From Bacteroidales bacterium (GTDB taxonomy: Bacteria; Bacteroidota; Bacteroidia; Bacteroidales; UBA932): 64,000 bases of DNA. Position 1 is the first letter of the stretch, and each line of letters begins with the position of its first letter. The notes beneath the pieces were generated by a model. The model was not told the DNA's origin. It saw only the letters and a list, made by a program, of their open reading frames with translations, and made no database searches. Shown here one piece after another: positions 1 to 64,000 of the stretch. The position numbers were made by a program, and so were the translations under genes. The stretch spans positions 1 through 64,000 of the forward strand of contig JAFQFD010000003.1 in the NCBI GenBank assembly GCA_017415715.1, given 5' to 3'.

Positions 1-2
1 CA

Positions 3-257
3 TCTGCTGGTAAGAGCGGCTTCAGAGGTTCAAAGAAGAACACTCCATATGCAGCTCAGGTAGCAGCTGAGGACGCAGCAAAGACTGCTTACGATCTTGG
101 TCTCCGCAAGGTTAAGGCATATGTAAAGGGTCCTGGTGCCGGACGTGAGTCTGCAATCAGAACTATTCACGGTGCAGGTATCGAGGTTACAGAGATCATC
201 GACGTTACACCAATGCCACACAATGGCTGCCGTCCAAAGGGTCGTCGTAAGGTTTAA
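3..257 (+). CDS. rpsK: 30S ribosomal protein S11, 3' part
   Basis: The last 84 codons of ribosomal protein S11, open at the left window edge. S11 sits on the platform of the small subunit and contacts 16S rRNA near the Shine-Dalgarno helix. The visible part carries the family hallmarks [27 protein letters not shown] and the AAxDAAKTA helix. It is followed after 32 bases by rpsD, then rpoA and rplQ, which is the standard end of the bacterial alpha operon. The identity is secure; only the N-terminus is missing. Confidence 0.97.
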
Positions 258-289
258 TTTTTGTGACATTTAATTAAGGAGAAATTACT

Positions 290-892
290 ATGGCAAGATA
301 TACTGGACCAAGTACAAAGATCGCGCGTAAGTTCGGCGAGCCTATCTTCGGCACAGATAAGGACTTCGAGAAGAGAAATTATCCTCCGGGACAGCACGGA
401 CTCGCTAGCAAGCGTAAGAAGAAGTCTGAGTATGGTACTCAGCTTAAGGAGAAGCAGAAGGTTAAGTACACCTACGGTCTTCTCGAGAGACAGTTCCGCA
501 ACCTTTACGAGAAGGCTTCTCGCATGAAGGGTCAGAAGGGTGAGAACCTTATCATCCTCCTCGAGTCTCGTCTCGACAACCTCGTATACCGTATGGGTAT
601 CGCTCCTACAAGAGCAGCTGCCCGTCAGCTCGTTTCACACGCTCACATCACCCTCAACGGTGTAGTTTGCAACATCCCTTCAGCTCACGTAAAGCCAGGT
701 GACGTAGTTGCAGTTCGCGAGCGTTCAAAGAGCCTCGAGGTCATCACCAACAGCGTAGCTTCAGCTGCGAAGTATTCATGGATCGAGTTCGACGCTAAGA
801 CACTTACAGGTAAGTATCTTAACGTTCCTGTAAGAACTGAGATCCCTGAGACTATCAACGAGCAGCTTATCGTCGAGTTGTACTCTAAGTAA
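290..892 (+). CDS. rpsD: 30S ribosomal protein S4
   Basis: Full-length S4 (200 aa), a primary 16S rRNA binder of the small-subunit body and, in many bacteria, the translational autorepressor of this operon. The N-terminal part has the conserved start ([16 protein letters not shown]) and the PPGQHG motif. The S4 RNA-binding fold runs from about residue 93 ([11 protein letters not shown]) to 155. A clear AAGGAG ribosome binding site lies 8-13 bases before the ATG at 290. Length matches the family. It lies between rpsK and rpoA as expected. Confidence 0.98.
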
Positions 893-917
893 TAATTAAC
901 ACCTAACAAGAATTTAT

Positions 918-1925
918 ATGGCAATCTTAGCATTTCAGAAACCGGACAAGGTGATAATGCTCGAAGGAAATGATACCTCTGCCCGCTTCGAGTTCAGGCC
1001 GCTTGAGCCTGGCTACGGTCAGACAATCGGTAACTCACTCCGTCGTATCTTATTGTCTTCTCTGGAAGGTTTTGCTATCACATCGATCAAGGTTTCAGGC
1101 GTTGATCAGGAGTTCGCTCCTATCCCTGGCGTGATCGAGGGTATGCTTGACATCATCCTCAACCTCAAGAAGGTACGTTTCAAGAGGATGGTTGAGACAG
1201 TAGACTCAGAGGTGGCAAATATCGTGATCAGCGGCAAGCAGGAGTTTACCGCAGAGGATATCTCAAAGGGATTGTCTTCTTTCAAGGTGCTTAACCCTGA
1301 ACTGCACATCTGCTCTCTCGAGCCTTCAGTAAAGATCGAGATGACCCTCACCGTCAGCAAGGGCCGCGGTTTCGTGCCTGCAGACGAGAACAGGGATGAG
1401 AACGCTCCTATCGGAACTATTCCTGTAGACGCAATCTACACTCCGATCAAGAACGTGAACTATATCGTAGAGAACACACGTGTAGAGCAGAAGACCGACT
1501 ACGAAAAGCTCATTCTGGAGATTGTAACCGACGGTTCCATCACTCCTAACGTAGCTCTTCAGGAGGCTGCAAACATCCTCATCTACCACTTCAAGCTGTT
1601 TACTGACGACAAGAAGCTTTCTCTCGAGAGCTCAATCGAGTCAGAGTCAAAGGAGCTTGACGAGGAGTCACTCCACATGAGACACCTCCTCCTCACCAAG
1701 CTTTCAGACATGGGTCTCTCAGTGAGAGCATACAACTGTCTGAAGGCAGCGGACATCGATACATTCGCTGACCTCGTTTCTTACCAGAGGTCTGAGCTCA
1801 TGAAGTTCAGAAACTTCGGAAGGAAGTCGCTCAACGAGATCGATCTCCTCGTGGAGAAGATGAAGCTCTCATTCGGAATGGATGTCACCAAGTATAATAT
1901 TGAACCTAAGAAAAAGAACGTTTAA
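918..1925 (+). CDS. rpoA: DNA-directed RNA polymerase subunit alpha
   Basis: RNA polymerase alpha, 335 aa. The N-terminal domain (about 1-230) holds the dimerisation and assembly motifs ([14 protein letters not shown]; later [14 protein letters not shown]). The C-terminal domain (about 255-325) holds the helix-hairpin-helix region that binds UP elements and activators ([23 protein letters not shown]). It begins 25 bases after rpsD and ends 5 bases before rplQ, so it is in the ribosomal protein operon. Nothing unusual is seen. Confidence 0.98.
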
Positions 1926-1930
1926 GCAAT

Positions 1931-2401
1931 ATGAGGCACAATAAAGCAATCAACCACCTTGGTCGTAAGAGCGGTCACCGCAAAGCGATGCTTGCCAACA
2001 TGGCTACTTCACTCATCCTCAACAAGAGAATCGAGACAACCGTAGCTAAGGCAAAGGCTCTCAAGATGTACGTTGAACCACTCATCACCAAGTCAAAAGA
2101 TGATTCGACTCACTCACGTCGTGTCGTTTTCAGCTACCTCAAGAACAAGGAGGCTGTAACTGAGCTCTTCCGCACAGTGGCTCCTAAGATCGCTGACCGT
2201 CCAGGCGGATACACTCGCGTGTTGAAGACTGGTTTCCGTCAGGGTGACGGTGCTGACATGGCTCTCATCGAGCTCGTTGACTTCAACGAGGCAGCTCTCG
2301 CTTCAGCTCCTAAGAAGGCAGCAAAGAAGAGCACCCGTCGTAGCTCAAAGAAGACCGTTGAGGCTCCTGCAGCAGAGGTTGAGACTCCAGCAGCTGAGTA
2401 A
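1931..2401 (+). CDS. rplQ: 50S ribosomal protein L17
   Basis: L17, a large-subunit protein near the exit tunnel. Residues 1-120 contain the conserved start ([20 protein letters not shown]) and the [15 protein letters not shown] motif. The last 35 residues are a low-complexity Ala/Lys/Glu-rich tail, a common feature of Bacteroidota L17, giving 156 aa against about 120-130 in the core family. It is the last gene of the operon and is followed by an intrinsic terminator. Confidence 0.97.
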
Positions 2402-2439
2402 TCAGACAATCTCAAGGCAGCCCAGTGCTGCACACAATA

Positions 2440-2472
2440 AATCCGGATTCCGTAAAGGTCTCCGGATTTTTT
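2440..2472 (+). terminator. Rho-independent terminator after rplQ
   Basis: Perfect 8-bp arms AATCCGGA (2440-2447) and TCCGGATT (2461-2468) flank a 13-base loop and run into a T-rich stretch. It closes the rpsK-rpsD-rpoA-rplQ transcription unit 39 bases after the rplQ stop. Confidence 0.85.
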
Positions 2473-2475
2473 GTT

Positions 2476-2483
2476 TAATTTTG
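2476..2483 (+). promoter_or_regulatory. Bacteroidota-type -7 box for the Sel1 gene
   Basis: TAATTTTG fits the Bacteroidota -7 consensus TAnnTTTG. It lies just after the rplQ terminator and 19 bases before the ATG at 2503. No convincing -33 TTTG is seen, because the spacer falls in the terminator stem. Confidence 0.4.
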
Positions 2484-2502
2484 TGTCATAAATTCTCGAT
2501 AT

Positions 2503-4452
2503 ATGAAGAAATGCATTCTAACCTTGCTGTTTGCACTGATGGCGGCCGTAGCCGTCCAGGCTCAGTCATATGAACAGTTCCAGGAAAATCTGAAAGAAGC
2601 TAAAGCCGGAAACGGAGTGGCGCAGTATAATGTGGGTCTATATTATCATAACGGATGGTCAGGCGTGAAGCAGGATTATCAGCAGGCGGCTTACTGGTAC
2701 CGCAAATCTGCGGATCAGGGATATTCTTCAGCACAGCTTAACCTCGGTTATTTATATTCGAAGGGGTTAGGAGTGTCTCAAGACCAACAGCAGGCGGTCT
2801 ATTGGTATCGTAAGGCTGCAGAACAAGGTGAAGTGATTGCCATGTCCAATTTGGGAGATCATTATTATGCAGGAGAAGGCATCGGTCGGGATTATCAGCA
2901 GGCGGTCTATTGGTATCGTAAGGCTGCCGATCAAGGTAATTCTGCAGGCATGAACGGCTTGGGAATTTGTTATTTGAATGGTAAAGGTGTAACCCAGGAT
3001 TATCAGCAGGCAGTTTATTGGTATCGCAAGGCAGCTGAGCAAGGATATGCTGTGGCTAAGTCTAATCTGGCAATATGTTATTATGCAGGTGAAGGCGTCG
3101 CTCAGGATTACGAGAAGGCTTACGAATTGACTCTCGAAGCATTGGAAGAAATGGAGGACCCTGAAACAATGGCGGTGCCTTACAATCTGCTGGCTACCTG
3201 TTACTACCATGGACGAGGTGTCGCCAAAGATGAAGAAATGGCGGAGGACCTGTATAAACTTGCCATATCATACGGATCTATGGAAGCCAAAGCAAATCTC
3301 GGTGGTGTTTATTATAATAAAGGCGATTATACAGAAGCGTTTCCATTGTTGAGCGATGCTGCGGCAGATGGCATCGATAATGCTCAATATCTGTTAGGCT
3401 GTATGTATCGTTGGGGCGACGGAGTTACGAGAAATGAGGATATTGCAATCCGGTGGTACAAACTTGCCGCCGCACAGGGGCACGAAAAGGCGATTGCCTG
3501 CTTGGATGCCATGTATTTTGATGAAGAGGCTCCCGAAGCTTTTGATTGGGTGAAGAAGAGAGCTCAGGAAGGGGATGCATATTCCCAGTATAGATTGGGC
3601 AAGTTTTACATGGAGGGCACTGTGGTGGAGCAGGACTATGACGAGGCCAAGAAATGGCTGGACAAGGCCGCTCAGCAGGACAATGTACAGGCTATTGTTC
3701 TTCTCGAGGCAAAGTCCAATGCCAAGATCTGGAGGAAGGTAGAGAGTGACCGGAAGAGGGCGGAGGCCAAGGCGGAGCGCGAATACAGGCTGTGGAAGTT
3801 CGGCAAGTATATGTCTACGTTCAATTGCCCGAAAGGCTATACAAGACCGTTCGGAGTGTCTGTTGGCTATGTTTCGAAGAGATGGGAGAACATATGGTCT
3901 GACGGAAGCAAGGAGCACAGCTCGGTCTTCGACGACACCAAGCTGATCAACGGCGTACAGGCGGGAGTCCGCTGGGAGCCGCAGCTCAAGTACGGCTTCG
4001 GTTTCGACACGGGCCTGTATTATGAATACTATCAGGACAAGAGCGACATGATGGATGACGGTGACGGATACGGTCCATACTTCGTGAGGATGTCTGAGCA
4101 CTGCCTCCATTTCCCTGCACATGTGGAATATCGCCTGAACTTTACCGAAGACTTCCAGGTCTTCTTCTATGGCGGTGTGGCACTGGATTTCGTCCTCTAT
4201 GGAAAGTTCGACTATTTCGATGAAGGCTATGACGAGCCGTTCGGAACCCTTGACGAGGAGATATATGCAGGCGAAGTCCTGCCTGACGTGAAGCGTTTCA
4301 ACGCGTCATGGTCATTCGGCGGCGGAGTCCGCTTCATGGCCTTCCAGCTCAACGCCGGCACGAGGATGGGATTCTACAACATGTCGTCGTCTCCGGACTA
4401 CAAGGTCTACCAGAACAATCCGTTCCTGATCTCACTGTCGTTTATGTTTTAA
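2503..4452 (+). CDS. secreted Sel1-repeat (TPR-like) protein with C-terminal beta-barrel-like domain
   Basis: 649 aa with a signal peptide (residues 1-20, ending VQAQ). Residues about 38-420 are a series of about 36-residue Sel1-like repeats (for example AQYNVGLYYHNG, AVYWYRKAAEQG), an alpha-solenoid used for protein contacts. From about residue 445 the repeats stop and the sequence becomes aromatic and strand-rich (GVSVGYVSKRW, GFDTGLYYEYY, SWSFGGGVRF), ending LISLSFMF. This looks like a small outer-membrane beta-barrel of the porin/OMP_b-brl type. It is transcribed alone from a promoter behind the ribosomal operon. The function is unknown; a scaffold tied to the outer membrane is inferred. 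The repeats are closely similar to one another at DNA level (CAGCAGGCGGTCTATTGGTA recurs), so repeat number may vary. Confidence 0.75.
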   Translation: MKKCILTLLFALMAAVAVQAQSYEQFQENLKEAKAGNGVAQYNVGLYYHNGWSGVKQDYQQAAYWYRKSADQGYSSAQLNLGYLYSKGLGVSQDQQQAVYWYRKAAEQGEVIAMSNLGDHYYAGEGIGRDYQQAVYWYRKAADQGNSAGMNGLGICYLNGKGVTQDYQQAVYWYRKAAEQGYAVAKSNLAICYYAGEGVAQDYEKAYELTLEALEEMEDPETMAVPYNLLATCYYHGRGVAKDEEMAEDLYKLAISYGSMEAKANLGGVYYNKGDYTEAFPLLSDAAADGIDNAQYLLGCMYRWGDGVTRNEDIAIRWYKLAAAQGHEKAIACLDAMYFDEEAPEAFDWVKKRAQEGDAYSQYRLGKFYMEGTVVEQDYDEAKKWLDKAAQQDNVQAIVLLEAKSNAKIWRKVESDRKRAEAKAEREYRLWKFGKYMSTFNCPKGYTRPFGVSVGYVSKRWENIWSDGSKEHSSVFDDTKLINGVQAGVRWEPQLKYGFGFDTGLYYEYYQDKSDMMDDGDGYGPYFVRMSEHCLHFPAHVEYRLNFTEDFQVFFYGGVALDFVLYGKFDYFDEGYDEPFGTLDEEIYAGEVLPDVKRFNASWSFGGGVRFMAFQLNAGTRMGFYNMSSSPDYKVYQNNPFLISLSFMF

Positions 4453-4464
4453 TCGAAAACTTTT

Positions 4465-4473
4465 TATATTTGT
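4465..4473 (+). promoter_or_regulatory. -7 box before ECF sigma gene
   Basis: TATATTTGT matches TAnnTTTGY exactly and lies 18 bases before the sigma factor ATG at 4492. No clear -33 element is visible. Confidence 0.5.
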
Positions 4474-4491
4474 CAGAGTTTTCCGAAACGG

Positions 4492-5040
4492 ATGGGACAG
4501 GACAATAAATATCCAGACAGCAGGCTGATTGCCGATCTGTGCCGTGAAGGTGCGGACAAGGCCGCTTTTGAGCGTCTGTTCCATAGATATTATCCTATGG
4601 TCCTGAACTTCACCAAAGCCTTGGTGAAGAACCCTGTGGTGGCAGAGGACATAGCCCAGAACAGCTTCATGAAGCTGTGGCTCAACAGATTCTCCCTCCA
4701 GCCCGACCTGTCCGTAAAGAACTATCTCTGCGTGCTTTCAAGAAACGAGTCCATCAACTATCTCCGCTCCGGCCAGGCACGCAATGTCACCCTTGGGGCA
4801 CAGCAGGAGCCGCGCCTGCAGGATCCGACAGCGGAAGATTGGCTCAATTACGCAGAGACCAACACCATTCTCAAGACCAATATCGAAGCCCTTCCGCCAC
4901 AGCGCAGGGCGGTCTTCATGATGAGCAGGTATGAGCATATGAGCAATGTGGAGATTGCCGTGAAGCTTAACCTGTCGGTCCGCACCGTGGAGAAGCACAT
5001 AGAGCTGGCCTTGAAGGACCTCCGCCGCTCGATGAGTTGA
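4492..5040 (+). CDS. ECF-type RNA polymerase sigma-70 factor
   Basis: 182 aa, typical length for a Bacteroidota ECF sigma factor. Region 2 (about 22-90) includes FHRYYPMVLNF and VAEDIAQNSFMKLW. Region 4 (about 124-178) includes LPPQRRAVFMMSRYEHMSN followed by a helix-turn-helix (VEIAVKLNLSVRTVEKHI). Such factors in this phylum normally sit next to a FecR anti-sigma and a SusC with an STN domain. Here no FecR follows. The next gene is an EEP-fold lipoprotein 17 bases downstream, and the nearest FecR on the same strand starts at 15234. I infer it may be the partner of that FecR, now separated by the RHS island, but this is not shown by the sequence. Confidence 0.92.
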   Translation: MGQDNKYPDSRLIADLCREGADKAAFERLFHRYYPMVLNFTKALVKNPVVAEDIAQNSFMKLWLNRFSLQPDLSVKNYLCVLSRNESINYLRSGQARNVTLGAQQEPRLQDPTAEDWLNYAETNTILKTNIEALPPQRRAVFMMSRYEHMSNVEIAVKLNLSVRTVEKHIELALKDLRRSMS

Positions 5041-5057
5041 CAGAATCTACCATACAT

Positions 5058-6017
5058 ATGAATAAGACGATCAGATTCCTTCTTTCATGCATGACTGCGG
5101 TAATGCTGCTGACCGGCTGTGCCGAGAAACCTGCGACCCTCAAGGTCCTGTATTGGAATGTCCAGAACGGAATGTGGGCCGATCAGGGGAACAATTATGA
5201 CAATTTCGTGGAATTCGTGGCATCGGAAGACCCGGACATATGCGTATGGGCCGAGGCCGAGTCACGCTATCGCACCGACACTTCGGTGAAGATGGCCGGA
5301 TGCGAGGAGGCCTACCTGCCATATAACTGGGACATGCTTGCCCGCCGTTATGGTCATCAGTATGTCTGCATAGCCGGCAAGCGTGACACCTTCCCGCAGG
5401 TGGTGACATCTAAATATCCGATAAGGATAGTGAGCAGGATCAACGGCAACGGTGAGGACATCGTTGTTGTACATGGTGCAGGCCACGTTGAGGTGGATGT
5501 AGACGGTGAAATCATAAACATCGTCACTGTCCACACATATCCTTTCAAGTATGCATATCTTGCTGAGGACACTAAAGCGAGCGCTGCCGAGAACGGAGGC
5601 GATGTCTTCAGGGCTGCCGAGATGAAATACATCTGCGAACAGACCATCCTGGAGCAGGATCCCGAGGGCAAGGGCAACTGGATGATGGTGGGCGACTTCA
5701 ACGCCGTTTCACGCGTGGACAACTGGCATCTGGGCCGTCCCGAGGACGACAAAGCCTTCCTGCTGAATGACTATGTCCGCTCTCAGACACCATACATAGA
5801 CCTTATGGAAAAATGGTACCCGGGAGAATATCAGAAGAGCACATTCTCGGGTCGCCGCATAGACTTCGTATATCTGACCGAGCCGCTCTTCGACAAGGTG
5901 ACCGGGGCCCGCACCATCCACGACGGCTTCGCCACCACCCATCGCGACACCCGCGAAGGTATAAACTTCTGCCACCCGTCCGACCACTACCCGATAGCCT
6001 TCACAATGGAATTCTGA
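5058..6017 (+). CDS. endonuclease/exonuclease/phosphatase-family lipoprotein
   Basis: A probable metal-dependent phosphodiesterase or phosphatase of the DNase I/sphingomyelinase fold, exported to the envelope. I start it at the ATG at 5058 because this gives a lipoprotein signal peptide (MNKTIRF to the lipobox LLTGC). An upstream TTG at 5037 would spoil it. Fold motifs are in order: LYWNVQNGMW near the N-terminus, a glutamate in WAEAESR, MMVGDFNAVSR (about residue 215), a GRRIDFVYL segment and the C-terminal SDHYPIAF. The last is the catalytic Asp-His pair. About 319 aa. It lies 17 bases behind the sigma gene and is probably co-transcribed. Substrate is unknown: nucleic acid, phospholipid or another phosphodiester are all possible. 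Confidence 0.82.
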   Translation: MNKTIRFLLSCMTAVMLLTGCAEKPATLKVLYWNVQNGMWADQGNNYDNFVEFVASEDPDICVWAEAESRYRTDTSVKMAGCEEAYLPYNWDMLARRYGHQYVCIAGKRDTFPQVVTSKYPIRIVSRINGNGEDIVVVHGAGHVEVDVDGEIINIVTVHTYPFKYAYLAEDTKASAAENGGDVFRAAEMKYICEQTILEQDPEGKGNWMMVGDFNAVSRVDNWHLGRPEDDKAFLLNDYVRSQTPYIDLMEKWYPGEYQKSTFSGRRIDFVYLTEPLFDKVTGARTIHDGFATTHRDTREGINFCHPSDHYPIAFTMEF

Positions 6018-6034
6018 CCGGAAACCGGAATCTG

Positions 6035-6060
6035 TCCACCACACCCGGCCTGCTGGTGGA
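6035..6060. repeat. TCCAC/GTGGA hairpin 1
   Basis: Inverted repeat with arms TCCACCA (6035-6041) and TGGTGGA (6054-6060) in the gap between the EEP lipoprotein and the RHS island. There is no T-run, so it is not a standard terminator. It shares its TCCAC...GTGGA ends with three other hairpins in this window. Confidence 0.6.
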
Positions 6061-6085
6061 CAACTCACCCAAATAACCAGCCCTG

Positions 6086-6111
6086 TCCACAGCAAGGGGG
6101 CTTGCGGTGGA
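6086..6111. repeat. TCCAC/GTGGA hairpin 2
   Basis: Stem TCCACaGCAAG / CTTGCgGTGGA with a GGGG loop, 26 bases after hairpin 1. Compact and stable. It may act as a terminator or processing site for the 4492-6017 unit, but it lacks a U-tract. Confidence 0.6.
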
Positions 6112-6145
6112 TAGGCAAATTCATAAATATTAAGGTACAAGCGTT

Positions 6146-9097
6146 ATGAATTATAGAAGAAATGTCTTGATAATCAGTCTGATGTTGTTTGTTTATTCTG
6201 CATATGGGCAGAATGCAGAACTTTTTAACTATAGTGGCAACATTACTCCTTCCGTAGAGACTTATCAGATGGAACGACATGGGCAGGATTTTTTGCCTTC
6301 AAATTCCGGTGCTGTTCAGTTTAATATACCATTATATGTTTACAAGGACGAAGATTTCAATCTCCCAATTACGTTGAATTACGCATACGATGGTTACAGA
6401 CCGTCTGTCGGCTCCGGTACAGTGGGGCTAGGATGGGCGTTATCTTGCGGTGGATTTGTGACAAGAGAAGTGAGAGGAATACCTGACGAAGAGTTTAATA
6501 ATGATGATAGTACGGAAGGCTATTATCATTATGTGTCTGAATCCTTTTACAACAATGAGGATGTTTGTGTGGTGTCGGGTCGTTTACGTTGTCCGACTCC
6601 ATATCAAGGAGAGTTAGAAGAGATAATGGAAGCAAATGTGTTTTCCGATGTACCCTTATATGCAAAGAAGGTTTCCTCAACACAGTATGCTCCATTTAAG
6701 TATGATACAAATCCTGACATCTTTCGTTTTGATTTTAACGGATATTCTGGGAAATTTATTATTGTCGGTCCGGGTCTTATAAAAGCTTATGATACAAGTT
6801 GTCCTCCAGGAGAACTAAACATTTCCATCAATTGTAATTATCCTAGTGATTTCGATCTGCCTGTGATGTCGGTCTCGATAGAAACGGGGGATGGTTATAC
6901 TTATATCTTTGGAGGAGTCAGTTCCGCAATAGAATACTCATCAAGTTACTCACGTTTAGGATTCGACGTAAGTGCGGTGAGCTGGAAATTGACTAAAATA
7001 TGCGCTCCTAACGGGCGGACTGTTGAATTTATATATAGTAATAAGTTTGTTACGGAGGTAACGGTTTCTGACCACTATACGCCTTTTATATCAGCCGAAT
7101 CACACCCTATTGACTTACATGACTATTTTATAGGATATGAGTCCGTGCAAGCTATTCAGACGGTCTCTGCCATTTCAAGGGCACAAATTGAAAAAATAAA
7201 GATAGACTCAAGTAATGTCGTTTCATTTTCCTATAGTGATAAACCTTGCGGAGATTATGACGCTTCTGACTTCTATGGAATAGATGTTATCTCTGATTCC
7301 TGGTTTCCTGTTGGGGTCCAGGAGAAGTTGTCTTATGATAAGTTATTATCTAATATATTAGTTTTAAACAATGAAACCAAAGAAATTGAAAAGATAGATT
7401 TTTCTTATGTGTTTCCATCTGCGGTGTCCGGTCCTTCAAGAATGTTTCTTGACCACTTGAATATTTATACAAAAGGGTCATATTTATTTAGCTATGAATT
7501 TCCTCCATCAAACCGTCTTCCATACAATAACACTAAAGGTGTAGACCATTGGGGATTCTGGAATAATGGTTCAATATCCGATATCAGGGATATAGTGTTA
7601 TATAACTCGAATCTGGGACTTTACGAGCAATTGAATTCATCGGCAAAGGAGTCGGCATATGATTATTCTAAAATTGGTGCTTTAAAGGCCGTGACATATC
7701 CGACAGGGGGAATGACTCACTTTGAGTATGAGCCTCATCAGGCGTCAAGGCTTATTGAACGTATAGGGACTTCAACGCCCCATTTGATACCTAATGATTT
7801 TAACTTTCAACCTGGAGGCATAAGGTTGAAAAAAGTTATAAACTCCTCAGAAAATTACCAAGATTCTACCATATTCAGGTATGTGACATACACCGGTTCC
7901 AATACAAGTAGTGGAATTCTTCAATATATGCCAAGGTATATGTTGAAAACTAATTTTAATTATGTAATAGGCCAGGATATACTTACTATGTGCGTGGAAA
8001 GCGCGTCACTCACTACAGAAGCCAATATCACTCATTTGAGAGGACGTCATATGAGCTATTCTGCGATTACCGCCCTTCATACGGACTCTTCATATACTGT
8101 ATATGAGTACAATGATTATTCAAGGTATCCAGATATATATTCTTCAGTCAGTGAAATCAGTGCTATTAGAAAGGTGTACCTCTCAATGGAAGATTATATA
8201 GAGTATTCGGAGGATGTCTTTACTAACAATGCTGCTGCGATGCTCCCTCCTATAGCGGATTTAAGCAGTATGAGGGGAAGATTGGCATCGCGGCGCACTT
8301 ATGACTCCTCGCACAACTTAAAGTCTTCAATAAGTTATACCTATGATACTTGTGTCGTTGCTTCGGCAAAGATGAACTACAATCTGCTCGTGGCATATAC
8401 TTCTCAGCCATATTTATGCATACACCCTCAACTTGTGTCAGAGGTATATAATGACGGATATCTGACAACGATAACAGAGTTTAGCTATAACGACTTGGGG
8501 CAGGAAGTAAGGAGAAGTGTGACTTCAGCTGATAGAAAGGAAGGGACTGTCTATTATACAGAATATTGTCATAGTAATGAATCGCGTATGGATATCTGTG
8601 ATTTTAAAAAGGCAGTAAGCGCAACAGCTGTCACTAAAATCAAGGATGATAAAGAATATGTTACATCAAAAAGCATAATTGGTTACTATAATGGGACAAG
8701 TAACCCATATCCCAAGGATATTAAGGTTGTAAATTATGTTATTCCAAAGTTGTTTTCTGTACCAGATATTTTCTCGATATCCAGTACAGATACATATCGT
8801 TCCGCAAGTTTTTCATATGATAATAATCATAGACTTGTCCAAGCGACATATCCGGGAAACTCTTTTTTCTCATATGAATGGGATGCTCGAGGAAAGTATA
8901 TCATAAAGAAGACAACGAATACAGCTGAAGGGACTTTTCTTTATGAATGGGACGATATGATAGGCTTGAAGAAGATTAAATATCCTACAGGACAGATCAA
9001 TACCTATTTCTATGATGAGAAGAATCGCTTCTCTGTACAAAAAGACAGTAAAGGTATAACCGAGTATATCTATGATATACACGTTAAAGGAGAATAG
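6146..9097 (+). CDS. secreted RHS/YD-repeat-type protein (N-terminal partner)
   Basis: 983 aa with a signal peptide (about 1-22, ending AYGQ). The N-terminal 250 residues resemble the start of Bacteroidota RHS/YD-repeat surface proteins: a VQFNIPLYVYKDEDFNLPITL segment split by short variations, and GTVGLGWALSCGGFVTREV. The C-terminal third has tyrosine-rich YD-type repeats (FSYDNNHRLVQATYPG, YEWDARGKYI, YEWDDMIG, YFYDEKNRF). It has no RHS core motif and no toxin tip; it ends at HVKGE. The next RHS gene begins 2 bases later, so the two are translated together. I infer a split RHS system in which this protein supplies part of the shell. Base composition is AT-rich compared with the flanks, suggesting transfer. 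Confidence 0.7.
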   Translation: MNYRRNVLIISLMLFVYSAYGQNAELFNYSGNITPSVETYQMERHGQDFLPSNSGAVQFNIPLYVYKDEDFNLPITLNYAYDGYRPSVGSGTVGLGWALSCGGFVTREVRGIPDEEFNNDDSTEGYYHYVSESFYNNEDVCVVSGRLRCPTPYQGELEEIMEANVFSDVPLYAKKVSSTQYAPFKYDTNPDIFRFDFNGYSGKFIIVGPGLIKAYDTSCPPGELNISINCNYPSDFDLPVMSVSIETGDGYTYIFGGVSSAIEYSSSYSRLGFDVSAVSWKLTKICAPNGRTVEFIYSNKFVTEVTVSDHYTPFISAESHPIDLHDYFIGYESVQAIQTVSAISRAQIEKIKIDSSNVVSFSYSDKPCGDYDASDFYGIDVISDSWFPVGVQEKLSYDKLLSNILVLNNETKEIEKIDFSYVFPSAVSGPSRMFLDHLNIYTKGSYLFSYEFPPSNRLPYNNTKGVDHWGFWNNGSISDIRDIVLYNSNLGLYEQLNSSAKESAYDYSKIGALKAVTYPTGGMTHFEYEPHQASRLIERIGTSTPHLIPNDFNFQPGGIRLKKVINSSENYQDSTIFRYVTYTGSNTSSGILQYMPRYMLKTNFNYVIGQDILTMCVESASLTTEANITHLRGRHMSYSAITALHTDSSYTVYEYNDYSRYPDIYSSVSEISAIRKVYLSMEDYIEYSEDVFTNNAAAMLPPIADLSSMRGRLASRRTYDSSHNLKSSISYTYDTCVVASAKMNYNLLVAYTSQPYLCIHPQLVSEVYNDGYLTTITEFSYNDLGQEVRRSVTSADRKEGTVYYTEYCHSNESRMDICDFKKAVSATAVTKIKDDKEYVTSKSIIGYYNGTSNPYPKDIKVVNYVIPKLFSVPDIFSISSTDTYRSASFSYDNNHRLVQATYPGNSFFSYEWDARGKYIIKKTTNTAEGTFLYEWDDMIGLKKIKYPTGQINTYFYDEKNRFSVQKDSKGITEYIYDIHVKGE

Positions 9098-9099
9098 TT

Positions 9100-12000
9100 A
9101 TGAGAATCATCAGAAATATATATGTTTTATTCGTCTGCCTGACCACATTGATGATCGGAAGGGATTCTTATGCACAAGTGCAGACTTCTTTTGATGTAGA
9201 TTTAAATAATGTAAGAACAATAGATCTGCCCAATGACACAACATTAAATAATAGTGGATTTAATGCTGAATGTGCATATACACTTGCATCTTTGGAATGC
9301 GGAGACTATGATGACAAAACATCATTTCAGACATACATCAACGATGCATTTATGCTGGTTGGTGCGGATTTTATTCAGATAAATGTGGTCTCCTATCCAG
9401 ACTCCAGTGAAGACAGTGGCTTGATGTCAATTGTGATATCACCTGCAGGTGATGGCGTTAACCGTACGTTGGAGATAAATACCATAGGTCATTATTACCG
9501 GATTTATATAAACTCGGAGATAACACCTTCAATCAGACAAATTCCGGACAGGAAGATGTTTCCGCATATGTCGGATGCATTCGATATTTGCGTGTCGAAT
9601 CTGGTATATGGCAACTCATATTCAATATGGCATTGTGGAGAGGAGTTGCAACGGTTGACAGCCGATGAATCAGGGGAAGTCATATATGGCCAGTTCTGGG
9701 ATGATGGGGACTTCAGTTTTTATGATAATACTGCAGGCAAGTGGCTGGGTCGGACTTTAAGAATTGCTTATTATGATATGTTCTATTCCGGCGGAATGGA
9801 TTTCTCAGCCTTTGCGCCGGCTCAGGTCTCTCTACCCAGCTTGGGTGGGAGTGTGACGGTTTGTGCGGAAGTCGATTCAGGATTATCGGAAGTCGAAATT
9901 GAACATATTGAGTCTATGATGAATTCTGTCGGTTTGGATGGAAGATGGAATTCAGATTTGGGCTGGCACCTTGATCTTGCTGTCGAGGATGGCAGAATGT
10001 TGTATGTGACCGTTACTTGTCCACCTAATATGAGTAGTGTTGAGTTGATACAGGATACTGGCTTTTATCTTTGCGAAGGTGGAAATACATTGAAATTTGT
10101 CCAGACAGCACAATCTGTTCTCGATGAAAGGAACTATATACTGACTTACACTGCTCAGGATTCTTTAGGGACCTTCACGCGAGATGTAGTGTATTATAAT
10201 GGGCTTGGCATGCAGGAACAGAGTATTGCCATAGCAGCTGCTCCCGATGGAAAAGATTACATAACCCCGGTCGTATACGATGAAATGGGAAGAAGTGATG
10301 CGAAAGAGTTCTTACCATTTAAATCAGACATATCTGATGGGAAGTATCTGTCTGACGCTCCAGGGCAGCAGATGTCTTTCTTTATGAGAGAATATGGTGA
10401 ATCAGAAAACCGAGCCTATATTAGTCGCGCTTATGAAGGCGGACCTTCGGGAAAGGTCATTTCTCTGCAGAAACCAGGTGTGATTTATGAGCAGGAGGGC
10501 AAATATTCTCAATACAATTACAGGTGCAATGATTCAACTGATAGAGTTCATGTTCTTGAATTCGGATATTCTCCAGATGGTAATCATTATGTGACTGTGC
10601 GGGGAGTGCGTGAGCCGAAATCGTTGAAAGTTAATGAATTGATAGGAGAGGATGGAGATACATCAATGGTGTTTGTCGATGCCTTCTCTAAAACAATCTG
10701 CAGCAGACAAAGAATCGAAGGGATAAACATTGATACCTACTTTGTCTATGATATACGTGACAGTTTGGTTTGTGTCATCCAACCCGAGGGCTCTAATCGT
10801 ATAGAGGATAGCTTCCGATTTAATGATAAGCTAGCTCAGGATTATTGCTTTCTGTATGACTATGACGAATGGGGTAATATAATAAGTGTTCATATTCCGG
10901 GAGGTGGTAGCAGTATATATGCATACGATGCACGTGGAAGACAAGTCCTATATGCGGACGCTATGATGCAGAATGCAGGATGGTACAAGTACTCATCATA
11001 TGATGATCTGGATCGTATCGTAGAAGAAGGTTATTGTATGTTTGATGATGAATGGAATACGATTCGTTCATATATGTCTGAAGGTTATATGCCTGATGAG
11101 TTCTGGATAGAAAATCACACCACATACCAGGCTGGATACTATAGTGAGCTTAATACTGAAATCCCAGCTGGACTGGGGTTCCATAAGGTGTCTGGTGTTG
11201 TCGAACAGGCGGATTATGAACATTGTATCACAATGCTCTCCTATGAGAAGATTTATGAATCTCCTGTATTTGGTGTCGGTAGTCAGTATTTAGGAACATA
11301 CTATATAGAAAAGGCCTATTTCTATGATTACAAAGGTCGCATCATACAGGTTAACAGCATCGATAGTGATGGTTGGAGTGATTCGTACTCATACAAATAC
11401 GATTTCAAGGGAAATATACTTAAGGAATTTGAGGAGCACGAGTATATTGACACATATGACAGGATGCTCACAGAAAACACTTATGACTCCAGGGGAAGGA
11501 TATTATCCAGTCACATAGGTGTCAATAACAATGAGTTTTCATACCAAGTAAATTATGCGTATGATGACTTTGGACGTCTGGTTTCAAAATCCACAGCAAA
11601 TCTATTGGAGAGTATCTCATATAATTTGCAGGGTTGGATAACGGAACGCGCAGTTAAGATTGGCGATGTTGATGTTTGGTCAGAGGAATTGAAATATTAT
11701 GAGCCGACAGCACAGGAAGCGCAACCGCGATTCGACGGTATGATATCGGAAACGAAATCTGAACTGCACCTTTCCGGTCATAGCAACTCAATCTATCAGT
11801 ATGACAAACTGAAAAGAATAATATCCACGAAGAGCAGAAATTCATCTTTGGGGAATTTCAATAATCGCGAGTCTGGAATCACATACGACAGGAATGGTAA
11901 CATCCTTACATTGGAACGTGATGGGAATTATAGCTATCAGTACAGTTATGATGGTAACAGGATGATTTGCCTTTATGAAGAAGGAGCCTGCTACGAAGAC

Positions 12001-13260
12001 AATTATATATGGAATGAAGCCGGTGCGCTGACTGAGAGAAGTGGCGATTTAAGCGGAACCACTATAGTATTTGTCTATAATGTGGCAGGTTTTCCCCGTA
12101 GCATAAATGGCAAAGATTATGTATATCTGTCAGACGGAACAAAGGTAAAGATGCTGGGTGCCGATGGCAAAGGTCTTCTTTATAGAGGAAACTTTGTATA
12201 TCACACTCATCCTCCTCAGTACGGACATCCGCTGCTTGAGAGTATAGGTCATCGAGAAGGACGCTTTGTAGTGACGGGAAAGACCGGAGATGACACACCA
12301 GACCTTCAGGACCTTTATTTCGTGCGGGACCATCTCGGGAGTGTGGTATCCATTCTGGAGCGTGGTGATGACAGTTCTTTTGACATAAGTGATATACGGG
12401 AAGAGAATCTTTACCATTCTTACGGTACTCTCCATCGCGGGAACGGCATACCGGGTATGTCGTCCAACCGTTACCGCTACAACGGCAAGGAGGAACAGCC
12501 TGTAGGAACGGACTACATCGACTATGGAGCCCGGCTATATTCTCCTGGCCTGGGCCGTTGGCTTAGCCCTGACCCTCTTGCAGAGAAATACTACAATGTT
12601 TCGCCATACGCCTTCTGCAACAATAATCCGGTGAATTTTGTCGATCCGGATGGACGGTTCCCTGATGTGCTATGGGACATCGCCAGCATCGGAATGGGAG
12701 TCCGTAGCTTTGTCCAGAATATTAAGTCAGGAAATGTTAGTGGCGCTGTAGGAGATGCTGTGGGCATTGCTATAGATGCCGTCGCTGCTGCCGTTCCATT
12801 TGTACCGGGTGGTGTCGGAGCAGTAAGGGCGAGCGCAAAAGCTGTCAATGCCATCGATAATGCTGCGGATGCAGCAAAGACAGCAAGAACTGGTGAATTA
12901 GCGGATGTAGTAAAGACTATGGGTGATATGAGTGAAACCTCAAAAGTTACCCATGGAAATTCAAGAATGAGTACAAAATCTCAACATGCTTATGATATCA
13001 TTGACTCTGAAACAGGAAATGTTGTTAAGACAGGTGTGAGTGGTGGCAAAGTGCGTGGAGATGGAAAATCATATAGGGCAGAACAGCAAGTAAGAAAGTG
13101 GAATGCAGAAGCAGAGAGGTCTAAATACGAATCTGTAATCACTCATACTGAACCTGAAGGAGTTGGTGCTCGTGATAGAATTCTAGATTATGAAAAGCGG
13201 AGAGCAGATTACCTGAGGCAACACAACCAATTAGATAAGAATAGACATATTAGACCATGA
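9100..13260 (+). CDS. RHS repeat-associated core protein with C-terminal toxin domain
   Basis: 1386 aa with a signal peptide (ending SYAQ). Residues about 345-490 match the DUF6443 region that begins many Bacteroidota RHS proteins (NYILTYTAQD, YYNGLGMQEQ, YDEMGRSDAKEFLPF). YD repeats follow (YAYDARGRQ, YDDLDRIVEEGY, YAYDDFGRLVSK, YSYDGNRM). The RHS core lies at about 1123-1185 (RYRYNGKEEQ, DYGARLYSPGLGRWLSPDP, YAFCNNNPVNFVDPDG). After the core comes a small Ala/Gly-rich linker and a variable tip. The last 100 residues (HAYDIIDSETGNVVKTGVSGG, RAEQQV, then an ending ...NRHIRP) look like a URI/GIY-YIG-like nuclease toxin; that assignment is tentative. The gene overlaps the next gene by 4 bases (ATGA), the usual position of an immunity gene. 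Confidence 0.85.
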   Translation: MRIIRNIYVLFVCLTTLMIGRDSYAQVQTSFDVDLNNVRTIDLPNDTTLNNSGFNAECAYTLASLECGDYDDKTSFQTYINDAFMLVGADFIQINVVSYPDSSEDSGLMSIVISPAGDGVNRTLEINTIGHYYRIYINSEITPSIRQIPDRKMFPHMSDAFDICVSNLVYGNSYSIWHCGEELQRLTADESGEVIYGQFWDDGDFSFYDNTAGKWLGRTLRIAYYDMFYSGGMDFSAFAPAQVSLPSLGGSVTVCAEVDSGLSEVEIEHIESMMNSVGLDGRWNSDLGWHLDLAVEDGRMLYVTVTCPPNMSSVELIQDTGFYLCEGGNTLKFVQTAQSVLDERNYILTYTAQDSLGTFTRDVVYYNGLGMQEQSIAIAAAPDGKDYITPVVYDEMGRSDAKEFLPFKSDISDGKYLSDAPGQQMSFFMREYGESENRAYISRAYEGGPSGKVISLQKPGVIYEQEGKYSQYNYRCNDSTDRVHVLEFGYSPDGNHYVTVRGVREPKSLKVNELIGEDGDTSMVFVDAFSKTICSRQRIEGINIDTYFVYDIRDSLVCVIQPEGSNRIEDSFRFNDKLAQDYCFLYDYDEWGNIISVHIPGGGSSIYAYDARGRQVLYADAMMQNAGWYKYSSYDDLDRIVEEGYCMFDDEWNTIRSYMSEGYMPDEFWIENHTTYQAGYYSELNTEIPAGLGFHKVSGVVEQADYEHCITMLSYEKIYESPVFGVGSQYLGTYYIEKAYFYDYKGRIIQVNSIDSDGWSDSYSYKYDFKGNILKEFEEHEYIDTYDRMLTENTYDSRGRILSSHIGVNNNEFSYQVNYAYDDFGRLVSKSTANLLESISYNLQGWITERAVKIGDVDVWSEELKYYEPTAQEAQPRFDGMISETKSELHLSGHSNSIYQYDKLKRIISTKSRNSSLGNFNNRESGITYDRNGNILTLERDGNYSYQYSYDGNRMICLYEEGACYEDNYIWNEAGALTERSGDLSGTTIVFVYNVAGFPRSINGKDYVYLSDGTKVKMLGADGKGLLYRGNFVYHTHPPQYGHPLLESIGHREGRFVVTGKTGDDTPDLQDLYFVRDHLGSVVSILERGDDSSFDISDIREENLYHSYGTLHRGNGIPGMSSNRYRYNGKEEQPVGTDYIDYGARLYSPGLGRWLSPDPLAEKYYNVSPYAFCNNNPVNFVDPDGRFPDVLWDIASIGMGVRSFVQNIKSGNVSGAVGDAVGIAIDAVAAAVPFVPGGVGAVRASAKAVNAIDNAADAAKTARTGELADVVKTMGDMSETSKVTHGNSRMSTKSQHAYDIIDSETGNVVKTGVSGGKVRGDGKSYRAEQQVRKWNAEAERSKYESVITHTEPEGVGARDRILDYEKRRADYLRQHNQLDKNRHIRP

Positions 13261-14042
13261 TATTTAAAAAATTGCGATACATAAACTTGGATGCTTATAA
13301 TGCGCCAGACATGTTCATTGATACATACAAGTTCGATTTCAACGCCCGTTTTATTTGTAACTATCTTTCAAAAGAGGTACGAAAACTAAACATTGCAGGA
13401 GACGGAACATATAAGATGATAAGTGTAAGGATCAATAATAATCTTTCAGATTGCCGATTAACATATGGAAGCGATAATCCTGATGTATTGTCTGTTTTAT
13501 TGCCTGTCTCAGAACAGGAACAAAGATGGTATAACAACACAACGGACATAATTGAAAGGTATGAGTTTTATCTGGGATTATTAGAAAAGGGATATATACT
13601 CGCATCCGACTTTAAAACTATTCCTATAAATTCTTTGTTGCAATTGCATGATAAGTTCAGAGAGAACAATTATAAAAATGAATGGGTGTGGAAGAAGAAG
13701 CTTATTCGTGATTATGGAATTTATATCATATTTAAATGCTATTTCACTACATTTGATTTCAGATTAGAGATGGAGGTGTATGATACAAAACAAACCGTAT
13801 TATTGACTAAGGGCATCGTTCTCCAGACTGGGCCAGATGAACTGTTCTTTGACAAAGAGTTTCGTAAAATCGATGTTTTTGATAGCAAACTGATAATAAC
13901 AGATTTCTTGAACAAAAAGAATTTTGAGTTTGATTTGCATCAACTTTCCGAGGGAGTATTTAATGTAAAGAAAAGAGTAGACGAAATAGTATACTTCCCA
14001 GCAATTAATCATATCGAACTTATAGAACGTATTACTTGGTGA
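13257..14042 (+). CDS. probable immunity protein for the RHS toxin tip
   Basis: 261 aa, no signal peptide, soluble and charged. I recognise no family. It starts in a 4-base overlap with the RHS gene (ATGA at 13257-13260), so it is translationally coupled. It is as AT-rich as the toxin tip. Polymorphic toxin loci almost always carry the cognate immunity gene directly after the tip, so position is the main evidence. It could instead be an unrelated accessory protein. Confidence 0.55.
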   Translation: MIFKKLRYINLDAYNAPDMFIDTYKFDFNARFICNYLSKEVRKLNIAGDGTYKMISVRINNNLSDCRLTYGSDNPDVLSVLLPVSEQEQRWYNNTTDIIERYEFYLGLLEKGYILASDFKTIPINSLLQLHDKFRENNYKNEWVWKKKLIRDYGIYIIFKCYFTTFDFRLEMEVYDTKQTVLLTKGIVLQTGPDELFFDKEFRKIDVFDSKLIITDFLNKKNFEFDLHQLSEGVFNVKKRVDEIVYFPAINHIELIERITW

Positions 14043-14248
14043 TATATGAAACTAACTACTTGTTTACCGTATATGAAGTTAAAGATGTGCAAACCCTGAA
14101 TAATACAAAACAGATCCAAGCACAGATTAATTATGCAAAGGAAAAGGGCTTAGATTATAAGATTATAATAGGAACAAATACACATTTTTCTCGAAACATA
14201 CCAGAGGAATATTTAATACGTTTAGAATACATAGGACCACAAAAATAG
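14036..14248 (+). pseudogene. orphan RHS C-terminal toxin tip (fragment)
   Basis: A 70-codon frame without a normal start: it opens with TTG at 14036 inside the end of the previous gene. Its text (TVYEVKDVQTLNNTKQIQAQ, INYAKEKGLDYKIIIGTNTH) reads like the C-terminal end of restriction-endonuclease-like RHS/polymorphic toxin tips. In those, a VKNV...L..TKQL segment is followed by YAKENGL and a TKLS motif. It has no RHS core or repeats of its own. I read it as a displaced tip from an earlier toxin, kept as an orphan cassette that could be joined to the core by recombination. Expression as a protein is doubtful. Confidence 0.5.
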
Positions 14249-14256
14249 TATTAACT

Positions 14257-14871
14257 ATGGGACAATATGATAGAAAGAATTATATCTTAAAAGTTGGTAT
14301 ACGAGAGTGCTGTACAGACCAAAGGTATATTGACTTTATGACGGAAAAAGATTTCAACTATACAATTGAAGAAGTATCAGATTTTATAAAATCTACAATT
14401 CCACAGCACAATCCATTAGCAGAGAGAATAGTTAGATATTTCATTGATTATAAAGGAGGGGAATTGGTTCCTGACAAATTTGATAGATCAGAACCGATGA
14501 AAATCTCGTTTGAAATAAATAACATTACAGAACCTGTAGCTATATTGAGTTTTGCTGGTGGTCAATTGTATATATCTAAGAAGCGTTGTTACAGTGCTGT
14601 AATTGAAAATGAAAGCTATAATTTCGTATGGGAGGATAAAAAGAGCTTCAAGCCAAATAGACCTCTACCGGAGTATATGGTAAATATTAAGATTTTTTTC
14701 AGCAAGCAGCGAAAGCCAAAGATGGAGTTTATGCAGCAGCTGGCTGATGATATGGCTGAATATTTCGATACTGACTATGCAAAGATTATAGATCAGGAAA
14801 TAGCATCAGAAATGCCTCCATTGTATGAAAAAGATCCAAGGGCTGTCATTTACGATGCGGTAGCTGAATAA
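14257..14871 (+). CDS. probable immunity protein of the orphan toxin cassette
   Basis: 204 aa, no signal peptide or membrane segment, AT-rich. It starts 8 bases after the orphan tip. I do not recognise the family. The order core-tip-immunity followed by orphan tip-immunity is the usual layout of displaced polymorphic toxin cassettes, so an immunity role is inferred from position only. The reading frame continues past its TAA for another 38 sense codons to a TAG at 14986-14988, so the protein may once have been longer. Confidence 0.5.
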   Translation: MGQYDRKNYILKVGIRECCTDQRYIDFMTEKDFNYTIEEVSDFIKSTIPQHNPLAERIVRYFIDYKGGELVPDKFDRSEPMKISFEINNITEPVAILSFAGGQLYISKKRCYSAVIENESYNFVWEDKKSFKPNRPLPEYMVNIKIFFSKQRKPKMEFMQQLADDMAEYFDTDYAKIIDQEIASEMPPLYEKDPRAVIYDAVAE

Positions 14872-14988
14872 TTCGATAGATATTTAAGTATAGGAGATGG
14901 CTCATTAGCTAGCAATTTTTATAGCAAATTAAATTTGGGTAATTATAATGACATTCAATTTCCTATTATATATCGTGAGTTAAAATAG
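14872..14988 (+). other. in-frame open tail after the immunity gene stop
   Basis: 38 sense codons in the same frame as the 14257 gene, directly after its TAA, ending at TAG 14986-14988. The translation begins FDRYLSIGDG and ends PIIYRELK, a normal protein-like mix. Either the upstream gene gained a premature stop or this is the remnant of a third cassette. There is no start codon or ribosome binding site of its own. Confidence 0.4.
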
Positions 14989-15233
14989 ACACGCGCTATC
15001 CCCCTCTATATCTTATATCTGACCGGTTAAAAATATACTGTAAGAATCTGAAATTACAGGATGGAAAACTTATCCCATAACTCCAATCCTCGCAGAAGAA
15101 AAGGTTGATTTTTCTGCAAGGATTCCTGGGATATTAGGATGAAGTTTGTGAAAAAAAGTTCCGGCGGGATTACGCGATTTGAGGGGGTTGGTTGTTCTTA
15201 TCAGGTATTATAGTCTTTTAATACCTGAATGAG
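14989..15233. other. gap between RHS island and FecR, with two inverted repeats
   Basis: No gene is seen. It contains an imperfect inverted repeat at 15085-15124 (AATCCTcGCAGAA / TTCTGCaAGGATT) and a perfect one at 15202-15227. A G-rich segment at about 15160-15192 is of the kind often found before FecR genes in this phylum and may be an ECF sigma-dependent promoter (inference). Composition moves from AT-rich back to the chromosomal average here, marking the right edge of the island. Confidence 0.5.
15202..15227. promoter_or_regulatory. palindrome just before fecR start
   Basis: CAGGTATTA (15202-15210) and TAATACCTG (15219-15227) form a perfect 9-bp inverted repeat with an 8-base spacer. It ends 6 bases before the ATG at 15234. 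It could be an operator, or a hairpin that hides the ribosome binding region of fecR. Confidence 0.45.
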
Positions 15234-16214
15234 ATGGATTTTCTGAAGAAATATTTTGCCGGACAGCTGACGCCTCAGGAGGAGGCTCAGGTGCAGGCAT
15301 GGCTTGTGGAGCACTCTGAGGACCCTCAGGTGCAGGATGCGCTTCTGGCCATAATGTCGGATATGGAGACCGAGGACATGACCGTGTCTTCGCCGGCATA
15401 TGTAAAGGTGTCAAGAAGGCTCGGCCTGGACAGGAAGAGCCGTTTTGAAAGGACAGTAAGGACAATAGGCCGCTGGGCTATGGGAATCGCCGCATGTGTG
15501 ATGCTCCCGTTGCTCGGCGCTTTTGTATATGACAGGCTCTCTGTTCCGGAACAGGCTGACTGGCTGGAACTTAAGGTCCCATATGGCCAGACTGACGAGC
15601 TGGTGCTTGCCGACGGCACACACCTGCATCTCAACGCCGGCACGCGTGTGACCTACCCGTCGGCCTTCCTTGGCAGCGAGCGCAGGGTCTTCATCGAAGG
15701 CGAGGTCTTCGCCGAGGTCGCCAGGAATCCGGAGCAGCCGTTCATCATCGCATCGGGCGATGTGGACGTGAAGGTGCTCGGCACCACATTCAATTTCAAG
15801 GCATATGACAACACGGAATGCGTGGAGCTCATCCTCCTGGAGGGCGCCGTGCAGGTGGACATCGATGCCAGCACCCGCACAAAGCAGATCCAGCTGCATC
15901 CCGGAGAGATGGTCCAGTATGACCGCAAGAGCGGCGAGATAGAGATGAAGGATTTCCGGCCGCATCTATACAAGGGATTCCACGATGACGGGTCCATCCA
16001 CTTCTTCAACCTCCGCCTTAGCGACATAGCCTCAGACCTGGAGCGTCTGTTCGGAGTGAAGGTCGTGCTTCTGGACGAGGCGCTTGCGGAAACAAGATAC
16101 TTCGCATGGTTCTCCAACAACGAGACCCTCGACCAGATTCTGGACGGCATCAATGTCGACGGCAGGATGAAGTTACGCAAGAAAGACAATGTCATCTACA
16201 TTTCGAAAAAATAG
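15234..16214 (+). CDS. FecR-family anti-sigma factor
   Basis: 326 aa. The N-terminal 80 residues are cytoplasmic (MDFLKKYFAGQLTPQEEAQV), the part that binds the sigma factor. One membrane segment follows (about 84-102, MGIAACVMLPLLGAFVYD). The periplasmic FecR domain lies at about 112-215 (VPYGQTDELVLADGTHLHLN, TTFNFKAY) and a DUF4974-type domain at about 255-325 (HFFNLRLSDIASDLERLFGV). FecR receives a signal from the STN domain of the SusC encoded 47 bases downstream and releases an ECF sigma factor. No sigma gene is adjacent; the nearest upstream one is at 4492. Confidence 0.93.
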   Translation: MDFLKKYFAGQLTPQEEAQVQAWLVEHSEDPQVQDALLAIMSDMETEDMTVSSPAYVKVSRRLGLDRKSRFERTVRTIGRWAMGIAACVMLPLLGAFVYDRLSVPEQADWLELKVPYGQTDELVLADGTHLHLNAGTRVTYPSAFLGSERRVFIEGEVFAEVARNPEQPFIIASGDVDVKVLGTTFNFKAYDNTECVELILLEGAVQVDIDASTRTKQIQLHPGEMVQYDRKSGEIEMKDFRPHLYKGFHDDGSIHFFNLRLSDIASDLERLFGVKVVLLDEALAETRYFAWFSNNETLDQILDGINVDGRMKLRKKDNVIYISKK

Positions 16215-16261
16215 CGAAAAACTATAACATAAAACAAATCATCAATTAATAACCAGATCTT

Positions 16262-19200
16262 ATGAGAAGCGATTCAACTCGAGCAGACGGCCGACTAAGG
16301 CGGTTGCTGCTGATGATTGTCTTCTGCGGACTCATGACACCTCTGTCACTGTCTGCGCAGAAGATCAATCTGTCGATGAAGAACGTGACTGTCCAGGAGG
16401 CTATCACTGCCCTGAACCAGTCAGAGAACTACTCAATCATTCTCAATGCAGACGAGGTGGACCTTGGAAAGCGCATCACAGTTTCGGCCAGAAATGCGTC
16501 TATCGACGAAGTCCTCGACCAGGTTTTCGCCGGTCAGAATGTCTCGTATGTCATTGACGGAAACAGGATTTCAGTGACCAGGAAGCAGCCGGAGCCAAAG
16601 GCTGCGGTACAGGCACCGAGGACCATCCGCGGAACCGTTACCGATTCCAGCGGAGAGCCTCTTATCGGAGCCTCTCTCCTGGTTGCGGGAACGACTCAGG
16701 GATTCCTTACGGACCTTGACGGTAAATATGAAATGACAGGCGTGACCTTCCCTGCGAAGATCATCGTGTCTTATATCGGATATGCCGATATGGAGATAGT
16801 GATGACCGGAAAGGAGCCTGCTCCATTCAACATCATGCTTGATGACTCTCAGAACGTGCTTGACGACGTAATCGTCATCGGTTACGGTACGCAGAAGAGG
16901 GCAAACCTTTCGGGTGCTGTAGGAACAGTCAGCGGAAAGGACCTCAACGCACGTCCTGTGGTTTCTGCGGCGAACGCCCTCCAGGGAGCCGATCCTTCGG
17001 TGAACATCACCTTCGGAACGGGTTCTCCAGAGTCCGGCTACAACATCAACATCCGTGGTAACCTGTCACTTAACTCGGGATCTCCTCTGATCCTCGCGGA
17101 CGGTGTCGAGGTGAGCCTCAGCCAGATCAATCCTAACGACATCGAGTCGGTGTCCGTGCTCAAGGATGCCTCTACCTGCGCCATCTACGGTGCAAAGGCA
17201 TCTGCCGGAGTCGTGCTCATCACCACCAAGGCCGGAAAGCGCGGCGACAATGCGCGCGTGCAGTACAACGGTCGCTTCGGATGGCAGACCAACACCACTT
17301 CGACCGACTTCATCAGGACAGGATATGACCATGTGATGATCGTAAACGAGTTCATGAACAACTCTTCAGACAGTACGAAGGACATCTTCCGTTACACAGA
17401 GGAGAACGGCGGACTCCAGAAGCTCTATGAGCGCAGATTCGACATGACCGAGCATCCTGACCGTCCATGGGTTGAGGTAGGCGACGACGGAAAGTACTAC
17501 TATTACGGAAACTTCGACTGGTACGGATACTTCTACAACCGCGTGCGTCCTCAGCAGGAGCACAACGTGTCTGTGTCAGGAGGATCTGACAAGATATCAT
17601 ACTATGCGAGCGGACGTTACCTCTCGCAGGACGGTATGTTCAAGGTCCAGCAGGACAAGTATACCAACTACTCGTTCCGCGCGAAGTTCTCTGCCCAGAT
17701 GTACAAGTGGCTGAAGTACTCTGCAAACATCGCATATGACTCTTCTACATATTCATATGGCGGATACTACAGCTATGAAGGCACAATTCACGCACTCCAG
17801 TCAAACATCTGTGCGGCCTTCATTCCTTACAACCCTGACGGCACCCTCGTACACTATGTAAACCAGCTCGGCAAAAACTCTCCTCTCGGAGCAGGACGTG
17901 CCGCTCACATGGGTGCAGGCACAGGTATCAACTCAAAGGCAAAGAAATATCTGACCATCTCCAACCAGGTGGACATCAAGCCTTTCAAGGGCTTCACCAT
18001 CACTGCGGCTTATGACTACCGCTTCAGGGATGTCCTCTACAAGTACCGCAACAATACATTCCAGTATTCAAGGGCAGAGGGCAAGATGGAGACCTTCACT
18101 TCAGGTTCGGTGAAGAACAGCTATCAGGAGGTCACCAGCAATTATGCGGGTCATAACCTGAACGTCTATGGAACATATGATAATTCATGGAACGGTCACA
18201 ACTTCAAGCTGACCGCCGGAGGACAGTATGAGACATATCGTTCTGTAGAACTTGATGTCAGCAATTCAGACCTCACGAACGACGAATTGAGCACATTCGC
18301 ATCTGCGACAGGCATTCCTGTAGTGACTCAGGACATCACAGCATACAAGACCCTCGGTTTCTTCGCACGTGCGAACTATGACTACAAGGGACGCTACATC
18401 GTCGAGGTCAGCGCGCGCGGTGACGGTTCGTCACGCTTCGCTCCTGGCCACCGCTGGGCATTCTTCCCTTCAGCATCGGCGGCGTGGGCGATCTCTGAGG
18501 AGGACTTCTTCGCACCTGCAAGAGGAGTCGTTGACAACATGAAGTTCCGTTTCTCTGCAGGTAGCCTCGGAAACCAGCAGGTAAGCAACTATGCATGGAT
18601 CGAGACCATCACAGGAAACAAGACCAACGACTATACATTCGACTATATCGAGAACGGAAAGTACTCAAGCATCTCAGACCCTATTTCTGACGGACTGACT
18701 TGGGAGACTGTGACCACATATGATGTCGGTCTCGACCTTTCATTCTTCGATACACGTTTCAACCTCACTGTCGACGGTTACATCCGTGATACAAAGAACA
18801 TGCTTACAACATCCCTTACACTTCCGGATGTATATGGAGCGAAGACTCCGAAGGCAAACTGCGCCGATCTTCGTACAAAGGGATGGGAGCTCACAGTTTC
18901 ATGGAATGACTCGTTCAAGCTCCTCGGTAAGCCTTTCAACTACAATGTGGGCGCAACAGTCGGTGATTATGTGACACACATCACCAAGTATCACAACCCT
19001 GACGGACTGATTTCAGAGCACTATGCTGGCAAGAAACTCGGTGACATCTGGGGATACCATGTGGACGGACTCTTCAGGACAGACCGCGAGGCTGCCGAAT
19101 ATCAGGCTGCCATCAACGACGAGGCTGTCAACAAGAGAGTATACCAGTGTACAGGTCCTTACGGAAACTACCTCCGTGCCGGTGATGTGAGATTCGCTGA

Positions 19201-19819
19201 CCTTGACGGTGACGGCAAGATCTCGGAGGGCTCAGGAACACTCGATGACCATGGCGACAAGATCATCATCGGTAACACCAGACCTCGCTACAACTACTCG
19301 TTCCGTTTCGGCTTCAACTGGATGGGACTTGACGTTTCTGCATTCTTCCAGGGAGTAGGACATCGTGACTGGTATCCTGTGGCAGGACAGTCGTCATATG
19401 ACTTCTGGGGACCATACGCATTCCCTCCTACATCGTTCATCCACACAGAGTTCTATGACAATGTATGGACAGAGACCAACAGAAATGCATACTTCCCACG
19501 TGCCCGTGGTTACAATGCTTATGCAAACGGTTCACTCGGAACAACCAACGACCGTTATCTTCAGAACCTTGCTTACTTGCGTTTCAAGAACCTGACTGTA
19601 GGATATACAGTTCCTAAGGGATGGACACGCAAGGCTAAGATAGAGCAGATCAGAGTATACTTCTCAGGCGAGAATCTCTGCTACTGGTCTCCGATCAAGA
19701 AGTATACAAAGACAATGGATCCTGAGCTTGCAGGATCATCTGGAACATCGACTGCGAATGCCGGAGTAGGTTATGCTTACCCAAGGACATTCTCTGTAGG
19801 TATTGACATCCAGTTCTAA
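16262..19819 (+). CDS. SusC/RagA-family TonB-linked outer membrane protein with STN domain
   Basis: 1185 aa TonB-dependent transporter. A signal peptide ends at about residue 33 (LSLSAQ). The STN signalling domain (about 38-108, INLSMKNVTVQEAI, FAGQNVSYVI) pairs it with the upstream FecR. A carboxypeptidase-regulatory-like domain (about 120-205, IRGTVTDSSGEPLIGASL) precedes the plug (about 215-325, VIVIGYGTQKRANLSG, SVLKDASTCAIYGAKASAGV). The rest is the 22-strand barrel ending FSVGIDIQF. It imports a ligand captured with the SusD lipoprotein encoded next. The substrate cannot be read from the sequence. The downstream enzymes point to phosphodiester-containing compounds. Confidence 0.96.
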   Translation: MRSDSTRADGRLRRLLLMIVFCGLMTPLSLSAQKINLSMKNVTVQEAITALNQSENYSIILNADEVDLGKRITVSARNASIDEVLDQVFAGQNVSYVIDGNRISVTRKQPEPKAAVQAPRTIRGTVTDSSGEPLIGASLLVAGTTQGFLTDLDGKYEMTGVTFPAKIIVSYIGYADMEIVMTGKEPAPFNIMLDDSQNVLDDVIVIGYGTQKRANLSGAVGTVSGKDLNARPVVSAANALQGADPSVNITFGTGSPESGYNINIRGNLSLNSGSPLILADGVEVSLSQINPNDIESVSVLKDASTCAIYGAKASAGVVLITTKAGKRGDNARVQYNGRFGWQTNTTSTDFIRTGYDHVMIVNEFMNNSSDSTKDIFRYTEENGGLQKLYERRFDMTEHPDRPWVEVGDDGKYYYYGNFDWYGYFYNRVRPQQEHNVSVSGGSDKISYYASGRYLSQDGMFKVQQDKYTNYSFRAKFSAQMYKWLKYSANIAYDSSTYSYGGYYSYEGTIHALQSNICAAFIPYNPDGTLVHYVNQLGKNSPLGAGRAAHMGAGTGINSKAKKYLTISNQVDIKPFKGFTITAAYDYRFRDVLYKYRNNTFQYSRAEGKMETFTSGSVKNSYQEVTSNYAGHNLNVYGTYDNSWNGHNFKLTAGGQYETYRSVELDVSNSDLTNDELSTFASATGIPVVTQDITAYKTLGFFARANYDYKGRYIVEVSARGDGSSRFAPGHRWAFFPSASAAWAISEEDFFAPARGVVDNMKFRFSAGSLGNQQVSNYAWIETITGNKTNDYTFDYIENGKYSSISDPISDGLTWETVTTYDVGLDLSFFDTRFNLTVDGYIRDTKNMLTTSLTLPDVYGAKTPKANCADLRTKGWELTVSWNDSFKLLGKPFNYNVGATVGDYVTHITKYHNPDGLISEHYAGKKLGDIWGYHVDGLFRTDREAAEYQAAINDEAVNKRVYQCTGPYGNYLRAGDVRFADLDGDGKISEGSGTLDDHGDKIIIGNTRPRYNYSFRFGFNWMGLDVSAFFQGVGHRDWYPVAGQSSYDFWGPYAFPPTSFIHTEFYDNVWTETNRNAYFPRARGYNAYANGSLGTTNDRYLQNLAYLRFKNLTVGYTVPKGWTRKAKIEQIRVYFSGENLCYWSPIKKYTKTMDPELAGSSGTSTANAGVGYAYPRTFSVGIDIQF

Positions 19820-19836
19820 TATAGGAGGAAAGAGAA

Positions 19837-21603
19837 ATGAAAAACATATTCAGATTATTGGCAGCAGCTGCCATTGCGGCAATGACCGTAGGTTGCGACC
19901 TGACTCTCTATCCTGAGGATGCCGAAAGTCCTGAGGTGTACTTCAAGTCAGAGGCGCACTTCGAGCAGTGGACTAATTATTTGTATGCGGGTCTTCTTGA
20001 CAGTCCGGATGCTGTGTCCAGATATAATGCGGATGACATGGTAGACAAGAGCATGGGAAGCATTATCATGGGACAGCGTCTTGCTTCGGACGCTATGTCC
20101 GGAAACAACGAGTGGGACTGGGACATGCTCCGCAGGATCAACTACATGCTTGCCAACTCCTCAAATTGTGAGGATGAGGCATTGAGGACAAAGTATGAAG
20201 GTATTGCATACTTCTTCCGTGCATACTTCTATTTCCAGAAAGTGATGCGTTTCGGTGACGTTCCTTATTATGACAAGGTCCTTGAGTCTACAGACGCCGA
20301 GTTCCTCAATAAAGCACGTGACGACAGAGGCTTTGTGATGGACAAGGTGATGGAGGACTTCGACAGGGCGATCGAGATGATCCCTGCGACAAAGGATGCA
20401 TACTCTGCTCGCGTGACCAAGTGGGTGGCGCTCGCAATGAAGTCACGTGCAGCCCTTTTTGAGGGTACATGGAGAAAGTACCACGGCATGCCGGATGCTG
20501 AGAAATATCTCCAGCAGGCTGTTGCGGCTGCAAAGACATTCATCGACGAGAGCGGATATGTTCTCTACAACCAGGGCGAGGAACCTTACCGTGACCTCTT
20601 CTGCAGCGACCATGCAAAGACTGAGGAAGTCGTGTTCGCACGCCTTTATCAGTTCGAGACACTCAACATCGCTAACTCGGTGCAGTTCAATATCCGCAAT
20701 GACGCTCAAGGCTTCACCCGCCGCTTCATGAACCACTACCTTATGGCTGACGGAACACGTTTCACCGACATTCCTGGACATGAGACAATGTTCTATACCG
20801 ACGAGACAAAGAACCGTGACCCTCGTATGGCTCAGACAGTCCTCTGTCCTGGCTATATAATGAAGGAAGAGACCAAACCGACTCCAAACGACATGACAGC
20901 GCTCACAGGATACGAGCCTATCAAGTTTGTATCTTCTGTCGCACACAGCGGTGCATCAAAGGGTACAATGGACTGGCCTCTCATCCGTGCTGCCGAGGTT
21001 TACCTCAACTACGCCGAGGCTCTTGCAGAGCTCGACCAGCTTGACCAGGCTGCTCTTGACGTTTCTGTAAACAAGATCCGCGAGAGAGCAAAGATGCCGG
21101 CATTGGACATGGCTGCGGCAAACGGCAATGTAGACCCTTACCTTGCTTCATGCTATCCGAGGGTAAAGGCCGGAGCAAACCAGGGTGTGATCCTTGAGAT
21201 CCGCCGCGAGCGTACCATCGAGCTCGTAAACGAAGGCTTCCGCCAGTGGGACATGCTCCGCTGGAAGGAAGGTGAGCAGATGGTGAACAAGGACAAGCCT
21301 TATTACGGAATCTATTTCCCAGCAGAGGGTCTCTATGACATGGACGGTGACGGAAAGAATGACCTCGAGATCTACACAACGACTCAGCAGAGCAAGCCTG
21401 CAGACGGACTTGTTGTCAAGAAAATCGGCTCTGACTTCGTTCTATCTGAAGGCGATCACGGCTATGTTGTGGCTTGGTCGACTCTGACATGGGAGTGGAA
21501 CGACAGAGAATATCTGTGGCCTATCCCTGCAGACCAGAGAGTCCTCACAGGAGGAGCTCTGACTCAGAATCCAGGCTGGACTGACAGTACTAACTTTAAT
21601 TAA
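19837..21603 (+). CDS. SusD/RagB-family nutrient-binding lipoprotein
   Basis: 588 aa lipoprotein (lipobox TVGC at residue 18-ish) that forms the lid of the SusC transporter. The N-terminal region with TPR-like helices (AHFEQWTNYLYAGLLDS, GIAYFFRAYFYFQKVMRFGDVPYYDK) and the C-terminal RagB/SusD signature (EIRRERTIELVNEGFRQWD, LWPIPADQRVLTGGALTQNPGW) are clear. It starts 17 bases after SusC with an AGGAGG ribosome binding site. It is slightly longer than the family average. Confidence 0.96.
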   Translation: MKNIFRLLAAAAIAAMTVGCDLTLYPEDAESPEVYFKSEAHFEQWTNYLYAGLLDSPDAVSRYNADDMVDKSMGSIIMGQRLASDAMSGNNEWDWDMLRRINYMLANSSNCEDEALRTKYEGIAYFFRAYFYFQKVMRFGDVPYYDKVLESTDAEFLNKARDDRGFVMDKVMEDFDRAIEMIPATKDAYSARVTKWVALAMKSRAALFEGTWRKYHGMPDAEKYLQQAVAAAKTFIDESGYVLYNQGEEPYRDLFCSDHAKTEEVVFARLYQFETLNIANSVQFNIRNDAQGFTRRFMNHYLMADGTRFTDIPGHETMFYTDETKNRDPRMAQTVLCPGYIMKEETKPTPNDMTALTGYEPIKFVSSVAHSGASKGTMDWPLIRAAEVYLNYAEALAELDQLDQAALDVSVNKIRERAKMPALDMAAANGNVDPYLASCYPRVKAGANQGVILEIRRERTIELVNEGFRQWDMLRWKEGEQMVNKDKPYYGIYFPAEGLYDMDGDGKNDLEIYTTTQQSKPADGLVVKKIGSDFVLSEGDHGYVVAWSTLTWEWNDREYLWPIPADQRVLTGGALTQNPGWTDSTNFN

Positions 21604-21612
21604 TGGAAGGCA

Positions 21613-24600
21613 ATGAAAATCAATAACATGATCGCATTTTGCGTTTCAGTCCTGATGGTACTGTCAGGCTGTAACAAATATGACGACTCGGCCCTTTGGG
21701 ACGATATTGATAAGTCATACAACCAGCTGACCGAGATCAAGGCCCAGCTGGAGACGCTGACCTCTCAGGTCGACATGCTTTCGGCAGTCGTGACCGGAGG
21801 TGCCATCACAGGCATCACTGCCAACGAGGATGGCGGATACACAGTGCGCTACAAGGGCGCAGACAACGAGGAGAAGACTGTTGTCATAGCATCGAAAGAT
21901 GACATCGACACAGCACCTGTCCTCGGTACCAAGGAAGACGGCGGCGTCCTTTACTGGACGATTACCGTTGACAGAAAGACCGATTATCTCAAGGATGTGG
22001 ACGGGGCGAAGATTCCTGTAGCGGGACGTACTCCGGCATTCACCATCGATAAGGATGGATATTGGTGTGTCAATGGAAATCCTCTCCTTGATGCTGACGG
22101 AAACAAGGTCAAGGCAGAAGGAAAGACCATCTCCGTCATCTCGAAGATAGAGACAGACGGTGCAGGCAATGCGGTTCTTACGCTTGCAGATGGATCTACG
22201 GTTACAGTTCCTCTCTTTGAGGCATTCAACCTCAGTCTCTTCTATGGTGAGACAGAGATCATGAACAAGCTTGACATCGAAGGCTCGGCAGTACCTGCAG
22301 TGGTTTCATACGTGATCGGCGGTCCTGCAGCTGACCAGACTATCGTGAAGGCGATGCGCCAGAACGGTCTTGAAGCTGCTGTCAATGCGGCTGACAAAAC
22401 CATAACCCTCACTTTCCCTGAAGGATTTGAGGAGGGCAGCTTTGCTGTCATGGTTGTAGATGCTGAAGGAAACATCCTTGTGCGTCCTGTATATGTTACA
22501 GACAAGGCGGCAGTTCCTGACTATTACGGTATCAAGACTGCCGACGATATGGCTAAGTTCGCTCTTGCAGTGAACACAGGCGCTCCTTTGAAGCGTTTCA
22601 TGAACGAGGAGGGAACGGTAGTTCTTCTTTCTGACGTGGATATGACAGGAGTCGAGACATATCTTCCTGTCGGAACAGCAGAGTTCCCGTTCGAGGGCGT
22701 GTTTGACGGTCAGGGATATGCAATCAAGAACATCGCTTTCAAGACAGATGTGACTTCACAGCTCACAGCAGGTATCTTCGGAGCCCTCAAGGGTACCGTA
22801 AGGAATCTTACAGTGGGTGCAGACGGTGATGTATGGACAATCACCGGCACATGTACTGCAGGAACTGCCGTGGCAGGTGTTGCAGCTACTACAGTCGAGG
22901 GTGCGGTCATAGAGAACTGTACAAACAACGTGTCGTTCGATTTCCAGGCTGAGGATGCCAAGGATGTGCTCGCAAGCATCGCCGGCATCGCAGCAGATGC
23001 TTCAGGCCTCACAGTTACAAAGTGTACAAACAATGCTGACATCCATGTGAAGGATCTTGCAAATACCGGCAACGGCGGCAAGGGCCTTCAGCTTGCAGGT
23101 ATCGTAGGATATGCAAAGGCCTCATCAGCCATTTCAGAGTGTACCAACAATGGTGACCTCTCTGCTCCTGCAGGACGCGGCGGCGGAATCGTGGGAACTC
23201 TTACAGATGCTACAGTGAAGAACTGTACCAACAACGGAACGATCGAGGATGACAAGTTCGGCCAGCACGCAGGCAACACTTCTGCATACGGATACAAGCG
23301 TATGGGAGGTCTCGTCGGCGGTACCAGCGGAACCACTTCGATCGAGGACTGTACCAATAACGGAACAGTGATCACACACATCGGATGCCGTACCGGCGGA
23401 TTCGTGGGACATAACTCAGGCAACCTCAGCGGCTGCGTGAACAATGGAAACATCTTCGGTCTTGCCGCTCATAACGATCATGGTGCAGGATGGGCTGCAG
23501 GTTTCACTACAAACAAGGATAATATCGTAAATTGTACAGGTAAGGGTCGTGTAGGCGACATCGCTCAGAAGGATACTCCTGAGGCTGCTCCGCACGCATC
23601 ATATTATAATGCACTCAAGTATCAGTATCTCAAGAGATTCGACCCTGAGGCAAATATGCTTGACTGGGATGCTGATTCTTATTATGAGACTGAGGTTACA
23701 GCAACAAAGGAACTGGCGTCAGGCCTTAAGCTCACTTCTTATCAGTGGAAGAATGTGCCGCGCAAGATGCACATCCTTGAGATCGATCTTACAAGCACAG
23801 CTCTCGACCTTACTACAGCTTATGCAAATGACATCGTTCCTAATCCTAACGGAAACGAGAATAACAACAACGGCTTCAAGATCCGCGAGACCCTTTCGCA
23901 GCTGTGCGAGCGCAAGCGCGCAGAGGGCGAGGAGGTCTATGCCGGCATCAACACCGGATTCTTCGACTCTAACGACGGTTTCGGCCGTGGCATCCACATC
24001 GAGGAAGGCGAGCCGGTATTCGTGAACAATCAGGGTGTGCGCAACAGCCTCGTAAATCATGCTTGGGGATTCACTCTGTTCACTGACGGAACTGCAAGCT
24101 GCGGAAAGAAGGAATTCTCCGGAAAGATGGAGATTGCAGGCAAGGAGTATGAATACTACTCAGTGAACGATACAATCGTAAGACGCGGTCACAAGACCTA
24201 TTATGCAAACCTCTATACTTCAAGGTATAAGGAGGTTCCTCATTCAGGTCATCCTGAGCTTGTAAATCCTTTGAGCAAGACTGCTCTTTATGTTGTCGCT
24301 AAATACAACAGCGGCGTCATGACAGTGAACAACGGCTATGCAGAGGCTACCGTTTCGGCAATCCATGATGGCCGTTCGACAGCTCTTGACAAGGCTCCTT
24401 ATCTTGAGGCAGCTGACGAGGTGGCTATCCAGCTTACCGGCGACAATGCAGCGGAGATTGCGGCAGCCCTTAAGGTTGGCGATACAATCAAGCTTAAGGC
24501 TGATGTTGCCATCGATGGTGTAACCAAACCGATCTATACATTGAACTCTACAATGTTCCAGTTCCTAAAGAACGGAAAGGACAACACCGGAAGCCTTGCT

Positions 24601-24924
24601 GACAACAGCTCTAACAACACCAAGTTCGACCCTATCACATTTGCTGCAGTAGACCAGGCTGGTACAAAGGTATGGTTCGTTGTAGTCGACGGACGTCAGA
24701 TCAACCTTACTGACGGAGTCTGGACTTCGATGGGTCTGAAGGCTCATGAAATGATGCAGGTGGCTTCAAGGCTCGGTGCATACAACATGACACGTTTCGA
24801 CGGCGGCGGATCGACTGCAATGTGGGCGTACGCTGACGGTGCAGGTGCTCTCGTGAACACACCTTCTGATAGCAAGGGCGAGCGCAGCTGCATGAACTAC
24901 ATTTATATCCGTGCGAGGAAATAA
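21613..24924 (+). CDS. surface lipoprotein with DUF4988, GLUG repeats and phosphodiester glycosidase domain
   Basis: 1103 aa lipoprotein (lipobox LSGC). Residues about 20-170 are a coiled-coil plus DUF4988 (PL29-type N-terminal) module (DIDKSYNQLTEIKAQLETL, TYWCVNG-like strand). Then comes an Ig-like region (about 200-300) and a GLUG-type beta-helix (about 305-680; FDGQGYAIKNI, GIVGTLTDATVKNCTNNG, RTGGFVGHNSGNLSGCVN). The C-terminal 400 residues match the phosphodiester glycosidase (NAGPA/DUF2233) family: AGINTGFFDSNDGFGRG, NHAWGFTLFTDG, VVVDGR, and the signature TRFDGGGSTAMWAY near residue 1061. This family removes GlcNAc from sugar phosphodiesters in animals. Here it probably cleaves a sugar-1-phosphodiester on the cell surface. 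It sits directly behind susD. Confidence 0.85.
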   Translation: MKINNMIAFCVSVLMVLSGCNKYDDSALWDDIDKSYNQLTEIKAQLETLTSQVDMLSAVVTGGAITGITANEDGGYTVRYKGADNEEKTVVIASKDDIDTAPVLGTKEDGGVLYWTITVDRKTDYLKDVDGAKIPVAGRTPAFTIDKDGYWCVNGNPLLDADGNKVKAEGKTISVISKIETDGAGNAVLTLADGSTVTVPLFEAFNLSLFYGETEIMNKLDIEGSAVPAVVSYVIGGPAADQTIVKAMRQNGLEAAVNAADKTITLTFPEGFEEGSFAVMVVDAEGNILVRPVYVTDKAAVPDYYGIKTADDMAKFALAVNTGAPLKRFMNEEGTVVLLSDVDMTGVETYLPVGTAEFPFEGVFDGQGYAIKNIAFKTDVTSQLTAGIFGALKGTVRNLTVGADGDVWTITGTCTAGTAVAGVAATTVEGAVIENCTNNVSFDFQAEDAKDVLASIAGIAADASGLTVTKCTNNADIHVKDLANTGNGGKGLQLAGIVGYAKASSAISECTNNGDLSAPAGRGGGIVGTLTDATVKNCTNNGTIEDDKFGQHAGNTSAYGYKRMGGLVGGTSGTTSIEDCTNNGTVITHIGCRTGGFVGHNSGNLSGCVNNGNIFGLAAHNDHGAGWAAGFTTNKDNIVNCTGKGRVGDIAQKDTPEAAPHASYYNALKYQYLKRFDPEANMLDWDADSYYETEVTATKELASGLKLTSYQWKNVPRKMHILEIDLTSTALDLTTAYANDIVPNPNGNENNNNGFKIRETLSQLCERKRAEGEEVYAGINTGFFDSNDGFGRGIHIEEGEPVFVNNQGVRNSLVNHAWGFTLFTDGTASCGKKEFSGKMEIAGKEYEYYSVNDTIVRRGHKTYYANLYTSRYKEVPHSGHPELVNPLSKTALYVVAKYNSGVMTVNNGYAEATVSAIHDGRSTALDKAPYLEAADEVAIQLTGDNAAEIAAALKVGDTIKLKADVAIDGVTKPIYTLNSTMFQFLKNGKDNTGSLADNSSNNTKFDPITFAAVDQAGTKVWFVVVDGRQINLTDGVWTSMGLKAHEMMQVASRLGAYNMTRFDGGGSTAMWAYADGAGALVNTPSDSKGERSCMNYIYIRARK

Positions 24925-24942
24925 CATTCTAATAATCTAAGT

Positions 24943-27420
24943 ATGAAAAAGTTAGCATATATAATGGCAGTTCTCGCCGGATTCCTCCTTCTCGGCTCTT
25001 GCGGCTATGACGACACTCTCGTCCGCGAGGAGATCGGAAAGGTTGAGGCGGAACTCTCTGAATATGAGCAGAAGATGGCGGCTCTTGAGAGCCAGCTCTC
25101 TTCTCTGACTGCGCTGGTAAACAGCAGTTTCGTCTCTTATCTGGGAACAGATGAGGCTGGAAACTATGTCATCAGCTATATGGATAAGGGAGGGGACGTG
25201 AAGACAGTTGTCGTTGCAGTTGACAGCGACGTGGTGACAGCTCCTCTTATCGGCGCTGCCGAGGAAGACGGTGTCCTCTACTGGAGGAAGACTGCTGACA
25301 ACGGCAAGACCTGGGAGTGGATTCTTGACGCAGAAGGCAAGAAGATGCCTGTCGGCGGTCAGGAACCTCAGGTAAGCATTGACGCAGAAGGATTCTGGAC
25401 TGTGAACGGCGAGAGGGTTCTCGGAGCCGACGGCAATCCTATCCTTGCAAATGATGTATCGAACACACTTTTCAAGGGTGTGGAGTACAATGAGGAGACA
25501 GGTTTCGTGGAGTTCACCCTCGTTGACGGATCTGTATTCACCGTAAGGATGTACGAGGCCCTCAACATCGAGTTCGATGCTCCTTCGATGATCGCGGTTC
25601 CTGATCCGACAGCAGTCACCAAGATTGCCTACACCGTTACCGGATCACAGGCTGCTGATGCTGTGGTGGACTATTTCACAGCATACAACGTGTCTGTGGA
25701 GATCGACAAGTATGCAAAGACAGTGAACGTGACCCTCGCAGAGGGCGCAGAGGAAGGCAACACCATCATCATGGTGTCTGCAGGCGAGAATGTGGTCCTG
25801 AAGCCTCTCTTCTTCACAGCGGGAGCTGCCGAGATCCAGAAACCTGTATGGGACAACAAGTACGGTGCAGGCACTGAGATCCAGCTTCCTGGTGACCTGA
25901 CTGAGTTCGAAATCGAGGTTTCGCATAACATTTCTTACGAGATGTCGATTTCAGAGGACTGCGCTGACTGGCTCAAGGTCGCTCCTGCAGCCAAGGCCGA
26001 GATGGTCACAACAAAGCACACTTTCGTGGCAGACTATTATGAAAGCAGTCTCGGTGCAGACAGAAAGGGTAAGATCATATTCAGAAACGACCTCTATGAT
26101 GTGACAGTCGAGATCGCTGTACGTCAGACTCCTATCGTACCTTCAGGTCCTGTGGTTCCAGGTCTTTCTACCGGTGCTGACCTGATCGCTTTTGCAAAGG
26201 CAGTAAATTCAGGTGCGAGCACTTCACGCTGGCAGAACGAGGCCGGTGAGGTTGTCCTCCTCAACGATATCGACCTTACAGGCATGACAGAGTGGACTCC
26301 TATCGGATCAGGTACAGCAAAGGGAACTCCTGCATATGACCTCGTGAGTCCTTTCTCAGGAGTATTCAACGGCCAAGGATTCGCCATCAAGGGCATCCAG
26401 TGGGTATATAATGTGACAGATGCTACAACTCATCTTTACGGTCTTTTCGGAGCCATCAAGGATGCGACCATCAAGAACCTTGTTCTCGGTGCCGAAGGTG
26501 ACCAGATCACAGTTGTGGGCTCTAACGCCAATGTAATCGCTGTCGGAGCTCTCGTGGGACACGCAGAGTCATCTACGATCATGGGTGTGACCAACAACGT
26601 GAGCGTCGTTCTTGCTGACAAGAACGCTGAGGTTCCTGGTGACAACCCGGACGCAACTCTTATGATGCTCGGTGGTGTGGCAGGTACATTCCGCGCTCCT
26701 ATGATCGTAGGTAGCAAGGACGAGCCTGTAAAGAACTTCGGAACAGTGAAGACCGGAGCCATTACAAACACTGCAAACGGCGGTACAGGTATGAATGTGG
26801 GAGGTGTGGTTGCCTTCACCGTAGGCGTGGCTGATACAGAGATGACGCTTGACTACTGCTACAATTATGGTGAGGTAAGTGCTCCTACCGGACGAGGCGG
26901 CGGACTCATTGGAACAATGGGTGGTGCCACAGGAGAGACTGCGGTGACAATCCTCAGCAACTCAGACAACTACGGACTCGTCCAGGATGATATCGTGGGA
27001 CAGTTCGGAGGTTCAAAGGACATGTATAACCTCAAGCGTATGGGTGGCCTCGTCGGTGGTACCGTTACAAATAACACCGGTCTCCGTATCGAGTATTGTA
27101 CAAACTATGGTAACGTATTCTCGCAGATAGGCTGCCGTACAGGTGGATTCGTAGGTCACAACCAGGCTTCTATCGTAGGATGTGTGAACAAGGGTATCAT
27201 CCTCGCAAACATCTCTTACACTGACGGTGCCCCTCAGCATGGACCGGGCTGGGCATGCGGATATTCAGGCAAACTGCTTGTGAACTCTTGTGCAAAGGGT
27301 GGTCGCGTAGGCGAGTGGGACACTTATAAGAACGATCCTTCTTCTGCTCCTGAGGCAACTATGGACAACGCTCTCTGCTACAAGAATTCGGAATACTTCG
27401 ATCCTTCAGCCAACTTCTAA
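24943..27420 (+). CDS. surface lipoprotein with DUF4988, BACON-like and GLUG-type domains
   Basis: 825 aa lipoprotein (lipobox LGSC). Layout: coiled coil and DUF4988 (about 20-175), a strand-rich linker, a BACON-like domain (about 309-400; FEIEVSHNISYEMSIS, WLKVAP), then GLUG-type beta-helix repeats to the end (FNGQGFAIKGI, GRGGGLIGTMGGAT, RTGGFVGHNQASIVGCVN). It closely parallels the N-terminal two thirds of the preceding protein but has no catalytic domain. I infer a surface glycan- or ligand-binding protein (SGBP role). It starts 18 bases after the previous gene in the same operon. Confidence 0.75.
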   Translation: MKKLAYIMAVLAGFLLLGSCGYDDTLVREEIGKVEAELSEYEQKMAALESQLSSLTALVNSSFVSYLGTDEAGNYVISYMDKGGDVKTVVVAVDSDVVTAPLIGAAEEDGVLYWRKTADNGKTWEWILDAEGKKMPVGGQEPQVSIDAEGFWTVNGERVLGADGNPILANDVSNTLFKGVEYNEETGFVEFTLVDGSVFTVRMYEALNIEFDAPSMIAVPDPTAVTKIAYTVTGSQAADAVVDYFTAYNVSVEIDKYAKTVNVTLAEGAEEGNTIIMVSAGENVVLKPLFFTAGAAEIQKPVWDNKYGAGTEIQLPGDLTEFEIEVSHNISYEMSISEDCADWLKVAPAAKAEMVTTKHTFVADYYESSLGADRKGKIIFRNDLYDVTVEIAVRQTPIVPSGPVVPGLSTGADLIAFAKAVNSGASTSRWQNEAGEVVLLNDIDLTGMTEWTPIGSGTAKGTPAYDLVSPFSGVFNGQGFAIKGIQWVYNVTDATTHLYGLFGAIKDATIKNLVLGAEGDQITVVGSNANVIAVGALVGHAESSTIMGVTNNVSVVLADKNAEVPGDNPDATLMMLGGVAGTFRAPMIVGSKDEPVKNFGTVKTGAITNTANGGTGMNVGGVVAFTVGVADTEMTLDYCYNYGEVSAPTGRGGGLIGTMGGATGETAVTILSNSDNYGLVQDDIVGQFGGSKDMYNLKRMGGLVGGTVTNNTGLRIEYCTNYGNVFSQIGCRTGGFVGHNQASIVGCVNKGIILANISYTDGAPQHGPGWACGYSGKLLVNSCAKGGRVGEWDTYKNDPSSAPEATMDNALCYKNSEYFDPSANF

Positions 27421-27426
27421 ACGGTT

Positions 27427-30400
27427 ATGATTATGAAAAGATTTTTCAGATATATTATGGTTGCGGTTATCGGCATGCTGGCTTGCGCCTGCATGTTCGA
27501 TGACTCCGAGCTCAACAGTCAGCTTGATGACATCAAGAACCGCATCGAGAAGCTTCAGGGCAGGATCGATGCGATGAACAGTCAGCTGACAGCAATGAGC
27601 TATATCACGTCAGGAAACGTGATCACATCAGTGACACAGGACTCTGACGGAAAATATGTGATCACCTATCTTGACAGCAAGAACCAGGAGAAGACCGTCG
27701 TTCTTGCAACAATGGATCAGATGATCAACGTCCCTCAGCTGGGAGTCGAACTCGACCCTCAGAATAACCTCTACTACTGGACAGTAACCGTGGACGGTGA
27801 GACTTCTTACCTCATGAACAATGGTGAGAAGGTTCCGGTAAGCGGCTATGCTCCAAAGGTTTCTGTTGACGCGGAAGGTTATTGGACAGTGAACGGCGAG
27901 CGTCTCAAGGATGCAAACGGTCTCCCTATCCAGGCCAACGACGGCGAGAGCTGCGTATTCAAGAGCGTGGAGCTGAACGAGAACGGTGACCTCGTGATCA
28001 CACAGGGCAACGGTTCGGTGATCACCCTTCCAGTACAGAAGGTGCTCAACCTCACTCTCTCGACTCTGATCAACACCACTGTAGTGGATATTGCGCAGCC
28101 GCTGGAGGTCGCTTATGACGTGACAGGAGCCAATGCCGAGGGAGCTATGGTAGCCGTGGCTGAGGCAGAAGGCGTGAATGCTGCGATCAACCGTGAGAAG
28201 AAGGTCATCACAGTGACTTTCCCTGAAGGATTCAAGAGCGGATACATGATCGCCCTTGCAAACGACTTTGCAGAGCACACTGTCCTTCGTCCTGTATTCT
28301 TCGAGAAGGCCAAGAGCGACAAGATCGAGATCAGGACTGCTGACGAGCTCGTGCAGTTTGCCGCTGACGTAAATGCAGGAACAGGCGCACAGCTCATGAC
28401 AGCTATGCTCATGAACGACATCGATATGAAGGATGTTGCGACATGGACTCCTATAGGAAACGGTAAGTTCATCGGATCTGTTTCAGGTGGAAACCAGCAT
28501 GTTTCAACATATGAGGGCGCTGCATTCCATGGAACATTCGACGGTCAGGGCTACAGCATCAAGAACCTCAAACTTGTTGCTGACCTTACTGCAGACCAGA
28601 CAGCATATGGTCTGTTCGGTATCCTTGACGGCGCTACAGTAAAGAACCTCACAATCGGTGCTCCAGAAGGAGATTCAAGTGAACTCTCATTCCATTCTGC
28701 AAACGGATCTGATGCAGGTGTGATTGCCGGAGCTGTAATGTCTTCGACAATCGAGAACTGCGTGAACTATGCTCCGATGCATGCAAGAGGAACAGGCGTG
28801 GATAATGTACGTGCCACAATGGGTGCATTCGCCGGATTTGTGTATGCAGATGAAGAGAAGGGCGGTTCAGTGCTGAAGGACCTTGTCAACTATGGTACAA
28901 TCACAGCTGAAGGTGACAAGAACACCAAGAACGGAGCTACTTCAGTAATGGCAGCGGGTATTGCCGGTATTACAAACGGTACCACTAACATTACAACAGT
29001 ACGCAACTATGTCGTCAACTGTATAAACTACGGTGACATGACTTCATCGGTTCCGCGTACATCAGGAATAATCGCAGCCGTCAACCAGTTCACTGACGTG
29101 GAGCGTTGCAAGAACTACGGTGACCAGGTCAACAGCAATGCCGGTACACGCGTAGGTATGATTACAGCGACAATGACCTTCCGCACTATGCTCAAGGATT
29201 GTGAGAACCACGGTGACGCCATCATGACTGGTGGAACAGGTGCTCAGGTCGGAGGTCTTGTATGTCTTCTTAACTCCAATACCGAGTGCGTCATCAGCGG
29301 TGGCGGTAACTACGGTATGATCATCAGTGATGTGGCTGCTTCTCCAAGCGGTTACAAGGGAACTCTCGTTGCTAATTTCAGCAAGTTCGAAAAGGTCGAG
29401 AATGTGGTTGCCGGCGGTAGCGTAGGTACATACAACGGCGGCGAGTACGTGATGGAGACCATCACCGAAGACAACTACATGGACTATATCGGTAAGTATT
29501 CTGCAACAAATGCCGAGAAGATCACCAACATCATCTTCATGGGCGAGTCAGCGAAGCCTGTAGGTATCGCTACAGCTCAGGATCTCGTGGATTTCGCTGC
29601 TGCTGTGAACTCAGGCGCTTCGCTTGAGGCATGGCAGGATGCTCAGGGTGCTGTTGTCCTTCTGAACGATATCGACATGAAGGATGTGACTTCATGGACC
29701 CCTATCGGAAACGGTAAGTTCCATGGTTCCGTAACCGGAGGTAACGCCCATAAGTCAACATATGAGGGCGCTGCGTTCCAGGGAACATTCGATGGAAAGG
29801 GTTACAGCATCAGAAACCTCAAGATGACTGCAGACCTCACAGCCGAGGACCGCGTATATGGACTTTTCGGTATTCTCGACGGTGCGACAGTGAAGAACCT
29901 TACCATAGGTGCTGCGGAAGGTGATGCCAGCGAGCTTACATTCCACGCTGCCGATACCCTTGACGCAGGTGTGTTCGCGGGTGTCATGATGGCTTCGGCT
30001 ATGGAGAACTGCGTGAATTACGCTCCTATGTATGTAAAGGGTAACTCTACCAATACAAGACGTACTACAATGGCTGCATTCGCGGGATTCGTCTATGCGA
30101 ACGAGACTACAGGTTCGACTCTCAAGAACCTCGTGAACTACGGCTCAATCAAGGCTGAGGGCGATGCCAACACGACAAACGGAGCTGCATCTGTAATGGC
30201 GGCAGGCATCGCTGGCATTACCAACGGTACTACAACCACCACAACCCGCAACGTTGTGTATAACTGTGTGAACCACGGAAACATGACATCGTCAGTCCCT
30301 CGTACATCGGGACTCATCGCTGCAATCAACCAGTACACCGATGTAGAGCTCTGCAAGAACTATGGCGACCAGACCAACAGCAATTCAGGCACACGTGTGG

Positions 30401-32922
30401 GTATGCTTACGGCGACAATGTCAAACTACACTTCACTGAAGGATTGCGAGAACCATGGTGATGCAATAATGACCGGTGGATCATCTGCACAGGTGGGCGG
30501 TATGGTATGCCTGCTCAACTCTACTTCATGCTCAATCAGCGGTGGCGGAAATTACGGAAACGTCATAGGTGATATCGCTGCTGCCCAGACAAGCTACAAG
30601 GGACTCCTCGTGGCCAACTTCAGTAAGTTCGAGAAGGTTGAGAATGTCGTTGCAGGCGGTGGCATCGGTACATACAACGGTGGAAACTACGTGATGGAGA
30701 CCGTGACATCAGACAACTATATGACCTATATCGGAAAGTATAGCTCTGCAAATGCATCCAAGATCACCAATATCATCTTCAACGGACCAGCAGAGGAGGT
30801 TCCAGGTATCGCAACAGCGCAGGATCTGCTTGATTTCGCTGCAGCCGTGAACTCTGGTGCTTCGATCGAGAAGTGGCAGGCTAAGGACGGTGGCGTAAAC
30901 CTCCTTGCAGACATCGACCTTTCATCTGTCGAGAACTGGGTTCCTATCGGAAACGCAGTCTGCGTTCCGGGCGCTGCAGATCCTGTGATCACAGGCAATG
31001 CATGGACTGGCGTGTTCGACGGAAACGGTCGCAAGATCAGCGGCCTCAAGATGGTGGCCGCAGGTACAGAGGATGGAGCGAACTACGGACTCTTCGGAGT
31101 CCTCGCTCCGGGCGCTGTCGTGCAGAACTTCATCATCGATTCTTCATGCTCTCTCGAGGTCACTTCATCAGCGGTGACAGCAAACGGAGTCCTTGCAGGA
31201 TATGTTTACGATGCGACCATCCGTGACGTGACCAGCTATGCTCCTATGACATTCAAGGGAACTGCCGGTGACAAGAAGTTCATGAGTATGGCTCTCGTGG
31301 GTCAGGTATACTGCGAGAAGGAAGGCGTAGTGATGGACAGCTGCCACAACTATGGCGAGATTGTCGCTGAAAACACAGTGAACCTTCAGGCAGGTGCTAC
31401 AGCATACCATATCGCAGGTCTCGTGGGCTTCGCTCACGCGCTCAGCGGAGCTCCAGTGATGACTACGATTTCAGACTGCTCTAACTACGGTAACATGACC
31501 TCAGCAACTGCCCGTACCTCAGGTATCGTGGCAGCCTGCAACAGGAACATCCAGCTGAGCAACTGCGTCAACCACGGAGATCAGTTCAACACATTCCCTA
31601 AGCAGGGCGGCGGACGTCTTGGAAACATCACCTGCAACATCACTGCAGGATGTTCGATGACAGGATGCATCAACTATGGTGACCTCATCTCGACTACAGG
31701 TGCGCGTTCGGGTGGTATCGCATCCCTTACCAATACAGCCGTATTCGAGAATTGTGCGAACTATGGCGAGATCCTCTCTGATGACGCTAACCGCGGACTC
31801 TTCTGGGGATATAACGGTTCCGTACATACATGGAAGAACTGTGTTGCCGGCGGTAAGGTCGGAACATACAACAACGGCTCTCCGGTATATGATTCTTATA
31901 CTGAAGAAGAGAAGGTCAAGTATCTCGGCGTATTCAAGGCAGGCGTAGACTCTGTTCTTGAGAACATCACATACCTTGTCGGCACCACTGAGCCAGGTGC
32001 CGACGAGGGTGAAGCCGAACTCAGCATCCTCTTCATCGGAAACAGCTTCACCAAGGACGCTGTTGAGCATCTTCCAGGCCTTCTCAAGGCAGCAGGCCTT
32101 GACAAGGTACAGCTCACTCATATGTACTATGGCGGACGCCTCGTATCTGAATATTATGCCGGCTGGAGCACATCAAGCGACTACAAGTGCTATGAGTGCG
32201 GTCCTGGCGCTACAACATGGACAGAGAGCACAGGCAAGACCCTCGAGCAGGTGGCGGCAAGCCGCAGTTGGGATATCATCACCATCCAGGAGCATACAGG
32301 CAATGCTGCGGCATGGACATGGAATTCTACTGCGCAGACCAACCTCCAGGGTATGATCAACAGCGCCAAGGCTACCCAGACAGGCGCAATGCCTAAGTTC
32401 TACTACATCATGTCGCAGGCATACTTCAACATGGGCAAGATCGGAAGCGGTTCGCAGCCTTATATGACCTGGACAGACCAGGCAGGCATGTGGGACGTGA
32501 TCGCGGCCTTCGGAAAGAACGTGATGGCCAATGTGTCGTTCGACGGCATCATCTCTACAGGTGTCATGCTCCAGAACCTCCGCACATCACCTCTTGACAA
32601 CGAAATGAACCTCACCCGTGACGGTTATCATATGGATAACGGAATCTCACGCTACGGTGCGGCCTGCACAGTGTTCGAGACTCTCATCACTCCGAAGTAT
32701 GGAATCAAGCTTGACAACAATTCATACCGTTATGCAGTGGAGAACACCAGCACTTCAGCTTACTGCACCCCGGTTACCGATGCAAACGCACCGGTAGCTC
32801 TCAAGGCGGCAAGGTATGCAATCGAGAATCCATATGAAGTGACCGACATGTCCGATGTCAAGGAAGACCTTCCTGGCAACAGCATCGGAGATGTGGACTA
32901 TGAAGAAGGAAGCAAAGAATAA
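27427..32922 (+). CDS. large surface lipoprotein: DUF4988, three tandem GLUG modules, C-terminal DUF4886 SGNH-like domain
   Basis: 1831 aa lipoprotein (Cys in LACACMFDDS). DUF4988 occupies about 20-180. Three tandem copies of a roughly 410-residue module start near residues 298, 712 and 1124, each opening with a (T)A.(D/E)LVDFAA.VN.GA segment and a NDIDM...TWTPIGNG motif. From about residue 1531 the protein becomes a DUF4886/SGNH-like hydrolase: SILFIGNSFTKD (GNS block with nucleophile Ser), HMYYGGRLVSEY, WDIITIQEHTG, and RDGYHMDNGISRYGAA holding the likely catalytic Asp-His. The SGNH fold usually removes acyl groups or hydrolyses esters. The start may be ATG 27427 or ATG 27433. It is part of the SusCD operon. 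Confidence 0.82.
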   Translation: MIMKRFFRYIMVAVIGMLACACMFDDSELNSQLDDIKNRIEKLQGRIDAMNSQLTAMSYITSGNVITSVTQDSDGKYVITYLDSKNQEKTVVLATMDQMINVPQLGVELDPQNNLYYWTVTVDGETSYLMNNGEKVPVSGYAPKVSVDAEGYWTVNGERLKDANGLPIQANDGESCVFKSVELNENGDLVITQGNGSVITLPVQKVLNLTLSTLINTTVVDIAQPLEVAYDVTGANAEGAMVAVAEAEGVNAAINREKKVITVTFPEGFKSGYMIALANDFAEHTVLRPVFFEKAKSDKIEIRTADELVQFAADVNAGTGAQLMTAMLMNDIDMKDVATWTPIGNGKFIGSVSGGNQHVSTYEGAAFHGTFDGQGYSIKNLKLVADLTADQTAYGLFGILDGATVKNLTIGAPEGDSSELSFHSANGSDAGVIAGAVMSSTIENCVNYAPMHARGTGVDNVRATMGAFAGFVYADEEKGGSVLKDLVNYGTITAEGDKNTKNGATSVMAAGIAGITNGTTNITTVRNYVVNCINYGDMTSSVPRTSGIIAAVNQFTDVERCKNYGDQVNSNAGTRVGMITATMTFRTMLKDCENHGDAIMTGGTGAQVGGLVCLLNSNTECVISGGGNYGMIISDVAASPSGYKGTLVANFSKFEKVENVVAGGSVGTYNGGEYVMETITEDNYMDYIGKYSATNAEKITNIIFMGESAKPVGIATAQDLVDFAAAVNSGASLEAWQDAQGAVVLLNDIDMKDVTSWTPIGNGKFHGSVTGGNAHKSTYEGAAFQGTFDGKGYSIRNLKMTADLTAEDRVYGLFGILDGATVKNLTIGAAEGDASELTFHAADTLDAGVFAGVMMASAMENCVNYAPMYVKGNSTNTRRTTMAAFAGFVYANETTGSTLKNLVNYGSIKAEGDANTTNGAASVMAAGIAGITNGTTTTTTRNVVYNCVNHGNMTSSVPRTSGLIAAINQYTDVELCKNYGDQTNSNSGTRVGMLTATMSNYTSLKDCENHGDAIMTGGSSAQVGGMVCLLNSTSCSISGGGNYGNVIGDIAAAQTSYKGLLVANFSKFEKVENVVAGGGIGTYNGGNYVMETVTSDNYMTYIGKYSSANASKITNIIFNGPAEEVPGIATAQDLLDFAAAVNSGASIEKWQAKDGGVNLLADIDLSSVENWVPIGNAVCVPGAADPVITGNAWTGVFDGNGRKISGLKMVAAGTEDGANYGLFGVLAPGAVVQNFIIDSSCSLEVTSSAVTANGVLAGYVYDATIRDVTSYAPMTFKGTAGDKKFMSMALVGQVYCEKEGVVMDSCHNYGEIVAENTVNLQAGATAYHIAGLVGFAHALSGAPVMTTISDCSNYGNMTSATARTSGIVAACNRNIQLSNCVNHGDQFNTFPKQGGGRLGNITCNITAGCSMTGCINYGDLISTTGARSGGIASLTNTAVFENCANYGEILSDDANRGLFWGYNGSVHTWKNCVAGGKVGTYNNGSPVYDSYTEEEKVKYLGVFKAGVDSVLENITYLVGTTEPGADEGEAELSILFIGNSFTKDAVEHLPGLLKAAGLDKVQLTHMYYGGRLVSEYYAGWSTSSDYKCYECGPGATTWTESTGKTLEQVAASRSWDIITIQEHTGNAAAWTWNSTAQTNLQGMINSAKATQTGAMPKFYYIMSQAYFNMGKIGSGSQPYMTWTDQAGMWDVIAAFGKNVMANVSFDGIISTGVMLQNLRTSPLDNEMNLTRDGYHMDNGISRYGAACTVFETLITPKYGIKLDNNSYRYAVENTSTSAYCTPVTDANAPVALKAARYAIENPYEVTDMSDVKEDLPGNSIGDVDYEEGSKE

Positions 32923-32933
32923 TCGACAGCGTT

Positions 32934-35015
32934 ATGAGAAACAGAATATTTTCCATCATGGCCGGCCTGCTCGTGATAGCAGGCTGCGCCAAGGAGGTTG
33001 CTCCAGAGCACTCTCCAGCAGATTCTGACTTCCTTGTCCTGAAAGCGGACTGGGCAGATCTCACAAAGACTGACATGAATGAGGGAAACAGCACCTGGGA
33101 GGCAGGTGACAAGATCACCGTTGTATATGACGGAGCGGCATATGAGTATGTTGCCGAGTCGGCAGGTGAGACCACCACATTCACAAGTACTGCAGGTATC
33201 GCATCATACGATCCTGCAAAGTCCCTCGTGGCATATTATCCTGCAACAGACGTTGCCGGAACTGTAAAAGTGGAGTCTGAGAAGGCTCTCACATTCAAGG
33301 AAGGAACACAGACGAACACATCTTGCGCACCGCTCGTGGGAACACCGAAGGATGACAACCTCCAGAACGGTGCCCTCAGCGTCGTGTTCAGCAATGTGTT
33401 CTCGGTTCTCGAACTTCGCATCGATGCAGGCGAACTCGCCGGAACAGCAAAGTCGATCAAGGTCGAGCCTGCCTCTGCTGAAGATTTCGAAGGATACCTC
33501 AGCTTCACCGGAACAGTGGACCCTGTGACTCTCGCAGTGACTCCGGCGGAGAACGGAACAGGCAACAGCCTCACCCTCAATCTCCCTGAGAATGCAGACC
33601 CTAAACAGGCCATGACCCTCAAGTTCCCTGTAGGCCGTTTCTCGACCGCCAGCGGACTCAAGATCACTTTCACCACCAGCGAAGGAACATATTCAAGAAG
33701 CGTCTACAAGACAGGCGTGACTTCATATGTTCAGAAGGGTGAGTACTTCTATGCAAAGCACCTTGCAAAGCCAATGTATGCGTTTGCAAATGCCGGCGGC
33801 ATCGCTACCGCTGAAGACCTCGCAGCATTCGCTGCAGCGGTCAATGCGGGCGAGAGCATCGTGAAGTGGATGAACGCAGACGGAAAGGTTGTTCTTCTGA
33901 ATGACATCGACATGTCTTCTGTCACTTCATGGACTCCGATCGGTGCTTCTTCATTCACATGGGCAAGCAATGCGCTTACATGCGATTCAGGAAAGATGTT
34001 CACCGGATACTTCGACGGACAGGGCCATGCGATCAAGAACTTCAAGATGGTATGCGACAATGCAACCGCAGGCGCTGCATGGGGACTCTTCGGAGGCCTT
34101 GGCGCAGGTGCGGTAGTCGAGAATCTTGTGATTGACGAGACATGCTCGCTGGAGCTCAAGTCCACAGTCCAGACAGACTGCGGAGTTGTTGCCGGAATGG
34201 TATGGGATGCACGCGTGCGCAACATCACCAACAACGCATCGATGACATTCAGCGGCACCTGCAGCAGCAAACGTGTAACCATGGCCGTAGTAGGTATGGC
34301 ATTCGCCGAGACAGACAGTACTGTCGTGAAGAATGTTGTGAACAACGGAAAGATTGTGGCTTCTGACGGAGGTTCGAACCAGAACGGCGGCAATGCAATA
34401 CAGGTTGCAGGTATCCTCGGATTCGGTACCAATCATTTGAACTCATCAGAGATAGTTGCTGTCCTTGACTGTACCAACAATGGTGACATGGAGTCTGCTA
34501 CAGCGCGTACTTCAGGTATTGCTGCAGCATGCAACAGATACACTCACCTTCGCGGCTGCAAGAACTATGGAGACCAGATCAACTCGTTCAACGTGAAGAC
34601 TGAAAGCGCCGGCTCTGCAGCCCGCATCGGCAACCTTACATGTATTACAGGTGCCGGTTCTTCTCTGTATGACTGCACCAACTATGGAGACGTCATCTCG
34701 ACAACCAAGGGAGCCGTGGCAGGTGTCATCTGCCTCGTCAACAATGATGATGCAGTATTCGAAAATGTTGCAACATACGGCAGGGTGATCACAGACAGAG
34801 CGGTAAAATCTTACTGTGGCTCATTCTTCGGACAGTGCAACAAGAAGGCTACATTCACCAACTGTGTATGTGGTGGTGCGTTCGGTACTTATAACAACGG
34901 CGACTATCAGGTTACAGAGCTTACAGCGGACAACTACTGGGATTACATCGGCCAGATCGGTGCAAACGGTGTGAATGCTACGAAAGAAAATATCAAGTTC
35001 GGTACCATTCAGTAA
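32934..35015 (+). CDS. surface lipoprotein, fimbrillin-like N-terminus plus GLUG-type module
   Basis: 693 aa lipoprotein (lipobox IAGC). The first 285 residues lack DUF4988 and look like the fimbrillin/Mfa-like beta-sandwich family of Bacteroidales (LTKTDMNEGNSTWEAGDKI, VAYYPATD, VFSNVFSVLEL). The C-terminal 400 residues carry the same module as the previous gene (GIATAEDLAAFAAAVNAGE, LLNDIDMSSVTSWTPIG, FDGQGHAIKNFKMV). It is the last gene of the SusCD operon, starting 12 bases after its neighbour. I infer a surface binding protein; no catalytic motif is seen. Confidence 0.7.
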   Translation: MRNRIFSIMAGLLVIAGCAKEVAPEHSPADSDFLVLKADWADLTKTDMNEGNSTWEAGDKITVVYDGAAYEYVAESAGETTTFTSTAGIASYDPAKSLVAYYPATDVAGTVKVESEKALTFKEGTQTNTSCAPLVGTPKDDNLQNGALSVVFSNVFSVLELRIDAGELAGTAKSIKVEPASAEDFEGYLSFTGTVDPVTLAVTPAENGTGNSLTLNLPENADPKQAMTLKFPVGRFSTASGLKITFTTSEGTYSRSVYKTGVTSYVQKGEYFYAKHLAKPMYAFANAGGIATAEDLAAFAAAVNAGESIVKWMNADGKVVLLNDIDMSSVTSWTPIGASSFTWASNALTCDSGKMFTGYFDGQGHAIKNFKMVCDNATAGAAWGLFGGLGAGAVVENLVIDETCSLELKSTVQTDCGVVAGMVWDARVRNITNNASMTFSGTCSSKRVTMAVVGMAFAETDSTVVKNVVNNGKIVASDGGSNQNGGNAIQVAGILGFGTNHLNSSEIVAVLDCTNNGDMESATARTSGIAAACNRYTHLRGCKNYGDQINSFNVKTESAGSAARIGNLTCITGAGSSLYDCTNYGDVISTTKGAVAGVICLVNNDDAVFENVATYGRVITDRAVKSYCGSFFGQCNKKATFTNCVCGGAFGTYNNGDYQVTELTADNYWDYIGQIGANGVNATKENIKFGTIQ

Positions 35016-35037
35016 TCGCAGTTTCCGAGAAAAGTCA

Positions 35038-35045
35038 TATATTTG
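35038..35045 (+). promoter_or_regulatory. -7-like box for the glycerophosphodiesterase operon
   Basis: TATATTTG fits TAnnTTTG and lies 77 bases before the ATG at 35122, ahead of a strong hairpin. No clear -33 box. It would make the 35122-38279 genes a separate transcript from the SusCD operon. Confidence 0.35.
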
Positions 35046-35059
35046 ACAGACTTTTGAGT

Positions 35060-35107
35060 ATTTCGGTCATCTCGGGTGTATTATTAATATGCCCGTATGA
35101 CCGAAAT
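35060..35107. promoter_or_regulatory. strong hairpin in the leader of the GDPD operon
   Basis: Perfect 11-bp arms ATTTCGGTCAT (35060-35070) and ATGACCGAAAT (35097-35107), with CGGG/CCCG extending the stem inward. It ends 14 bases before the ATG at 35122. There is no T-run after it. It may end the SusCD transcript, protect the leader or control translation. Confidence 0.5.
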
Positions 35108-35121
35108 CCAAATAACCACAT

Positions 35122-36054
35122 ATGAGAAAGACATTATTTATTCTGATATCAGCCATGGCTGCGCTCATGGCGGTATCATGCGCTCCGAAGGAGCAGTATG
35201 CCAACAGGGCGGAGAAAATCCTTGCCGAGATCAACGACCCTAATTCCGAGTATGTCGTGGTCATCTCCCACAGAGGTGACTGGAGGAATTATCCGGAGAA
35301 TTCCATTCCGGCGATAGAGTCGATCATCCGCATGGGTGCGGACATGATGGAGCTTGACGTCAAGATGACAAAGGACAGCGTACTTGTCCTGATGCATGAC
35401 AAGACCATAGACCGCATGACCAATGGAAAGGGCTTGGTCAGCGACATCACATATGACTCGCTCATGACATTCAACATGAAGCGCGCTCATAATGTGGCTA
35501 CAGACTCGATCAAGGTGCCGACCCTCCGCGAGGCACTTCTCTGCTGCAAGGACAGGATCCTTGTCAATGTAGACCATGCATATCCTTACTATAAGGAGAT
35601 TGTGGAACTTGCAAACGAGCTTGGCGTGACAGGCCAGGTGCTCATGAAGGGCAAGAGCAATATCGACAAGGTGAACGAGGACATGGCAAAGCATGAGAAC
35701 AATCTTCTGTACATGCCTATCATCGACATCAACAAGCCTAAGGGCAAGGCCCTCTTCGCCGAGTATCAGGAAAGAGGAGTGGTGCCTATGGCATATGAGG
35801 TGTGCTGGCAGTATCCGGGTGAGGAGCTTGACAATTGCATCGCGACCATCCTCGAGACCGGCTCAAAGGCATGGGTGAACACCCTGTGGCCGTCTCTCTG
35901 CGGAGGCGTCGGCAACGACGATGACGCGGCATTGGATGCAGCCGATCCTGCAGATGTATACGGACAGTATCTGGACAAGGGATTCACCATGATCCAGACA
36001 GACCGTCCTGAACTGCTTATAAACTATCTCCGTTCAGTAGGAAGACACGACTGA
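35122..36054 (+). CDS. glycerophosphodiester phosphodiesterase, lipoprotein
   Basis: 310 aa with a lipobox (LMAVSCAP). It hydrolyses glycerophosphodiesters to sn-glycerol-3-phosphate and an alcohol in the known family. The GDPD motifs are present: HRGDWRNYPENSIPAIES near residue 54, MMELDVKMTKDSVLVLMHD (the E.D and H metal/catalytic set), DRMTNGKG. The C-terminal part has WVNTLWPSL and a FTMIQTDRPELLINYL ending typical of GDPDs. The next gene starts within its stop codon (TGATG), so the two are coupled. Together with the transporter at 36855 it resembles the logic of the E. coli glpTQ operon. Confidence 0.93.
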   Translation: MRKTLFILISAMAALMAVSCAPKEQYANRAEKILAEINDPNSEYVVVISHRGDWRNYPENSIPAIESIIRMGADMMELDVKMTKDSVLVLMHDKTIDRMTNGKGLVSDITYDSLMTFNMKRAHNVATDSIKVPTLREALLCCKDRILVNVDHAYPYYKEIVELANELGVTGQVLMKGKSNIDKVNEDMAKHENNLLYMPIIDINKPKGKALFAEYQERGVVPMAYEVCWQYPGEELDNCIATILETGSKAWVNTLWPSLCGGVGNDDDAALDAADPADVYGQYLDKGFTMIQTDRPELLINYLRSVGRHD

Positions 36055-36836
36055 TGAAAAGATTAATACTCATATTGATGGCCGGACTGCTCATGAGCGG
36101 TTCGGCTTTCGGCTGGGGAAGGGAAGGTCATGAGACCATAGCCAGGATTGCAGACAACAACCTTAAGCCTTCTGCAAGAAAGGTTATCGAAAAATACCTT
36201 GGAGACCACTCCATAGTATATTATGCCAAGTGGATGGATGAATATCGCCATACACCGGAGTATGCCTTCACGACCAAGTGGCATGTGGCAAGGGTGGACG
36301 AAAACCTCAAGTATTCTCCTTATCCCGAGGCGGGAGATGCCGTTTCTGCCATAAACGATGCCGTAGAGCTCCTGAAGGACTACAAGAGCCTTCCGGATTC
36401 GACGGTCGCAGTAAACATCAAGTACCTTCTGCATCTGGTGGGTGACATGCATTGCCCTGCGCATGTATATTACCTCGGCAGGAACCAGGACTACAAGGTG
36501 AAGTTCGGCGGCGGATACATCAAGCCTGTAAAGGAGATGAAGATCCATACCGTATGGGATGAGGCTGCCATTCAGTCTTCACGCATATGGTCTGTGAGCG
36601 AGTGGGCCGAGGAACTCGACAGGAAGTCCGCCAAGGAGATCAAGGCCATTGTGGCCGGAACTCCTCAGGACTGGCTTGAGGACAACGCCCGCAGATGCAT
36701 CGTCCAGTTTGACATGTCAGCTCCTGGTGACAATGTCGCCCAGGACTTTGTCAACGAGGCCCTTCCTCTGATCGAGACGCAGATCCTCTATGCCGGCTAC
36801 AGGCTTGCAGCTGTGCTGAACATCCTTTTCAAGTAA
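36054..36836 (+). CDS. S1/P1-nuclease-family zinc enzyme, secreted
   Basis: 260 aa with a signal peptide (cut before WGREGH, giving the mature N-terminal Trp that ligates zinc in this family). Remaining ligand motifs are in order: KWMDEYR, KWHVARVDE, LLHLVGDMHCPAHVYY and HTVWDEAAI. The fold is shared by P1 nuclease, which cuts single-stranded nucleic acid at the 3' side, and by zinc-dependent phospholipase C. The usual DIHQPLH core is altered to DMHCPAH. Being between a GDPD and an organophosphate transporter, it may act on phospholipid head groups or other phosphodiesters rather than nucleic acid (inference). It overlaps the GDPD stop by one base. Confidence 0.85.
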   Translation: MKRLILILMAGLLMSGSAFGWGREGHETIARIADNNLKPSARKVIEKYLGDHSIVYYAKWMDEYRHTPEYAFTTKWHVARVDENLKYSPYPEAGDAVSAINDAVELLKDYKSLPDSTVAVNIKYLLHLVGDMHCPAHVYYLGRNQDYKVKFGGGYIKPVKEMKIHTVWDEAAIQSSRIWSVSEWAEELDRKSAKEIKAIVAGTPQDWLEDNARRCIVQFDMSAPGDNVAQDFVNEALPLIETQILYAGYRLAAVLNILFK

Positions 36837-36854
36837 ACCAACCTAAATTTATAT

Positions 36855-38279
36855 ATGCTGAATAGAATAACCAATTTTTACAAGGTAAGCCAGCCTTCTG
36901 CTGAAAAGCTGCCGGCCGATCAGGCGGACAAGCAGTACAAGAAGTTGAGGTTCCAGGCTTTTGTTGCCGCTACATTGGGCTACAGCCTTTATTATGTGTG
37001 CCGCACGTCACTCAACGTGATGAAGCAGCCGATCATTGATTCGGGCGTGCTTGACGCCACCCAGCTCGGTATCATCGGAGCCTGCCTCTACTGGACATAT
37101 GCAGTGGGCAAGTTCGTGAACGGCTTCCTTGCAGACTACTGCAACATAAAGAAGTTCATGGCTACCGGTCTGGTAATCTCGGCATTCGCAAACTTCGTAA
37201 TGGGCATGCTGGGCGTATGGAACGGCGTCGCCGGCATAGCCAGCTCGCTGATGTTCGTGATGTTCGCCATCATGTGGACCATCAACGGATGGTCTCAGTC
37301 TATGGGCTCGCCACCAGCTATCATTTCGCTTTCGAGATGGTATCCTCTCAACATACGAGGTACATATTACGGCTTCTTCAGTGCTTCACACAACTTCGGA
37401 GAGGGACTCTCGTTCATCTTCGTTGCAGCACTCGTTTCTGCAGCCGGATGGCAGTGGGGATTCTTCGGAGCGTCCATAGCAGGTGCTCTCGGAGTCACTC
37501 TCATAGCATTGTGGCTGCATGACACACCGGAGAGCAAGGGACTCGCACCGGTTGAGGTGCTCGCAGGCGAGAAGACTCAGGAAGAGCTTGACGCCGAAGC
37601 TGCGGAGAAGGCTGCGCAGACAGCCGACAGCGCAGCGGAGACCAAGCGCATACAGAGAGCGGTGCTCCGCAATCCGGGCGTATGGATCCTCGCGCTTGCC
37701 AGCGCATTCATGTATATGAGCCGCTATGCCATCAACGAGTGGGGAATGTTCTTCCTCCAGAAGACAAAGGGCTTCGAGCTCATGGAGGCGTCTACCATCA
37801 TCGCGGTCAACACGATAGCCGGCATCCTCGGCACCGTGTGCGCCGGATGGATATCCGACACCCTCTTCAAGGGAGACAGGAAGTGGCCTGCGCTGACAGC
37901 CGGCATCATGGAGGCTGTAGCTCTCGCACTGTTCTTCTACGGAGGTGACTCGTGGGCAGTGAACATCATAGCTATGGTTCTCTTCGGTATCGCAATCGGA
38001 GTGCTCATCTGCTTCGTCGGAGGCCTCATGGCCGTTGACCTCGTGCCAAGGAAGGCGACAGGTGCCGCCCTCGGCATCGTAGGCCTTGCCTCATACGCGG
38101 CAGCCGGCCTGATGAACATCATCAGCGGTATCCTCATAGACGGAATGGCTACACCGGACCCTGTCTCAGGAGAACTTGTCTACGACTTCACATACGTGTC
38201 AGTATTCTGGCTCGGGGCGGCGATAATCTCCTTCCTCCTCCCGATTCTGAACTGGGGCAGAAAGAAAATGGAAATCTAA
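36855..38279 (+). CDS. MFS organophosphate:phosphate antiporter, GlpT/UhpC type
   Basis: 474 aa inner membrane protein with about 12 membrane segments, OPA branch of the MFS. Motifs include YSLYYVCRTSLNVMKQP in helix 1, YAVGKFVNGFLADY between helices 2 and 3, NGWSQSMGSPPAIISLSRWY and GTYYGFFSASHNFGEGLS. It has a charged central loop rich in Ala/Glu (about 225-260) instead of a normal short linker. Family members exchange glycerol-3-phosphate or hexose phosphates for phosphate; UhpC is a sensor. The position after a GDPD favours glycerol-3-phosphate uptake. A very strong terminator follows its stop. Confidence 0.88.
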   Translation: MLNRITNFYKVSQPSAEKLPADQADKQYKKLRFQAFVAATLGYSLYYVCRTSLNVMKQPIIDSGVLDATQLGIIGACLYWTYAVGKFVNGFLADYCNIKKFMATGLVISAFANFVMGMLGVWNGVAGIASSLMFVMFAIMWTINGWSQSMGSPPAIISLSRWYPLNIRGTYYGFFSASHNFGEGLSFIFVAALVSAAGWQWGFFGASIAGALGVTLIALWLHDTPESKGLAPVEVLAGEKTQEELDAEAAEKAAQTADSAAETKRIQRAVLRNPGVWILALASAFMYMSRYAINEWGMFFLQKTKGFELMEASTIIAVNTIAGILGTVCAGWISDTLFKGDRKWPALTAGIMEAVALALFFYGGDSWAVNIIAMVLFGIAIGVLICFVGGLMAVDLVPRKATGAALGIVGLASYAAAGLMNIISGILIDGMATPDPVSGELVYDFTYVSVFWLGAAIISFLLPILNWGRKKMEI

Positions 38280-38325
38280 ATAAATAAAGAAATCCGCACG
38301 TTTTCGTGCGGATTTCTTTATTTAT
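38280..38325 (+). terminator. strong intrinsic terminator
   Basis: A 21-bp perfect stem (core AAATAAAGAAATCCGCACG 38282-38300 and its complement 38305-38323) around a TTTT loop. The stem ends in A/T-rich sequence, so it can work from either strand. It closes the GDPD-S1/P1-GlpT operon. Confidence 0.92.
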
Positions 38326-38445
38326 ATTTCCCGAACCATTCTGCGGACTTTTGCAAATATAATAAAAAAGTCAATCGATAGTTCTGATGAATTTAACAAT
38401 CTTTTATAAAGTTGCAGATTTGCTTAAAAATTAGTCGTTTAGGCT

Positions 38446-38476
38446 CTTGCTTTTTTGCAAATAATAAATAATTTTG
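38446..38476 (+). promoter_or_regulatory. Bacteroidota promoter for the pyrophosphatase
   Basis: TTG at 38447-38449, a 19-base spacer and TAATTTTG at 38469-38476 fit the -33 TTTG / -7 TAnnTTTG consensus well. The leader to the ATG at 38533 is about 50 bases. The rest of the 38326-38532 gap is AT-rich with no gene seen. Confidence 0.6.
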
Positions 38477-38532
38477 TTGTCCCGATAGGTCTGAAATACC
38501 CTTTAAAACGACAACACTAATTAATAACTAAT

Positions 38533-40722
38533 ATGAATAACCTATTCTATCTGGTACCGGCAGCAGCAGTCATTGCACTGGTGTTCGCCTACATCTTCTT
38601 CCGTCAGATGATGAAGGAGAGTGAAGGTACTGCCACAATGAAGGAGATCGCAAGATTCGTAAGAGAAGGTGCGATGGCATACCTCAAGCAGCAGTACAAG
38701 GTTGTAATCATCGTGTTCATCATCCTGGCGCTCCTCTTTGCGGTCCTCGCATACTTCGGAGTACAGAACAGCTGGGTTCCGTTCGCATTCCTCACCGGAG
38801 GTTTCTTCTCAGGTCTCGCAGGCTTTGTCGGAATGAAGACAGCGACCTATGCATCTGCAAGAACAGCCAACGCAGCACAGAGATCACTCAACTCTGGCCT
38901 TAAGGTCGCTTTCCGAAGCGGCGCCGTCATGGGTCTGACAGTTGTAGGACTCGGTCTGCTCGATATAGCAATCTGGTGGGTGATCCTCAACCAGTTCGTC
39001 GACATCGAAGGAACACAGAAGCTTGTCTTCATCACAACTACAATGCTTACCTTCGGCATGGGTGCTTCGACACAGGCTCTCTTCGCACGCGTAGGTGGCG
39101 GTATCTATACAAAGGCTGCTGACGTCGGAGCCGACCTTGTCGGCAAGGTTGAGGCCGGTATCCCTGAGGATGACCCTCGCAACCCAGCAACCATCGCAGA
39201 CAACGTAGGTGACAACGTAGGTGACGTTGCCGGAATGGGCGCTGACCTTTATGAGTCTTACTGTGGCTCTATCCTCGCTACAATGGCTCTCGGTGCTGCG
39301 GCTTATTCTGCAGTGGGTGTTGAGGCTCAGATGAAGGCCATCCTCGCTCCTATGACCATCGCTGCAATCGGTGTTGCACTTTCAATCCTCGGTATATATG
39401 TAGTACGCACTAAGGAAGGTGCAGGTATGGATCAGCTCCTGAAGTCTCTCGGACGCGGAACCAACCTCAGTTCTATCCTCATCGCCGGTGCAACATTCGG
39501 CATCATGTATCTCCTCGGAATGGAGAACTGGTGGGGCTTCTCGCTCTCAGTGGTTGTAGGTCTCGCAGCCGGCGTGATCATCGGACAGGCAACAGAGTAC
39601 TATACTTCACACTCATATCGTCCAACCCAGAAACTTGCAGAGTCTGCTGAGACAGGTCCGGCAACAGTTATCATCTCAGGTGTCGGTCTCGGTATGCTTT
39701 CTACTGCAATTCCGGTTGTGACAATTGCTGTGGCAATCCTTCTCGCATATCTCTGCGCAAACGGATTCGACCTTTCTTTCTCGGCTGACAGCCTCTCTAC
39801 CGGTCTTTACGGTATCGGCATCGCAGCTGTCGGAATGCTTTCAACCCTCGGCATCACCCTCGCCACTGACGCTTACGGCCCTATCGCCGACAACGCCGGC
39901 GGTAACGCCCAGATGAGCGAGCTTGACCCTGAGGTCCGCAAGCGTACAGACGTTCTCGACGCGCTCGGAAACACAACTGCAGCAACAGGAAAGGGCTTTG
40001 CAATCGGTTCTGCAGCCCTCACAGGACTTGCTCTCCTCGCTTCATATATAGAAGAGATCAAGATCGGTCTTACACATCTCGGAAAGCAGATCGTTGACGT
40101 GGCCGGCAACACAATCGACGCCGCTCAGGCATCTATTCCGGACATCATGGCATACTACCATGTAGACCTCATGAACCCTGTGGTTCTCGTAGGCGTATTC
40201 ATCGGCGCGATGATGTCATTCCTCTTCTGCGGTCTTACCATGAATGCAGTGGGCCGTGCGGCTCAGAGCATGGTTACCGAGGTACGCCGTCAGTTCCGTG
40301 AGATCAAGGGCATCCTCACAAAGGAGGCTACCCCGGACTATGCTCGTTGCGTGGAGATCTCGACAAAGGGAGCTCAGCGTGAGATGCTTCTTCCTTCACT
40401 CATCGCTATCATCGTTCCTGTGCTCGTAGGTATCATCCTCGGTCCTGCAGGTGTGATGGGTCTTCTCATCGGAGGTCTCGGCTCAGGTTTCGTTCTCGCA
40501 GTGTTCATGTCCAACTCCGGCGGAGCATGGGACAATGCCAAGAAGTATGTAGAGGAAGGTCACCTCGGCGGAAAGAACTCTGAGGCTCACAAGGCGACAG
40601 TGACCGGCGACACAGTTGGTGACCCGTTCAAGGATACATCAGGACCGTCACTCAACATCCTCATCAAACTCATGAGCATGGTGTCAATCGTGATGGCGAT
40701 GCTTACAGTGGCAATCCACTAA
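38533..40722 (+). CDS. hppA: membrane-bound ion-translocating pyrophosphatase
   Basis: 729 aa, about 16 membrane helices. It couples hydrolysis of pyrophosphate to H+ and/or Na+ pumping. Substrate motifs are intact: DVGADLVGKVEAGIPEDDPR, ATIADNVGDNVGDVAGMGAD, GNAQMSELDPEVRKRTD and the C-terminal NSGGAWDNAKK with GDTVGDPFKDTSGPSLN. The GNTTAATGKG segment has Ala where K+-independent enzymes have Lys, so it is predicted to be K+-dependent, a group that includes Na+ and dual Na+/H+ pumps of Bacteroides. Single gene with a good promoter. Confidence 0.96.
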   Translation: MNNLFYLVPAAAVIALVFAYIFFRQMMKESEGTATMKEIARFVREGAMAYLKQQYKVVIIVFIILALLFAVLAYFGVQNSWVPFAFLTGGFFSGLAGFVGMKTATYASARTANAAQRSLNSGLKVAFRSGAVMGLTVVGLGLLDIAIWWVILNQFVDIEGTQKLVFITTTMLTFGMGASTQALFARVGGGIYTKAADVGADLVGKVEAGIPEDDPRNPATIADNVGDNVGDVAGMGADLYESYCGSILATMALGAAAYSAVGVEAQMKAILAPMTIAAIGVALSILGIYVVRTKEGAGMDQLLKSLGRGTNLSSILIAGATFGIMYLLGMENWWGFSLSVVVGLAAGVIIGQATEYYTSHSYRPTQKLAESAETGPATVIISGVGLGMLSTAIPVVTIAVAILLAYLCANGFDLSFSADSLSTGLYGIGIAAVGMLSTLGITLATDAYGPIADNAGGNAQMSELDPEVRKRTDVLDALGNTTAATGKGFAIGSAALTGLALLASYIEEIKIGLTHLGKQIVDVAGNTIDAAQASIPDIMAYYHVDLMNPVVLVGVFIGAMMSFLFCGLTMNAVGRAAQSMVTEVRRQFREIKGILTKEATPDYARCVEISTKGAQREMLLPSLIAIIVPVLVGIILGPAGVMGLLIGGLGSGFVLAVFMSNSGGAWDNAKKYVEEGHLGGKNSEAHKATVTGDTVGDPFKDTSGPSLNILIKLMSMVSIVMAMLTVAIH

Positions 40723-40727
40723 ACCTC

Positions 40728-42563
40728 TTGAAAAAACTGTTGATCTATATACTATGTCTTGTTTCTCCTGTGCTCTCCGCACAGGAGAAATTTGGTATTG
40801 CAGACCATCCTCGCCTTCTCCTGAAAGCCGGCGAAGAAGCGCAGATTGCCGAAATGATCGGCAGAGATGCGTCCATGATGCGTGTCCACAGGGCTATCGT
40901 CGCTGAGAGCGACAAGGTCCTGGACCTTCCGCCGGTGGAGCGCGTGGTCAAGGGCAGAAGGTTGCTGCATACGTCCAGAGAGGCGTTGAGGCGCATCTTC
41001 TGGCTTTCGTATTCTTACAGGATGACCGGCAATGATGCCTATGCCGACCGTGCCATAGACGAAATGCTTGCAGTCAGCGCATTCTCGGACTGGAACCCGT
41101 CGCATTTCCTGGATGTCGGCGAGATGGTCATGGCAGTGGCCATCGGCTATGACTGGCTGTATGACCATATGACCGAGGCGGAACGCCGCACGGTGTCGCA
41201 GGCCATCTATGAGAAGGGTTTTGTTCCAGCGGATAATGAGGACTATGCATGGTTCTATAATTCGGACAACAACTGGAATCAAGTCTGTAGCGGAGGCCTG
41301 GTTTATGGCGCTCTGGCAACATTCGAGGATCGTCCGGAATTCTCGACTCAGATGATAGATGTATATGTCAAGTCTGTGCCGTTTGCGCTGAGGAGCTATG
41401 CACCGGATGGCGGGTATCCCGAGGGATTCCACTATTGGGGGTACGGCACTTCGTTCCAGGTGATGATGATTGCGGCGCTGGAGTCTGCCCTGGGAACGGA
41501 CATGGGACTGTGTTCATATCCGGGCTTCCTCGAGTCGTCTGCTTTCGTGCAGTTCATGACCGCTCCAAGCGGTATTTCGTATAATTTCTCCGACGCCGTA
41601 CCATATGCTCCATGCAATCCGATGATGTTCTGGTTCGCATCGAAGAACGGAGACATGTCGAGGGTATGGCTTGAAAAGCAGAACATAGACAGGCTTCCGG
41701 ACGACTTCATGGGCAATGTCAACCGTCTCTTCTCTGAATATCGTCTCTTGCCGTCTCTTCTGATATTCTGTTCCAAGGTGGACATGGACTCCATAGTTCC
41801 TCCAAAGGAGAACTCCCGTTTCTTTGACGGAAAGACCCCTGTCTATGTCTATAGAGAAGGATGGAACAGCTACGAGGACGCCTATCTGGGCGTAAAGGGA
41901 GGCTCTCCGCTGACATCGCATTCGCATCTGGACGCAGGTTCATTTGTATATGAATATGACGGCGTACGCTGGTCTGTCGAGCTCGGACTGCAGGATTATC
42001 ATTCTCTCGAGAGTGTCGGAGTGAAACTCTGGGACGGTCATCAGGGAGGTCAGAGATGGGAAGTCTTCCGCCTGGACAATGTTTCGCATTCCACACTGAC
42101 AATCAATGGAGAGCATCATCTGGTGAAGAGTTTCGTACCTGTGGTGGATACATGGGACGGGCGGGCGCGCAAGGGCGCGAGGCTCGACATGTCGAGCGCC
42201 TTCGGCCCGGCGGTCGCTGCCGCCGAGAGGTCAGTCTGGCTGGACAGGAAGAATCACCTGCATGTCGAGGATCAGATTATGGCATCGTCAGAAGATGTTG
42301 AAGTGCAATGGGTCATGACTACTTCAGCCGATGCTGAAATCATATCCGGCAGTCAGATCCTGCTTGAACAGGACGGCCGCAGGATGGTCCTGAATGTGCA
42401 TGATAATGGTCTGGAAGACCTTCAGATGCACATCTGGTCAAACGACCCACGCCATGATTACGATGCTCCGAATCCCGGCACCTGCCGCGTCGGTTTCACC
42501 ATGACGGTGCCTGCAGACCGTCAGGCAATATTGAAAGTAAAGTTGTCGCCTGCTTCCAGATGA
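40728..42563 (+). CDS. heparinase II/III-like family protein, secreted
   Basis: 611 aa. The start is a TTG at 40728, 5 bases after hppA, which gives a good signal peptide (KKLLIYILCLVSPVLSAQ). No later ATG does, and no Shine-Dalgarno is seen. An N-terminal alpha/alpha toroid (about 40-340; NSDNNWNQVCSGGLVYGALA, YAPDGGYPEGFHYWGYG) is followed by a heparinase II/III beta-sandwich (about 370-600; SHSHLDAGSFVYEYDGVRW, ELGLQDYHSLE). The family cleaves uronic-acid polysaccharides by beta-elimination. The substrate here is not known. It is not in a SusCD locus; it is probably expressed by read-through from hppA. Confidence 0.85.
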   Translation: MKKLLIYILCLVSPVLSAQEKFGIADHPRLLLKAGEEAQIAEMIGRDASMMRVHRAIVAESDKVLDLPPVERVVKGRRLLHTSREALRRIFWLSYSYRMTGNDAYADRAIDEMLAVSAFSDWNPSHFLDVGEMVMAVAIGYDWLYDHMTEAERRTVSQAIYEKGFVPADNEDYAWFYNSDNNWNQVCSGGLVYGALATFEDRPEFSTQMIDVYVKSVPFALRSYAPDGGYPEGFHYWGYGTSFQVMMIAALESALGTDMGLCSYPGFLESSAFVQFMTAPSGISYNFSDAVPYAPCNPMMFWFASKNGDMSRVWLEKQNIDRLPDDFMGNVNRLFSEYRLLPSLLIFCSKVDMDSIVPPKENSRFFDGKTPVYVYREGWNSYEDAYLGVKGGSPLTSHSHLDAGSFVYEYDGVRWSVELGLQDYHSLESVGVKLWDGHQGGQRWEVFRLDNVSHSTLTINGEHHLVKSFVPVVDTWDGRARKGARLDMSSAFGPAVAAAERSVWLDRKNHLHVEDQIMASSEDVEVQWVMTTSADAEIISGSQILLEQDGRRMVLNVHDNGLEDLQMHIWSNDPRHDYDAPNPGTCRVGFTMTVPADRQAILKVKLSPASR

Positions 42564-43529
42564 TCACTGCACTTCAGGAAGATATCTGTCATCTTCCTGA
42601 GACGTAGTGTCGAACACGTGGCTGCGGGAGGCCATTCCTCCGAGGATGCCGAAGCCGCCGGAGATGTTTGTGTATACAGGATTGTTCCTCGACATTCCGA
42701 AGTCGTTGAAGTAATTCTCTCCTGCAACATTCTCGCTGTAATAGTAATTATAGAGTTCTTCGGTCATACGGTATATTTTTGCCTCGTACGAATAGTCTGT
42801 TCCTGAGTGTTCTCCGTATTTGACATCGTCCGTTATATATTCACTGAAAGTGACAACCTTTTTCCCGTCCTTCTCTCTGGCATCTGAGTTTTTCCAGAAA
42901 TACAGGCCGTTGCCATTGTTCATGGTGTTCATCACCAGCTCCGGACTGGACATGAACGGGTCGAATTCATGTCCGCTGAATTTTACGCCATAGAAAATGT
43001 ATTCATAATCATGAGATTCGTTGTATTCGCGTCTTTTCTCATAGAATACTGCGGCGTAGTAAGTGTCATCTGAGTCATCGGCATAGCTGACAACGAAGTC
43101 ACTCCTCGTGCCTTCCTTTCTTTTGATGACGAAGCCGGTCTCCTGGGGATAGTCCGGGACGATTGTCGAAGAAGACACACTCCTGACTCCCTCCAAAGAC
43201 ACTTCAAGAGACACCTTGTCTCCAGGAAACATCTTCCTGGTGACATAGAAGCAGTCCTTCGGCAAGTTCTTGTGTTCATATCCCTTGTTGAAAAACACTT
43301 CCTGTATTTCCTCGTTTATGCGGAAATCCACGACGGCCTTGGATCTGTCATATTCCTTTGAACTTCCGACTGGCCTGGCTATCTCTATAATTATCGATGT
43401 GGTGTCTTCCGCGCCAGGAACGCAGAAGGCATATATCTTTGGCTCGACATTGCCCGGATCAAGGCTGAAAGGAGTCTCGCAGGATGCCAGGAGCATCAGG
43501 GTCATGAATATATATATGAATCTTTTCAT
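42564..43529 (-). CDS. DUF4249-family lipoprotein
   Basis: 321 aa lipoprotein (MKRFIYIF to the lipobox LLASC). The order N-terminal beta-sandwich (SLDPGNVEPKIYAFCVPG), KVSLEVSLEG and a Tyr-rich C-terminal region (TEELYNYYYS, FGILGGMASR) is that of DUF4249 proteins. These are encoded directly after TonB-dependent receptors in Bacteroidota and are thought to be their surface partners. It follows the receptor gene by 5 bases. Function unknown beyond that link. Confidence 0.82.
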   Translation of the reverse strand: MKRFIYIFMTLMLLASCETPFSLDPGNVEPKIYAFCVPGAEDTTSIIIEIARPVGSSKEYDRSKAVVDFRINEEIQEVFFNKGYEHKNLPKDCFYVTRKMFPGDKVSLEVSLEGVRSVSSSTIVPDYPQETGFVIKRKEGTRSDFVVSYADDSDDTYYAAVFYEKRREYNESHDYEYIFYGVKFSGHEFDPFMSSPELVMNTMNNGNGLYFWKNSDAREKDGKKVVTFSEYITDDVKYGEHSGTDYSYEAKIYRMTEELYNYYYSENVAGENYFNDFGMSRNNPVYTNISGGFGILGGMASRSHVFDTTSQEDDRYLPEVQ

Positions 43530-43534
43530 CTTCG

Positions 43535-45961
43535 TCAGAATTTAAGTGTATAGCTGAATGACGGTATGATCGGGATGATGCCTATGCCCACGCCGTATTC
43601 ATTTCCGTTGTCGTCTTTCCTTATTTCGGCATATAACGGGTTCATCCTGCAGTATACGTTATAGAAACTTACGTTCCAGATGCTTTCATTGCCTCTCTTG
43701 GTGGTCTTGCGGAAGTTCATTCCCAGATCGAGACGGTGGTATGGTGGCAGCTGGACATTATAAAAAGAACCGCTCACTGCTGACCATCCTTTGTATGGAG
43801 CCTGGGACATGTTCAGTTCGTGTCCGATGTCGTATGGGTTTATGCCCAGCCTGTTGCCGTTCTTGAAGTTCCATGCGCCATAGATGTCGAACCTGTCGCT
43901 GAATCTGTGGGTGACGGTGATGGTCACCTTATGACGGTTGTCATTCCAGTTCAGGAACCATTCAGGGTGCAATGTGTCGAATTTCCTCTTTGTCCATGAA
44001 AGGGTATATGCGACGGAAATGTCAGTCTTTTCAGTATCATAGTTCAGCGCCACGTCGGCTCCATAAGCCATGCCCTTTCCTTCCGGATAGTTCCTTTCCC
44101 ATTGCTCCAGAGGAGGATACAGCATGGCGTGGCCGCCGTATTCCCTCAGATGGTCCATGGTCTTGAACCATCCTTCCACCTCAAGGCTCAGGCCTTCCGG
44201 CAGCATGGCGTACACCCCTGCGGACGCCTGGCGGGAATGGAGCGGAGCGACAGCCGCCGTCGACGGCATCCAGGCGTTGGTCGGAAGGTCCAGATTGCTG
44301 GTATTCAGATTATGGGCAAACTGGTTCATCTCGACATAAGACAGTTTCAATGACACGTTCCTGCCCGGTCTGAAGTTGAGACAGGCGCGAGGCTCCACCC
44401 TGTGGTATGTCTTTCCCGGCACGATGAACATAACATATCTGAGTCCTATGTTGGCCTTTAACCAGTCTGCAGGGGAAAGGTCATCTTCGATATAGACCGA
44501 TGCCTCGTGACCCCGGCTCGCCGCCTTCTGTGTCTTGGTGACAATCTGCTCCGATGGCTCTGTCGCGTCGACATGCTCGTCATGCCTTCTGAAGTTGTTG
44601 TACATATGATATTCATATGCTCCTCCGAAGCGGATGTCGTGCATCTCGGAAGGCTTCCACCTGAAGTCGCCTCTTGCCGAAATGTCGCGGATACCACCGT
44701 TGTTGTCTTCTTCATATCCTTCCTTGTGGAAGGCCTCTTCCTCATACATCCACCATATGGACATGTAGTCCATGCAGGAGGTATACTGTGTGTAATATGC
44801 CTTGATGTCTGATGTCAAGGTCTCGGTAAGCCTGTTCTGCCACCTTAGCGACGCCAGCAGGTTGCCCCATCTGAACTTGAGCCTGTCGCTGTCCTTGAGG
44901 TCCTCGCTTCCCGGGATGAGCTCGCCATCTTCATATTGTCCGTAATAGTCGAAGCCGAAAGTGAAACTGTCGTTGCCGTAATATACGCCTGCGGTCAGCT
45001 TGTTTTCCGGAGCGAAGAGGTGCGTGACCTTGGCGTTGAAGTCGCCGAAGGAGTAGTGCAGGCGAGTCTTTTCATCCCAATACCTGCTGTTCACTATGGC
45101 GAGGGCCGGAGCTGAGAATACGTCTATCCAGCTTCTTCTCATGGCCACATTGAAAGATGTCTTTCCCTTGACAATGGGTCCTTCGAACTGCATCCTGCCG
45201 TCAAGAAGGCCTATGGAGAAGAGGCCTGAATACTTGTGGAAGTCTCCGTCGCGTGTGCTTACGTCCACCACCGAAGACAGGCGGCCGCCGTATCGTGCCG
45301 GGAATCCGCTCTTGTAGAAGTCCACATTGTCGATGATGTCCGTATTGAATGACGAAAAAAGTCCTGCAAGGTGGTTTACCTGATAGAGAGGGACTCCGTC
45401 CAGGAGGAAAAGGTTGTCATATCCCGTGCCTCCGTGGACATACATTCCTGAGAGCAGTTCAGTGCCGGAAGCGACTCCCGGAAGCGCCTGCAGGGTCTTT
45501 ATCATGTCTGGGGAGCTGAGCACTGCATAGCCTCTGTTGAAGGCAGAGGCGTCTATCCTTTCCATTCCTGTGTTCGAGGAGTTCATCTTGTCCCTGAACA
45601 TGTCGGAAACGACTCTGGACGGGGCGAGGGTGTCTCTCATCTCTGCAGGCTCTGCGGGGATCTGCACTGCAGGAGCGGCCTTGCTGAGGACAACGTGGCC
45701 GTCCTCTTCGATGTTCCATGATATGTCAGTGCCGTCGAACAGGGCCTTCAGGTCCTGTTCAAGGCTCTTGTGCTTCAGTTTCCCGGTGAAGCTGCCGGCT
45801 GTCTCGATTGAAGAGTCATAGACAAATCTGACATCGTACCTCTCGCTGATATCCTCCAGCATCTGCTGAAGTGTATCCCTGTTCTGCGCCATGCAGAACA
45901 GGGACATGCTCAGGCCGAGTATCGAAATCATCAGTGTCTTTGTCAAGCTGTGTTTCATCAT
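43535..45961 (-). CDS. TonB-dependent receptor with short N-terminal STN-like domain
   Basis: 808 aa. A signal peptide ends at about residue 25 (LFCMAQ). An STN-like domain follows (about 28-95, LEDISERYDVRFVYDSS, LKALFDGTDISWNIEED). The plug is at about 130-235 (ALPGVASGTELLSGMYVHGG, NLFLLDGVPLYQVNHL, GFPARYGGRLSSVVDV) and the rest is barrel, ending PSFSYTLKF. It is not of the SusC type, has no carboxypeptidase-like domain and is followed by DUF4249. Ligand unknown. Two ATGs are adjacent at the start (MMK). Confidence 0.92.
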   Translation of the reverse strand: MMKHSLTKTLMISILGLSMSLFCMAQNRDTLQQMLEDISERYDVRFVYDSSIETAGSFTGKLKHKSLEQDLKALFDGTDISWNIEEDGHVVLSKAAPAVQIPAEPAEMRDTLAPSRVVSDMFRDKMNSSNTGMERIDASAFNRGYAVLSSPDMIKTLQALPGVASGTELLSGMYVHGGTGYDNLFLLDGVPLYQVNHLAGLFSSFNTDIIDNVDFYKSGFPARYGGRLSSVVDVSTRDGDFHKYSGLFSIGLLDGRMQFEGPIVKGKTSFNVAMRRSWIDVFSAPALAIVNSRYWDEKTRLHYSFGDFNAKVTHLFAPENKLTAGVYYGNDSFTFGFDYYGQYEDGELIPGSEDLKDSDRLKFRWGNLLASLRWQNRLTETLTSDIKAYYTQYTSCMDYMSIWWMYEEEAFHKEGYEEDNNGGIRDISARGDFRWKPSEMHDIRFGGAYEYHMYNNFRRHDEHVDATEPSEQIVTKTQKAASRGHEASVYIEDDLSPADWLKANIGLRYVMFIVPGKTYHRVEPRACLNFRPGRNVSLKLSYVEMNQFAHNLNTSNLDLPTNAWMPSTAAVAPLHSRQASAGVYAMLPEGLSLEVEGWFKTMDHLREYGGHAMLYPPLEQWERNYPEGKGMAYGADVALNYDTEKTDISVAYTLSWTKRKFDTLHPEWFLNWNDNRHKVTITVTHRFSDRFDIYGAWNFKNGNRLGINPYDIGHELNMSQAPYKGWSAVSGSFYNVQLPPYHRLDLGMNFRKTTKRGNESIWNVSFYNVYCRMNPLYAEIRKDDNGNEYGVGIGIIPIIPSFSYTLKF

Positions 45962-46070
45962 TATCTATCCGTTTTCGACAATAAGACGGAGTCAGGATGA
46001 AAAAGTACTATTTTGGTTTTCACAAATATAATCTTTATCTTTAGATGTTCAACCATTTAAACGCAAAGCC

Positions 46071-46922
46071 ATGAAAGCGAAGTATATTCTGATCTCATTG
46101 GCGCTGCTGATCTCAGCGTCGGTGTCTGCCCAGGATCGTGACTTCAGAGTCACAGGAGGTGACGGCTACCGCTACGAAGGCGAGTGGCCGCAAGGCAACG
46201 GAATCCTTTATTCGTATGAACAGGGACTTGTGCTTGGTACTTTCCGCAAGGGAAAGCCTCACGGAAAGTGCGTATGTTACAAGCCTAACGGCGAGGTATA
46301 TTGGGGCCATTTCAAGAAAGGAAAGGCGACCGGAAAGGGCCGCATATACAGAGACAATGGCATCGTGGTGACCGGTGACTATAAGAACGGGCGCTACCAC
46401 GGCACCGACACTCTCTACAGGTCTAATGGCACCATGCATATCGGAAAATACCGCAGAGGCAAGCTGGTGACCACCGTCGCAGATTCAAGAAATCATGGTG
46501 TTCAGCTGCGTGGTCAGAAGCCAAGATATCCGCGGGTGGACTTCCGCTACAAGCAGGAGGTTTTCCTCAACGAGCTGGAAAACACCTGGGAAGAGCGCAA
46601 CCTTATGCTCGTCAGGAAAGCGGGCCTGATCGCTCCGAGATTCCAGGGCGGTGACATCGAGGACTTTGCACTATGGGTAAACTCTCAGGTGGCTTATCCT
46701 GTGGCCGACAGGTCTGGCCGAGAGTCCAGGACTGTCATTGTGGAGTTCATAGTCCTCAAGGACGGTACGGTGTCTGATGCTCACGCAATCTTCGGCTCCG
46801 ATCCGGTCCTCAACGAGGCGGCAGTCAAAGCAGTGGAGAAATCACCGAAATGGACTCCGGGCGAGCAGAACGGAGAAAAGAAAAACGTCCGTCTGACCGT
46901 TCCGGTAGTGTTTGCCCTTTAA
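46071..46922 (+). CDS. secreted MORN-repeat protein with TonB C-terminal domain (paralog 1)
   Basis: 283 aa. A signal peptide ends at about residue 20 (ASVSAQ). Residues 28-150 hold four to five MORN-like repeats (YRYEGEWPQGNG, VYWGHFKKGKATGKGRIY, VVTGDYKNGRYHGTDTLY). The C-terminal 90 residues are a TonB C-terminal domain (VIVEFIVLKDGTVSDAHAI, AVEKSPKWTPGEQNG). It lacks the inner-membrane anchor and Pro-rich linker of true TonB. So a role in energy transduction is unlikely without a partner; a periplasmic or surface function is inferred. Confidence 0.8.
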   Translation: MKAKYILISLALLISASVSAQDRDFRVTGGDGYRYEGEWPQGNGILYSYEQGLVLGTFRKGKPHGKCVCYKPNGEVYWGHFKKGKATGKGRIYRDNGIVVTGDYKNGRYHGTDTLYRSNGTMHIGKYRRGKLVTTVADSRNHGVQLRGQKPRYPRVDFRYKQEVFLNELENTWEERNLMLVRKAGLIAPRFQGGDIEDFALWVNSQVAYPVADRSGRESRTVIVEFIVLKDGTVSDAHAIFGSDPVLNEAAVKAVEKSPKWTPGEQNGEKKNVRLTVPVVFAL

Positions 46923-46932
46923 TTCAGATGAT

Positions 46933-47784
46933 ATGAAACGGACATTGACAATTATTCTTCTATCCCTTTCATGCGTCCTGTCAGCGCAGGAGGTGCGCGA
47001 TACTGTCGTCATAGGTGACGGCTGGCGCTACGAAGGCCAGTGGCCTGAAGGCCGGGGAGCGCGCTATTCTGAGAAGTACATCACGGTAGGCACGTTCAGC
47101 GAAGGCAAGGCATTTGGTTACGGACATCAGTACACCCGCGCCGGAGATGTATATCAAGGTGAGTTTCTTGATGGCAAGAGGCATGGCTACGGAAAGATGT
47201 TCTATCATGACGGGAACAAGTCTGCGGGCATGTGGCTGTGGGGTGACAAGGACGGGCCTGACACCTTGTGGATTCATAAAGGGCCTGTGAAGATCAGGAC
47301 GAGAAAGGAGGGTGAGATTGACAGGGACGCTCCTCGTACAGAGTATGACAGGGTTCCTAAGAAGCTCAGAGGGTTCATCCCGGTCATGGAAGATATTGTG
47401 CTGACTGCGGATCAGGTCGCGTGCTGGGAGAAGATGCAGGCTGACTTTGAATATCTGTGCCGCAATGACCATAAGGCTTCATTTGGAGGAGAAGGTACCA
47501 AGGCTTTTTCATTATGGGTCAATCAGCGTCTGGTATATCCGCCGCAGGATAAGTATGATGGTGTTGAAGGCAGAGTGCTGATGAAATTCACTATCGACAA
47601 GGAAGGCAATCTGGGTGATGTGGAGGTTCTGGAAACCACCACTCACGCCATGGCCGCAGAAGCGGTCCGTGTCGTACTGCAGTCTCCAAAATGGACTCCT
47701 GCGGTCCAGTATGGAGAAAAGGTCAACATGACATTTACTTTTCCTGTATATTTCATGCTGAAAAGTCCTTCAAGGAAATTATAG
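46933..47784 (+). CDS. secreted MORN-repeat protein with TonB C-terminal domain (paralog 2)
   Basis: Same length (283 aa) and same layout as its upstream neighbour, a tandem duplicate that has diverged. I use ATG 46933, which gives the signal peptide MKRTLTIILLSLSCVLSAQ; an upstream in-frame start at 46912 would overlap the previous gene and weaken it. MORN motifs: YEGQWPEGRGARY, VYQGEFLDGKRHGYGK. TonB C-terminal motifs: LMKFTIDKEGNLGDVEVLE, LQSPKWTPAVQYG. It begins 10 bases after paralog 1, so they share an operon. Confidence 0.8.
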   Translation: MKRTLTIILLSLSCVLSAQEVRDTVVIGDGWRYEGQWPEGRGARYSEKYITVGTFSEGKAFGYGHQYTRAGDVYQGEFLDGKRHGYGKMFYHDGNKSAGMWLWGDKDGPDTLWIHKGPVKIRTRKEGEIDRDAPRTEYDRVPKKLRGFIPVMEDIVLTADQVACWEKMQADFEYLCRNDHKASFGGEGTKAFSLWVNQRLVYPPQDKYDGVEGRVLMKFTIDKEGNLGDVEVLETTTHAMAAEAVRVVLQSPKWTPAVQYGEKVNMTFTFPVYFMLKSPSRKL

Positions 47785-47801
47785 ACCTGCCTATATTCTA
47801 A

Positions 47802-47864
47802 AAAACTGCTATCTTTGCAAGTCAGGGCCGCCTCAGGTCCGTACTTTGTGAAGATAGCAGTTTT
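47802..47864. promoter_or_regulatory. sufB promoter -7 box inside a 14-bp inverted repeat
   Basis: TATCTTTGC (47810-47818) is a perfect TAnnTTTGY -7 box for sufB. It overlaps the left arm of a perfect 14-bp inverted repeat, AAAACTGCTATCTT (47802-47815) and AAGATAGCAGTTTT (47851-47864). The right arm would lie in the leader. This could be an operator for an iron-sulfur or redox regulator, or the end of the upstream transcript. Confidence 0.5.
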
Positions 47865-47866
47865 AC

Positions 47867-47893
47867 TGTCATCCCGAGCGTAGTCGAGGGAAC
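47867..47893 (+). repeat. short interspersed repeat, TGTCATCCCGAG type
   Basis: TGTCATCCCGAGCG followed by TAGTCGAGGGAAC. It belongs to a widespread class of REP-like repeats with a TGTCATyyCGA...GTCG..GGA pattern. It sits 12 bases before the sufB start. A diverged copy in the opposite orientation lies at 51925-51950, after sufD. Confidence 0.5.
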
Positions 47894-47905
47894 TATACGA
47901 AGAAT

Positions 47906-49345
47906 ATGAGTAAAGACAAAGAAATATTAGAAGGCATTGCAGACAAGGAATACGAGCACGGCTTCGTGACCAATGTGGAGCAGGAGTTCATTCCCAAGGG
48001 TCTCAATGAAGATATAATACGCCTGATTTCGGCAAAGAAGGACGAACCGGAGTGGATGCTCGAGTTCCGTCTCGAGGCATTCCGCCGCTGGCAGAAGATG
48101 CCTCTGCCGACATGGGCGCATCTGGACATTCCTGAGATAGACTTCCAGGATATCATTTACTATGCGGCTCCGAAGAGGGACGAAGACCGTCCGAAGGAGA
48201 TCGATCCTGAGCTGGAGAAGACTTTCGACAAGCTCGGAATTCCGCTCCACGAGAGGGCGGCTCTCGCCGGCGTTGCAGTCGACGCAGTGTTTGACTCAGT
48301 GTCGGTGACGACCACTTTCCGTGCGGCTCTCGCTGAGAAGGGCATCATCTTCTGTTCGTTCTCGGAGGCGGTCCGCGAGCATCCGGACCTTGTCCGCAAA
48401 TACCTCGCTTCAGTGGTGCCTGTCGGCGACAATTTCTATGCGGCGTTGAATTCTGCAGTGTTCAGCGACGGTTCTTTCGTATATATTCCTAAGGGCGTGC
48501 GCTGTCCTATGGAACTTTCGAGCTACTTCCGCATCAATGCGGCCGGCACAGGCCAGTTCGAGAGGACTTTGATCGTCGCGGATGAGGGCTCGTATGTGAG
48601 CTATATGGAAGGATGCACGGCGCCTATGCGTGACGAGAACCAGCTTCATGCAGCTGTGGTTGAGATCATCGTGGAGAAGGATGCGGAGGTCAAGTATTCG
48701 ACAGTACAGAACTGGTATCCCGGTGACAAGGAGGGACGCGGAGGCATCTATAACTTTGTGACCAAGAGGGGCATATGCAAGGGCTCGGGAAGCCATCTGT
48801 CATGGACTCAGGTGGAGACCGGCTCTGCGATCACATGGAAATATCCGTCGACCATCCTCAAGGGAGACAATTCGTCGTCGGAGTTCTATTCTGTTGCTGT
48901 GACAAACAACTTCCAGCAGGCAGACACCGGAACGAAGATGATACATATAGGCAGGAATACCCGAAGCAGGATTATCAGCAAGGGTATTTCGGCAGGTCGG
49001 AGCCAGAACAGCTACCGCGGTCTGGTGAAGATGCTGCCGGGAGCTGACAACGCCCGCAACTATTCGCAGTGCGACAGTCTGCTGATAGGTGACAGGTGCG
49101 GAGCGCATACGTTCCCATATATTGAGAATGCAAACAAGACGGCTGTGGTGGAGCATGAGGCGACGACTTCGAAGATCAGTGAGGACCAGCTGTTCTACTG
49201 CAACCAGAGGGGCATTGGCCCGGAGGAGGCTGTGGGGCTTATTGTCAACGGATATGCACGAGAGGTGCTGGCGAAGCTGCCGATGGAGTTTGCGGTGGAG
49301 GCGCAGAAGCTTCTGCAGGTGAGCCTGGAGGGCTCTGTCGGGTAA
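47906..49345 (+). CDS. sufB: Fe-S cluster assembly scaffold SufB
   Basis: 479 aa, the usual length. SufB forms the scaffold complex with SufC and SufD where [Fe-S] clusters are built. Conserved blocks are present: [87 protein letters not shown], and [20 protein letters not shown] with the late His/Glu pair [19 protein letters not shown]. It has its own promoter. Its partners sufC and sufD follow after an inserted pnuC and repeats. Confidence 0.97.
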
Positions 49346-49363
49346 TAAAGAATATCTTTGTGT

Positions 49364-49440
49364 TCCAGTGACCCCCGACCCGCACCTGCGGTGCTCACTC
49401 ACCCCCTAGCCGGGGGTGGCACGTCACTTCCACACAAAGA
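49364..49440 (+). repeat. hairpin-rich repeat copy A (related element lies inside sufD)
   Basis: Starts TGACCCCCGACCCGCACC at 49369 and runs through two small hairpins: GCACC/GGTGC and ACCCCC/GGGGGT. It then reads GGTGGCACGTCACTTCC. About 75% of positions match the segment at 51243-51320, which is inside the sufD reading frame. Confidence 0.75.
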
Positions 49441-49464
49441 CATTCTTATGGAAAGCAGCGGCCA
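49414..49464 (+). repeat. 51-bp direct repeat, copy 1
   Basis: GGGTGGCACGTCACTTCCAC to GCAGCGGCCA, identical in 50 of 51 positions to 49537-49587. The start-to-start distance is 123 bases. It overlaps the end of repeat copy A. Confidence 0.85.
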
Positions 49465-49536
49465 GAGGGGTAGCACGGTCCCCACACCCTACATCGCTGA
49501 CAGGAACGAACCGACAGAGTGGTGTGGATGGAACGC

Positions 49537-49587
49537 GGGTGGCACGTCACTTCCACACAAAGACATTCTTCTGGAAAGCAGCGGCCA
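49537..49587 (+). repeat. 51-bp direct repeat, copy 2
   Basis: Second copy of the 51-bp repeat. It differs from copy 1 by one base (A to C in ATTCTTaTGG). The 72 bases between the copies contain a CCCCACACC / GGTGTGG inverted repeat. The whole 49346-49646 gap holds repeats and no convincing gene. Confidence 0.85.
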
Positions 49588-49646
49588 CGGTTTTTGATTC
49601 GCAGTTATGTCGAGCGGCGTCGGGACATCTGTAAAATTGAAAGAAA

Positions 49647-50300
49647 ATGGAGTTTTGGAATATAATGCTTTTTGAGATGGGCGGGAGGCCTGTGCTGCTG
49701 ATAGATCTGCTGTCGGCGGTGTTCGGGCTGACTACGGTCTTTCTTGCGGGCAGGAACAGCAAGTATAATTTCTATGTGGGGTATGTATACACTGCATTGC
49801 TGTTCTTCATGTTCTGGCAGAAGAACCTGTATGCAAACCTGATCCTTCAGCCGATCTCGCTGGGCATAAACATATTGGGACAGTATCGCTGGAGCCACCC
49901 GAAGAAGAGCGAGGAGAGCTCGCAGAAGGAGGGAGAGCTGAAGGTGTCCATGCTGAACTGGCCTCAGAGGGGACTGATAGTGGCGCTGGTGCTGGTGCTT
50001 GCGCTTGCATGGGGCAAGCTCATGAGCATGATGGGAACGAAGTGGTTCGTGGGATACTTCCCTGCCAACCCGCTTCCATATCTGGATTGCTGCGTGACGG
50101 TGCTGATACTTACAGCCCAGACCCTCTCGGCACTGAAGAAATGGGACTGCTGGATAGCATGGCTCCTGGTGAACATAGCCAACCTGACTCTATACCTGAA
50201 GGCCGGCCTGGTCTTCATGCCGATAGTCAGCTGCCTGTACCTGATCAACGGCATATGGTCTTTGTTCACATGGTATAGACTTTACAGGAAAGATGCATAG
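49647..50300 (+). CDS. pnuC: nicotinamide riboside transporter PnuC family
   Basis: 217 aa inner membrane protein with about seven helices, family-typical length. PnuC takes up nicotinamide riboside or related vitamins for NAD synthesis by facilitated diffusion. Typical elements are the VYTALLFFMFWQKNLYANLI segment, ILGQYRW and KWDCWIAWLLVNIANLTLYL, close to the substrate-binding W and N residues of the family. Its position between sufB and sufC is unusual and it is bounded by repeats on both sides. No NrdR-like or NAD riboswitch was recognised. Confidence 0.88.
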   Translation: MEFWNIMLFEMGGRPVLLIDLLSAVFGLTTVFLAGRNSKYNFYVGYVYTALLFFMFWQKNLYANLILQPISLGINILGQYRWSHPKKSEESSQKEGELKVSMLNWPQRGLIVALVLVLALAWGKLMSMMGTKWFVGYFPANPLPYLDCCVTVLILTAQTLSALKKWDCWIAWLLVNIANLTLYLKAGLVFMPIVSCLYLINGIWSLFTWYRLYRKDA

Positions 50301-50304
50301 TCTC

Positions 50305-50340
50305 GTTTGTCCACGGAAATACCCGTTTGGGTGGACAAAC
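50305..50340. repeat. TCCAC/GTGGA hairpin 3
   Basis: Perfect 10-bp arms GTTTGTCCAC (50305-50314) and GTGGACAAAC (50331-50340) just after the pnuC stop. Same end motif as the hairpins at 6035, 6086 and 50361. Confidence 0.7.
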
Positions 50341-50360
50341 GCAGAAAAAACGATGGGTTA

Positions 50361-50386
50361 TCCACCAAAACATGGGTTTTTGTGGA
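50361..50386. repeat. TCCAC/GTGGA hairpin 4
   Basis: TCCACcAAAA / TTTTtGTGGA with a CATGGG loop, 20 bases after hairpin 3 and 33 bases before sufC. Confidence 0.65.
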
Positions 50387-50419
50387 CAGAAATATGAATA
50401 GAAGAGTTTTTATAGAAAT

Positions 50420-51166
50420 ATGAACGATATATTATTGAAGATTGAGGGCCTGAGGGCTTCTGTTGAGGATAAGGAGATCCTTAAGGGTGTTGACCTTGTC
50501 ATCCGCAAGGGTGAGATTCATGCGGTTATGGGCCCGAACGGCGCCGGCAAGAGTACGCTTTCTGCAGTGCTTGCAGGCAAGCCGCAGTTCACCGTGACTG
50601 CCGGAACCATAGAGTTCCTCGGACAGGACCTTCTGGCCATGTCTCCGGAGGAACGTGCATGGGCAGGCATATTCCTGTCTTTCCAGTATCCTGTGGAGAT
50701 TCCGGGAGTGACGATCACAAACTTCATGAAGACTGCAGTGAATGCTCATCGCGCCGGCAAGGGTCTCGAGCCTCTCAAGGCGGGAGACTTCCTGAAGCTG
50801 ATGCGTGAGAAGATGGCGTTCGTGCAGATGAAGCCGGAGTTTGCCAAGCGTGAGGTGAATGTGGGATTCTCGGGTGGTGAGAAGAAGCGTAACGAGATTT
50901 TCCAGATGGCCATGCTGGATCCGACATTGGCTATCCTTGATGAGACTGACAGCGGACTAGACGTGGATGCGCTCCGCATCGTTGCAAATGGTGTGAATGC
51001 CCTTCATACTCCGGAGAAGGCGGCGATTGTGATCACTCACTATCAGAGGCTTCTGGACTATATCGTGCCTGATGTGGTGCATGTGCTCAAGGATGGCAAG
51101 ATTGTGAAGACTGCCGGCAAGGAGCTGGTGGCAGAGATTGAGGAGAAAGGATACGATAATCTGTAG
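50420..51166 (+). CDS. sufC: Fe-S cluster assembly ATPase SufC
   Basis: 248 aa ABC-type ATPase that drives the SufBCD scaffold. Walker A is [11 protein letters not shown] (about 37-47), followed by the Q-loop ([10 protein letters not shown]), the ABC signature [13 protein letters not shown], Walker [13 protein letters not shown] and the switch His in ITHYQRLL. sufD starts 3 bases after its stop. Confidence 0.97.
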
Positions 51167-51169
51167 GGT

Positions 51170-51925
51170 ATGGGAGAGATGCATATAACAAGAGGTGATA
51201 AGGTGCATAGAGTATATGTGCTGGATGGTCATAGGACTTGTTGCTCCGATGACCCCCGACTCGCACCGAAGGTGCTTAGTCACCTCCTGGCCGGGGGTGG
51301 CATGTCATCTCCGCAATCAAGTCACTATGACCAAGAACTACCGCAGCAGATTGTTGTGGAGGGAGACGCTAGGGTGGATGTTGTTGTGCTGGTTTTTCCC
51401 GGGGTTTCTGCTGATGTGAAGCTGGATGTGCATCTGGTCGGTGAGGGTGCCGAGGCTAATGTCTATGGCGCTTATGTCTGTGGTGGTGAGGAGAAGGTTA
51501 AGATAGCTGTGGACATGTACCATGATGAGCCTCACTGCAATTCGCGACAGCTTTTCAAGGGCATTGCAGGCGGTGTCTCGAGGGTGGATTTCTATGGCAA
51601 GATCATAGTTGCGCAGGATGCGCAGAGGACTGAGGCATATCAGGAGAACCACAATATCCTGCTTACAGACGGTGCCAAGGTGGACACGAAACCGCAGCTT
51701 GAGATATATGCAGATGACGTGAAGTGCTCGCATGGAGCGACTATCGGACGTCTCAATGAGGAGGAACAGTTCTATATGCGCTCACGCGGAATCAGCCTGG
51801 AAGACGCAAAGGTCCTCCAGATGATCTCATTCATAGCGCCTGTGCTGGAAAACATTCAGGAAGAGCCTGAACGCGAACAACTTGCAGTGCGTTTTGAGGA
51901 AGCAATCAGAAAGCTTGTGAAGTAG
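51170..51925 (+). CDS. sufD: short SufD-like Fe-S assembly protein with an embedded repeat
   Basis: 251 aa against about 430-450 for classical SufD. It keeps the C-terminal half of the beta-helix core and the helical end (LFKGIAGGVSRVDFYGKIIV, QKTEAYQENHNILLTDGAKV-like block, EIYADDVKCSHGATIGRLNE, FYMRSRGISLEDAK). The N-terminal helical domain is absent. Residues about 25-50 are encoded by a copy of the repeat seen at 49364-49440, inserted in frame between DGH and the QIVVEGDARVD strand. The core residues look intact, so the protein may still work. No sufS or sufE follows; ispE does. Confidence 0.88.
   Translation: MGEMHITRGDKVHRVYVLDGHRTCCSDDPRLAPKVLSHLLAGGGMSSPQSSHYDQELPQQIVVEGDARVDVVVLVFPGVSADVKLDVHLVGEGAEANVYGAYVCGGEEKVKIAVDMYHDEPHCNSRQLFKGIAGGVSRVDFYGKIIVAQDAQRTEAYQENHNILLTDGAKVDTKPQLEIYADDVKCSHGATIGRLNEEEQFYMRSRGISLEDAKVLQMISFIAPVLENIQEEPEREQLAVRFEEAIRKLVK
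51243..51320 (+). repeat. repeat copy B, embedded in sufD coding sequence
   Basis: TGACCCCCGACTCGCACC (from 51250), the GCACC/GGTGC hairpin and CCGGGGGTGGCATGTCA match the intergenic copy A at 49364. The reading frame is open through it, and its peptide (DPR.AP.VL.H.LAGGG) equals the one read from copy A in the same frame. Confidence 0.8.
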
Positions 51926-51950
51926 ATCTTCCGACAAGTTCGAAATGACA
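51925..51950 (-). repeat. short interspersed repeat, reverse copy after sufD
   Basis: Read on the minus strand it is TGTCATTTCGAAC followed by TTGTCGGAAGATC, a diverged copy of the repeat at 47867. It starts at the sufD stop codon and ends 5 bases before ispE. Confidence 0.4.
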
Positions 51951-51955
51951 ATCAT

Positions 51956-52867
51956 ATGATAACCAATCCGAATGTCAAGATAAATCTTGGACTGAATGTC
52001 CTGCGCAAGAGGGAGGACGGATTTCACGACCTCGAGACCCTTTTTGTGCCTTATTTCGGCATATGTGATACGTTGGAAATCGTTGTCGGAGACGATTACA
52101 GCCGCACTTCTGCCGCACTCTTCAGCAAATATGGATCGTCAGTGCCTGCAAGTCAGGGAAGCGTGAAGCCTGAGGGTGTTTTCGGTGTAGAGACTGAAGA
52201 GTCGTCAGCACCGAAGCTGGTCCAGGGAATATCTGAGGACGGAAAGCTGATGATCACCATAGCACGTGAGGAAGGAGTGGACTGGGACCCTCTCAAGGAT
52301 CTCACAACCAAGGCGTATAATATCCTTGCAGCAGATTTCAAGCTTCCTCCGGTGAAGATTTTCCTGGAGAAGACATCGCCGGTCGGCGCAGGCCTCGGCG
52401 GAGGCTCGGCCGATGCCGCCTTTGCACTGAAGATGCTTAATAAACTATGCACTCTCGGACTCACGGAACAGCAGCTCGCCGACTATGCCTCGCGCCTCGG
52501 AAGCGATTGTGCATTCTTCGTATATAACCGTCCCATGATAGGCGAGGGAAGGGGCGAAATCCTCTCCGAATATCATGTGGATCTTGAGAAATATGACATC
52601 CAGGTGATAACTCCTGCAGGCATAGCCGTGTCAACAAAAGATGCCTACAGCGGCATCAGGCCGCATCTTCCTGAGATCTCGTTGAGGGAGGCTCTGGCAA
52701 AGCCTGTGGAGCAGTGGGACGGAGTCCTGGTGAACGATTTCGAGGAAACCGTGTTCGTGAAATATCCGGAGCTTGCAGCTATCAAGCGTTCGCTTTATGA
52801 CAGCGGAGCGGTCTATGCAAGCATGTCCGGATCCGGATCTGCACTCTTTGCCATTTACTGCAAATAA
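51956..52867 (+). CDS. ispE: 4-diphosphocytidyl-2-C-methyl-D-erythritol kinase
   Basis: 303 aa GHMP kinase of the non-mevalonate isoprenoid pathway. Motifs: NVKINLGLNVLRKREDGFHDLETL at the N-terminus, the ATP-binding loop VGAGLGGGSADAAFAL, GSDCAFFV and the late SMSGSGSALFAI. It is about 25-30 residues longer than typical. The extra length lies in a Ser-rich stretch around residues 48-85, between the first strands and the ATP loop. Start at ATG 51956, directly after a short repeat. Confidence 0.95.
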   Translation: MITNPNVKINLGLNVLRKREDGFHDLETLFVPYFGICDTLEIVVGDDYSRTSAALFSKYGSSVPASQGSVKPEGVFGVETEESSAPKLVQGISEDGKLMITIAREEGVDWDPLKDLTTKAYNILAADFKLPPVKIFLEKTSPVGAGLGGGSADAAFALKMLNKLCTLGLTEQQLADYASRLGSDCAFFVYNRPMIGEGRGEILSEYHVDLEKYDIQVITPAGIAVSTKDAYSGIRPHLPEISLREALAKPVEQWDGVLVNDFEETVFVKYPELAAIKRSLYDSGAVYASMSGSGSALFAIYCK

Positions 52868-53176
52868 CTATAGGGCAGCGGAAAACTTCTGTATACTTTT
52901 CAACTTCTCCATAAAACCGGGCTTCTGCTCGGTTTTCCATTTATCATACCTGGCCTGCATCCGCAGCAGCAGGTCTGCCGGAATCCCTATGGCCGCTTCC
53001 GTCAGCATGGCAAACTCCGTATTCACGGGACGTTTGCCTTTCAGAATCTGATTGACCAGCGAAGCGGAAACGCCGATCCTTTCAGCAAAATCCTTCTGCC
53101 GGATCTGCAGATATTCGATTTCATCCATGATGACCTCACCGGGATGAGTCATGTATGCCCCTTCTATATCTACCAT
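52868..53176 (-). CDS. HigA-family HTH regulator or orphan antitoxin
   Basis: 102 aa. The N-terminal THPGEVIMDEIEYL is the HigA start motif and the HTH (about 28-60, QKDFAERIGVSASLVNQIL) is of the XRE type with GKRPVNTEFAMLTEAA. HigA antitoxins normally follow a higB toxin gene. None is present upstream (53177-53415), so it is an orphan antitoxin or a transcription regulator. Its stop codon lies directly against that of ispE. Confidence 0.85.
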   Translation of the reverse strand: MVDIEGAYMTHPGEVIMDEIEYLQIRQKDFAERIGVSASLVNQILKGKRPVNTEFAMLTEAAIGIPADLLLRMQARYDKWKTEQKPGFMEKLKSIQKFSAAL

Positions 53177-53415
53177 ATTGTTTCATTTATAGTGGTCAGA
53201 CAAATATCTGCTAATTTATGATATTGTTGATTATCAGTGAGATAAATGTGGTGAAATGCATTTGGAAATTTACGAATCTTATAATCTTTTCTTTTTCTTA
53301 TGATTTTTTCTTTTTTTTAGAATGAAAGAAAAAGAAAAGTGTGGCGAAATGCATTTATTTGTGATGGACGGGTATTGCGATATGCCTTCTTCTATGTTCC
53401 TTTGCGTGAAAAAAG
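53177..53415. other. divergent gap with direct and inverted repeats
   Basis: No gene. TGTGGTGAAATGCATTT at 53247-53263 is repeated with one change at 53340-53356. Between them are perfect 14-bp arms, CTTTTCTTTTTCTT (53286-53299) and AAGAAAAAGAAAAG (53326-53339). The right arm touches the second direct repeat. It may be an operator region for the HigA-like regulator or a small non-autonomous element. Confidence 0.5.
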
Positions 53416-54624
53416 ATGAGACGGAATGTTGTAATGGCTATGGCGCTTATGGCGTCTGTTTCCTGTGGACTGCAGGAGATAGGGGGAGAAGAATCCGGTA
53501 AAGAGGATGTCTGGCTTGGGCCGGGAGTCGGGATATCACAGGGAAATACTGAGTCGATCCGCAAGACGGTATGGTATCTTACTGGCATGGATTATCCTGA
53601 GGGATATGACTGGCGGGCGGATGCCGAGGTCGGAATGGTCAAATGTTCTCTGGTCGTATATGCAAACGGGGTCCCTATGATGAAGGTGCCTGTAGGGGAT
53701 GCCTATGAGACATCATCGGCCCCTGACATGCACCGTTTGATAGATGGGGATCTGTATACTGATTATTCGACAGACTCCACGACGGTGATCAAGAAGAACG
53801 GCAAGCTGCTTTTCCGTTATTCAGGAAGGGAGATGATGGTAGGAATGGCTGTAGACGGAGATGACGTGTACACTCTTGGGCAGTCACGCTCCGGGCGTGG
53901 GTTTTCATATAGAAAGAATGGAGAGATATTGTTTGAACATCCTTCCGGCAGACTTTTCGATCATTTCGAAAAGTCCGCTGCAGGTGTTTTCTTTGCCTAT
54001 TCGGAGGAAATATTGTTCTCCGGGAGATTGATTGAACGATATTATGTTTATTCCGAAGACTCGGTAAGGCAGATTGCAGTCAGGGAGGATGTCAAGAAGG
54101 TCTGGGACGTGGCGGTCACTGACGGAACGGTCCGATATCTTGCATCGCTGGTGGGAATTTCCAATCCTGTGTTGATTCACGGAGATGATTCAATGGCTGT
54201 TCTTGATGTATCCAATGGTTCTTCAGTCAAGTCATGTCGTTTTGTTCCAGGATTGCAGGATGTTGTCGAAGGGGTTGTCAGGCAGCCGACCGGTGTGATG
54301 TCAAGCTATATCTGGCGGTCTTCGTCAGTGGATACAATGTTTCCGCTGGGTCTGATGGTTTCGGCGATATGCTCATGGGAAGACGGCATATGCTGCACTC
54401 TGACCCGCCAGAAGGAGGGGCTAGGCATGATTTCACGCTGCGGTGAACTGTTTCAGGTGCCTGTCGGGTATTCGGTGATGGGGGCAAGTCCGATCGCTGT
54501 AGTTGACGGCATATTGCATGTCGGCCTGACTTCTTCGATAGAAGGCAGGCCGGCAGTATGGAAGGATGGTGAAGTCCATCCTCTTGATTTCAATGGATTT
54601 ATATCGAATATAACAGCAGATTAG
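53416..54624 (+). CDS. hypothetical lipoprotein, WG/propeller-like
   Basis: 402 aa lipoprotein (MRRNVVMAMALMASVSC). I do not recognise a family. The sequence has recurring short strand pairs of the form D..VYTLGQ, GFSYRKNGEILFEH, PAVWKDGEVHPLDF. These resemble WG-type or beta-propeller blades, in which a value is read out next to a Lys-Asn-Gly turn. It ends in a 4-base convergent overlap with tsaE. A surface role is inferred only from the lipobox. Confidence 0.6.
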   Translation: MRRNVVMAMALMASVSCGLQEIGGEESGKEDVWLGPGVGISQGNTESIRKTVWYLTGMDYPEGYDWRADAEVGMVKCSLVVYANGVPMMKVPVGDAYETSSAPDMHRLIDGDLYTDYSTDSTTVIKKNGKLLFRYSGREMMVGMAVDGDDVYTLGQSRSGRGFSYRKNGEILFEHPSGRLFDHFEKSAAGVFFAYSEEILFSGRLIERYYVYSEDSVRQIAVREDVKKVWDVAVTDGTVRYLASLVGISNPVLIHGDDSMAVLDVSNGSSVKSCRFVPGLQDVVEGVVRQPTGVMSSYIWRSSSVDTMFPLGLMVSAICSWEDGICCTLTRQKEGLGMISRCGELFQVPVGYSVMGASPIAVVDGILHVGLTSSIEGRPAVWKDGEVHPLDFNGFISNITAD

Positions 54625-55043
54625 TCTTCCCACGACACAGTGCGTGACTGGTCCGGATTGACTGTGATGCTTACTTTGAGGGTCTCTTCAGGGAGGAGAT
54701 CCTCAATGTTTTCTGGCCATTCCATGATGCAGAGGCAGCCGCTGTCCAGGTAGTCGTACAGACCGATTTCGACCGCTTCCGAGAGTTTGTTGATCCTGTA
54801 GAAGTCGAAGTGATACATAGGTTCTCCGTCTGCCCGCATGTATTCGTTCACGATGGCGAATGTCGGCGAACCCACAGGGTCAGTCACGCCAAGCGCCTTG
54901 CAGATCGCTGTTGTGAATGTGGTCTTGCCCGAGCCCATCGGCGCAAAGAAAGCCACAAGCGTATTGTCTCCAATCTTCTCCAGGAACTCGGCAGCCGCCC
55001 TGTCAAGATCCTCGATACCTCTGATGATGATTTCCTGTTTCAT
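54621..55043 (-). CDS. tsaE: tRNA threonylcarbamoyladenosine biosynthesis ATPase TsaE
   Basis: 140 aa. TsaE binds the TsaBD complex and drives turnover in t6A37 modification of ANN-decoding tRNAs. The P-loop MGSGKTTFTTAI is followed by VGSPTFAIVNEYM and the MYHFDFYRI segment with the conserved Asp, plus IMEWPENI near the end. Length normal. Confidence 0.95.
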   Translation of the reverse strand: MKQEIIIRGIEDLDRAAAEFLEKIGDNTLVAFFAPMGSGKTTFTTAICKALGVTDPVGSPTFAIVNEYMRADGEPMYHFDFYRINKLSEAVEIGLYDYLDSGCLCIMEWPENIEDLLPEETLKVSITVNPDQSRTVSWED

Positions 55044-55067
55044 GCCGCAAATATACGCAAAATGTCA

Positions 55068-55433
55068 TTATACAGCTAGTACGATGTCTGCATCAATGTT
55101 CAGTTTCGAAGCTATCTGCCTTGCCTGTTGGTAAGTCGGTTCCTTTTTGCCGTTCAGGATTTCACAGAGCCTTGGCGCAGTCATGCCCAACAGTGCAGCC
55201 AGGTCTTTCTGCGAAATGTTCATTTCGTGCATTCTGTGCATGATCACTGAGGCCAGCGACGGACTCTCTATTGGAAATTCCTTTGCTTCGTATTCCTCTA
55301 CCAAAGCAGAAAGAAGGTCTAACTCAAGCAGTCTCGGATCTTCTGCAGGAGTGTTTTCATCCGTGAGGGAGAATATTTCGTCTATTCTTTTCAGCACTGC
55401 CTCATATGTGCCTTTGTCGCTTATCTGTGCCAT
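55068..55433 (-). CDS. higA: HigA-type antitoxin
   Basis: 121 aa. The N-terminal half is acidic and helical. The C-terminal XRE-type HTH (about 68-118: NISQKDLAALLGMTAPRLCE, ILNGKKEPTYQQARQIASKL) is characteristic of HigA partners of RelE-fold toxins. It starts 6 bases after the toxin gene, in the higB-higA order that marks this TA type. It would bind the toxin and the operon promoter. Confidence 0.9.
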   Translation of the reverse strand: MAQISDKGTYEAVLKRIDEIFSLTDENTPAEDPRLLELDLLSALVEEYEAKEFPIESPSLASVIMHRMHEMNISQKDLAALLGMTAPRLCEILNGKKEPTYQQARQIASKLNIDADIVLAV

Positions 55434-55439
55434 AGTATA

Positions 55440-55733
55440 TTATATGTTTCTGACATCAATCCTGTCATATTCATTATGCGTGCCTATAAACCTTATATAT
55501 ACAAGTCCTGGTGTGAATTTAATTGCGGCTACCAGTCTGTATCCGTTTCCTTTGATGTTGAAGATGTATCGTTGGCTGCCTATAGAATCTACAGAATTGA
55601 AATCTTTCTTTATATCTGCGAATGATTTCCATTGAGCCTTGCATACCTTGACATACCACTCGTAAAGCGGGATTCTGGCATCAGGGTGTCTTTCCCAGCA
55701 TTCCTTCAGTTTACCTATAGAAATGACTCTCAT
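55440..55733 (-). CDS. higB: HigB-type mRNA interferase toxin
   Basis: 97 aa of the HigB toxin family (RelE fold). Such toxins cut mRNA on the ribosome. Features seen are MRVISIGKLKECWERHP at the start, ADIKKDFNSVDSIGSQRYIF, then NGYRLVAAIKF and RFIGTHNEYDRIDV at the end, matching the family order. It is the first gene of the pair and precedes higA. Confidence 0.9.
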   Translation of the reverse strand: MRVISIGKLKECWERHPDARIPLYEWYVKVCKAQWKSFADIKKDFNSVDSIGSQRYIFNIKGNGYRLVAAIKFTPGLVYIRFIGTHNEYDRIDVRNI

Positions 55734-55765
55734 GCTACAAATTTATTAAATTATCAGGCAAATAA

Positions 55766-55773
55766 CAAAATTA
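55766..55773 (-). promoter_or_regulatory. -7 box for higBA
   Basis: On the minus strand TAATTTTG fits TAnnTTTG. A TTTG lies 23 bases further upstream (minus strand, at 55797-55800), slightly too far for the usual 19-21 spacing, and it lies in the copied comM tail. Confidence 0.3.
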
Positions 55774-55791
55774 CTTTAAAAATAATATATG

Positions 55792-55817
55792 TCACTCAAA
55801 GATGTTCTGCTTGTCGA
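55792..55817 (-). repeat. copy of the last 26 bases of comM
   Basis: On the minus strand this encodes DKQNIFE and a stop codon, matching the true comM end at 56975-57000 in 25 of 26 positions. The transposase unit lies between the two copies. Confidence 0.85.
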
Positions 55818-55848
55818 CTTTGGTGGTGTGACATAAAATGGTGATTAT

Positions 55849-55907
55849 ATGTCGCACCGGTAGTCAATTACGGGTGTTTCGTGCTGTTTTGCGGGCCGGC
55901 GTGACAT
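55849..55907. repeat. REP-like unit left of the transposase
   Basis: Arms ATGTCGCACCGG (55849-55860) and CCGGCGTGACAT (55896-55907), complementary with two mismatches. A T-rich centre (CTGTTTTG) is shared with the right unit at 56873-56930. A further GTGACATAAAATGG half-site lies just to the left at 55828. Confidence 0.65.
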
Positions 55908-55915
55908 GAAATGGG

Positions 55916-56836
55916 TTATTTGTGGAACACCAGACATCTGCGTATTTGCGATTCGCTCAATCGGAATGTCCGATAGAGTTCTTCCGCGATTTCTATCTGT
56001 TCTTTACGAGTCAACTGGTATACAGAATGCCTTCCATAACGTGTTCTGGCCCATTCATCCAGCATTGTACAGAGATCTATATCGGATATCTTTCGATAAT
56101 CAGCTTTCCCGTTTTCAAAAATCAGCATTTTCTCCAAGCCATGCATGTCCACTCCCTGTTCTATGGAAATGATATTGACCGGTGGAAGACCGTTTTCGTC
56201 CTTTGCCTGTTCCTTCTCCCACTCCTCCGAGGATTTCCTGCTCATGTAAAAATTGAATGCACGTGGAGTGACATACAGATTCTCCACCTGAGGTATGTCA
56301 AGCACAGTCTCTCGGACAAACACTCCGCTTGCATTCATCTTGTAGCTGTCTGGGTATTCGGCGCGTCTGCCGACATGTTTATAATAAGCACCGGGAGGAA
56401 GCAATTCTTCATTATGAAACTTCCCGAGTTCTTTTCTGAATATGGAGTTGACCGAACAGTGCGGATAAGCATATGGTATTGGAGCAACTCCGTGGTGCAG
56501 TGCATTTCTCAATATGTAACTCAGTGCTGCCAGAAGATGGTGGTACCCAACGACTTCCATGCTGAAATGCTCCTTTTCTCCAAGTTTTCCTTTCCGTTGA
56601 TACTTGTGATTGAAATAGTGTCCATATGATTGCCGGAATAAATACATGAATTCATCCGGCACAGCAGTCTGTATCATCTGATGTGTATGTGTTGCCATAA
56701 ATGATTCTCCCAACCCTGTGGAATCAGTCTTGTGCAGAGCCAGAGCGAAGCTGTTGAAACCTCTGTTATAGTCTTCATGGTCACGAAACATGACCTCGTC
56801 GCCTGCAGACAGGCATAAATGATATGTTTTCTTCAT
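55916..56836 (-). CDS. REP-associated Y1 transposase-like protein
   Basis: 306 aa. The HUH motif appears as ATHTHQM (about residue 50) and is followed by FRQSYGHYFNHKYQRKG. The family text GKLGEKEHFSMEVV and a possible catalytic Tyr in this region match REP-associated tyrosine transposases (RAYTs), related to IS200/IS605 TnpA. The C-terminal 130 residues form an added helical domain ending in an HTH-like segment (LSESQIRRCL). RAYTs act on palindromic REP sequences. Two such palindromic units flank this gene within about 10-40 bases. There is a single copy in the window, as is usual for RAYTs. Confidence 0.8.
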   Translation of the reverse strand: MKKTYHLCLSAGDEVMFRDHEDYNRGFNSFALALHKTDSTGLGESFMATHTHQMIQTAVPDEFMYLFRQSYGHYFNHKYQRKGKLGEKEHFSMEVVGYHHLLAALSYILRNALHHGVAPIPYAYPHCSVNSIFRKELGKFHNEELLPPGAYYKHVGRRAEYPDSYKMNASGVFVRETVLDIPQVENLYVTPRAFNFYMSRKSSEEWEKEQAKDENGLPPVNIISIEQGVDMHGLEKMLIFENGKADYRKISDIDLCTMLDEWARTRYGRHSVYQLTRKEQIEIAEELYRTFRLSESQIRRCLVFHK

Positions 56837-56872
56837 CTTATTGATGCTGGTGTTACAAGTAATTGATGATAT

Positions 56873-56930
56873 ATGTCACGCCGGTGTAGATTTAGTGCTC
56901 TTTTTACTGTTTTTGGATATCGGCGTGACA
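56873..56930. repeat. REP-like unit right of the transposase
   Basis: ATGTCACGCCGG (56873-56884) and CGGCGTGACA (56921-56930) give a perfect 10-bp inverted repeat. The centre resembles the left unit. An extra half-site ACATGTAACGCCG follows at 56944. Confidence 0.65.
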
Positions 56931-56974
56931 AGAAAAGCCGGAAACATGTAACGCCGATTGCAGCCACGGTATCA

Positions 56975-58528
56975 TCACTCGAAGATGTTCTGCTTGTCGA
57001 GGAATCTGTAGGAGGCGGCTTCGGAGATGTGTTCGGGCCGGATGTCGGGGGAGGAGGCCAGGTCGGCTATGGTGCGTGCCAGTTTTATGATTCGGGTGCA
57101 GGCTCTGGCGGACAGGCCCATGTGCTCGATGATTTTCTCCAGAATCTGCTTGCAGTCCGGACTCAGAGGGCAGTATTTCTCGATCTGTCTGTTGTTCATT
57201 GATGCATTGCAGAATATGTCCTCTTCCGCAAATCTGTCCTTCTGCAACTCGCGGGCAGCGAGCACTCTGGCGGCGACAGCTGCGCTGGACTCCGCCGCCC
57301 TTCGCTCCACAAGCATCTTCGGATCAATAGGCCGCATCCACAGCTGTATGTCTATACGGTCCATGATAGGGCCGGAAAGTTTGGATATGTATGCTATCCT
57401 TCGCGACGGTGTGCATGTACATTTGTCGCCGTCTCCATAGAAGCCGCACGGACATGGGTTGGTGGCGGCGACGAGCATGAAATCGGCAGGGTATTCGACC
57501 TTTGCCTTCAGACGTGAAATAGTGACTTTCCTGTCTTCCATCGGTGCTCTGAGCACCTCCAGCACCTTTTTCGGAGCTTCACAGAACTCGTCCATGAAGA
57601 GTATTCCATTGTGTGCAAGTGATATTTCACCGGGCATGATGTTGTCCGAGCCGCCTCCGACGAGGGCGGCGACAGACGCGCTGTAGTGCGGAGCACGGAA
57701 CGGTCTCTGACGTATGAGCCCGCCATGCCGGTTGCCTTTCCCGGCTACGGAATATATCATCGAAGTCTGGATGGACTCTCTTAAAGTCATAGGCGGGAGG
57801 ATTCCGGCCATCGCCTTGGCCAGCGAGCTCTTGCCGCTGCCCGGGCTGCCGATGAGGATCGCGTTGTGGCCTCCGGCCGCAGCGATCTCCAGCCCGCGCT
57901 TCGCGGCCTCCTGCCCGATGATCTCGGAGAAGTCCATGACTCCGCTGTCTGAGGAGCCTGCAGGACCGGGAGCAGACGCATCACGACGGCGGTTCCGCAC
58001 CAGAAGGTCCTCGCAGAACTCTTCCCCGGAAAGTATCCTCAGCACGTCATCCAGAGTTTCCACTCCGAATACGTCAATATTCTCATACTCGACAGCTTCC
58101 ATGGCCGACTCCAGCGGCAGGATGCATCCCAGCAGGTTCTCCCGGAGTGCCAGCTCCACGGTCGGAAGCGCTCCCGGCACCTGCCGGATGCTGCCGTCCA
58201 GGCTCAGCTCCCCCATGATCATATACTTCTCGAGGAAGGGCAGCTCCCTCTGTCCGGAGGCCGCAATGATGCCAAGGGCAATAGGTACGTCATATCCGCT
58301 GCCCTTCTTGTGGACATCGGCAGGAGCCAGATTAATGACTATCTTCTTGCCGGGGATCCTGAATCCCATGGACTGAAGCGCCGTTATGGTCCTGAGCAGA
58401 CTTTCCTTGACAGCGGCGTCTGCCAGACCTACCAGATGAATTCCCAGGCCCTGACTGATGTTCGTCTCGACGATCACGGGCACGGCATCGATTCCGATGC
58501 ATTTTGCGCAATGAATGTTTATAAGCAT
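56975..58528 (-). CDS. comM: YifB/ComM-family Mg-chelatase-like AAA+ ATPase
   Basis: 517 aa from ATG 58528; an upstream ATG at 58576 would add 16 residues not usual in the family. The N-terminal Lon-like domain (MLINIHCAKCIGID, SQGLGIHLVGLADAAVKES, GKKIVINLAPADVHKKGSGYD) precedes the AAA+ module with Walker A GSPGSGKSSLAKA and Walker B GILFMDEF, then ATNPCPCG and the C-terminal helical domain. ComM is a helicase that aids branch migration in natural transformation in other bacteria. Its last 26 bases are copied at 55792, on the far side of the transposase. Confidence 0.94.
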   Translation of the reverse strand: MLINIHCAKCIGIDAVPVIVETNISQGLGIHLVGLADAAVKESLLRTITALQSMGFRIPGKKIVINLAPADVHKKGSGYDVPIALGIIAASGQRELPFLEKYMIMGELSLDGSIRQVPGALPTVELALRENLLGCILPLESAMEAVEYENIDVFGVETLDDVLRILSGEEFCEDLLVRNRRRDASAPGPAGSSDSGVMDFSEIIGQEAAKRGLEIAAAGGHNAILIGSPGSGKSSLAKAMAGILPPMTLRESIQTSMIYSVAGKGNRHGGLIRQRPFRAPHYSASVAALVGGGSDNIMPGEISLAHNGILFMDEFCEAPKKVLEVLRAPMEDRKVTISRLKAKVEYPADFMLVAATNPCPCGFYGDGDKCTCTPSRRIAYISKLSGPIMDRIDIQLWMRPIDPKMLVERRAAESSAAVAARVLAARELQKDRFAEEDIFCNASMNNRQIEKYCPLSPDCKQILEKIIEHMGLSARACTRIIKLARTIADLASSPDIRPEHISEAASYRFLDKQNIFE

Positions 58529-58598
58529 AATGGTGTCGTTTTTGTCACCAATTTGCTCATAAAGCCTCACAATCAACGCAAAAAAAAGAAAAATGTGG

Positions 58599-58606
58599 TA
58601 AATTTG
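58599..58606 (+). promoter_or_regulatory. -7 box for the mlaEF-like operon
   Basis: TAAATTTG matches TAnnTTTG, 23 bases before the ATG at 58630. The spacer upstream is A-rich without a clear TTTG. Confidence 0.4.
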
Positions 58607-58629
58607 GCAGTCTAAAATTTATTTTACAG

Positions 58630-59376
58630 ATGTTAAGAAAGATGTTTCATTCTGTCGGAAGCTATTTCCTTTTTTTAAAGATGGTCTTCAGGAGGCCTGA
58701 GAAGTGGAAAATCTTCTGGCGGCAGTTCATAAACGAGTCCGACAAGCTCATTCTGTCTTCAGTCCTGCTGGTCGGAGTCATCTCGCTTTTCATCGGCGGA
58801 GTGCTCGTCATCCAGACAGCTTCAAACCTGGAGAACCCGATAATCGACAAGATGTACATAGGATATATGGTGAGGGAAAGCCTCATTCTGGAGTTCTGCT
58901 CCACAATGGTGGCCCTCATCCTTGCAGGAAAGATGGGCTCCAACATAGCATCCGAGATCGGAAGCATGCGCATCACCGAGCAGATAGACGCGATGGACAT
59001 GATGGGAGTCAACTCGGCAGGCTTCCTCGTCCTACCGAAAGTTGTCGCGGCGACAATCCTCAGCCCGCTCCTCATGCTCCTGAGCCTCGCGCTGGGACTG
59101 GTAGGAGGCTACTTAGTGGTCGAATTCACACAGATAATCCCGACTGCATCATACATAACAGGAATAAAGGCATTCTACAACGGCTTCTACATCTTCTACA
59201 GCTGCTTCAAGATGTCCCTCTTCTGCTTCATGATCTCGTCAATCGCCGCCTTCAGCGGCTATTATGCAAAGGGAGGTTCGCTCGGAGTGGGACGCTCCAG
59301 CACGCAGGCCATTGTCACGGTCAGCATCCTCATCCTCCTGTCAGACCTCATAGTAACCCAGCTCATGCTGTATTAA
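58630..59376 (+). CDS. MlaE-type ABC permease
   Basis: 248 aa, five to six membrane segments. It is the inner-membrane permease of MCE/Mla-type phospholipid transport. Family motifs: GGVLVIQTASNL, LILEFCSTMVALILAGKMGS, AAEIG-like NIASEIGSMRITEQIDAMDMM. It is followed after 10 bases by the ATPase gene. The MCE-domain (MlaD) gene that normally comes third is not present before the convergent neighbour. Confidence 0.92.
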   Translation: MLRKMFHSVGSYFLFLKMVFRRPEKWKIFWRQFINESDKLILSSVLLVGVISLFIGGVLVIQTASNLENPIIDKMYIGYMVRESLILEFCSTMVALILAGKMGSNIASEIGSMRITEQIDAMDMMGVNSAGFLVLPKVVAATILSPLLMLLSLALGLVGGYLVVEFTQIIPTASYITGIKAFYNGFYIFYSCFKMSLFCFMISSIAAFSGYYAKGGSLGVGRSSTQAIVTVSILILLSDLIVTQLMLY

Positions 59377-59386
59377 TCGCAAAGCC

Positions 59387-60142
59387 ATGATCAAGGTAGA
59401 ACATCTGAACAAGGGATTCGACGGAGTCCAGGTGCTGAAGGACATCAGCGTGGAGTATAAGCCGGGAATGTGCAACATGATCATCGGCGCCAGCGGCTCG
59501 GGCAAGACCGTGCTGCTGAAGAACCTGATAGGTCTGATGGAGCCGGACAGCGGAGAAATATGGTATGGCGACAGGCAGCTCACGGCCATGTCATATGAAG
59601 AAAAGAGGAGTCTGCGCCAGAAGATCGGCATCCTCTTCCAGGGCAGCGCCCTCTTCGATTTTGCAACAGTATTGGAGAATGTGATGTTCCCTATGGAATT
59701 TTTTACGGACTGGTCACGCGCACAGATGAGGGAACGCGCTCAGTACTGCTTGGAGAAAGTGAATGTAATAGGTTCCGACAGCAAATATCCAAACGAACTC
59801 AGCGGCGGCATGCAGAAGCGAGTGGGCATCGCCAGGGCGATCGCCCTCAACCCTGAATACCTCTTCTGCGACGAACCGAACTCGGGCCTCGATCCATACA
59901 CGTCGATCCTCATAGACAGGCTCATCAGCGACTTGACCAAGGAGTTCAACATGACCACGGTCGTGAACACTCACGACATGAACTCGATATTGGAGATTGG
60001 TGACAAGATCGGCTTCATCTCGAAAGGAGAGCTCCTCTGGCAGGGAGACCGCCACACCATTCTGCAGCCGGACTGCCAGGAACTCAAAGATTTCGTATGT
60101 GCCAATACCTTGGCACGTAATATAATTGAAGGCAGGAAATGA
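59387..60142 (+). CDS. MlaF-type ABC ATPase
   Basis: 251 aa. It powers the MlaE permease. Walker A is GASGSGKTVLLKNL, the signature NELSGGMQKRVGIARAI, Walker B LFCDEPNSGLDPYTS and the switch VNTHDMNSI. The LSGGMQKRV signature and the E-P-N-S-G-L-D Walker B are typical of the Mla/Ttg2A subgroup rather than importers. Confidence 0.93.
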   Translation: MIKVEHLNKGFDGVQVLKDISVEYKPGMCNMIIGASGSGKTVLLKNLIGLMEPDSGEIWYGDRQLTAMSYEEKRSLRQKIGILFQGSALFDFATVLENVMFPMEFFTDWSRAQMRERAQYCLEKVNVIGSDSKYPNELSGGMQKRVGIARAIALNPEYLFCDEPNSGLDPYTSILIDRLISDLTKEFNMTTVVNTHDMNSILEIGDKIGFISKGELLWQGDRHTILQPDCQELKDFVCANTLARNIIEGRK

Positions 60143-60157
60143 TCCTGCCTTCTGTCT

Positions 60158-61390
60158 TTACAGTCTGACTCTCAGACCCATCTCGAAGCCGAGCATGAAC
60201 GGCTGCGCTGTCCTGATGCTTTTCGGCTGGCCGTTGTCGAAGTAGTATCTCAGGCTCGGGTCTATGTATAGTCCCAGATGATTTCCTATCATGAACTCGG
60301 CGCCTATGCCGACGTTCGCCGACCACTGGACTCCTGCCGGAACTTCCTTGTGGGTGATTGAAGTGTTTGCAAGGGCATATTTGTCTGCGATGCACTTCTC
60401 CACAGCGCCACCGGCGTATGCGTAGAAGTTCACGCTCTTGCTGTTCACGATATTATAGAATGCGTTGACAGGAATACCGATGTAATGCTGGGTGTTGGTG
60501 ATGTCGGACGATGTCGAACTCTCTATGATGCCTGAAGCATCGACCTTCTGGTACTCTCCATAGAACTTGCGGCTCAGGAGCGAATAGTTCACTCCAACTC
60601 CAAGAGACCACTTCGGTGTGAAGTCAAACTTGACACCGGCTCCGAACGAGAGCGGAATGCCATAAGTGGAGTTTGTGCTTGTCTCCTTGATGCCTGTCTT
60701 TGCCGGCGCTTTTGATATAGACGGGCGCTTGATGAGATTGCGTCGCGCAGAATTCTGTGCGCTGTTTGTTCCGGTAAGTCCGGAAAGCGTCAGCGAAGTC
60801 TTCACTTTGGCAGTCTTCTCCTCGTCCTCTCCCCAGTCTTCAGGGAAATATGTCTTCTCCGAAACAGTCTTCCGGCTTGCCTCAGCTGCAGGGTCTGCAT
60901 TTGCTTCAGACTTCTCGACAGTATCTGTGACATCAACAGTTTCCGAAGTGCCGGCCTGCTCCACAGCCTCGGTCAGTTCCATAGCCTCGGTCACTTCCGC
61001 AACGGCTTCGGCCGCATTTTCGGCACGTCTTCCTGCAGAAGCCGGCCTCACAACGGGCTCCGCCTGAGCAATCAGCACCTCTTCCGGATTCACACTGTCA
61101 GAAGTGTCGACAGGCTCCACAACAGCGATAAGTCCGCTGCCCTCATCCATTGGAACAATGTCATCTCCGCTTCCGCCAGGGTTGAGCACCAGCACTGCAG
61201 CCACGGCAGCAGCGACCGCTCCGCCTACGGCAGCGCGTCGCCACCACAGCGCGACCTTCCTGCGTCGTGCGGCCTTGTCAAGACCGGCCGACACGCCTTC
61301 CCAGACATGCGCAGGAACCTCTTCCTGTCCGCCTTCCAGGATAGACCTCATCAGGAGATCCTGATCCATATTATTATTGTTCTCAATCAT
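60158..61390 (-). CDS. membrane-anchored anti-sigma-like protein with C-terminal beta-barrel domain
   Basis: 410 aa. The N-terminal 50 residues are short and charged, like an anti-sigma cytoplasmic part (MDQDLLMRSILEGGQEEVP). One membrane segment follows (about 52-70, AAVGGAVAAAVAAVLVLN). A long acidic Glu/Thr/Val-rich stretch fills about 75-190. The last 200 residues are an outer-membrane beta-barrel of the porin type (SFGAGVKFDFTPKWSLGVGV, VNAFYNIVNSKSVNFYAYAG, LGFEMGLRVRL). It overlaps the sigma factor gene by 8 bases, so the two are coupled. Such sigma/barrel pairs occur in Bacteroidota, but the joint topology is unusual. Confidence 0.75.
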   Translation of the reverse strand: MIENNNNMDQDLLMRSILEGGQEEVPAHVWEGVSAGLDKAARRRKVALWWRRAAVGGAVAAAVAAVLVLNPGGSGDDIVPMDEGSGLIAVVEPVDTSDSVNPEEVLIAQAEPVVRPASAGRRAENAAEAVAEVTEAMELTEAVEQAGTSETVDVTDTVEKSEANADPAAEASRKTVSEKTYFPEDWGEDEEKTAKVKTSLTLSGLTGTNSAQNSARRNLIKRPSISKAPAKTGIKETSTNSTYGIPLSFGAGVKFDFTPKWSLGVGVNYSLLSRKFYGEYQKVDASGIIESSTSSDITNTQHYIGIPVNAFYNIVNSKSVNFYAYAGGAVEKCIADKYALANTSITHKEVPAGVQWSANVGIGAEFMIGNHLGLYIDPSLRYYFDNGQPKSIRTAQPFMLGFEMGLRVRL

Positions 61391-61919
61391 TTTCCTTCAG
61401 TTTTTTCTGCAGCCATATCCTCGCCCTGCTCAGCTGTGTCCTCGATGTCGTCTCGCTTATCCCCAGCATGTCGCCGATCTCCTTGTGGGAATAACCCTCT
61501 ATGGAGTATAGGTTGAACACCGTCCTGAATCCCGGAGGGAGCTGCATTATCAACGCCATGAGCTCCTTGTATCCGATGTTCTGCACCTGCGAGACCGTCT
61601 CGGCCTTCATCCCTCGCGCCGTGTCCAGCTCTTCGCTCATCTTCAGCGCGTCCTTCTTCCTGAGCGCCATCAGCGAGGTCGTCACGAATATCCTTCTTGC
61701 CCATCCTTCAAAGGAGCCGTCTCCCTTGTAACTGTCCAGCTTTTCGAAGAGCGTTATGAACCCGTCCTGGAGCACATCTTCGGCTTGAACCCTGTCCCCG
61801 ATGTATCGTATGCATATGGGGAACATACGGGGTGCCAGACGGTCATACAAGGCCTTCTGGGACGCTCGATCTCCTTTTATGCACGATCTTATCAGCTGTA
61901 AATCAAATGGTTCAGCCAC
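61383..61919 (-). CDS. RpoE-like sigma-70 family factor
   Basis: 178 aa ECF sigma. Region 2 (about 20-90) has ALYDRLAPRMFPICIRYIGD, AEDVLQDGFITLFEKL and GWARRIFVTTSL. Region 4 (about 118-170) has LPPGFRTVFNLYSIEGYSH, KEIGDMLGISETTSRTQLSR, RARIWLQKKL. It is the first gene of the pair with the beta-barrel protein and is divergent from the TPR gene. Confidence 0.93.
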   Translation of the reverse strand: MAEPFDLQLIRSCIKGDRASQKALYDRLAPRMFPICIRYIGDRVQAEDVLQDGFITLFEKLDSYKGDGSFEGWARRIFVTTSLMALRKKDALKMSEELDTARGMKAETVSQVQNIGYKELMALIMQLPPGFRTVFNLYSIEGYSHKEIGDMLGISETTSRTQLSRARIWLQKKLKEND

Positions 61920-62048
61920 TGCTATCTGTTTTGGGTCCAGAAGGGTTGTCCGACTTAACTGCGGGTTAATAGATGCAAAACGGACCCATTATGTTGCATC
62001 CTTGACACATTTTTGTCAAAGTTGTGCATTTTTCACGAATTAGTATGC

Positions 62049-62057
62049 TATTTTTGT
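62049..62057 (+). promoter_or_regulatory. -7 box for the TPR gene
   Basis: TATTTTTGT fits TAnnTTTGY and is 21 bases before the ATG at 62079. No -33 box at the normal distance. The rest of the 61920-62078 divergent gap shows no gene. Confidence 0.4.
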
Positions 62058-62078
62058 ATGTTTTATGTAATTTTGGAT

Positions 62079-63785
62079 ATGAATCATCTGTTGAGATACT
62101 TCTTTATATACATATCAATTGTGCTTCTGGCCGTGCCTGCTATGGCGCAGGACAGCTCGAGGAGTCTGGAGAACATGGTCGTGATGGCGGTTGAGCGTCT
62201 GAACGCCGGCGACAAGGAGTCGGCAGAGTCCATGCTGAAGGCGGTCCTCGAGAAGGACGACACCAACGACGCGGCATGGTACTACCTCTACCAGGTGGCG
62301 CTCGCAGACCAGGAGATAGATCTTGCGGAAGCATATCTTACGAAAGCGAAGGACCTCGATCCCGACAACTTCTGGTACAGATACAGACTGGCTCAGATAT
62401 ATTCTCATACATCCCGTCAGGAACTGGCCATAGACATGTACGAGAAGCTCCTGGAGGATTTTCCGAAAGAGAGCGACCTCTATTTCGACCTCGTCGAATT
62501 CTATGCATCCCAGAAGGAATACCAGAAGGCCCTTGACACCATTAAGGAGATCGAGAATGTCATCGGAATGTCGGAGCCGATAGCTGTATACAGATTCAAT
62601 CTGCTCAGGATAATGGAAAGGGAAGAGGAGGCGTTCGAGTCCCTGAGGGAATACAACAGCAAATATTCGTCTCCGTTTGTCCTTTCGACCCTCGGGGATT
62701 ATGAGATGTCGATGTACAACGACTCCACAGCCCTGGCATACTACGACGAGGCTCTGGACATAGCTCCGGACTATTCTCCGGCGCTTCTTGGCAAAGCCGA
62801 AACCTGCAGGGTGACAAGAAGATACGACGAATATTTTCCTGTGTTATATGAATATGTGGAAGGAAAAGGGGCTCCGGTCAAGGCAAAGGCAGACTATCTG
62901 ATGGCGGTGCTTCAGAGGACCGATCCGAAGTTCCTGAGGACATTCCGCTCCCAGCTGGATACCGTCATGAACAAGACCGTCCAGGCTCATCCTAAGGACA
63001 GTACTGCGCTTCAGACAGCGGCCATATATTATTATTCTACAGACAGATATCCTGAAGCAGAGGTGCTTTTCCGTGAAAATGCCCAGACGCATCCGGAGAG
63101 TTTCGGAGCCAATGCCGACTATGTCGAATTCCTGATGTATGCGGAGTATTGGAAGGAGCTTTCGCAGGCGGGACGCGAGGCTTTCGAGCGTTTCCCGACC
63201 GAGACGGCGTTCCTGGAGATGGCCAGCGTCGGCGACTATAATCTGGACGACTACGACAAGGTGCTGGAAGTATGTGAAAAGGTGCTGGAGGTCGCCCCGG
63301 CAGACAGTTCCAAGACCCTCAGGGCATGGTCCACAATGGGAGATGCCTATCATAGTCTGGGCGAAACTAAAAAGGCATATAAGGCATATGACAAGGCATT
63401 GAAGATCAATCCGGACTATGTCTATGTGCTCAACAACTATGCATATTACCTCAGCGAAGAGGGACGGAAGCTCAAGAAGGCCCAGGCCATGAGCCTCAAG
63501 ACCATACAGGCGGAGCCGGACAATGCCACATACCTTGACACATACGGCTGGATCCTCTTCCTTCGCGGCAAGGCGGCGGAGGCCAAGCCGCACTTCAAGC
63601 ATGCAATGCTTTACGGCGGCAAGGACAGCCCGGTGATCCTGGACCATTACGCCGAAGTCCTCTACGCCCTTGGCGAGTATGAGCTGGCCGTGGTATATTG
63701 GAACATGGCCCTGCAGAAGAACAATGATGAGATTCCGGGACTGGAGGCCAAGGTCAAGGAACGCAAGTCCGCCATCAACAAATGA
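62079..63785 (+). CDS. secreted TPR-repeat protein
   Basis: 568 aa from ATG 62079, which opens a signal peptide (MNHLLRYFFIYISIVLLAV, cleavage near AMAQ); an in-frame upstream ATG at 62013 would give a non-signal leader. At least ten TPR-like helical pairs span about 35-560 (DAAWYYLYQVALADQEIDLA, EAYLTKAKDLDPDNFWYRYR, AYKAYDKALKINPDYVYVLN, YAEVLYALGEYELAVVYWN). It lies 4 bases from an EnvC-like gene with overlapping start and stop, so they form an operon. Similar TPR/EnvC pairs are common in Bacteroidales and suggest an envelope or cell-division scaffold role (inference). Confidence 0.85.
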   Translation: MNHLLRYFFIYISIVLLAVPAMAQDSSRSLENMVVMAVERLNAGDKESAESMLKAVLEKDDTNDAAWYYLYQVALADQEIDLAEAYLTKAKDLDPDNFWYRYRLAQIYSHTSRQELAIDMYEKLLEDFPKESDLYFDLVEFYASQKEYQKALDTIKEIENVIGMSEPIAVYRFNLLRIMEREEEAFESLREYNSKYSSPFVLSTLGDYEMSMYNDSTALAYYDEALDIAPDYSPALLGKAETCRVTRRYDEYFPVLYEYVEGKGAPVKAKADYLMAVLQRTDPKFLRTFRSQLDTVMNKTVQAHPKDSTALQTAAIYYYSTDRYPEAEVLFRENAQTHPESFGANADYVEFLMYAEYWKELSQAGREAFERFPTETAFLEMASVGDYNLDDYDKVLEVCEKVLEVAPADSSKTLRAWSTMGDAYHSLGETKKAYKAYDKALKINPDYVYVLNNYAYYLSEEGRKLKKAQAMSLKTIQAEPDNATYLDTYGWILFLRGKAAEAKPHFKHAMLYGGKDSPVILDHYAEVLYALGEYELAVVYWNMALQKNNDEIPGLEAKVKERKSAINK

Positions 63786-64000
63786 CGTTTATGAAGAGAA
63801 TATACATATTGACAGTCACTCTGCTGCTGGCGCTCGCACCGCTCGCGGCGCAGGATGTGAGCAGGCAGGAGAGCCGCAAGGCCAAGCTTGAGCGCGAGAT
63901 TGAGCTGCTGGACAGGCAGATAGCCCAGAATGCGTCCAAGAGCTCCTCTCTGCTGGCAAGTCTGGAGCTGGTCAGAAAGAATATAGAGAACAGGAAGGCC
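63782..64000 (+). CDS. EnvC-like murein hydrolase activator / M23 peptidase, 5' part
   Basis: Open at the right window edge. ATG 63782 overlaps the TPR gene stop (ATGA); ATG 63791 is an alternative and gives a cleaner signal peptide (MKRIYILTVTLLLALAPL to AAQ). The visible part is signal peptide plus a long coiled coil (RQESRKAKLEREIELLDRQI, LELVRKNIENRKA) of the kind that precedes the LytM/M23 domain of EnvC. Only 70 or so residues are seen, so the domain itself is not confirmed. Confidence 0.7.
   Translation, partial: MTFMKRIYILTVTLLLALAPLAAQDVSRQESRKAKLEREIELLDRQIAQNASKSSSLLASLELVRKNIENRKA

Follow-up and report, generated by a model that had tools for sequence, protein, structure and literature searches.

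A SusCD-type locus of a Bacteroidales bacterium with an enzyme set suggestive of phosphate-linked substrates

The stretch of DNA analysed here (the window: 64,000 nucleotides of contig JAFQFD010000003.1 from a Bacteroidales bacterium) carries a SusCD-type locus that is, on balance, probably concerned with the capture, degradation and import of material containing glycerol-phosphate and sugar-1-phosphate diester linkages. Its gene set combines conserved catalytic motifs with predicted NAGPA and EEP (endonuclease/exonuclease/phosphatase) folds, and the set is found again both in relatives and under other genus names.

Gene content and boundaries

The FecR, SusC, SusD, phosphodiester glycosidase (PDG), DUF4886, GDPD, S1/P1 and GlpT-like genes of the original prediction are all found on one strand where they had been placed (Table 1), and to these must be added the 24943 and 32934 ORFs, large lipoproteins without a detected enzyme domain which the prediction had omitted. 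The susC and susD genes (TIGR04056 and PF07980 matches) are adjacent, with 17 bp between them, which makes the locus one of SusCD type, and beside them stand the degradative enzyme families PDG, SGNH, GDPD and S1/P1, whose secretion is suggested by their N-termini; that of the S1/P1 enzyme is a signal peptide, not lipoprotein-like in character. Within 15234-38279 there is no Pfam match to a glycoside hydrolase or polysaccharide lyase, as a classical polysaccharide utilisation locus (PUL) would contain. The gene content agrees with that of a phosphate utilisation system (PUS) in so far as SusCD is accompanied by phosphodiesterase/phosphomonoesterase genes and, by Pfam, no CAZyme. The predicted absence of hydrolases and lyases holds for these positions, a heparinase II/III-like ORF lying beyond them at 40728-42563, past a proton pyrophosphatase gene. 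This ORF was considered as a member of the locus and rejected, since G155, a related genome, has a sufB-like gene immediately after the one for the pyrophosphatase.

Table 1. Features of the locus and its surroundings, with the matches that identify them
Feature	Position	Strand	Basis or remark
ECF sigma factor, presumed locus regulator	4492..5040	+	PF04542/PF08281
EEP-family lipoprotein	5058..6017	+	PF03372
RHS/DUF6443 cassette, outside system	6146..14871	+	Pfam; C-terminal Tox-URI2; two small ORFs follow
FecR-type anti-sigma regulator	15234..16214	+	PF04773 and PF16344
SusC-type TonB-dependent transporter	16262..19819	+	TIGR04056, 840 bits; STN signalling domain PF07660
SusD-type lipoprotein	19837..21603	+	PF07980
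PDG: DUF4988, repeat region and NAGPA lipoprotein	21613..24924	+	NAGPA PF09992
DUF4988 and repeat-region lipoprotein, no enzyme domain detected	24943..27420	+	PF16378
DUF4988, long repeat region and DUF4886 SGNH hydrolase lipoprotein	27427..32922	+	PF16378, PF16227
Repeat-region lipoprotein	32934..35015	+	no Pfam match
Hairpin in gap ahead of GDPD	35016..35121	+	z -4.82; lineage-specific
GDPD and DUF4996 lipoprotein	35122..36054	+	PF03009, PF16387; 3i10, E 1e-55
S1/P1-type phosphoesterase	36054..36836	+	PF02265; aligned with 8qjl
GlpT-like organophosphate carrier	36855..38279	+	PF07690; GlpT 1pw4, E 4e-45
Long perfect stem immediately past GlpT stop	38280..38325	.	terminator-like call, minus strand only

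It had also been proposed that a sigma/EEP-fold lipoprotein pair upstream belongs to the locus. This is borne out by loci L095, L097, L108 and L138, where the pair is contiguous with FecR-SusC; the EEP protein is indeed a lipoprotein, the sigma factor is not. The gap between EEP and FecR is 75-89 bp in these four loci, as against 9216 bp here, where the RHS/DUF6443 cassette has been inserted and is no part of the system. For the EEP gene a start at the ATG at 5058 is favoured over the TTG at 5037. The hairpin ahead of GDPD was examined as a conserved riboswitch and discarded, there being no second copy in this genome and none in L109, whose corresponding ORF gap is 14 bp.

The phosphodiester glycosidase and the repeat lipoproteins

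The NAGPA domain of the PDG (PF09992, aa 903-1099) scores 65.4 bits against a cut-off of 25, in a protein which also contains DUF4988 and one Glug motif. Its DGGGS motif is invariant in 32 PDG sequences, as is the DG of the VDGR stretch, and both align with 3ohg and NAGPA; the predicted NAGPA fold is kept as well. Fold and DGGGS/DG motifs are shared with NAGPA (the uncovering enzyme) and BACOVA_00430 (3ohg), but in the PDG, unlike these two, the domain is fused to DUF4988 plus a repeat region, and the gene stands next to SusCD. A second NAGPA gene of the genome adjoins GH3 and GH123 genes, such that the fold alone is no proof of a phosphodiester substrate.

Related repeat regions are common to the ORFs at 21613, 24943, 27427 and 32934 (pairwise identity 29-45%), that of 24943 being 39% identical to that of the PDG while 32934 and the 27427 ORF share 45% identity across 403 residues. 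Judging by the repeats themselves and by the Glug match, all four may be beta-solenoids. The 24943 protein has counterparts in Bacteroides xylanisolvens XB1A (42% identity) and in the Alistipes locus L193 (48%), and the DUF4886 domain of the 27427 ORF (aa 1534-1770) matches 4i8i with E 6e-17.

The EEP, GDPD, S1/P1 and GlpT-like proteins

In the EEP protein N10, E42, D189, N191, D285 and H286 (the N, E, GD.N and SDH motifs) are invariant across 30 sequences, and the AlphaFold model has a pLDDT of 90.7. Fold and profile searches return mixed EEP matches: sphingomyelinases stand at ranks 5 and 22 of one fold search and are absent from the 50 matches listed in another, and the profile matches 4c1r, named as a mannosyl-6-phosphatase, weakly (E 8.7e-4 and 0.0047), with LINE-1 endonucleases scoring higher.

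NAGPA enzymes uncover mannose-6-phosphate from sugar-1-P-6-mannose. This family chemistry would form the first step of a phosphoglycan trimming system, in which the PDG uncovers mannose-6-phosphate on, for example, fungal phosphomannan and the EEP enzyme, by virtue of the 4c1r match, removes the phosphate. We judge such a system highly improbable, given the better LINE-1 matches and the absence of any Pfam mannosidase match from the locus; moreover, it leaves the GDPD and the GlpT-like carrier unexplained.

The GDPD has the HR, PEN, ELD and MHD residues in alignment with 3i10, and the S1/P1 enzyme the His/Asp residues in alignment with 8qjl, both sets of which we take to be catalytic. For the carrier, GlpT 1pw4 is the best solved match, and aligned with it are Arg, Lys and His positions that are presumably functional sites. 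The carrier nonetheless falls below every equivalog cut-off (TIGR00712, 208.9 bits against 632.55) and is therefore called GlpT-like only. GlpD was considered as the enzyme that would consume glycerol-3-phosphate; its C-terminal domain, PF16901, was not found in the genome, which is 86% complete.

Recurrence in relatives and in other genera

The locus made up of the SusCD, PDG, SGNH, GDPD, S1/P1 and GlpT genes is met again in relatives and in records that carry other genus names. L139 has the order sigma factor-EEP-FecR-SusC-SusD-PDG-DUF4988-DUF4886-GDPD-S1P1-GlpT, all on a single strand and complete but for the 32934 gene, and L143 has the same order minus S1P1; in G155 and G057, GDPD is followed by neither S1P1 nor GlpT. 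PDG, SusC and GDPD occur together in XB1A (L199), Bacteroides sp. GM023 (L195), Alistipes (L193), Rikenellaceae (L191) and Proteiniphilum (L194). The XB1A SusC and SusD are 58% and 60% identical to those of the window, and a GlpT-like gene comes after SusD.

A wider view is given by a sample of 70 named loci, retrieved with two short peptide patterns and picked by the PDG domain alone, with domains counted as HMM matches in all frames, since longest-ORF calls put an opposite-strand ORF over GDPD in L099 and L193. At least one of SusC and SusD occurs in 58 of the 70, and SusD is the ORF immediately upstream of PDG in 45 (64 have any upstream sequence), an association beyond chance. GDPD is found in 15/70 (11/40 when loci shorter than 19 kb are set aside), GlpT in 12/70 and S1P1 in 8/70, later genes being truncated by the 10-kb flanks; a MINPP-type histidine phosphatase is found in 8/70.

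These loci and the 200 same-genus genomes are not independent samples, at least 17 of the 70 having contigs equal in length to contigs read for those genomes. PDG is present in 31 of the 200 genomes, and in these 31, with shared ancestry ignored in the expected values, GDPD occurs in 30 (13.3 expected), SGNH4886 in 23 (4.7 expected) and EEP at E<=1e-30 in 29 (12.6 expected; 81/200 overall). The 23 best-scoring EEP matches fall in 20/31 PDG genomes against 22/200 overall; adding matches of at least 53% gives 21/31 and 27/200. Mantel correlations between PDG and its neighbours (0.70-0.88) were discarded because shared descent yields the same.

Neighbourhoods were counted with all matches to PDG (37), SGNH4886 (33), GDPD (95) and S1P1 (10), the 60 best to GlpT, weaker ones excluded, and the 23 best to EEP (55-100% identity). 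On this basis 24 of the 37 PDG matches have a listed partner within 40 kb and 13 do not, some of them on short contigs; a count of 25/37 is biased, as it includes seven weaker EEP matches chosen for lying on PDG contigs. A failure of the SusCD and GDPD-GlpT operons to co-occur had been named as evidence against the prediction, and the two do co-occur in relatives. Named likewise was the occurrence of the 35122 operon elsewhere without SusCD, which is seen in part: 83 of 95 GDPD matches lie outside 40 kb of any PDG (12 within), as do 12 of 15 GDPD-GlpT pairs (three near), and the SusC and SusD of the window have no BLAST match in six GDPD-GlpT neighbourhoods (L059, L065, L127, L128, L130 and L133).

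This distance, together with the NAGPA gene beside GH3/GH123, speaks for an ordinary PUL, in which the PDG would act on a phosphate-free glycan and GDPD, S1/P1 and GlpT would be chance neighbours or a module of general use. Chance, however, would have to repeat itself, since GDPD adjoins PDG in five of the six loci with a genus or family name, and both Alistipes L193 and Rikenellaceae L191 have S1/P1 beside SusD; as the locus, moreover, gave no Pfam match to a glycoside hydrolase or lyase, this is the least probable of the readings and a very unlikely one.

Comparison with described systems

The original statement that no such system is described was too strong, since SusCD loci with phosphodiesterases are known (PMC8115612, PMC6499787); what stands is that no SusCD system with this gene set was found in the open-licence literature (subscription papers were outside the scope). 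That literature likewise yielded nothing joining phosphodiester glycosidase, or GDPD and phosphodiester, to polysaccharide utilisation (for the latter, to its loci); on teichoic acid with PULs and phosphodiesterases in Bacteroidetes it gave a single review, and on organic phosphorus with SusD the PUS paper alone.

The closest likeness is to the PUS clusters of Flavobacterium (Lidbury et al., PMC8115612), which, in the accessible text, are defined by induction upon phosphate depletion and have PusCD, in which PusD is polyphyletic, with phosphodiesterases and phosphomonoesterases. They share with the locus the SusCD-like pair with such enzymes replacing CAZymes, inner-membrane organophosphate transporters, abundant lipoproteins compared there to polygalacturonase, which has a helix fold, and, in some clusters, FecR-like regulators (PUSII, PUSIII) and ECF sigma factors (PUSI, PUSIII). 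They differ in the enzymes named for them there, PhoA, PF00149 and PF16670, with orphan genes for an EEP and a pair of EndA nucleases; the accessible text contains neither 'glycosidase' nor 'GlpT' nor 'UhpT', and 'glycerophosph' in a reference only. The sigma/FecR pair, being present in PUS clusters also, is non-discriminating, from which a strict PUS gains as an explanation: induced by low phosphate, it would take mixed organophosphates, for instance the head groups of deacylated lipids (glycerophosphodiesters, inositol phosphates), for their phosphorus. Lipid head groups would suit the GDPD, S1/P1, EEP and SGNH enzymes, the GlpT-like carrier and the accessory MINPP-type phosphatase, but the PDG has no obvious part in their use, and we regard phosphate scavenging of this kind as a tentative possibility.

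In PULDB, 576 of 14,713 susC/D loci have phosphodiesterases and lack CAZymes, as here, according to the accessible text of Lapebie et al. (PMC6499787), where the count uses PF00149 and PF01663 and nucleic acids are put forward as a possible target of such loci. The locus of the window has no Pfam match to either family. The GlpQ glycerophosphodiesterase of Bacillus subtilis strips glycerol-phosphate from wall teichoic acid (Walter et al., PMC7086022, accessible text); the GDPD of the locus is by prediction also a glycerophosphodiesterase, and differs in carrying a C-terminal DUF4996.

Proposed function and substrate

In the favoured reading, that of a locus for phosphodiester-linked material, the large DUF4988/repeat lipoproteins would bind the substrate at the cell surface, where the SGNH hydrolase would take off esters and the PDG cleave sugar-1-phosphate diesters. 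The pieces would then be imported by SusC/SusD, the locus being switched on through the SusC STN domain, FecR and the ECF sigma factor; EEP, GDPD and the S1/P1 enzyme would complete phosphodiester and phosphoester cleavage, and the GlpT-like carrier would import glycerol-3-phosphate or another phosphoester. As to the substrate, two candidates are possible to about the same limited degree, namely head groups derived from lipids and the glycerol-phosphate or glycosyl-phosphate polymers that other bacteria make (teichoic acids, phosphate-linked capsules). A dedicated teichoic-acid utilisation system, by which gut Bacteroidales would eat the wall polymers of Gram-positive neighbours via SusCD, the PDG splitting the sugar-1-phosphate bond and GDPD freeing glycerol-3-phosphate for the GlpT-like carrier, is rather unlikely, the more so in view of the likeness to PUS clusters.

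The locus has an unusually coherent enzyme set, seemingly for phosphate-linked material instead of ordinary sugar chains, and its recurrence in B. xylanisolvens XB1A, of which the genome is complete, makes for a sharp and testable prediction. Phosphate-linked material would, on this prediction, be a class of gut nutrient missed by glycan-centred annotation.

Gene organisation of the locus

The gene set put forward in the original prediction, running from FecR and the SusC–SusD pair to a GlpT-like carrier, was found on a single strand (see the table), and within its bounds there is no match to a glycoside hydrolase or lyase, as had also been claimed. From SusC to position 35015 neighbouring ORFs stand 6 to 18 bp apart; GDPD shares one base with S1/P1, and the widest gap, of 106 bp, precedes GDPD. 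A long perfect stem lies 3' of the GlpT stop, and a scan classed it as a terminator for the minus strand alone. The four lipoproteins have related repeat regions (29–45% identity), which, from a single Glug match and the repeats, are probably beta-solenoids.

Features of the locus and its surroundings (a single number names the ORF)
Feature	Position	Description
rpsD-rpoA-rplQ	290-2401	upstream of the locus
sigma/EEP pair	4492-6017	ECF sigma and EEP-family lipoprotein
RHS-like cassette	6146-14871	DUF6443, RHS repeats, Tox-URI2 C-terminus; two small ORFs downstream
Gene run	15234-38279	one strand; FecR, SusC (STN domain), SusD, PDG, three more lipoproteins, GDPD, S1/P1, GlpT-like carrier
PDG	21613	lipoprotein; DUF4988, repeat region, NAGPA (phosphodiester glycosidase)
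Second lipoprotein after SusD (24943)		DUF4988, repeat region
Third lipoprotein after SusD	27427	1831 aa; DUF4988, repeat region, DUF4886 (SGNH hydrolase)
Fourth lipoprotein after SusD (32934)		repeat region
Hairpin	35016-35121	gap before GDPD; strong, z -4.82
GDPD	35122	GDPD and DUF4996 domains
S1/P1 enzyme	36054	last gene but one
GlpT-like MFS carrier	36855	last gene
Heparinase II/III-like ORF	40728-42563	past a proton pyrophosphatase gene

Conservation among relatives

In two same-genus genomes, G155 and G057 (loci L095–L098), the order is sigma-EEP-FecR-SusC-SusD-PDG-DUF4988-DUF4886-GDPD, with neither S1/P1 nor GlpT behind GDPD. In a third, G185, a stretch of one contig (L108) runs from sigma through DUF4988, the DUF4886 hydrolase lying farther along, and another contig (L109) carries repeat lipoprotein-GDPD-S1/P1-GlpT; its proteins are 88–93% identical to those of the window from SusC to GlpT, except for one repeat region (73%), and 71–76% identical for sigma, EEP and FecR. 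Sigma, EEP and FecR are contiguous in all three, which upholds the suggestion that the sigma/EEP pair belongs to the locus. The rpsD-rpoA-rplQ site is also common to the three, and a GDPD gene occupies it in G013 (L070). In more distant loci of the genus (G005, G054, G149, G050, G179, G139 and G202) much of the gene set stands in other orders, and several have another EEP that is joined to a lipoprotein.

EEP and FecR are 75 to 89 bp apart in relatives' loci L095, L097, L108 and L138 and 9216 bp apart in the window, where the RHS/Tox-URI2 cassette, missing there in all four relatives checked, is inserted. Only 14 bp separate GDPD from the preceding ORF in L109, without the hairpin, which is thus lineage-specific in the window; no second copy was found in the window's own genome.

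Among 200 same-genus genomes PDG occurs in 31, and, by hypergeometric probabilities that ignore shared ancestry, GDPD (30/31 versus 86/200 overall; ~7e-12), the DUF4886 hydrolase (23/31 versus 30/200; ~1e-17) and EEP at E<=1e-30 (29/31 versus 81/200; ~3e-11) are enriched alongside it. At least one partner lies within 40 kb of 24 of the 37 PDG matches: the DUF4886 hydrolase for 18, GDPD for 13, S1/P1 for 4, EEP for 15 (among the 23 best EEP matches) and GlpT for 9 (among the 60 best). Only 12 of 95 GDPD matches and 3 of 15 GDPD-GlpT pairs, however, are near PDG, and GDPD, with or without GlpT, is therefore a module with its own independent existence that is included in the window locus. The window's genome has nine NAGPA domains; other NAGPA genes (L079, L081, L082, L083) stand beside different SusCD pairs, one cluster having a GxDLY SGNH hydrolase and a metallophosphatase nearby and another GH3 and GH123.

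A PDG-domain alignment scan of the genome_contigs collection yielded 70 named loci. Most come from MAGs titled Bacteroidales or Bacteroidia, and many are from the guts of ruminants or other herbivores. Counted as HMM matches over all frames, within flanks of at most 10 kb around PDG such that later genes are undercounted, 69 have the repeat region, 58 SusC or SusD (36 of the 40 that span 19 kb or more), 45 SusD immediately upstream of PDG, 39 the DUF4886 hydrolase, 32 EEP, 15 GDPD, 12 GlpT and 8 S1/P1. A MINPP-type histidine phosphatase, not seen among the window genes scanned, lies near PDG in 8 (L162, L163, L164, L165, L168, L176, L192, L202).

Six loci bear genus or family names, which would place them in genera other than the window's: Bacteroides xylanisolvens XB1A (L199), Bacteroides sp. 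GM023 (L195), Alistipes (L193, L200), Rikenellaceae (L191) and Proteiniphilum (L194). Five contain GDPD. The XB1A run, with SusC and SusD 58% and 60% identical to the window's, reads PDG-DUF4988-DUF4988-GDPD-SGNH (Lipase_GDSL_3)-FecR-SusC-SusD-GlpT with a divergent sigma gene; neither EEP nor S1/P1 was seen within it, and EEP was found in none of the four genomes behind L199, L195, L193 and L194. In L191 and L193, S1/P1 follows SusD, divergent from PDG-DUF4988-SGNH(DUF4886)-GDPD. One further locus, L139, keeps 11 of the 12 window-system genes in order and strand, lacking only gene 32934. The SusCD-PDG-GDPD-GlpT order asked about in the original prediction is kept in L139, and XB1A carries these genes in another order; 12 of the 15 GDPD-GlpT pairs lie away from PDG.

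Proposed function

Surface-export signals are known in Bacteroidetes lipoproteins. Aspartates follow soon after the lipobox cysteine in lipoproteins 21613, 24943 and 27427 (CNKYDD, CGYDD and CMFDD, respectively) and are lacking in GDPD and EEP, such that the former would be exposed at the cell surface and the latter periplasmic. The enzyme set points to a substrate that would carry esters as well as phosphodiesters of both sugar-1-phosphate and glycerol-phosphate. Candidates compatible with this are teichoic acids and phosphate-linked capsules, GlpQ being known to strip glycerol-phosphate off wall teichoic acid (PMC7086022); lipid head groups would fit about as well.

The STN domain, FecR and ECF sigma factor suggest control across the envelope. 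Lidbury et al. (PMC8115612) describe Flavobacterium phosphate utilisation system (PUS) clusters, in which PusCD is accompanied by phosphodiesterases and phosphomonoesterases, as induced by phosphate depletion, and list among their genes polygalacturonase-like lipoproteins and, as in the window locus, FecR-like and ECF sigma regulators. The regulatory genes consequently do not discriminate between a substrate trigger and a phosphate trigger, and confidence is lowered: a locus for capture, degradation and import of phosphodiester-linked material is a reading we favour by a little, while a dedicated teichoic-acid utilisation system seems improbable.

The claim that no system with this gene set had been described stands for the PDG-GDPD-SusCD combination, of which no description was found in the open-licence literature, but not for SusCD-phosphodiesterase loci at large, since Lapebie et al. 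(PMC6499787) also counted 576 susC/D loci that lack CAZymes but encode PF00149 or PF01663 phosphodiesterases. SusCD with phosphodiesterases is already known; its combination with both PDG and GDPD would be the new part.
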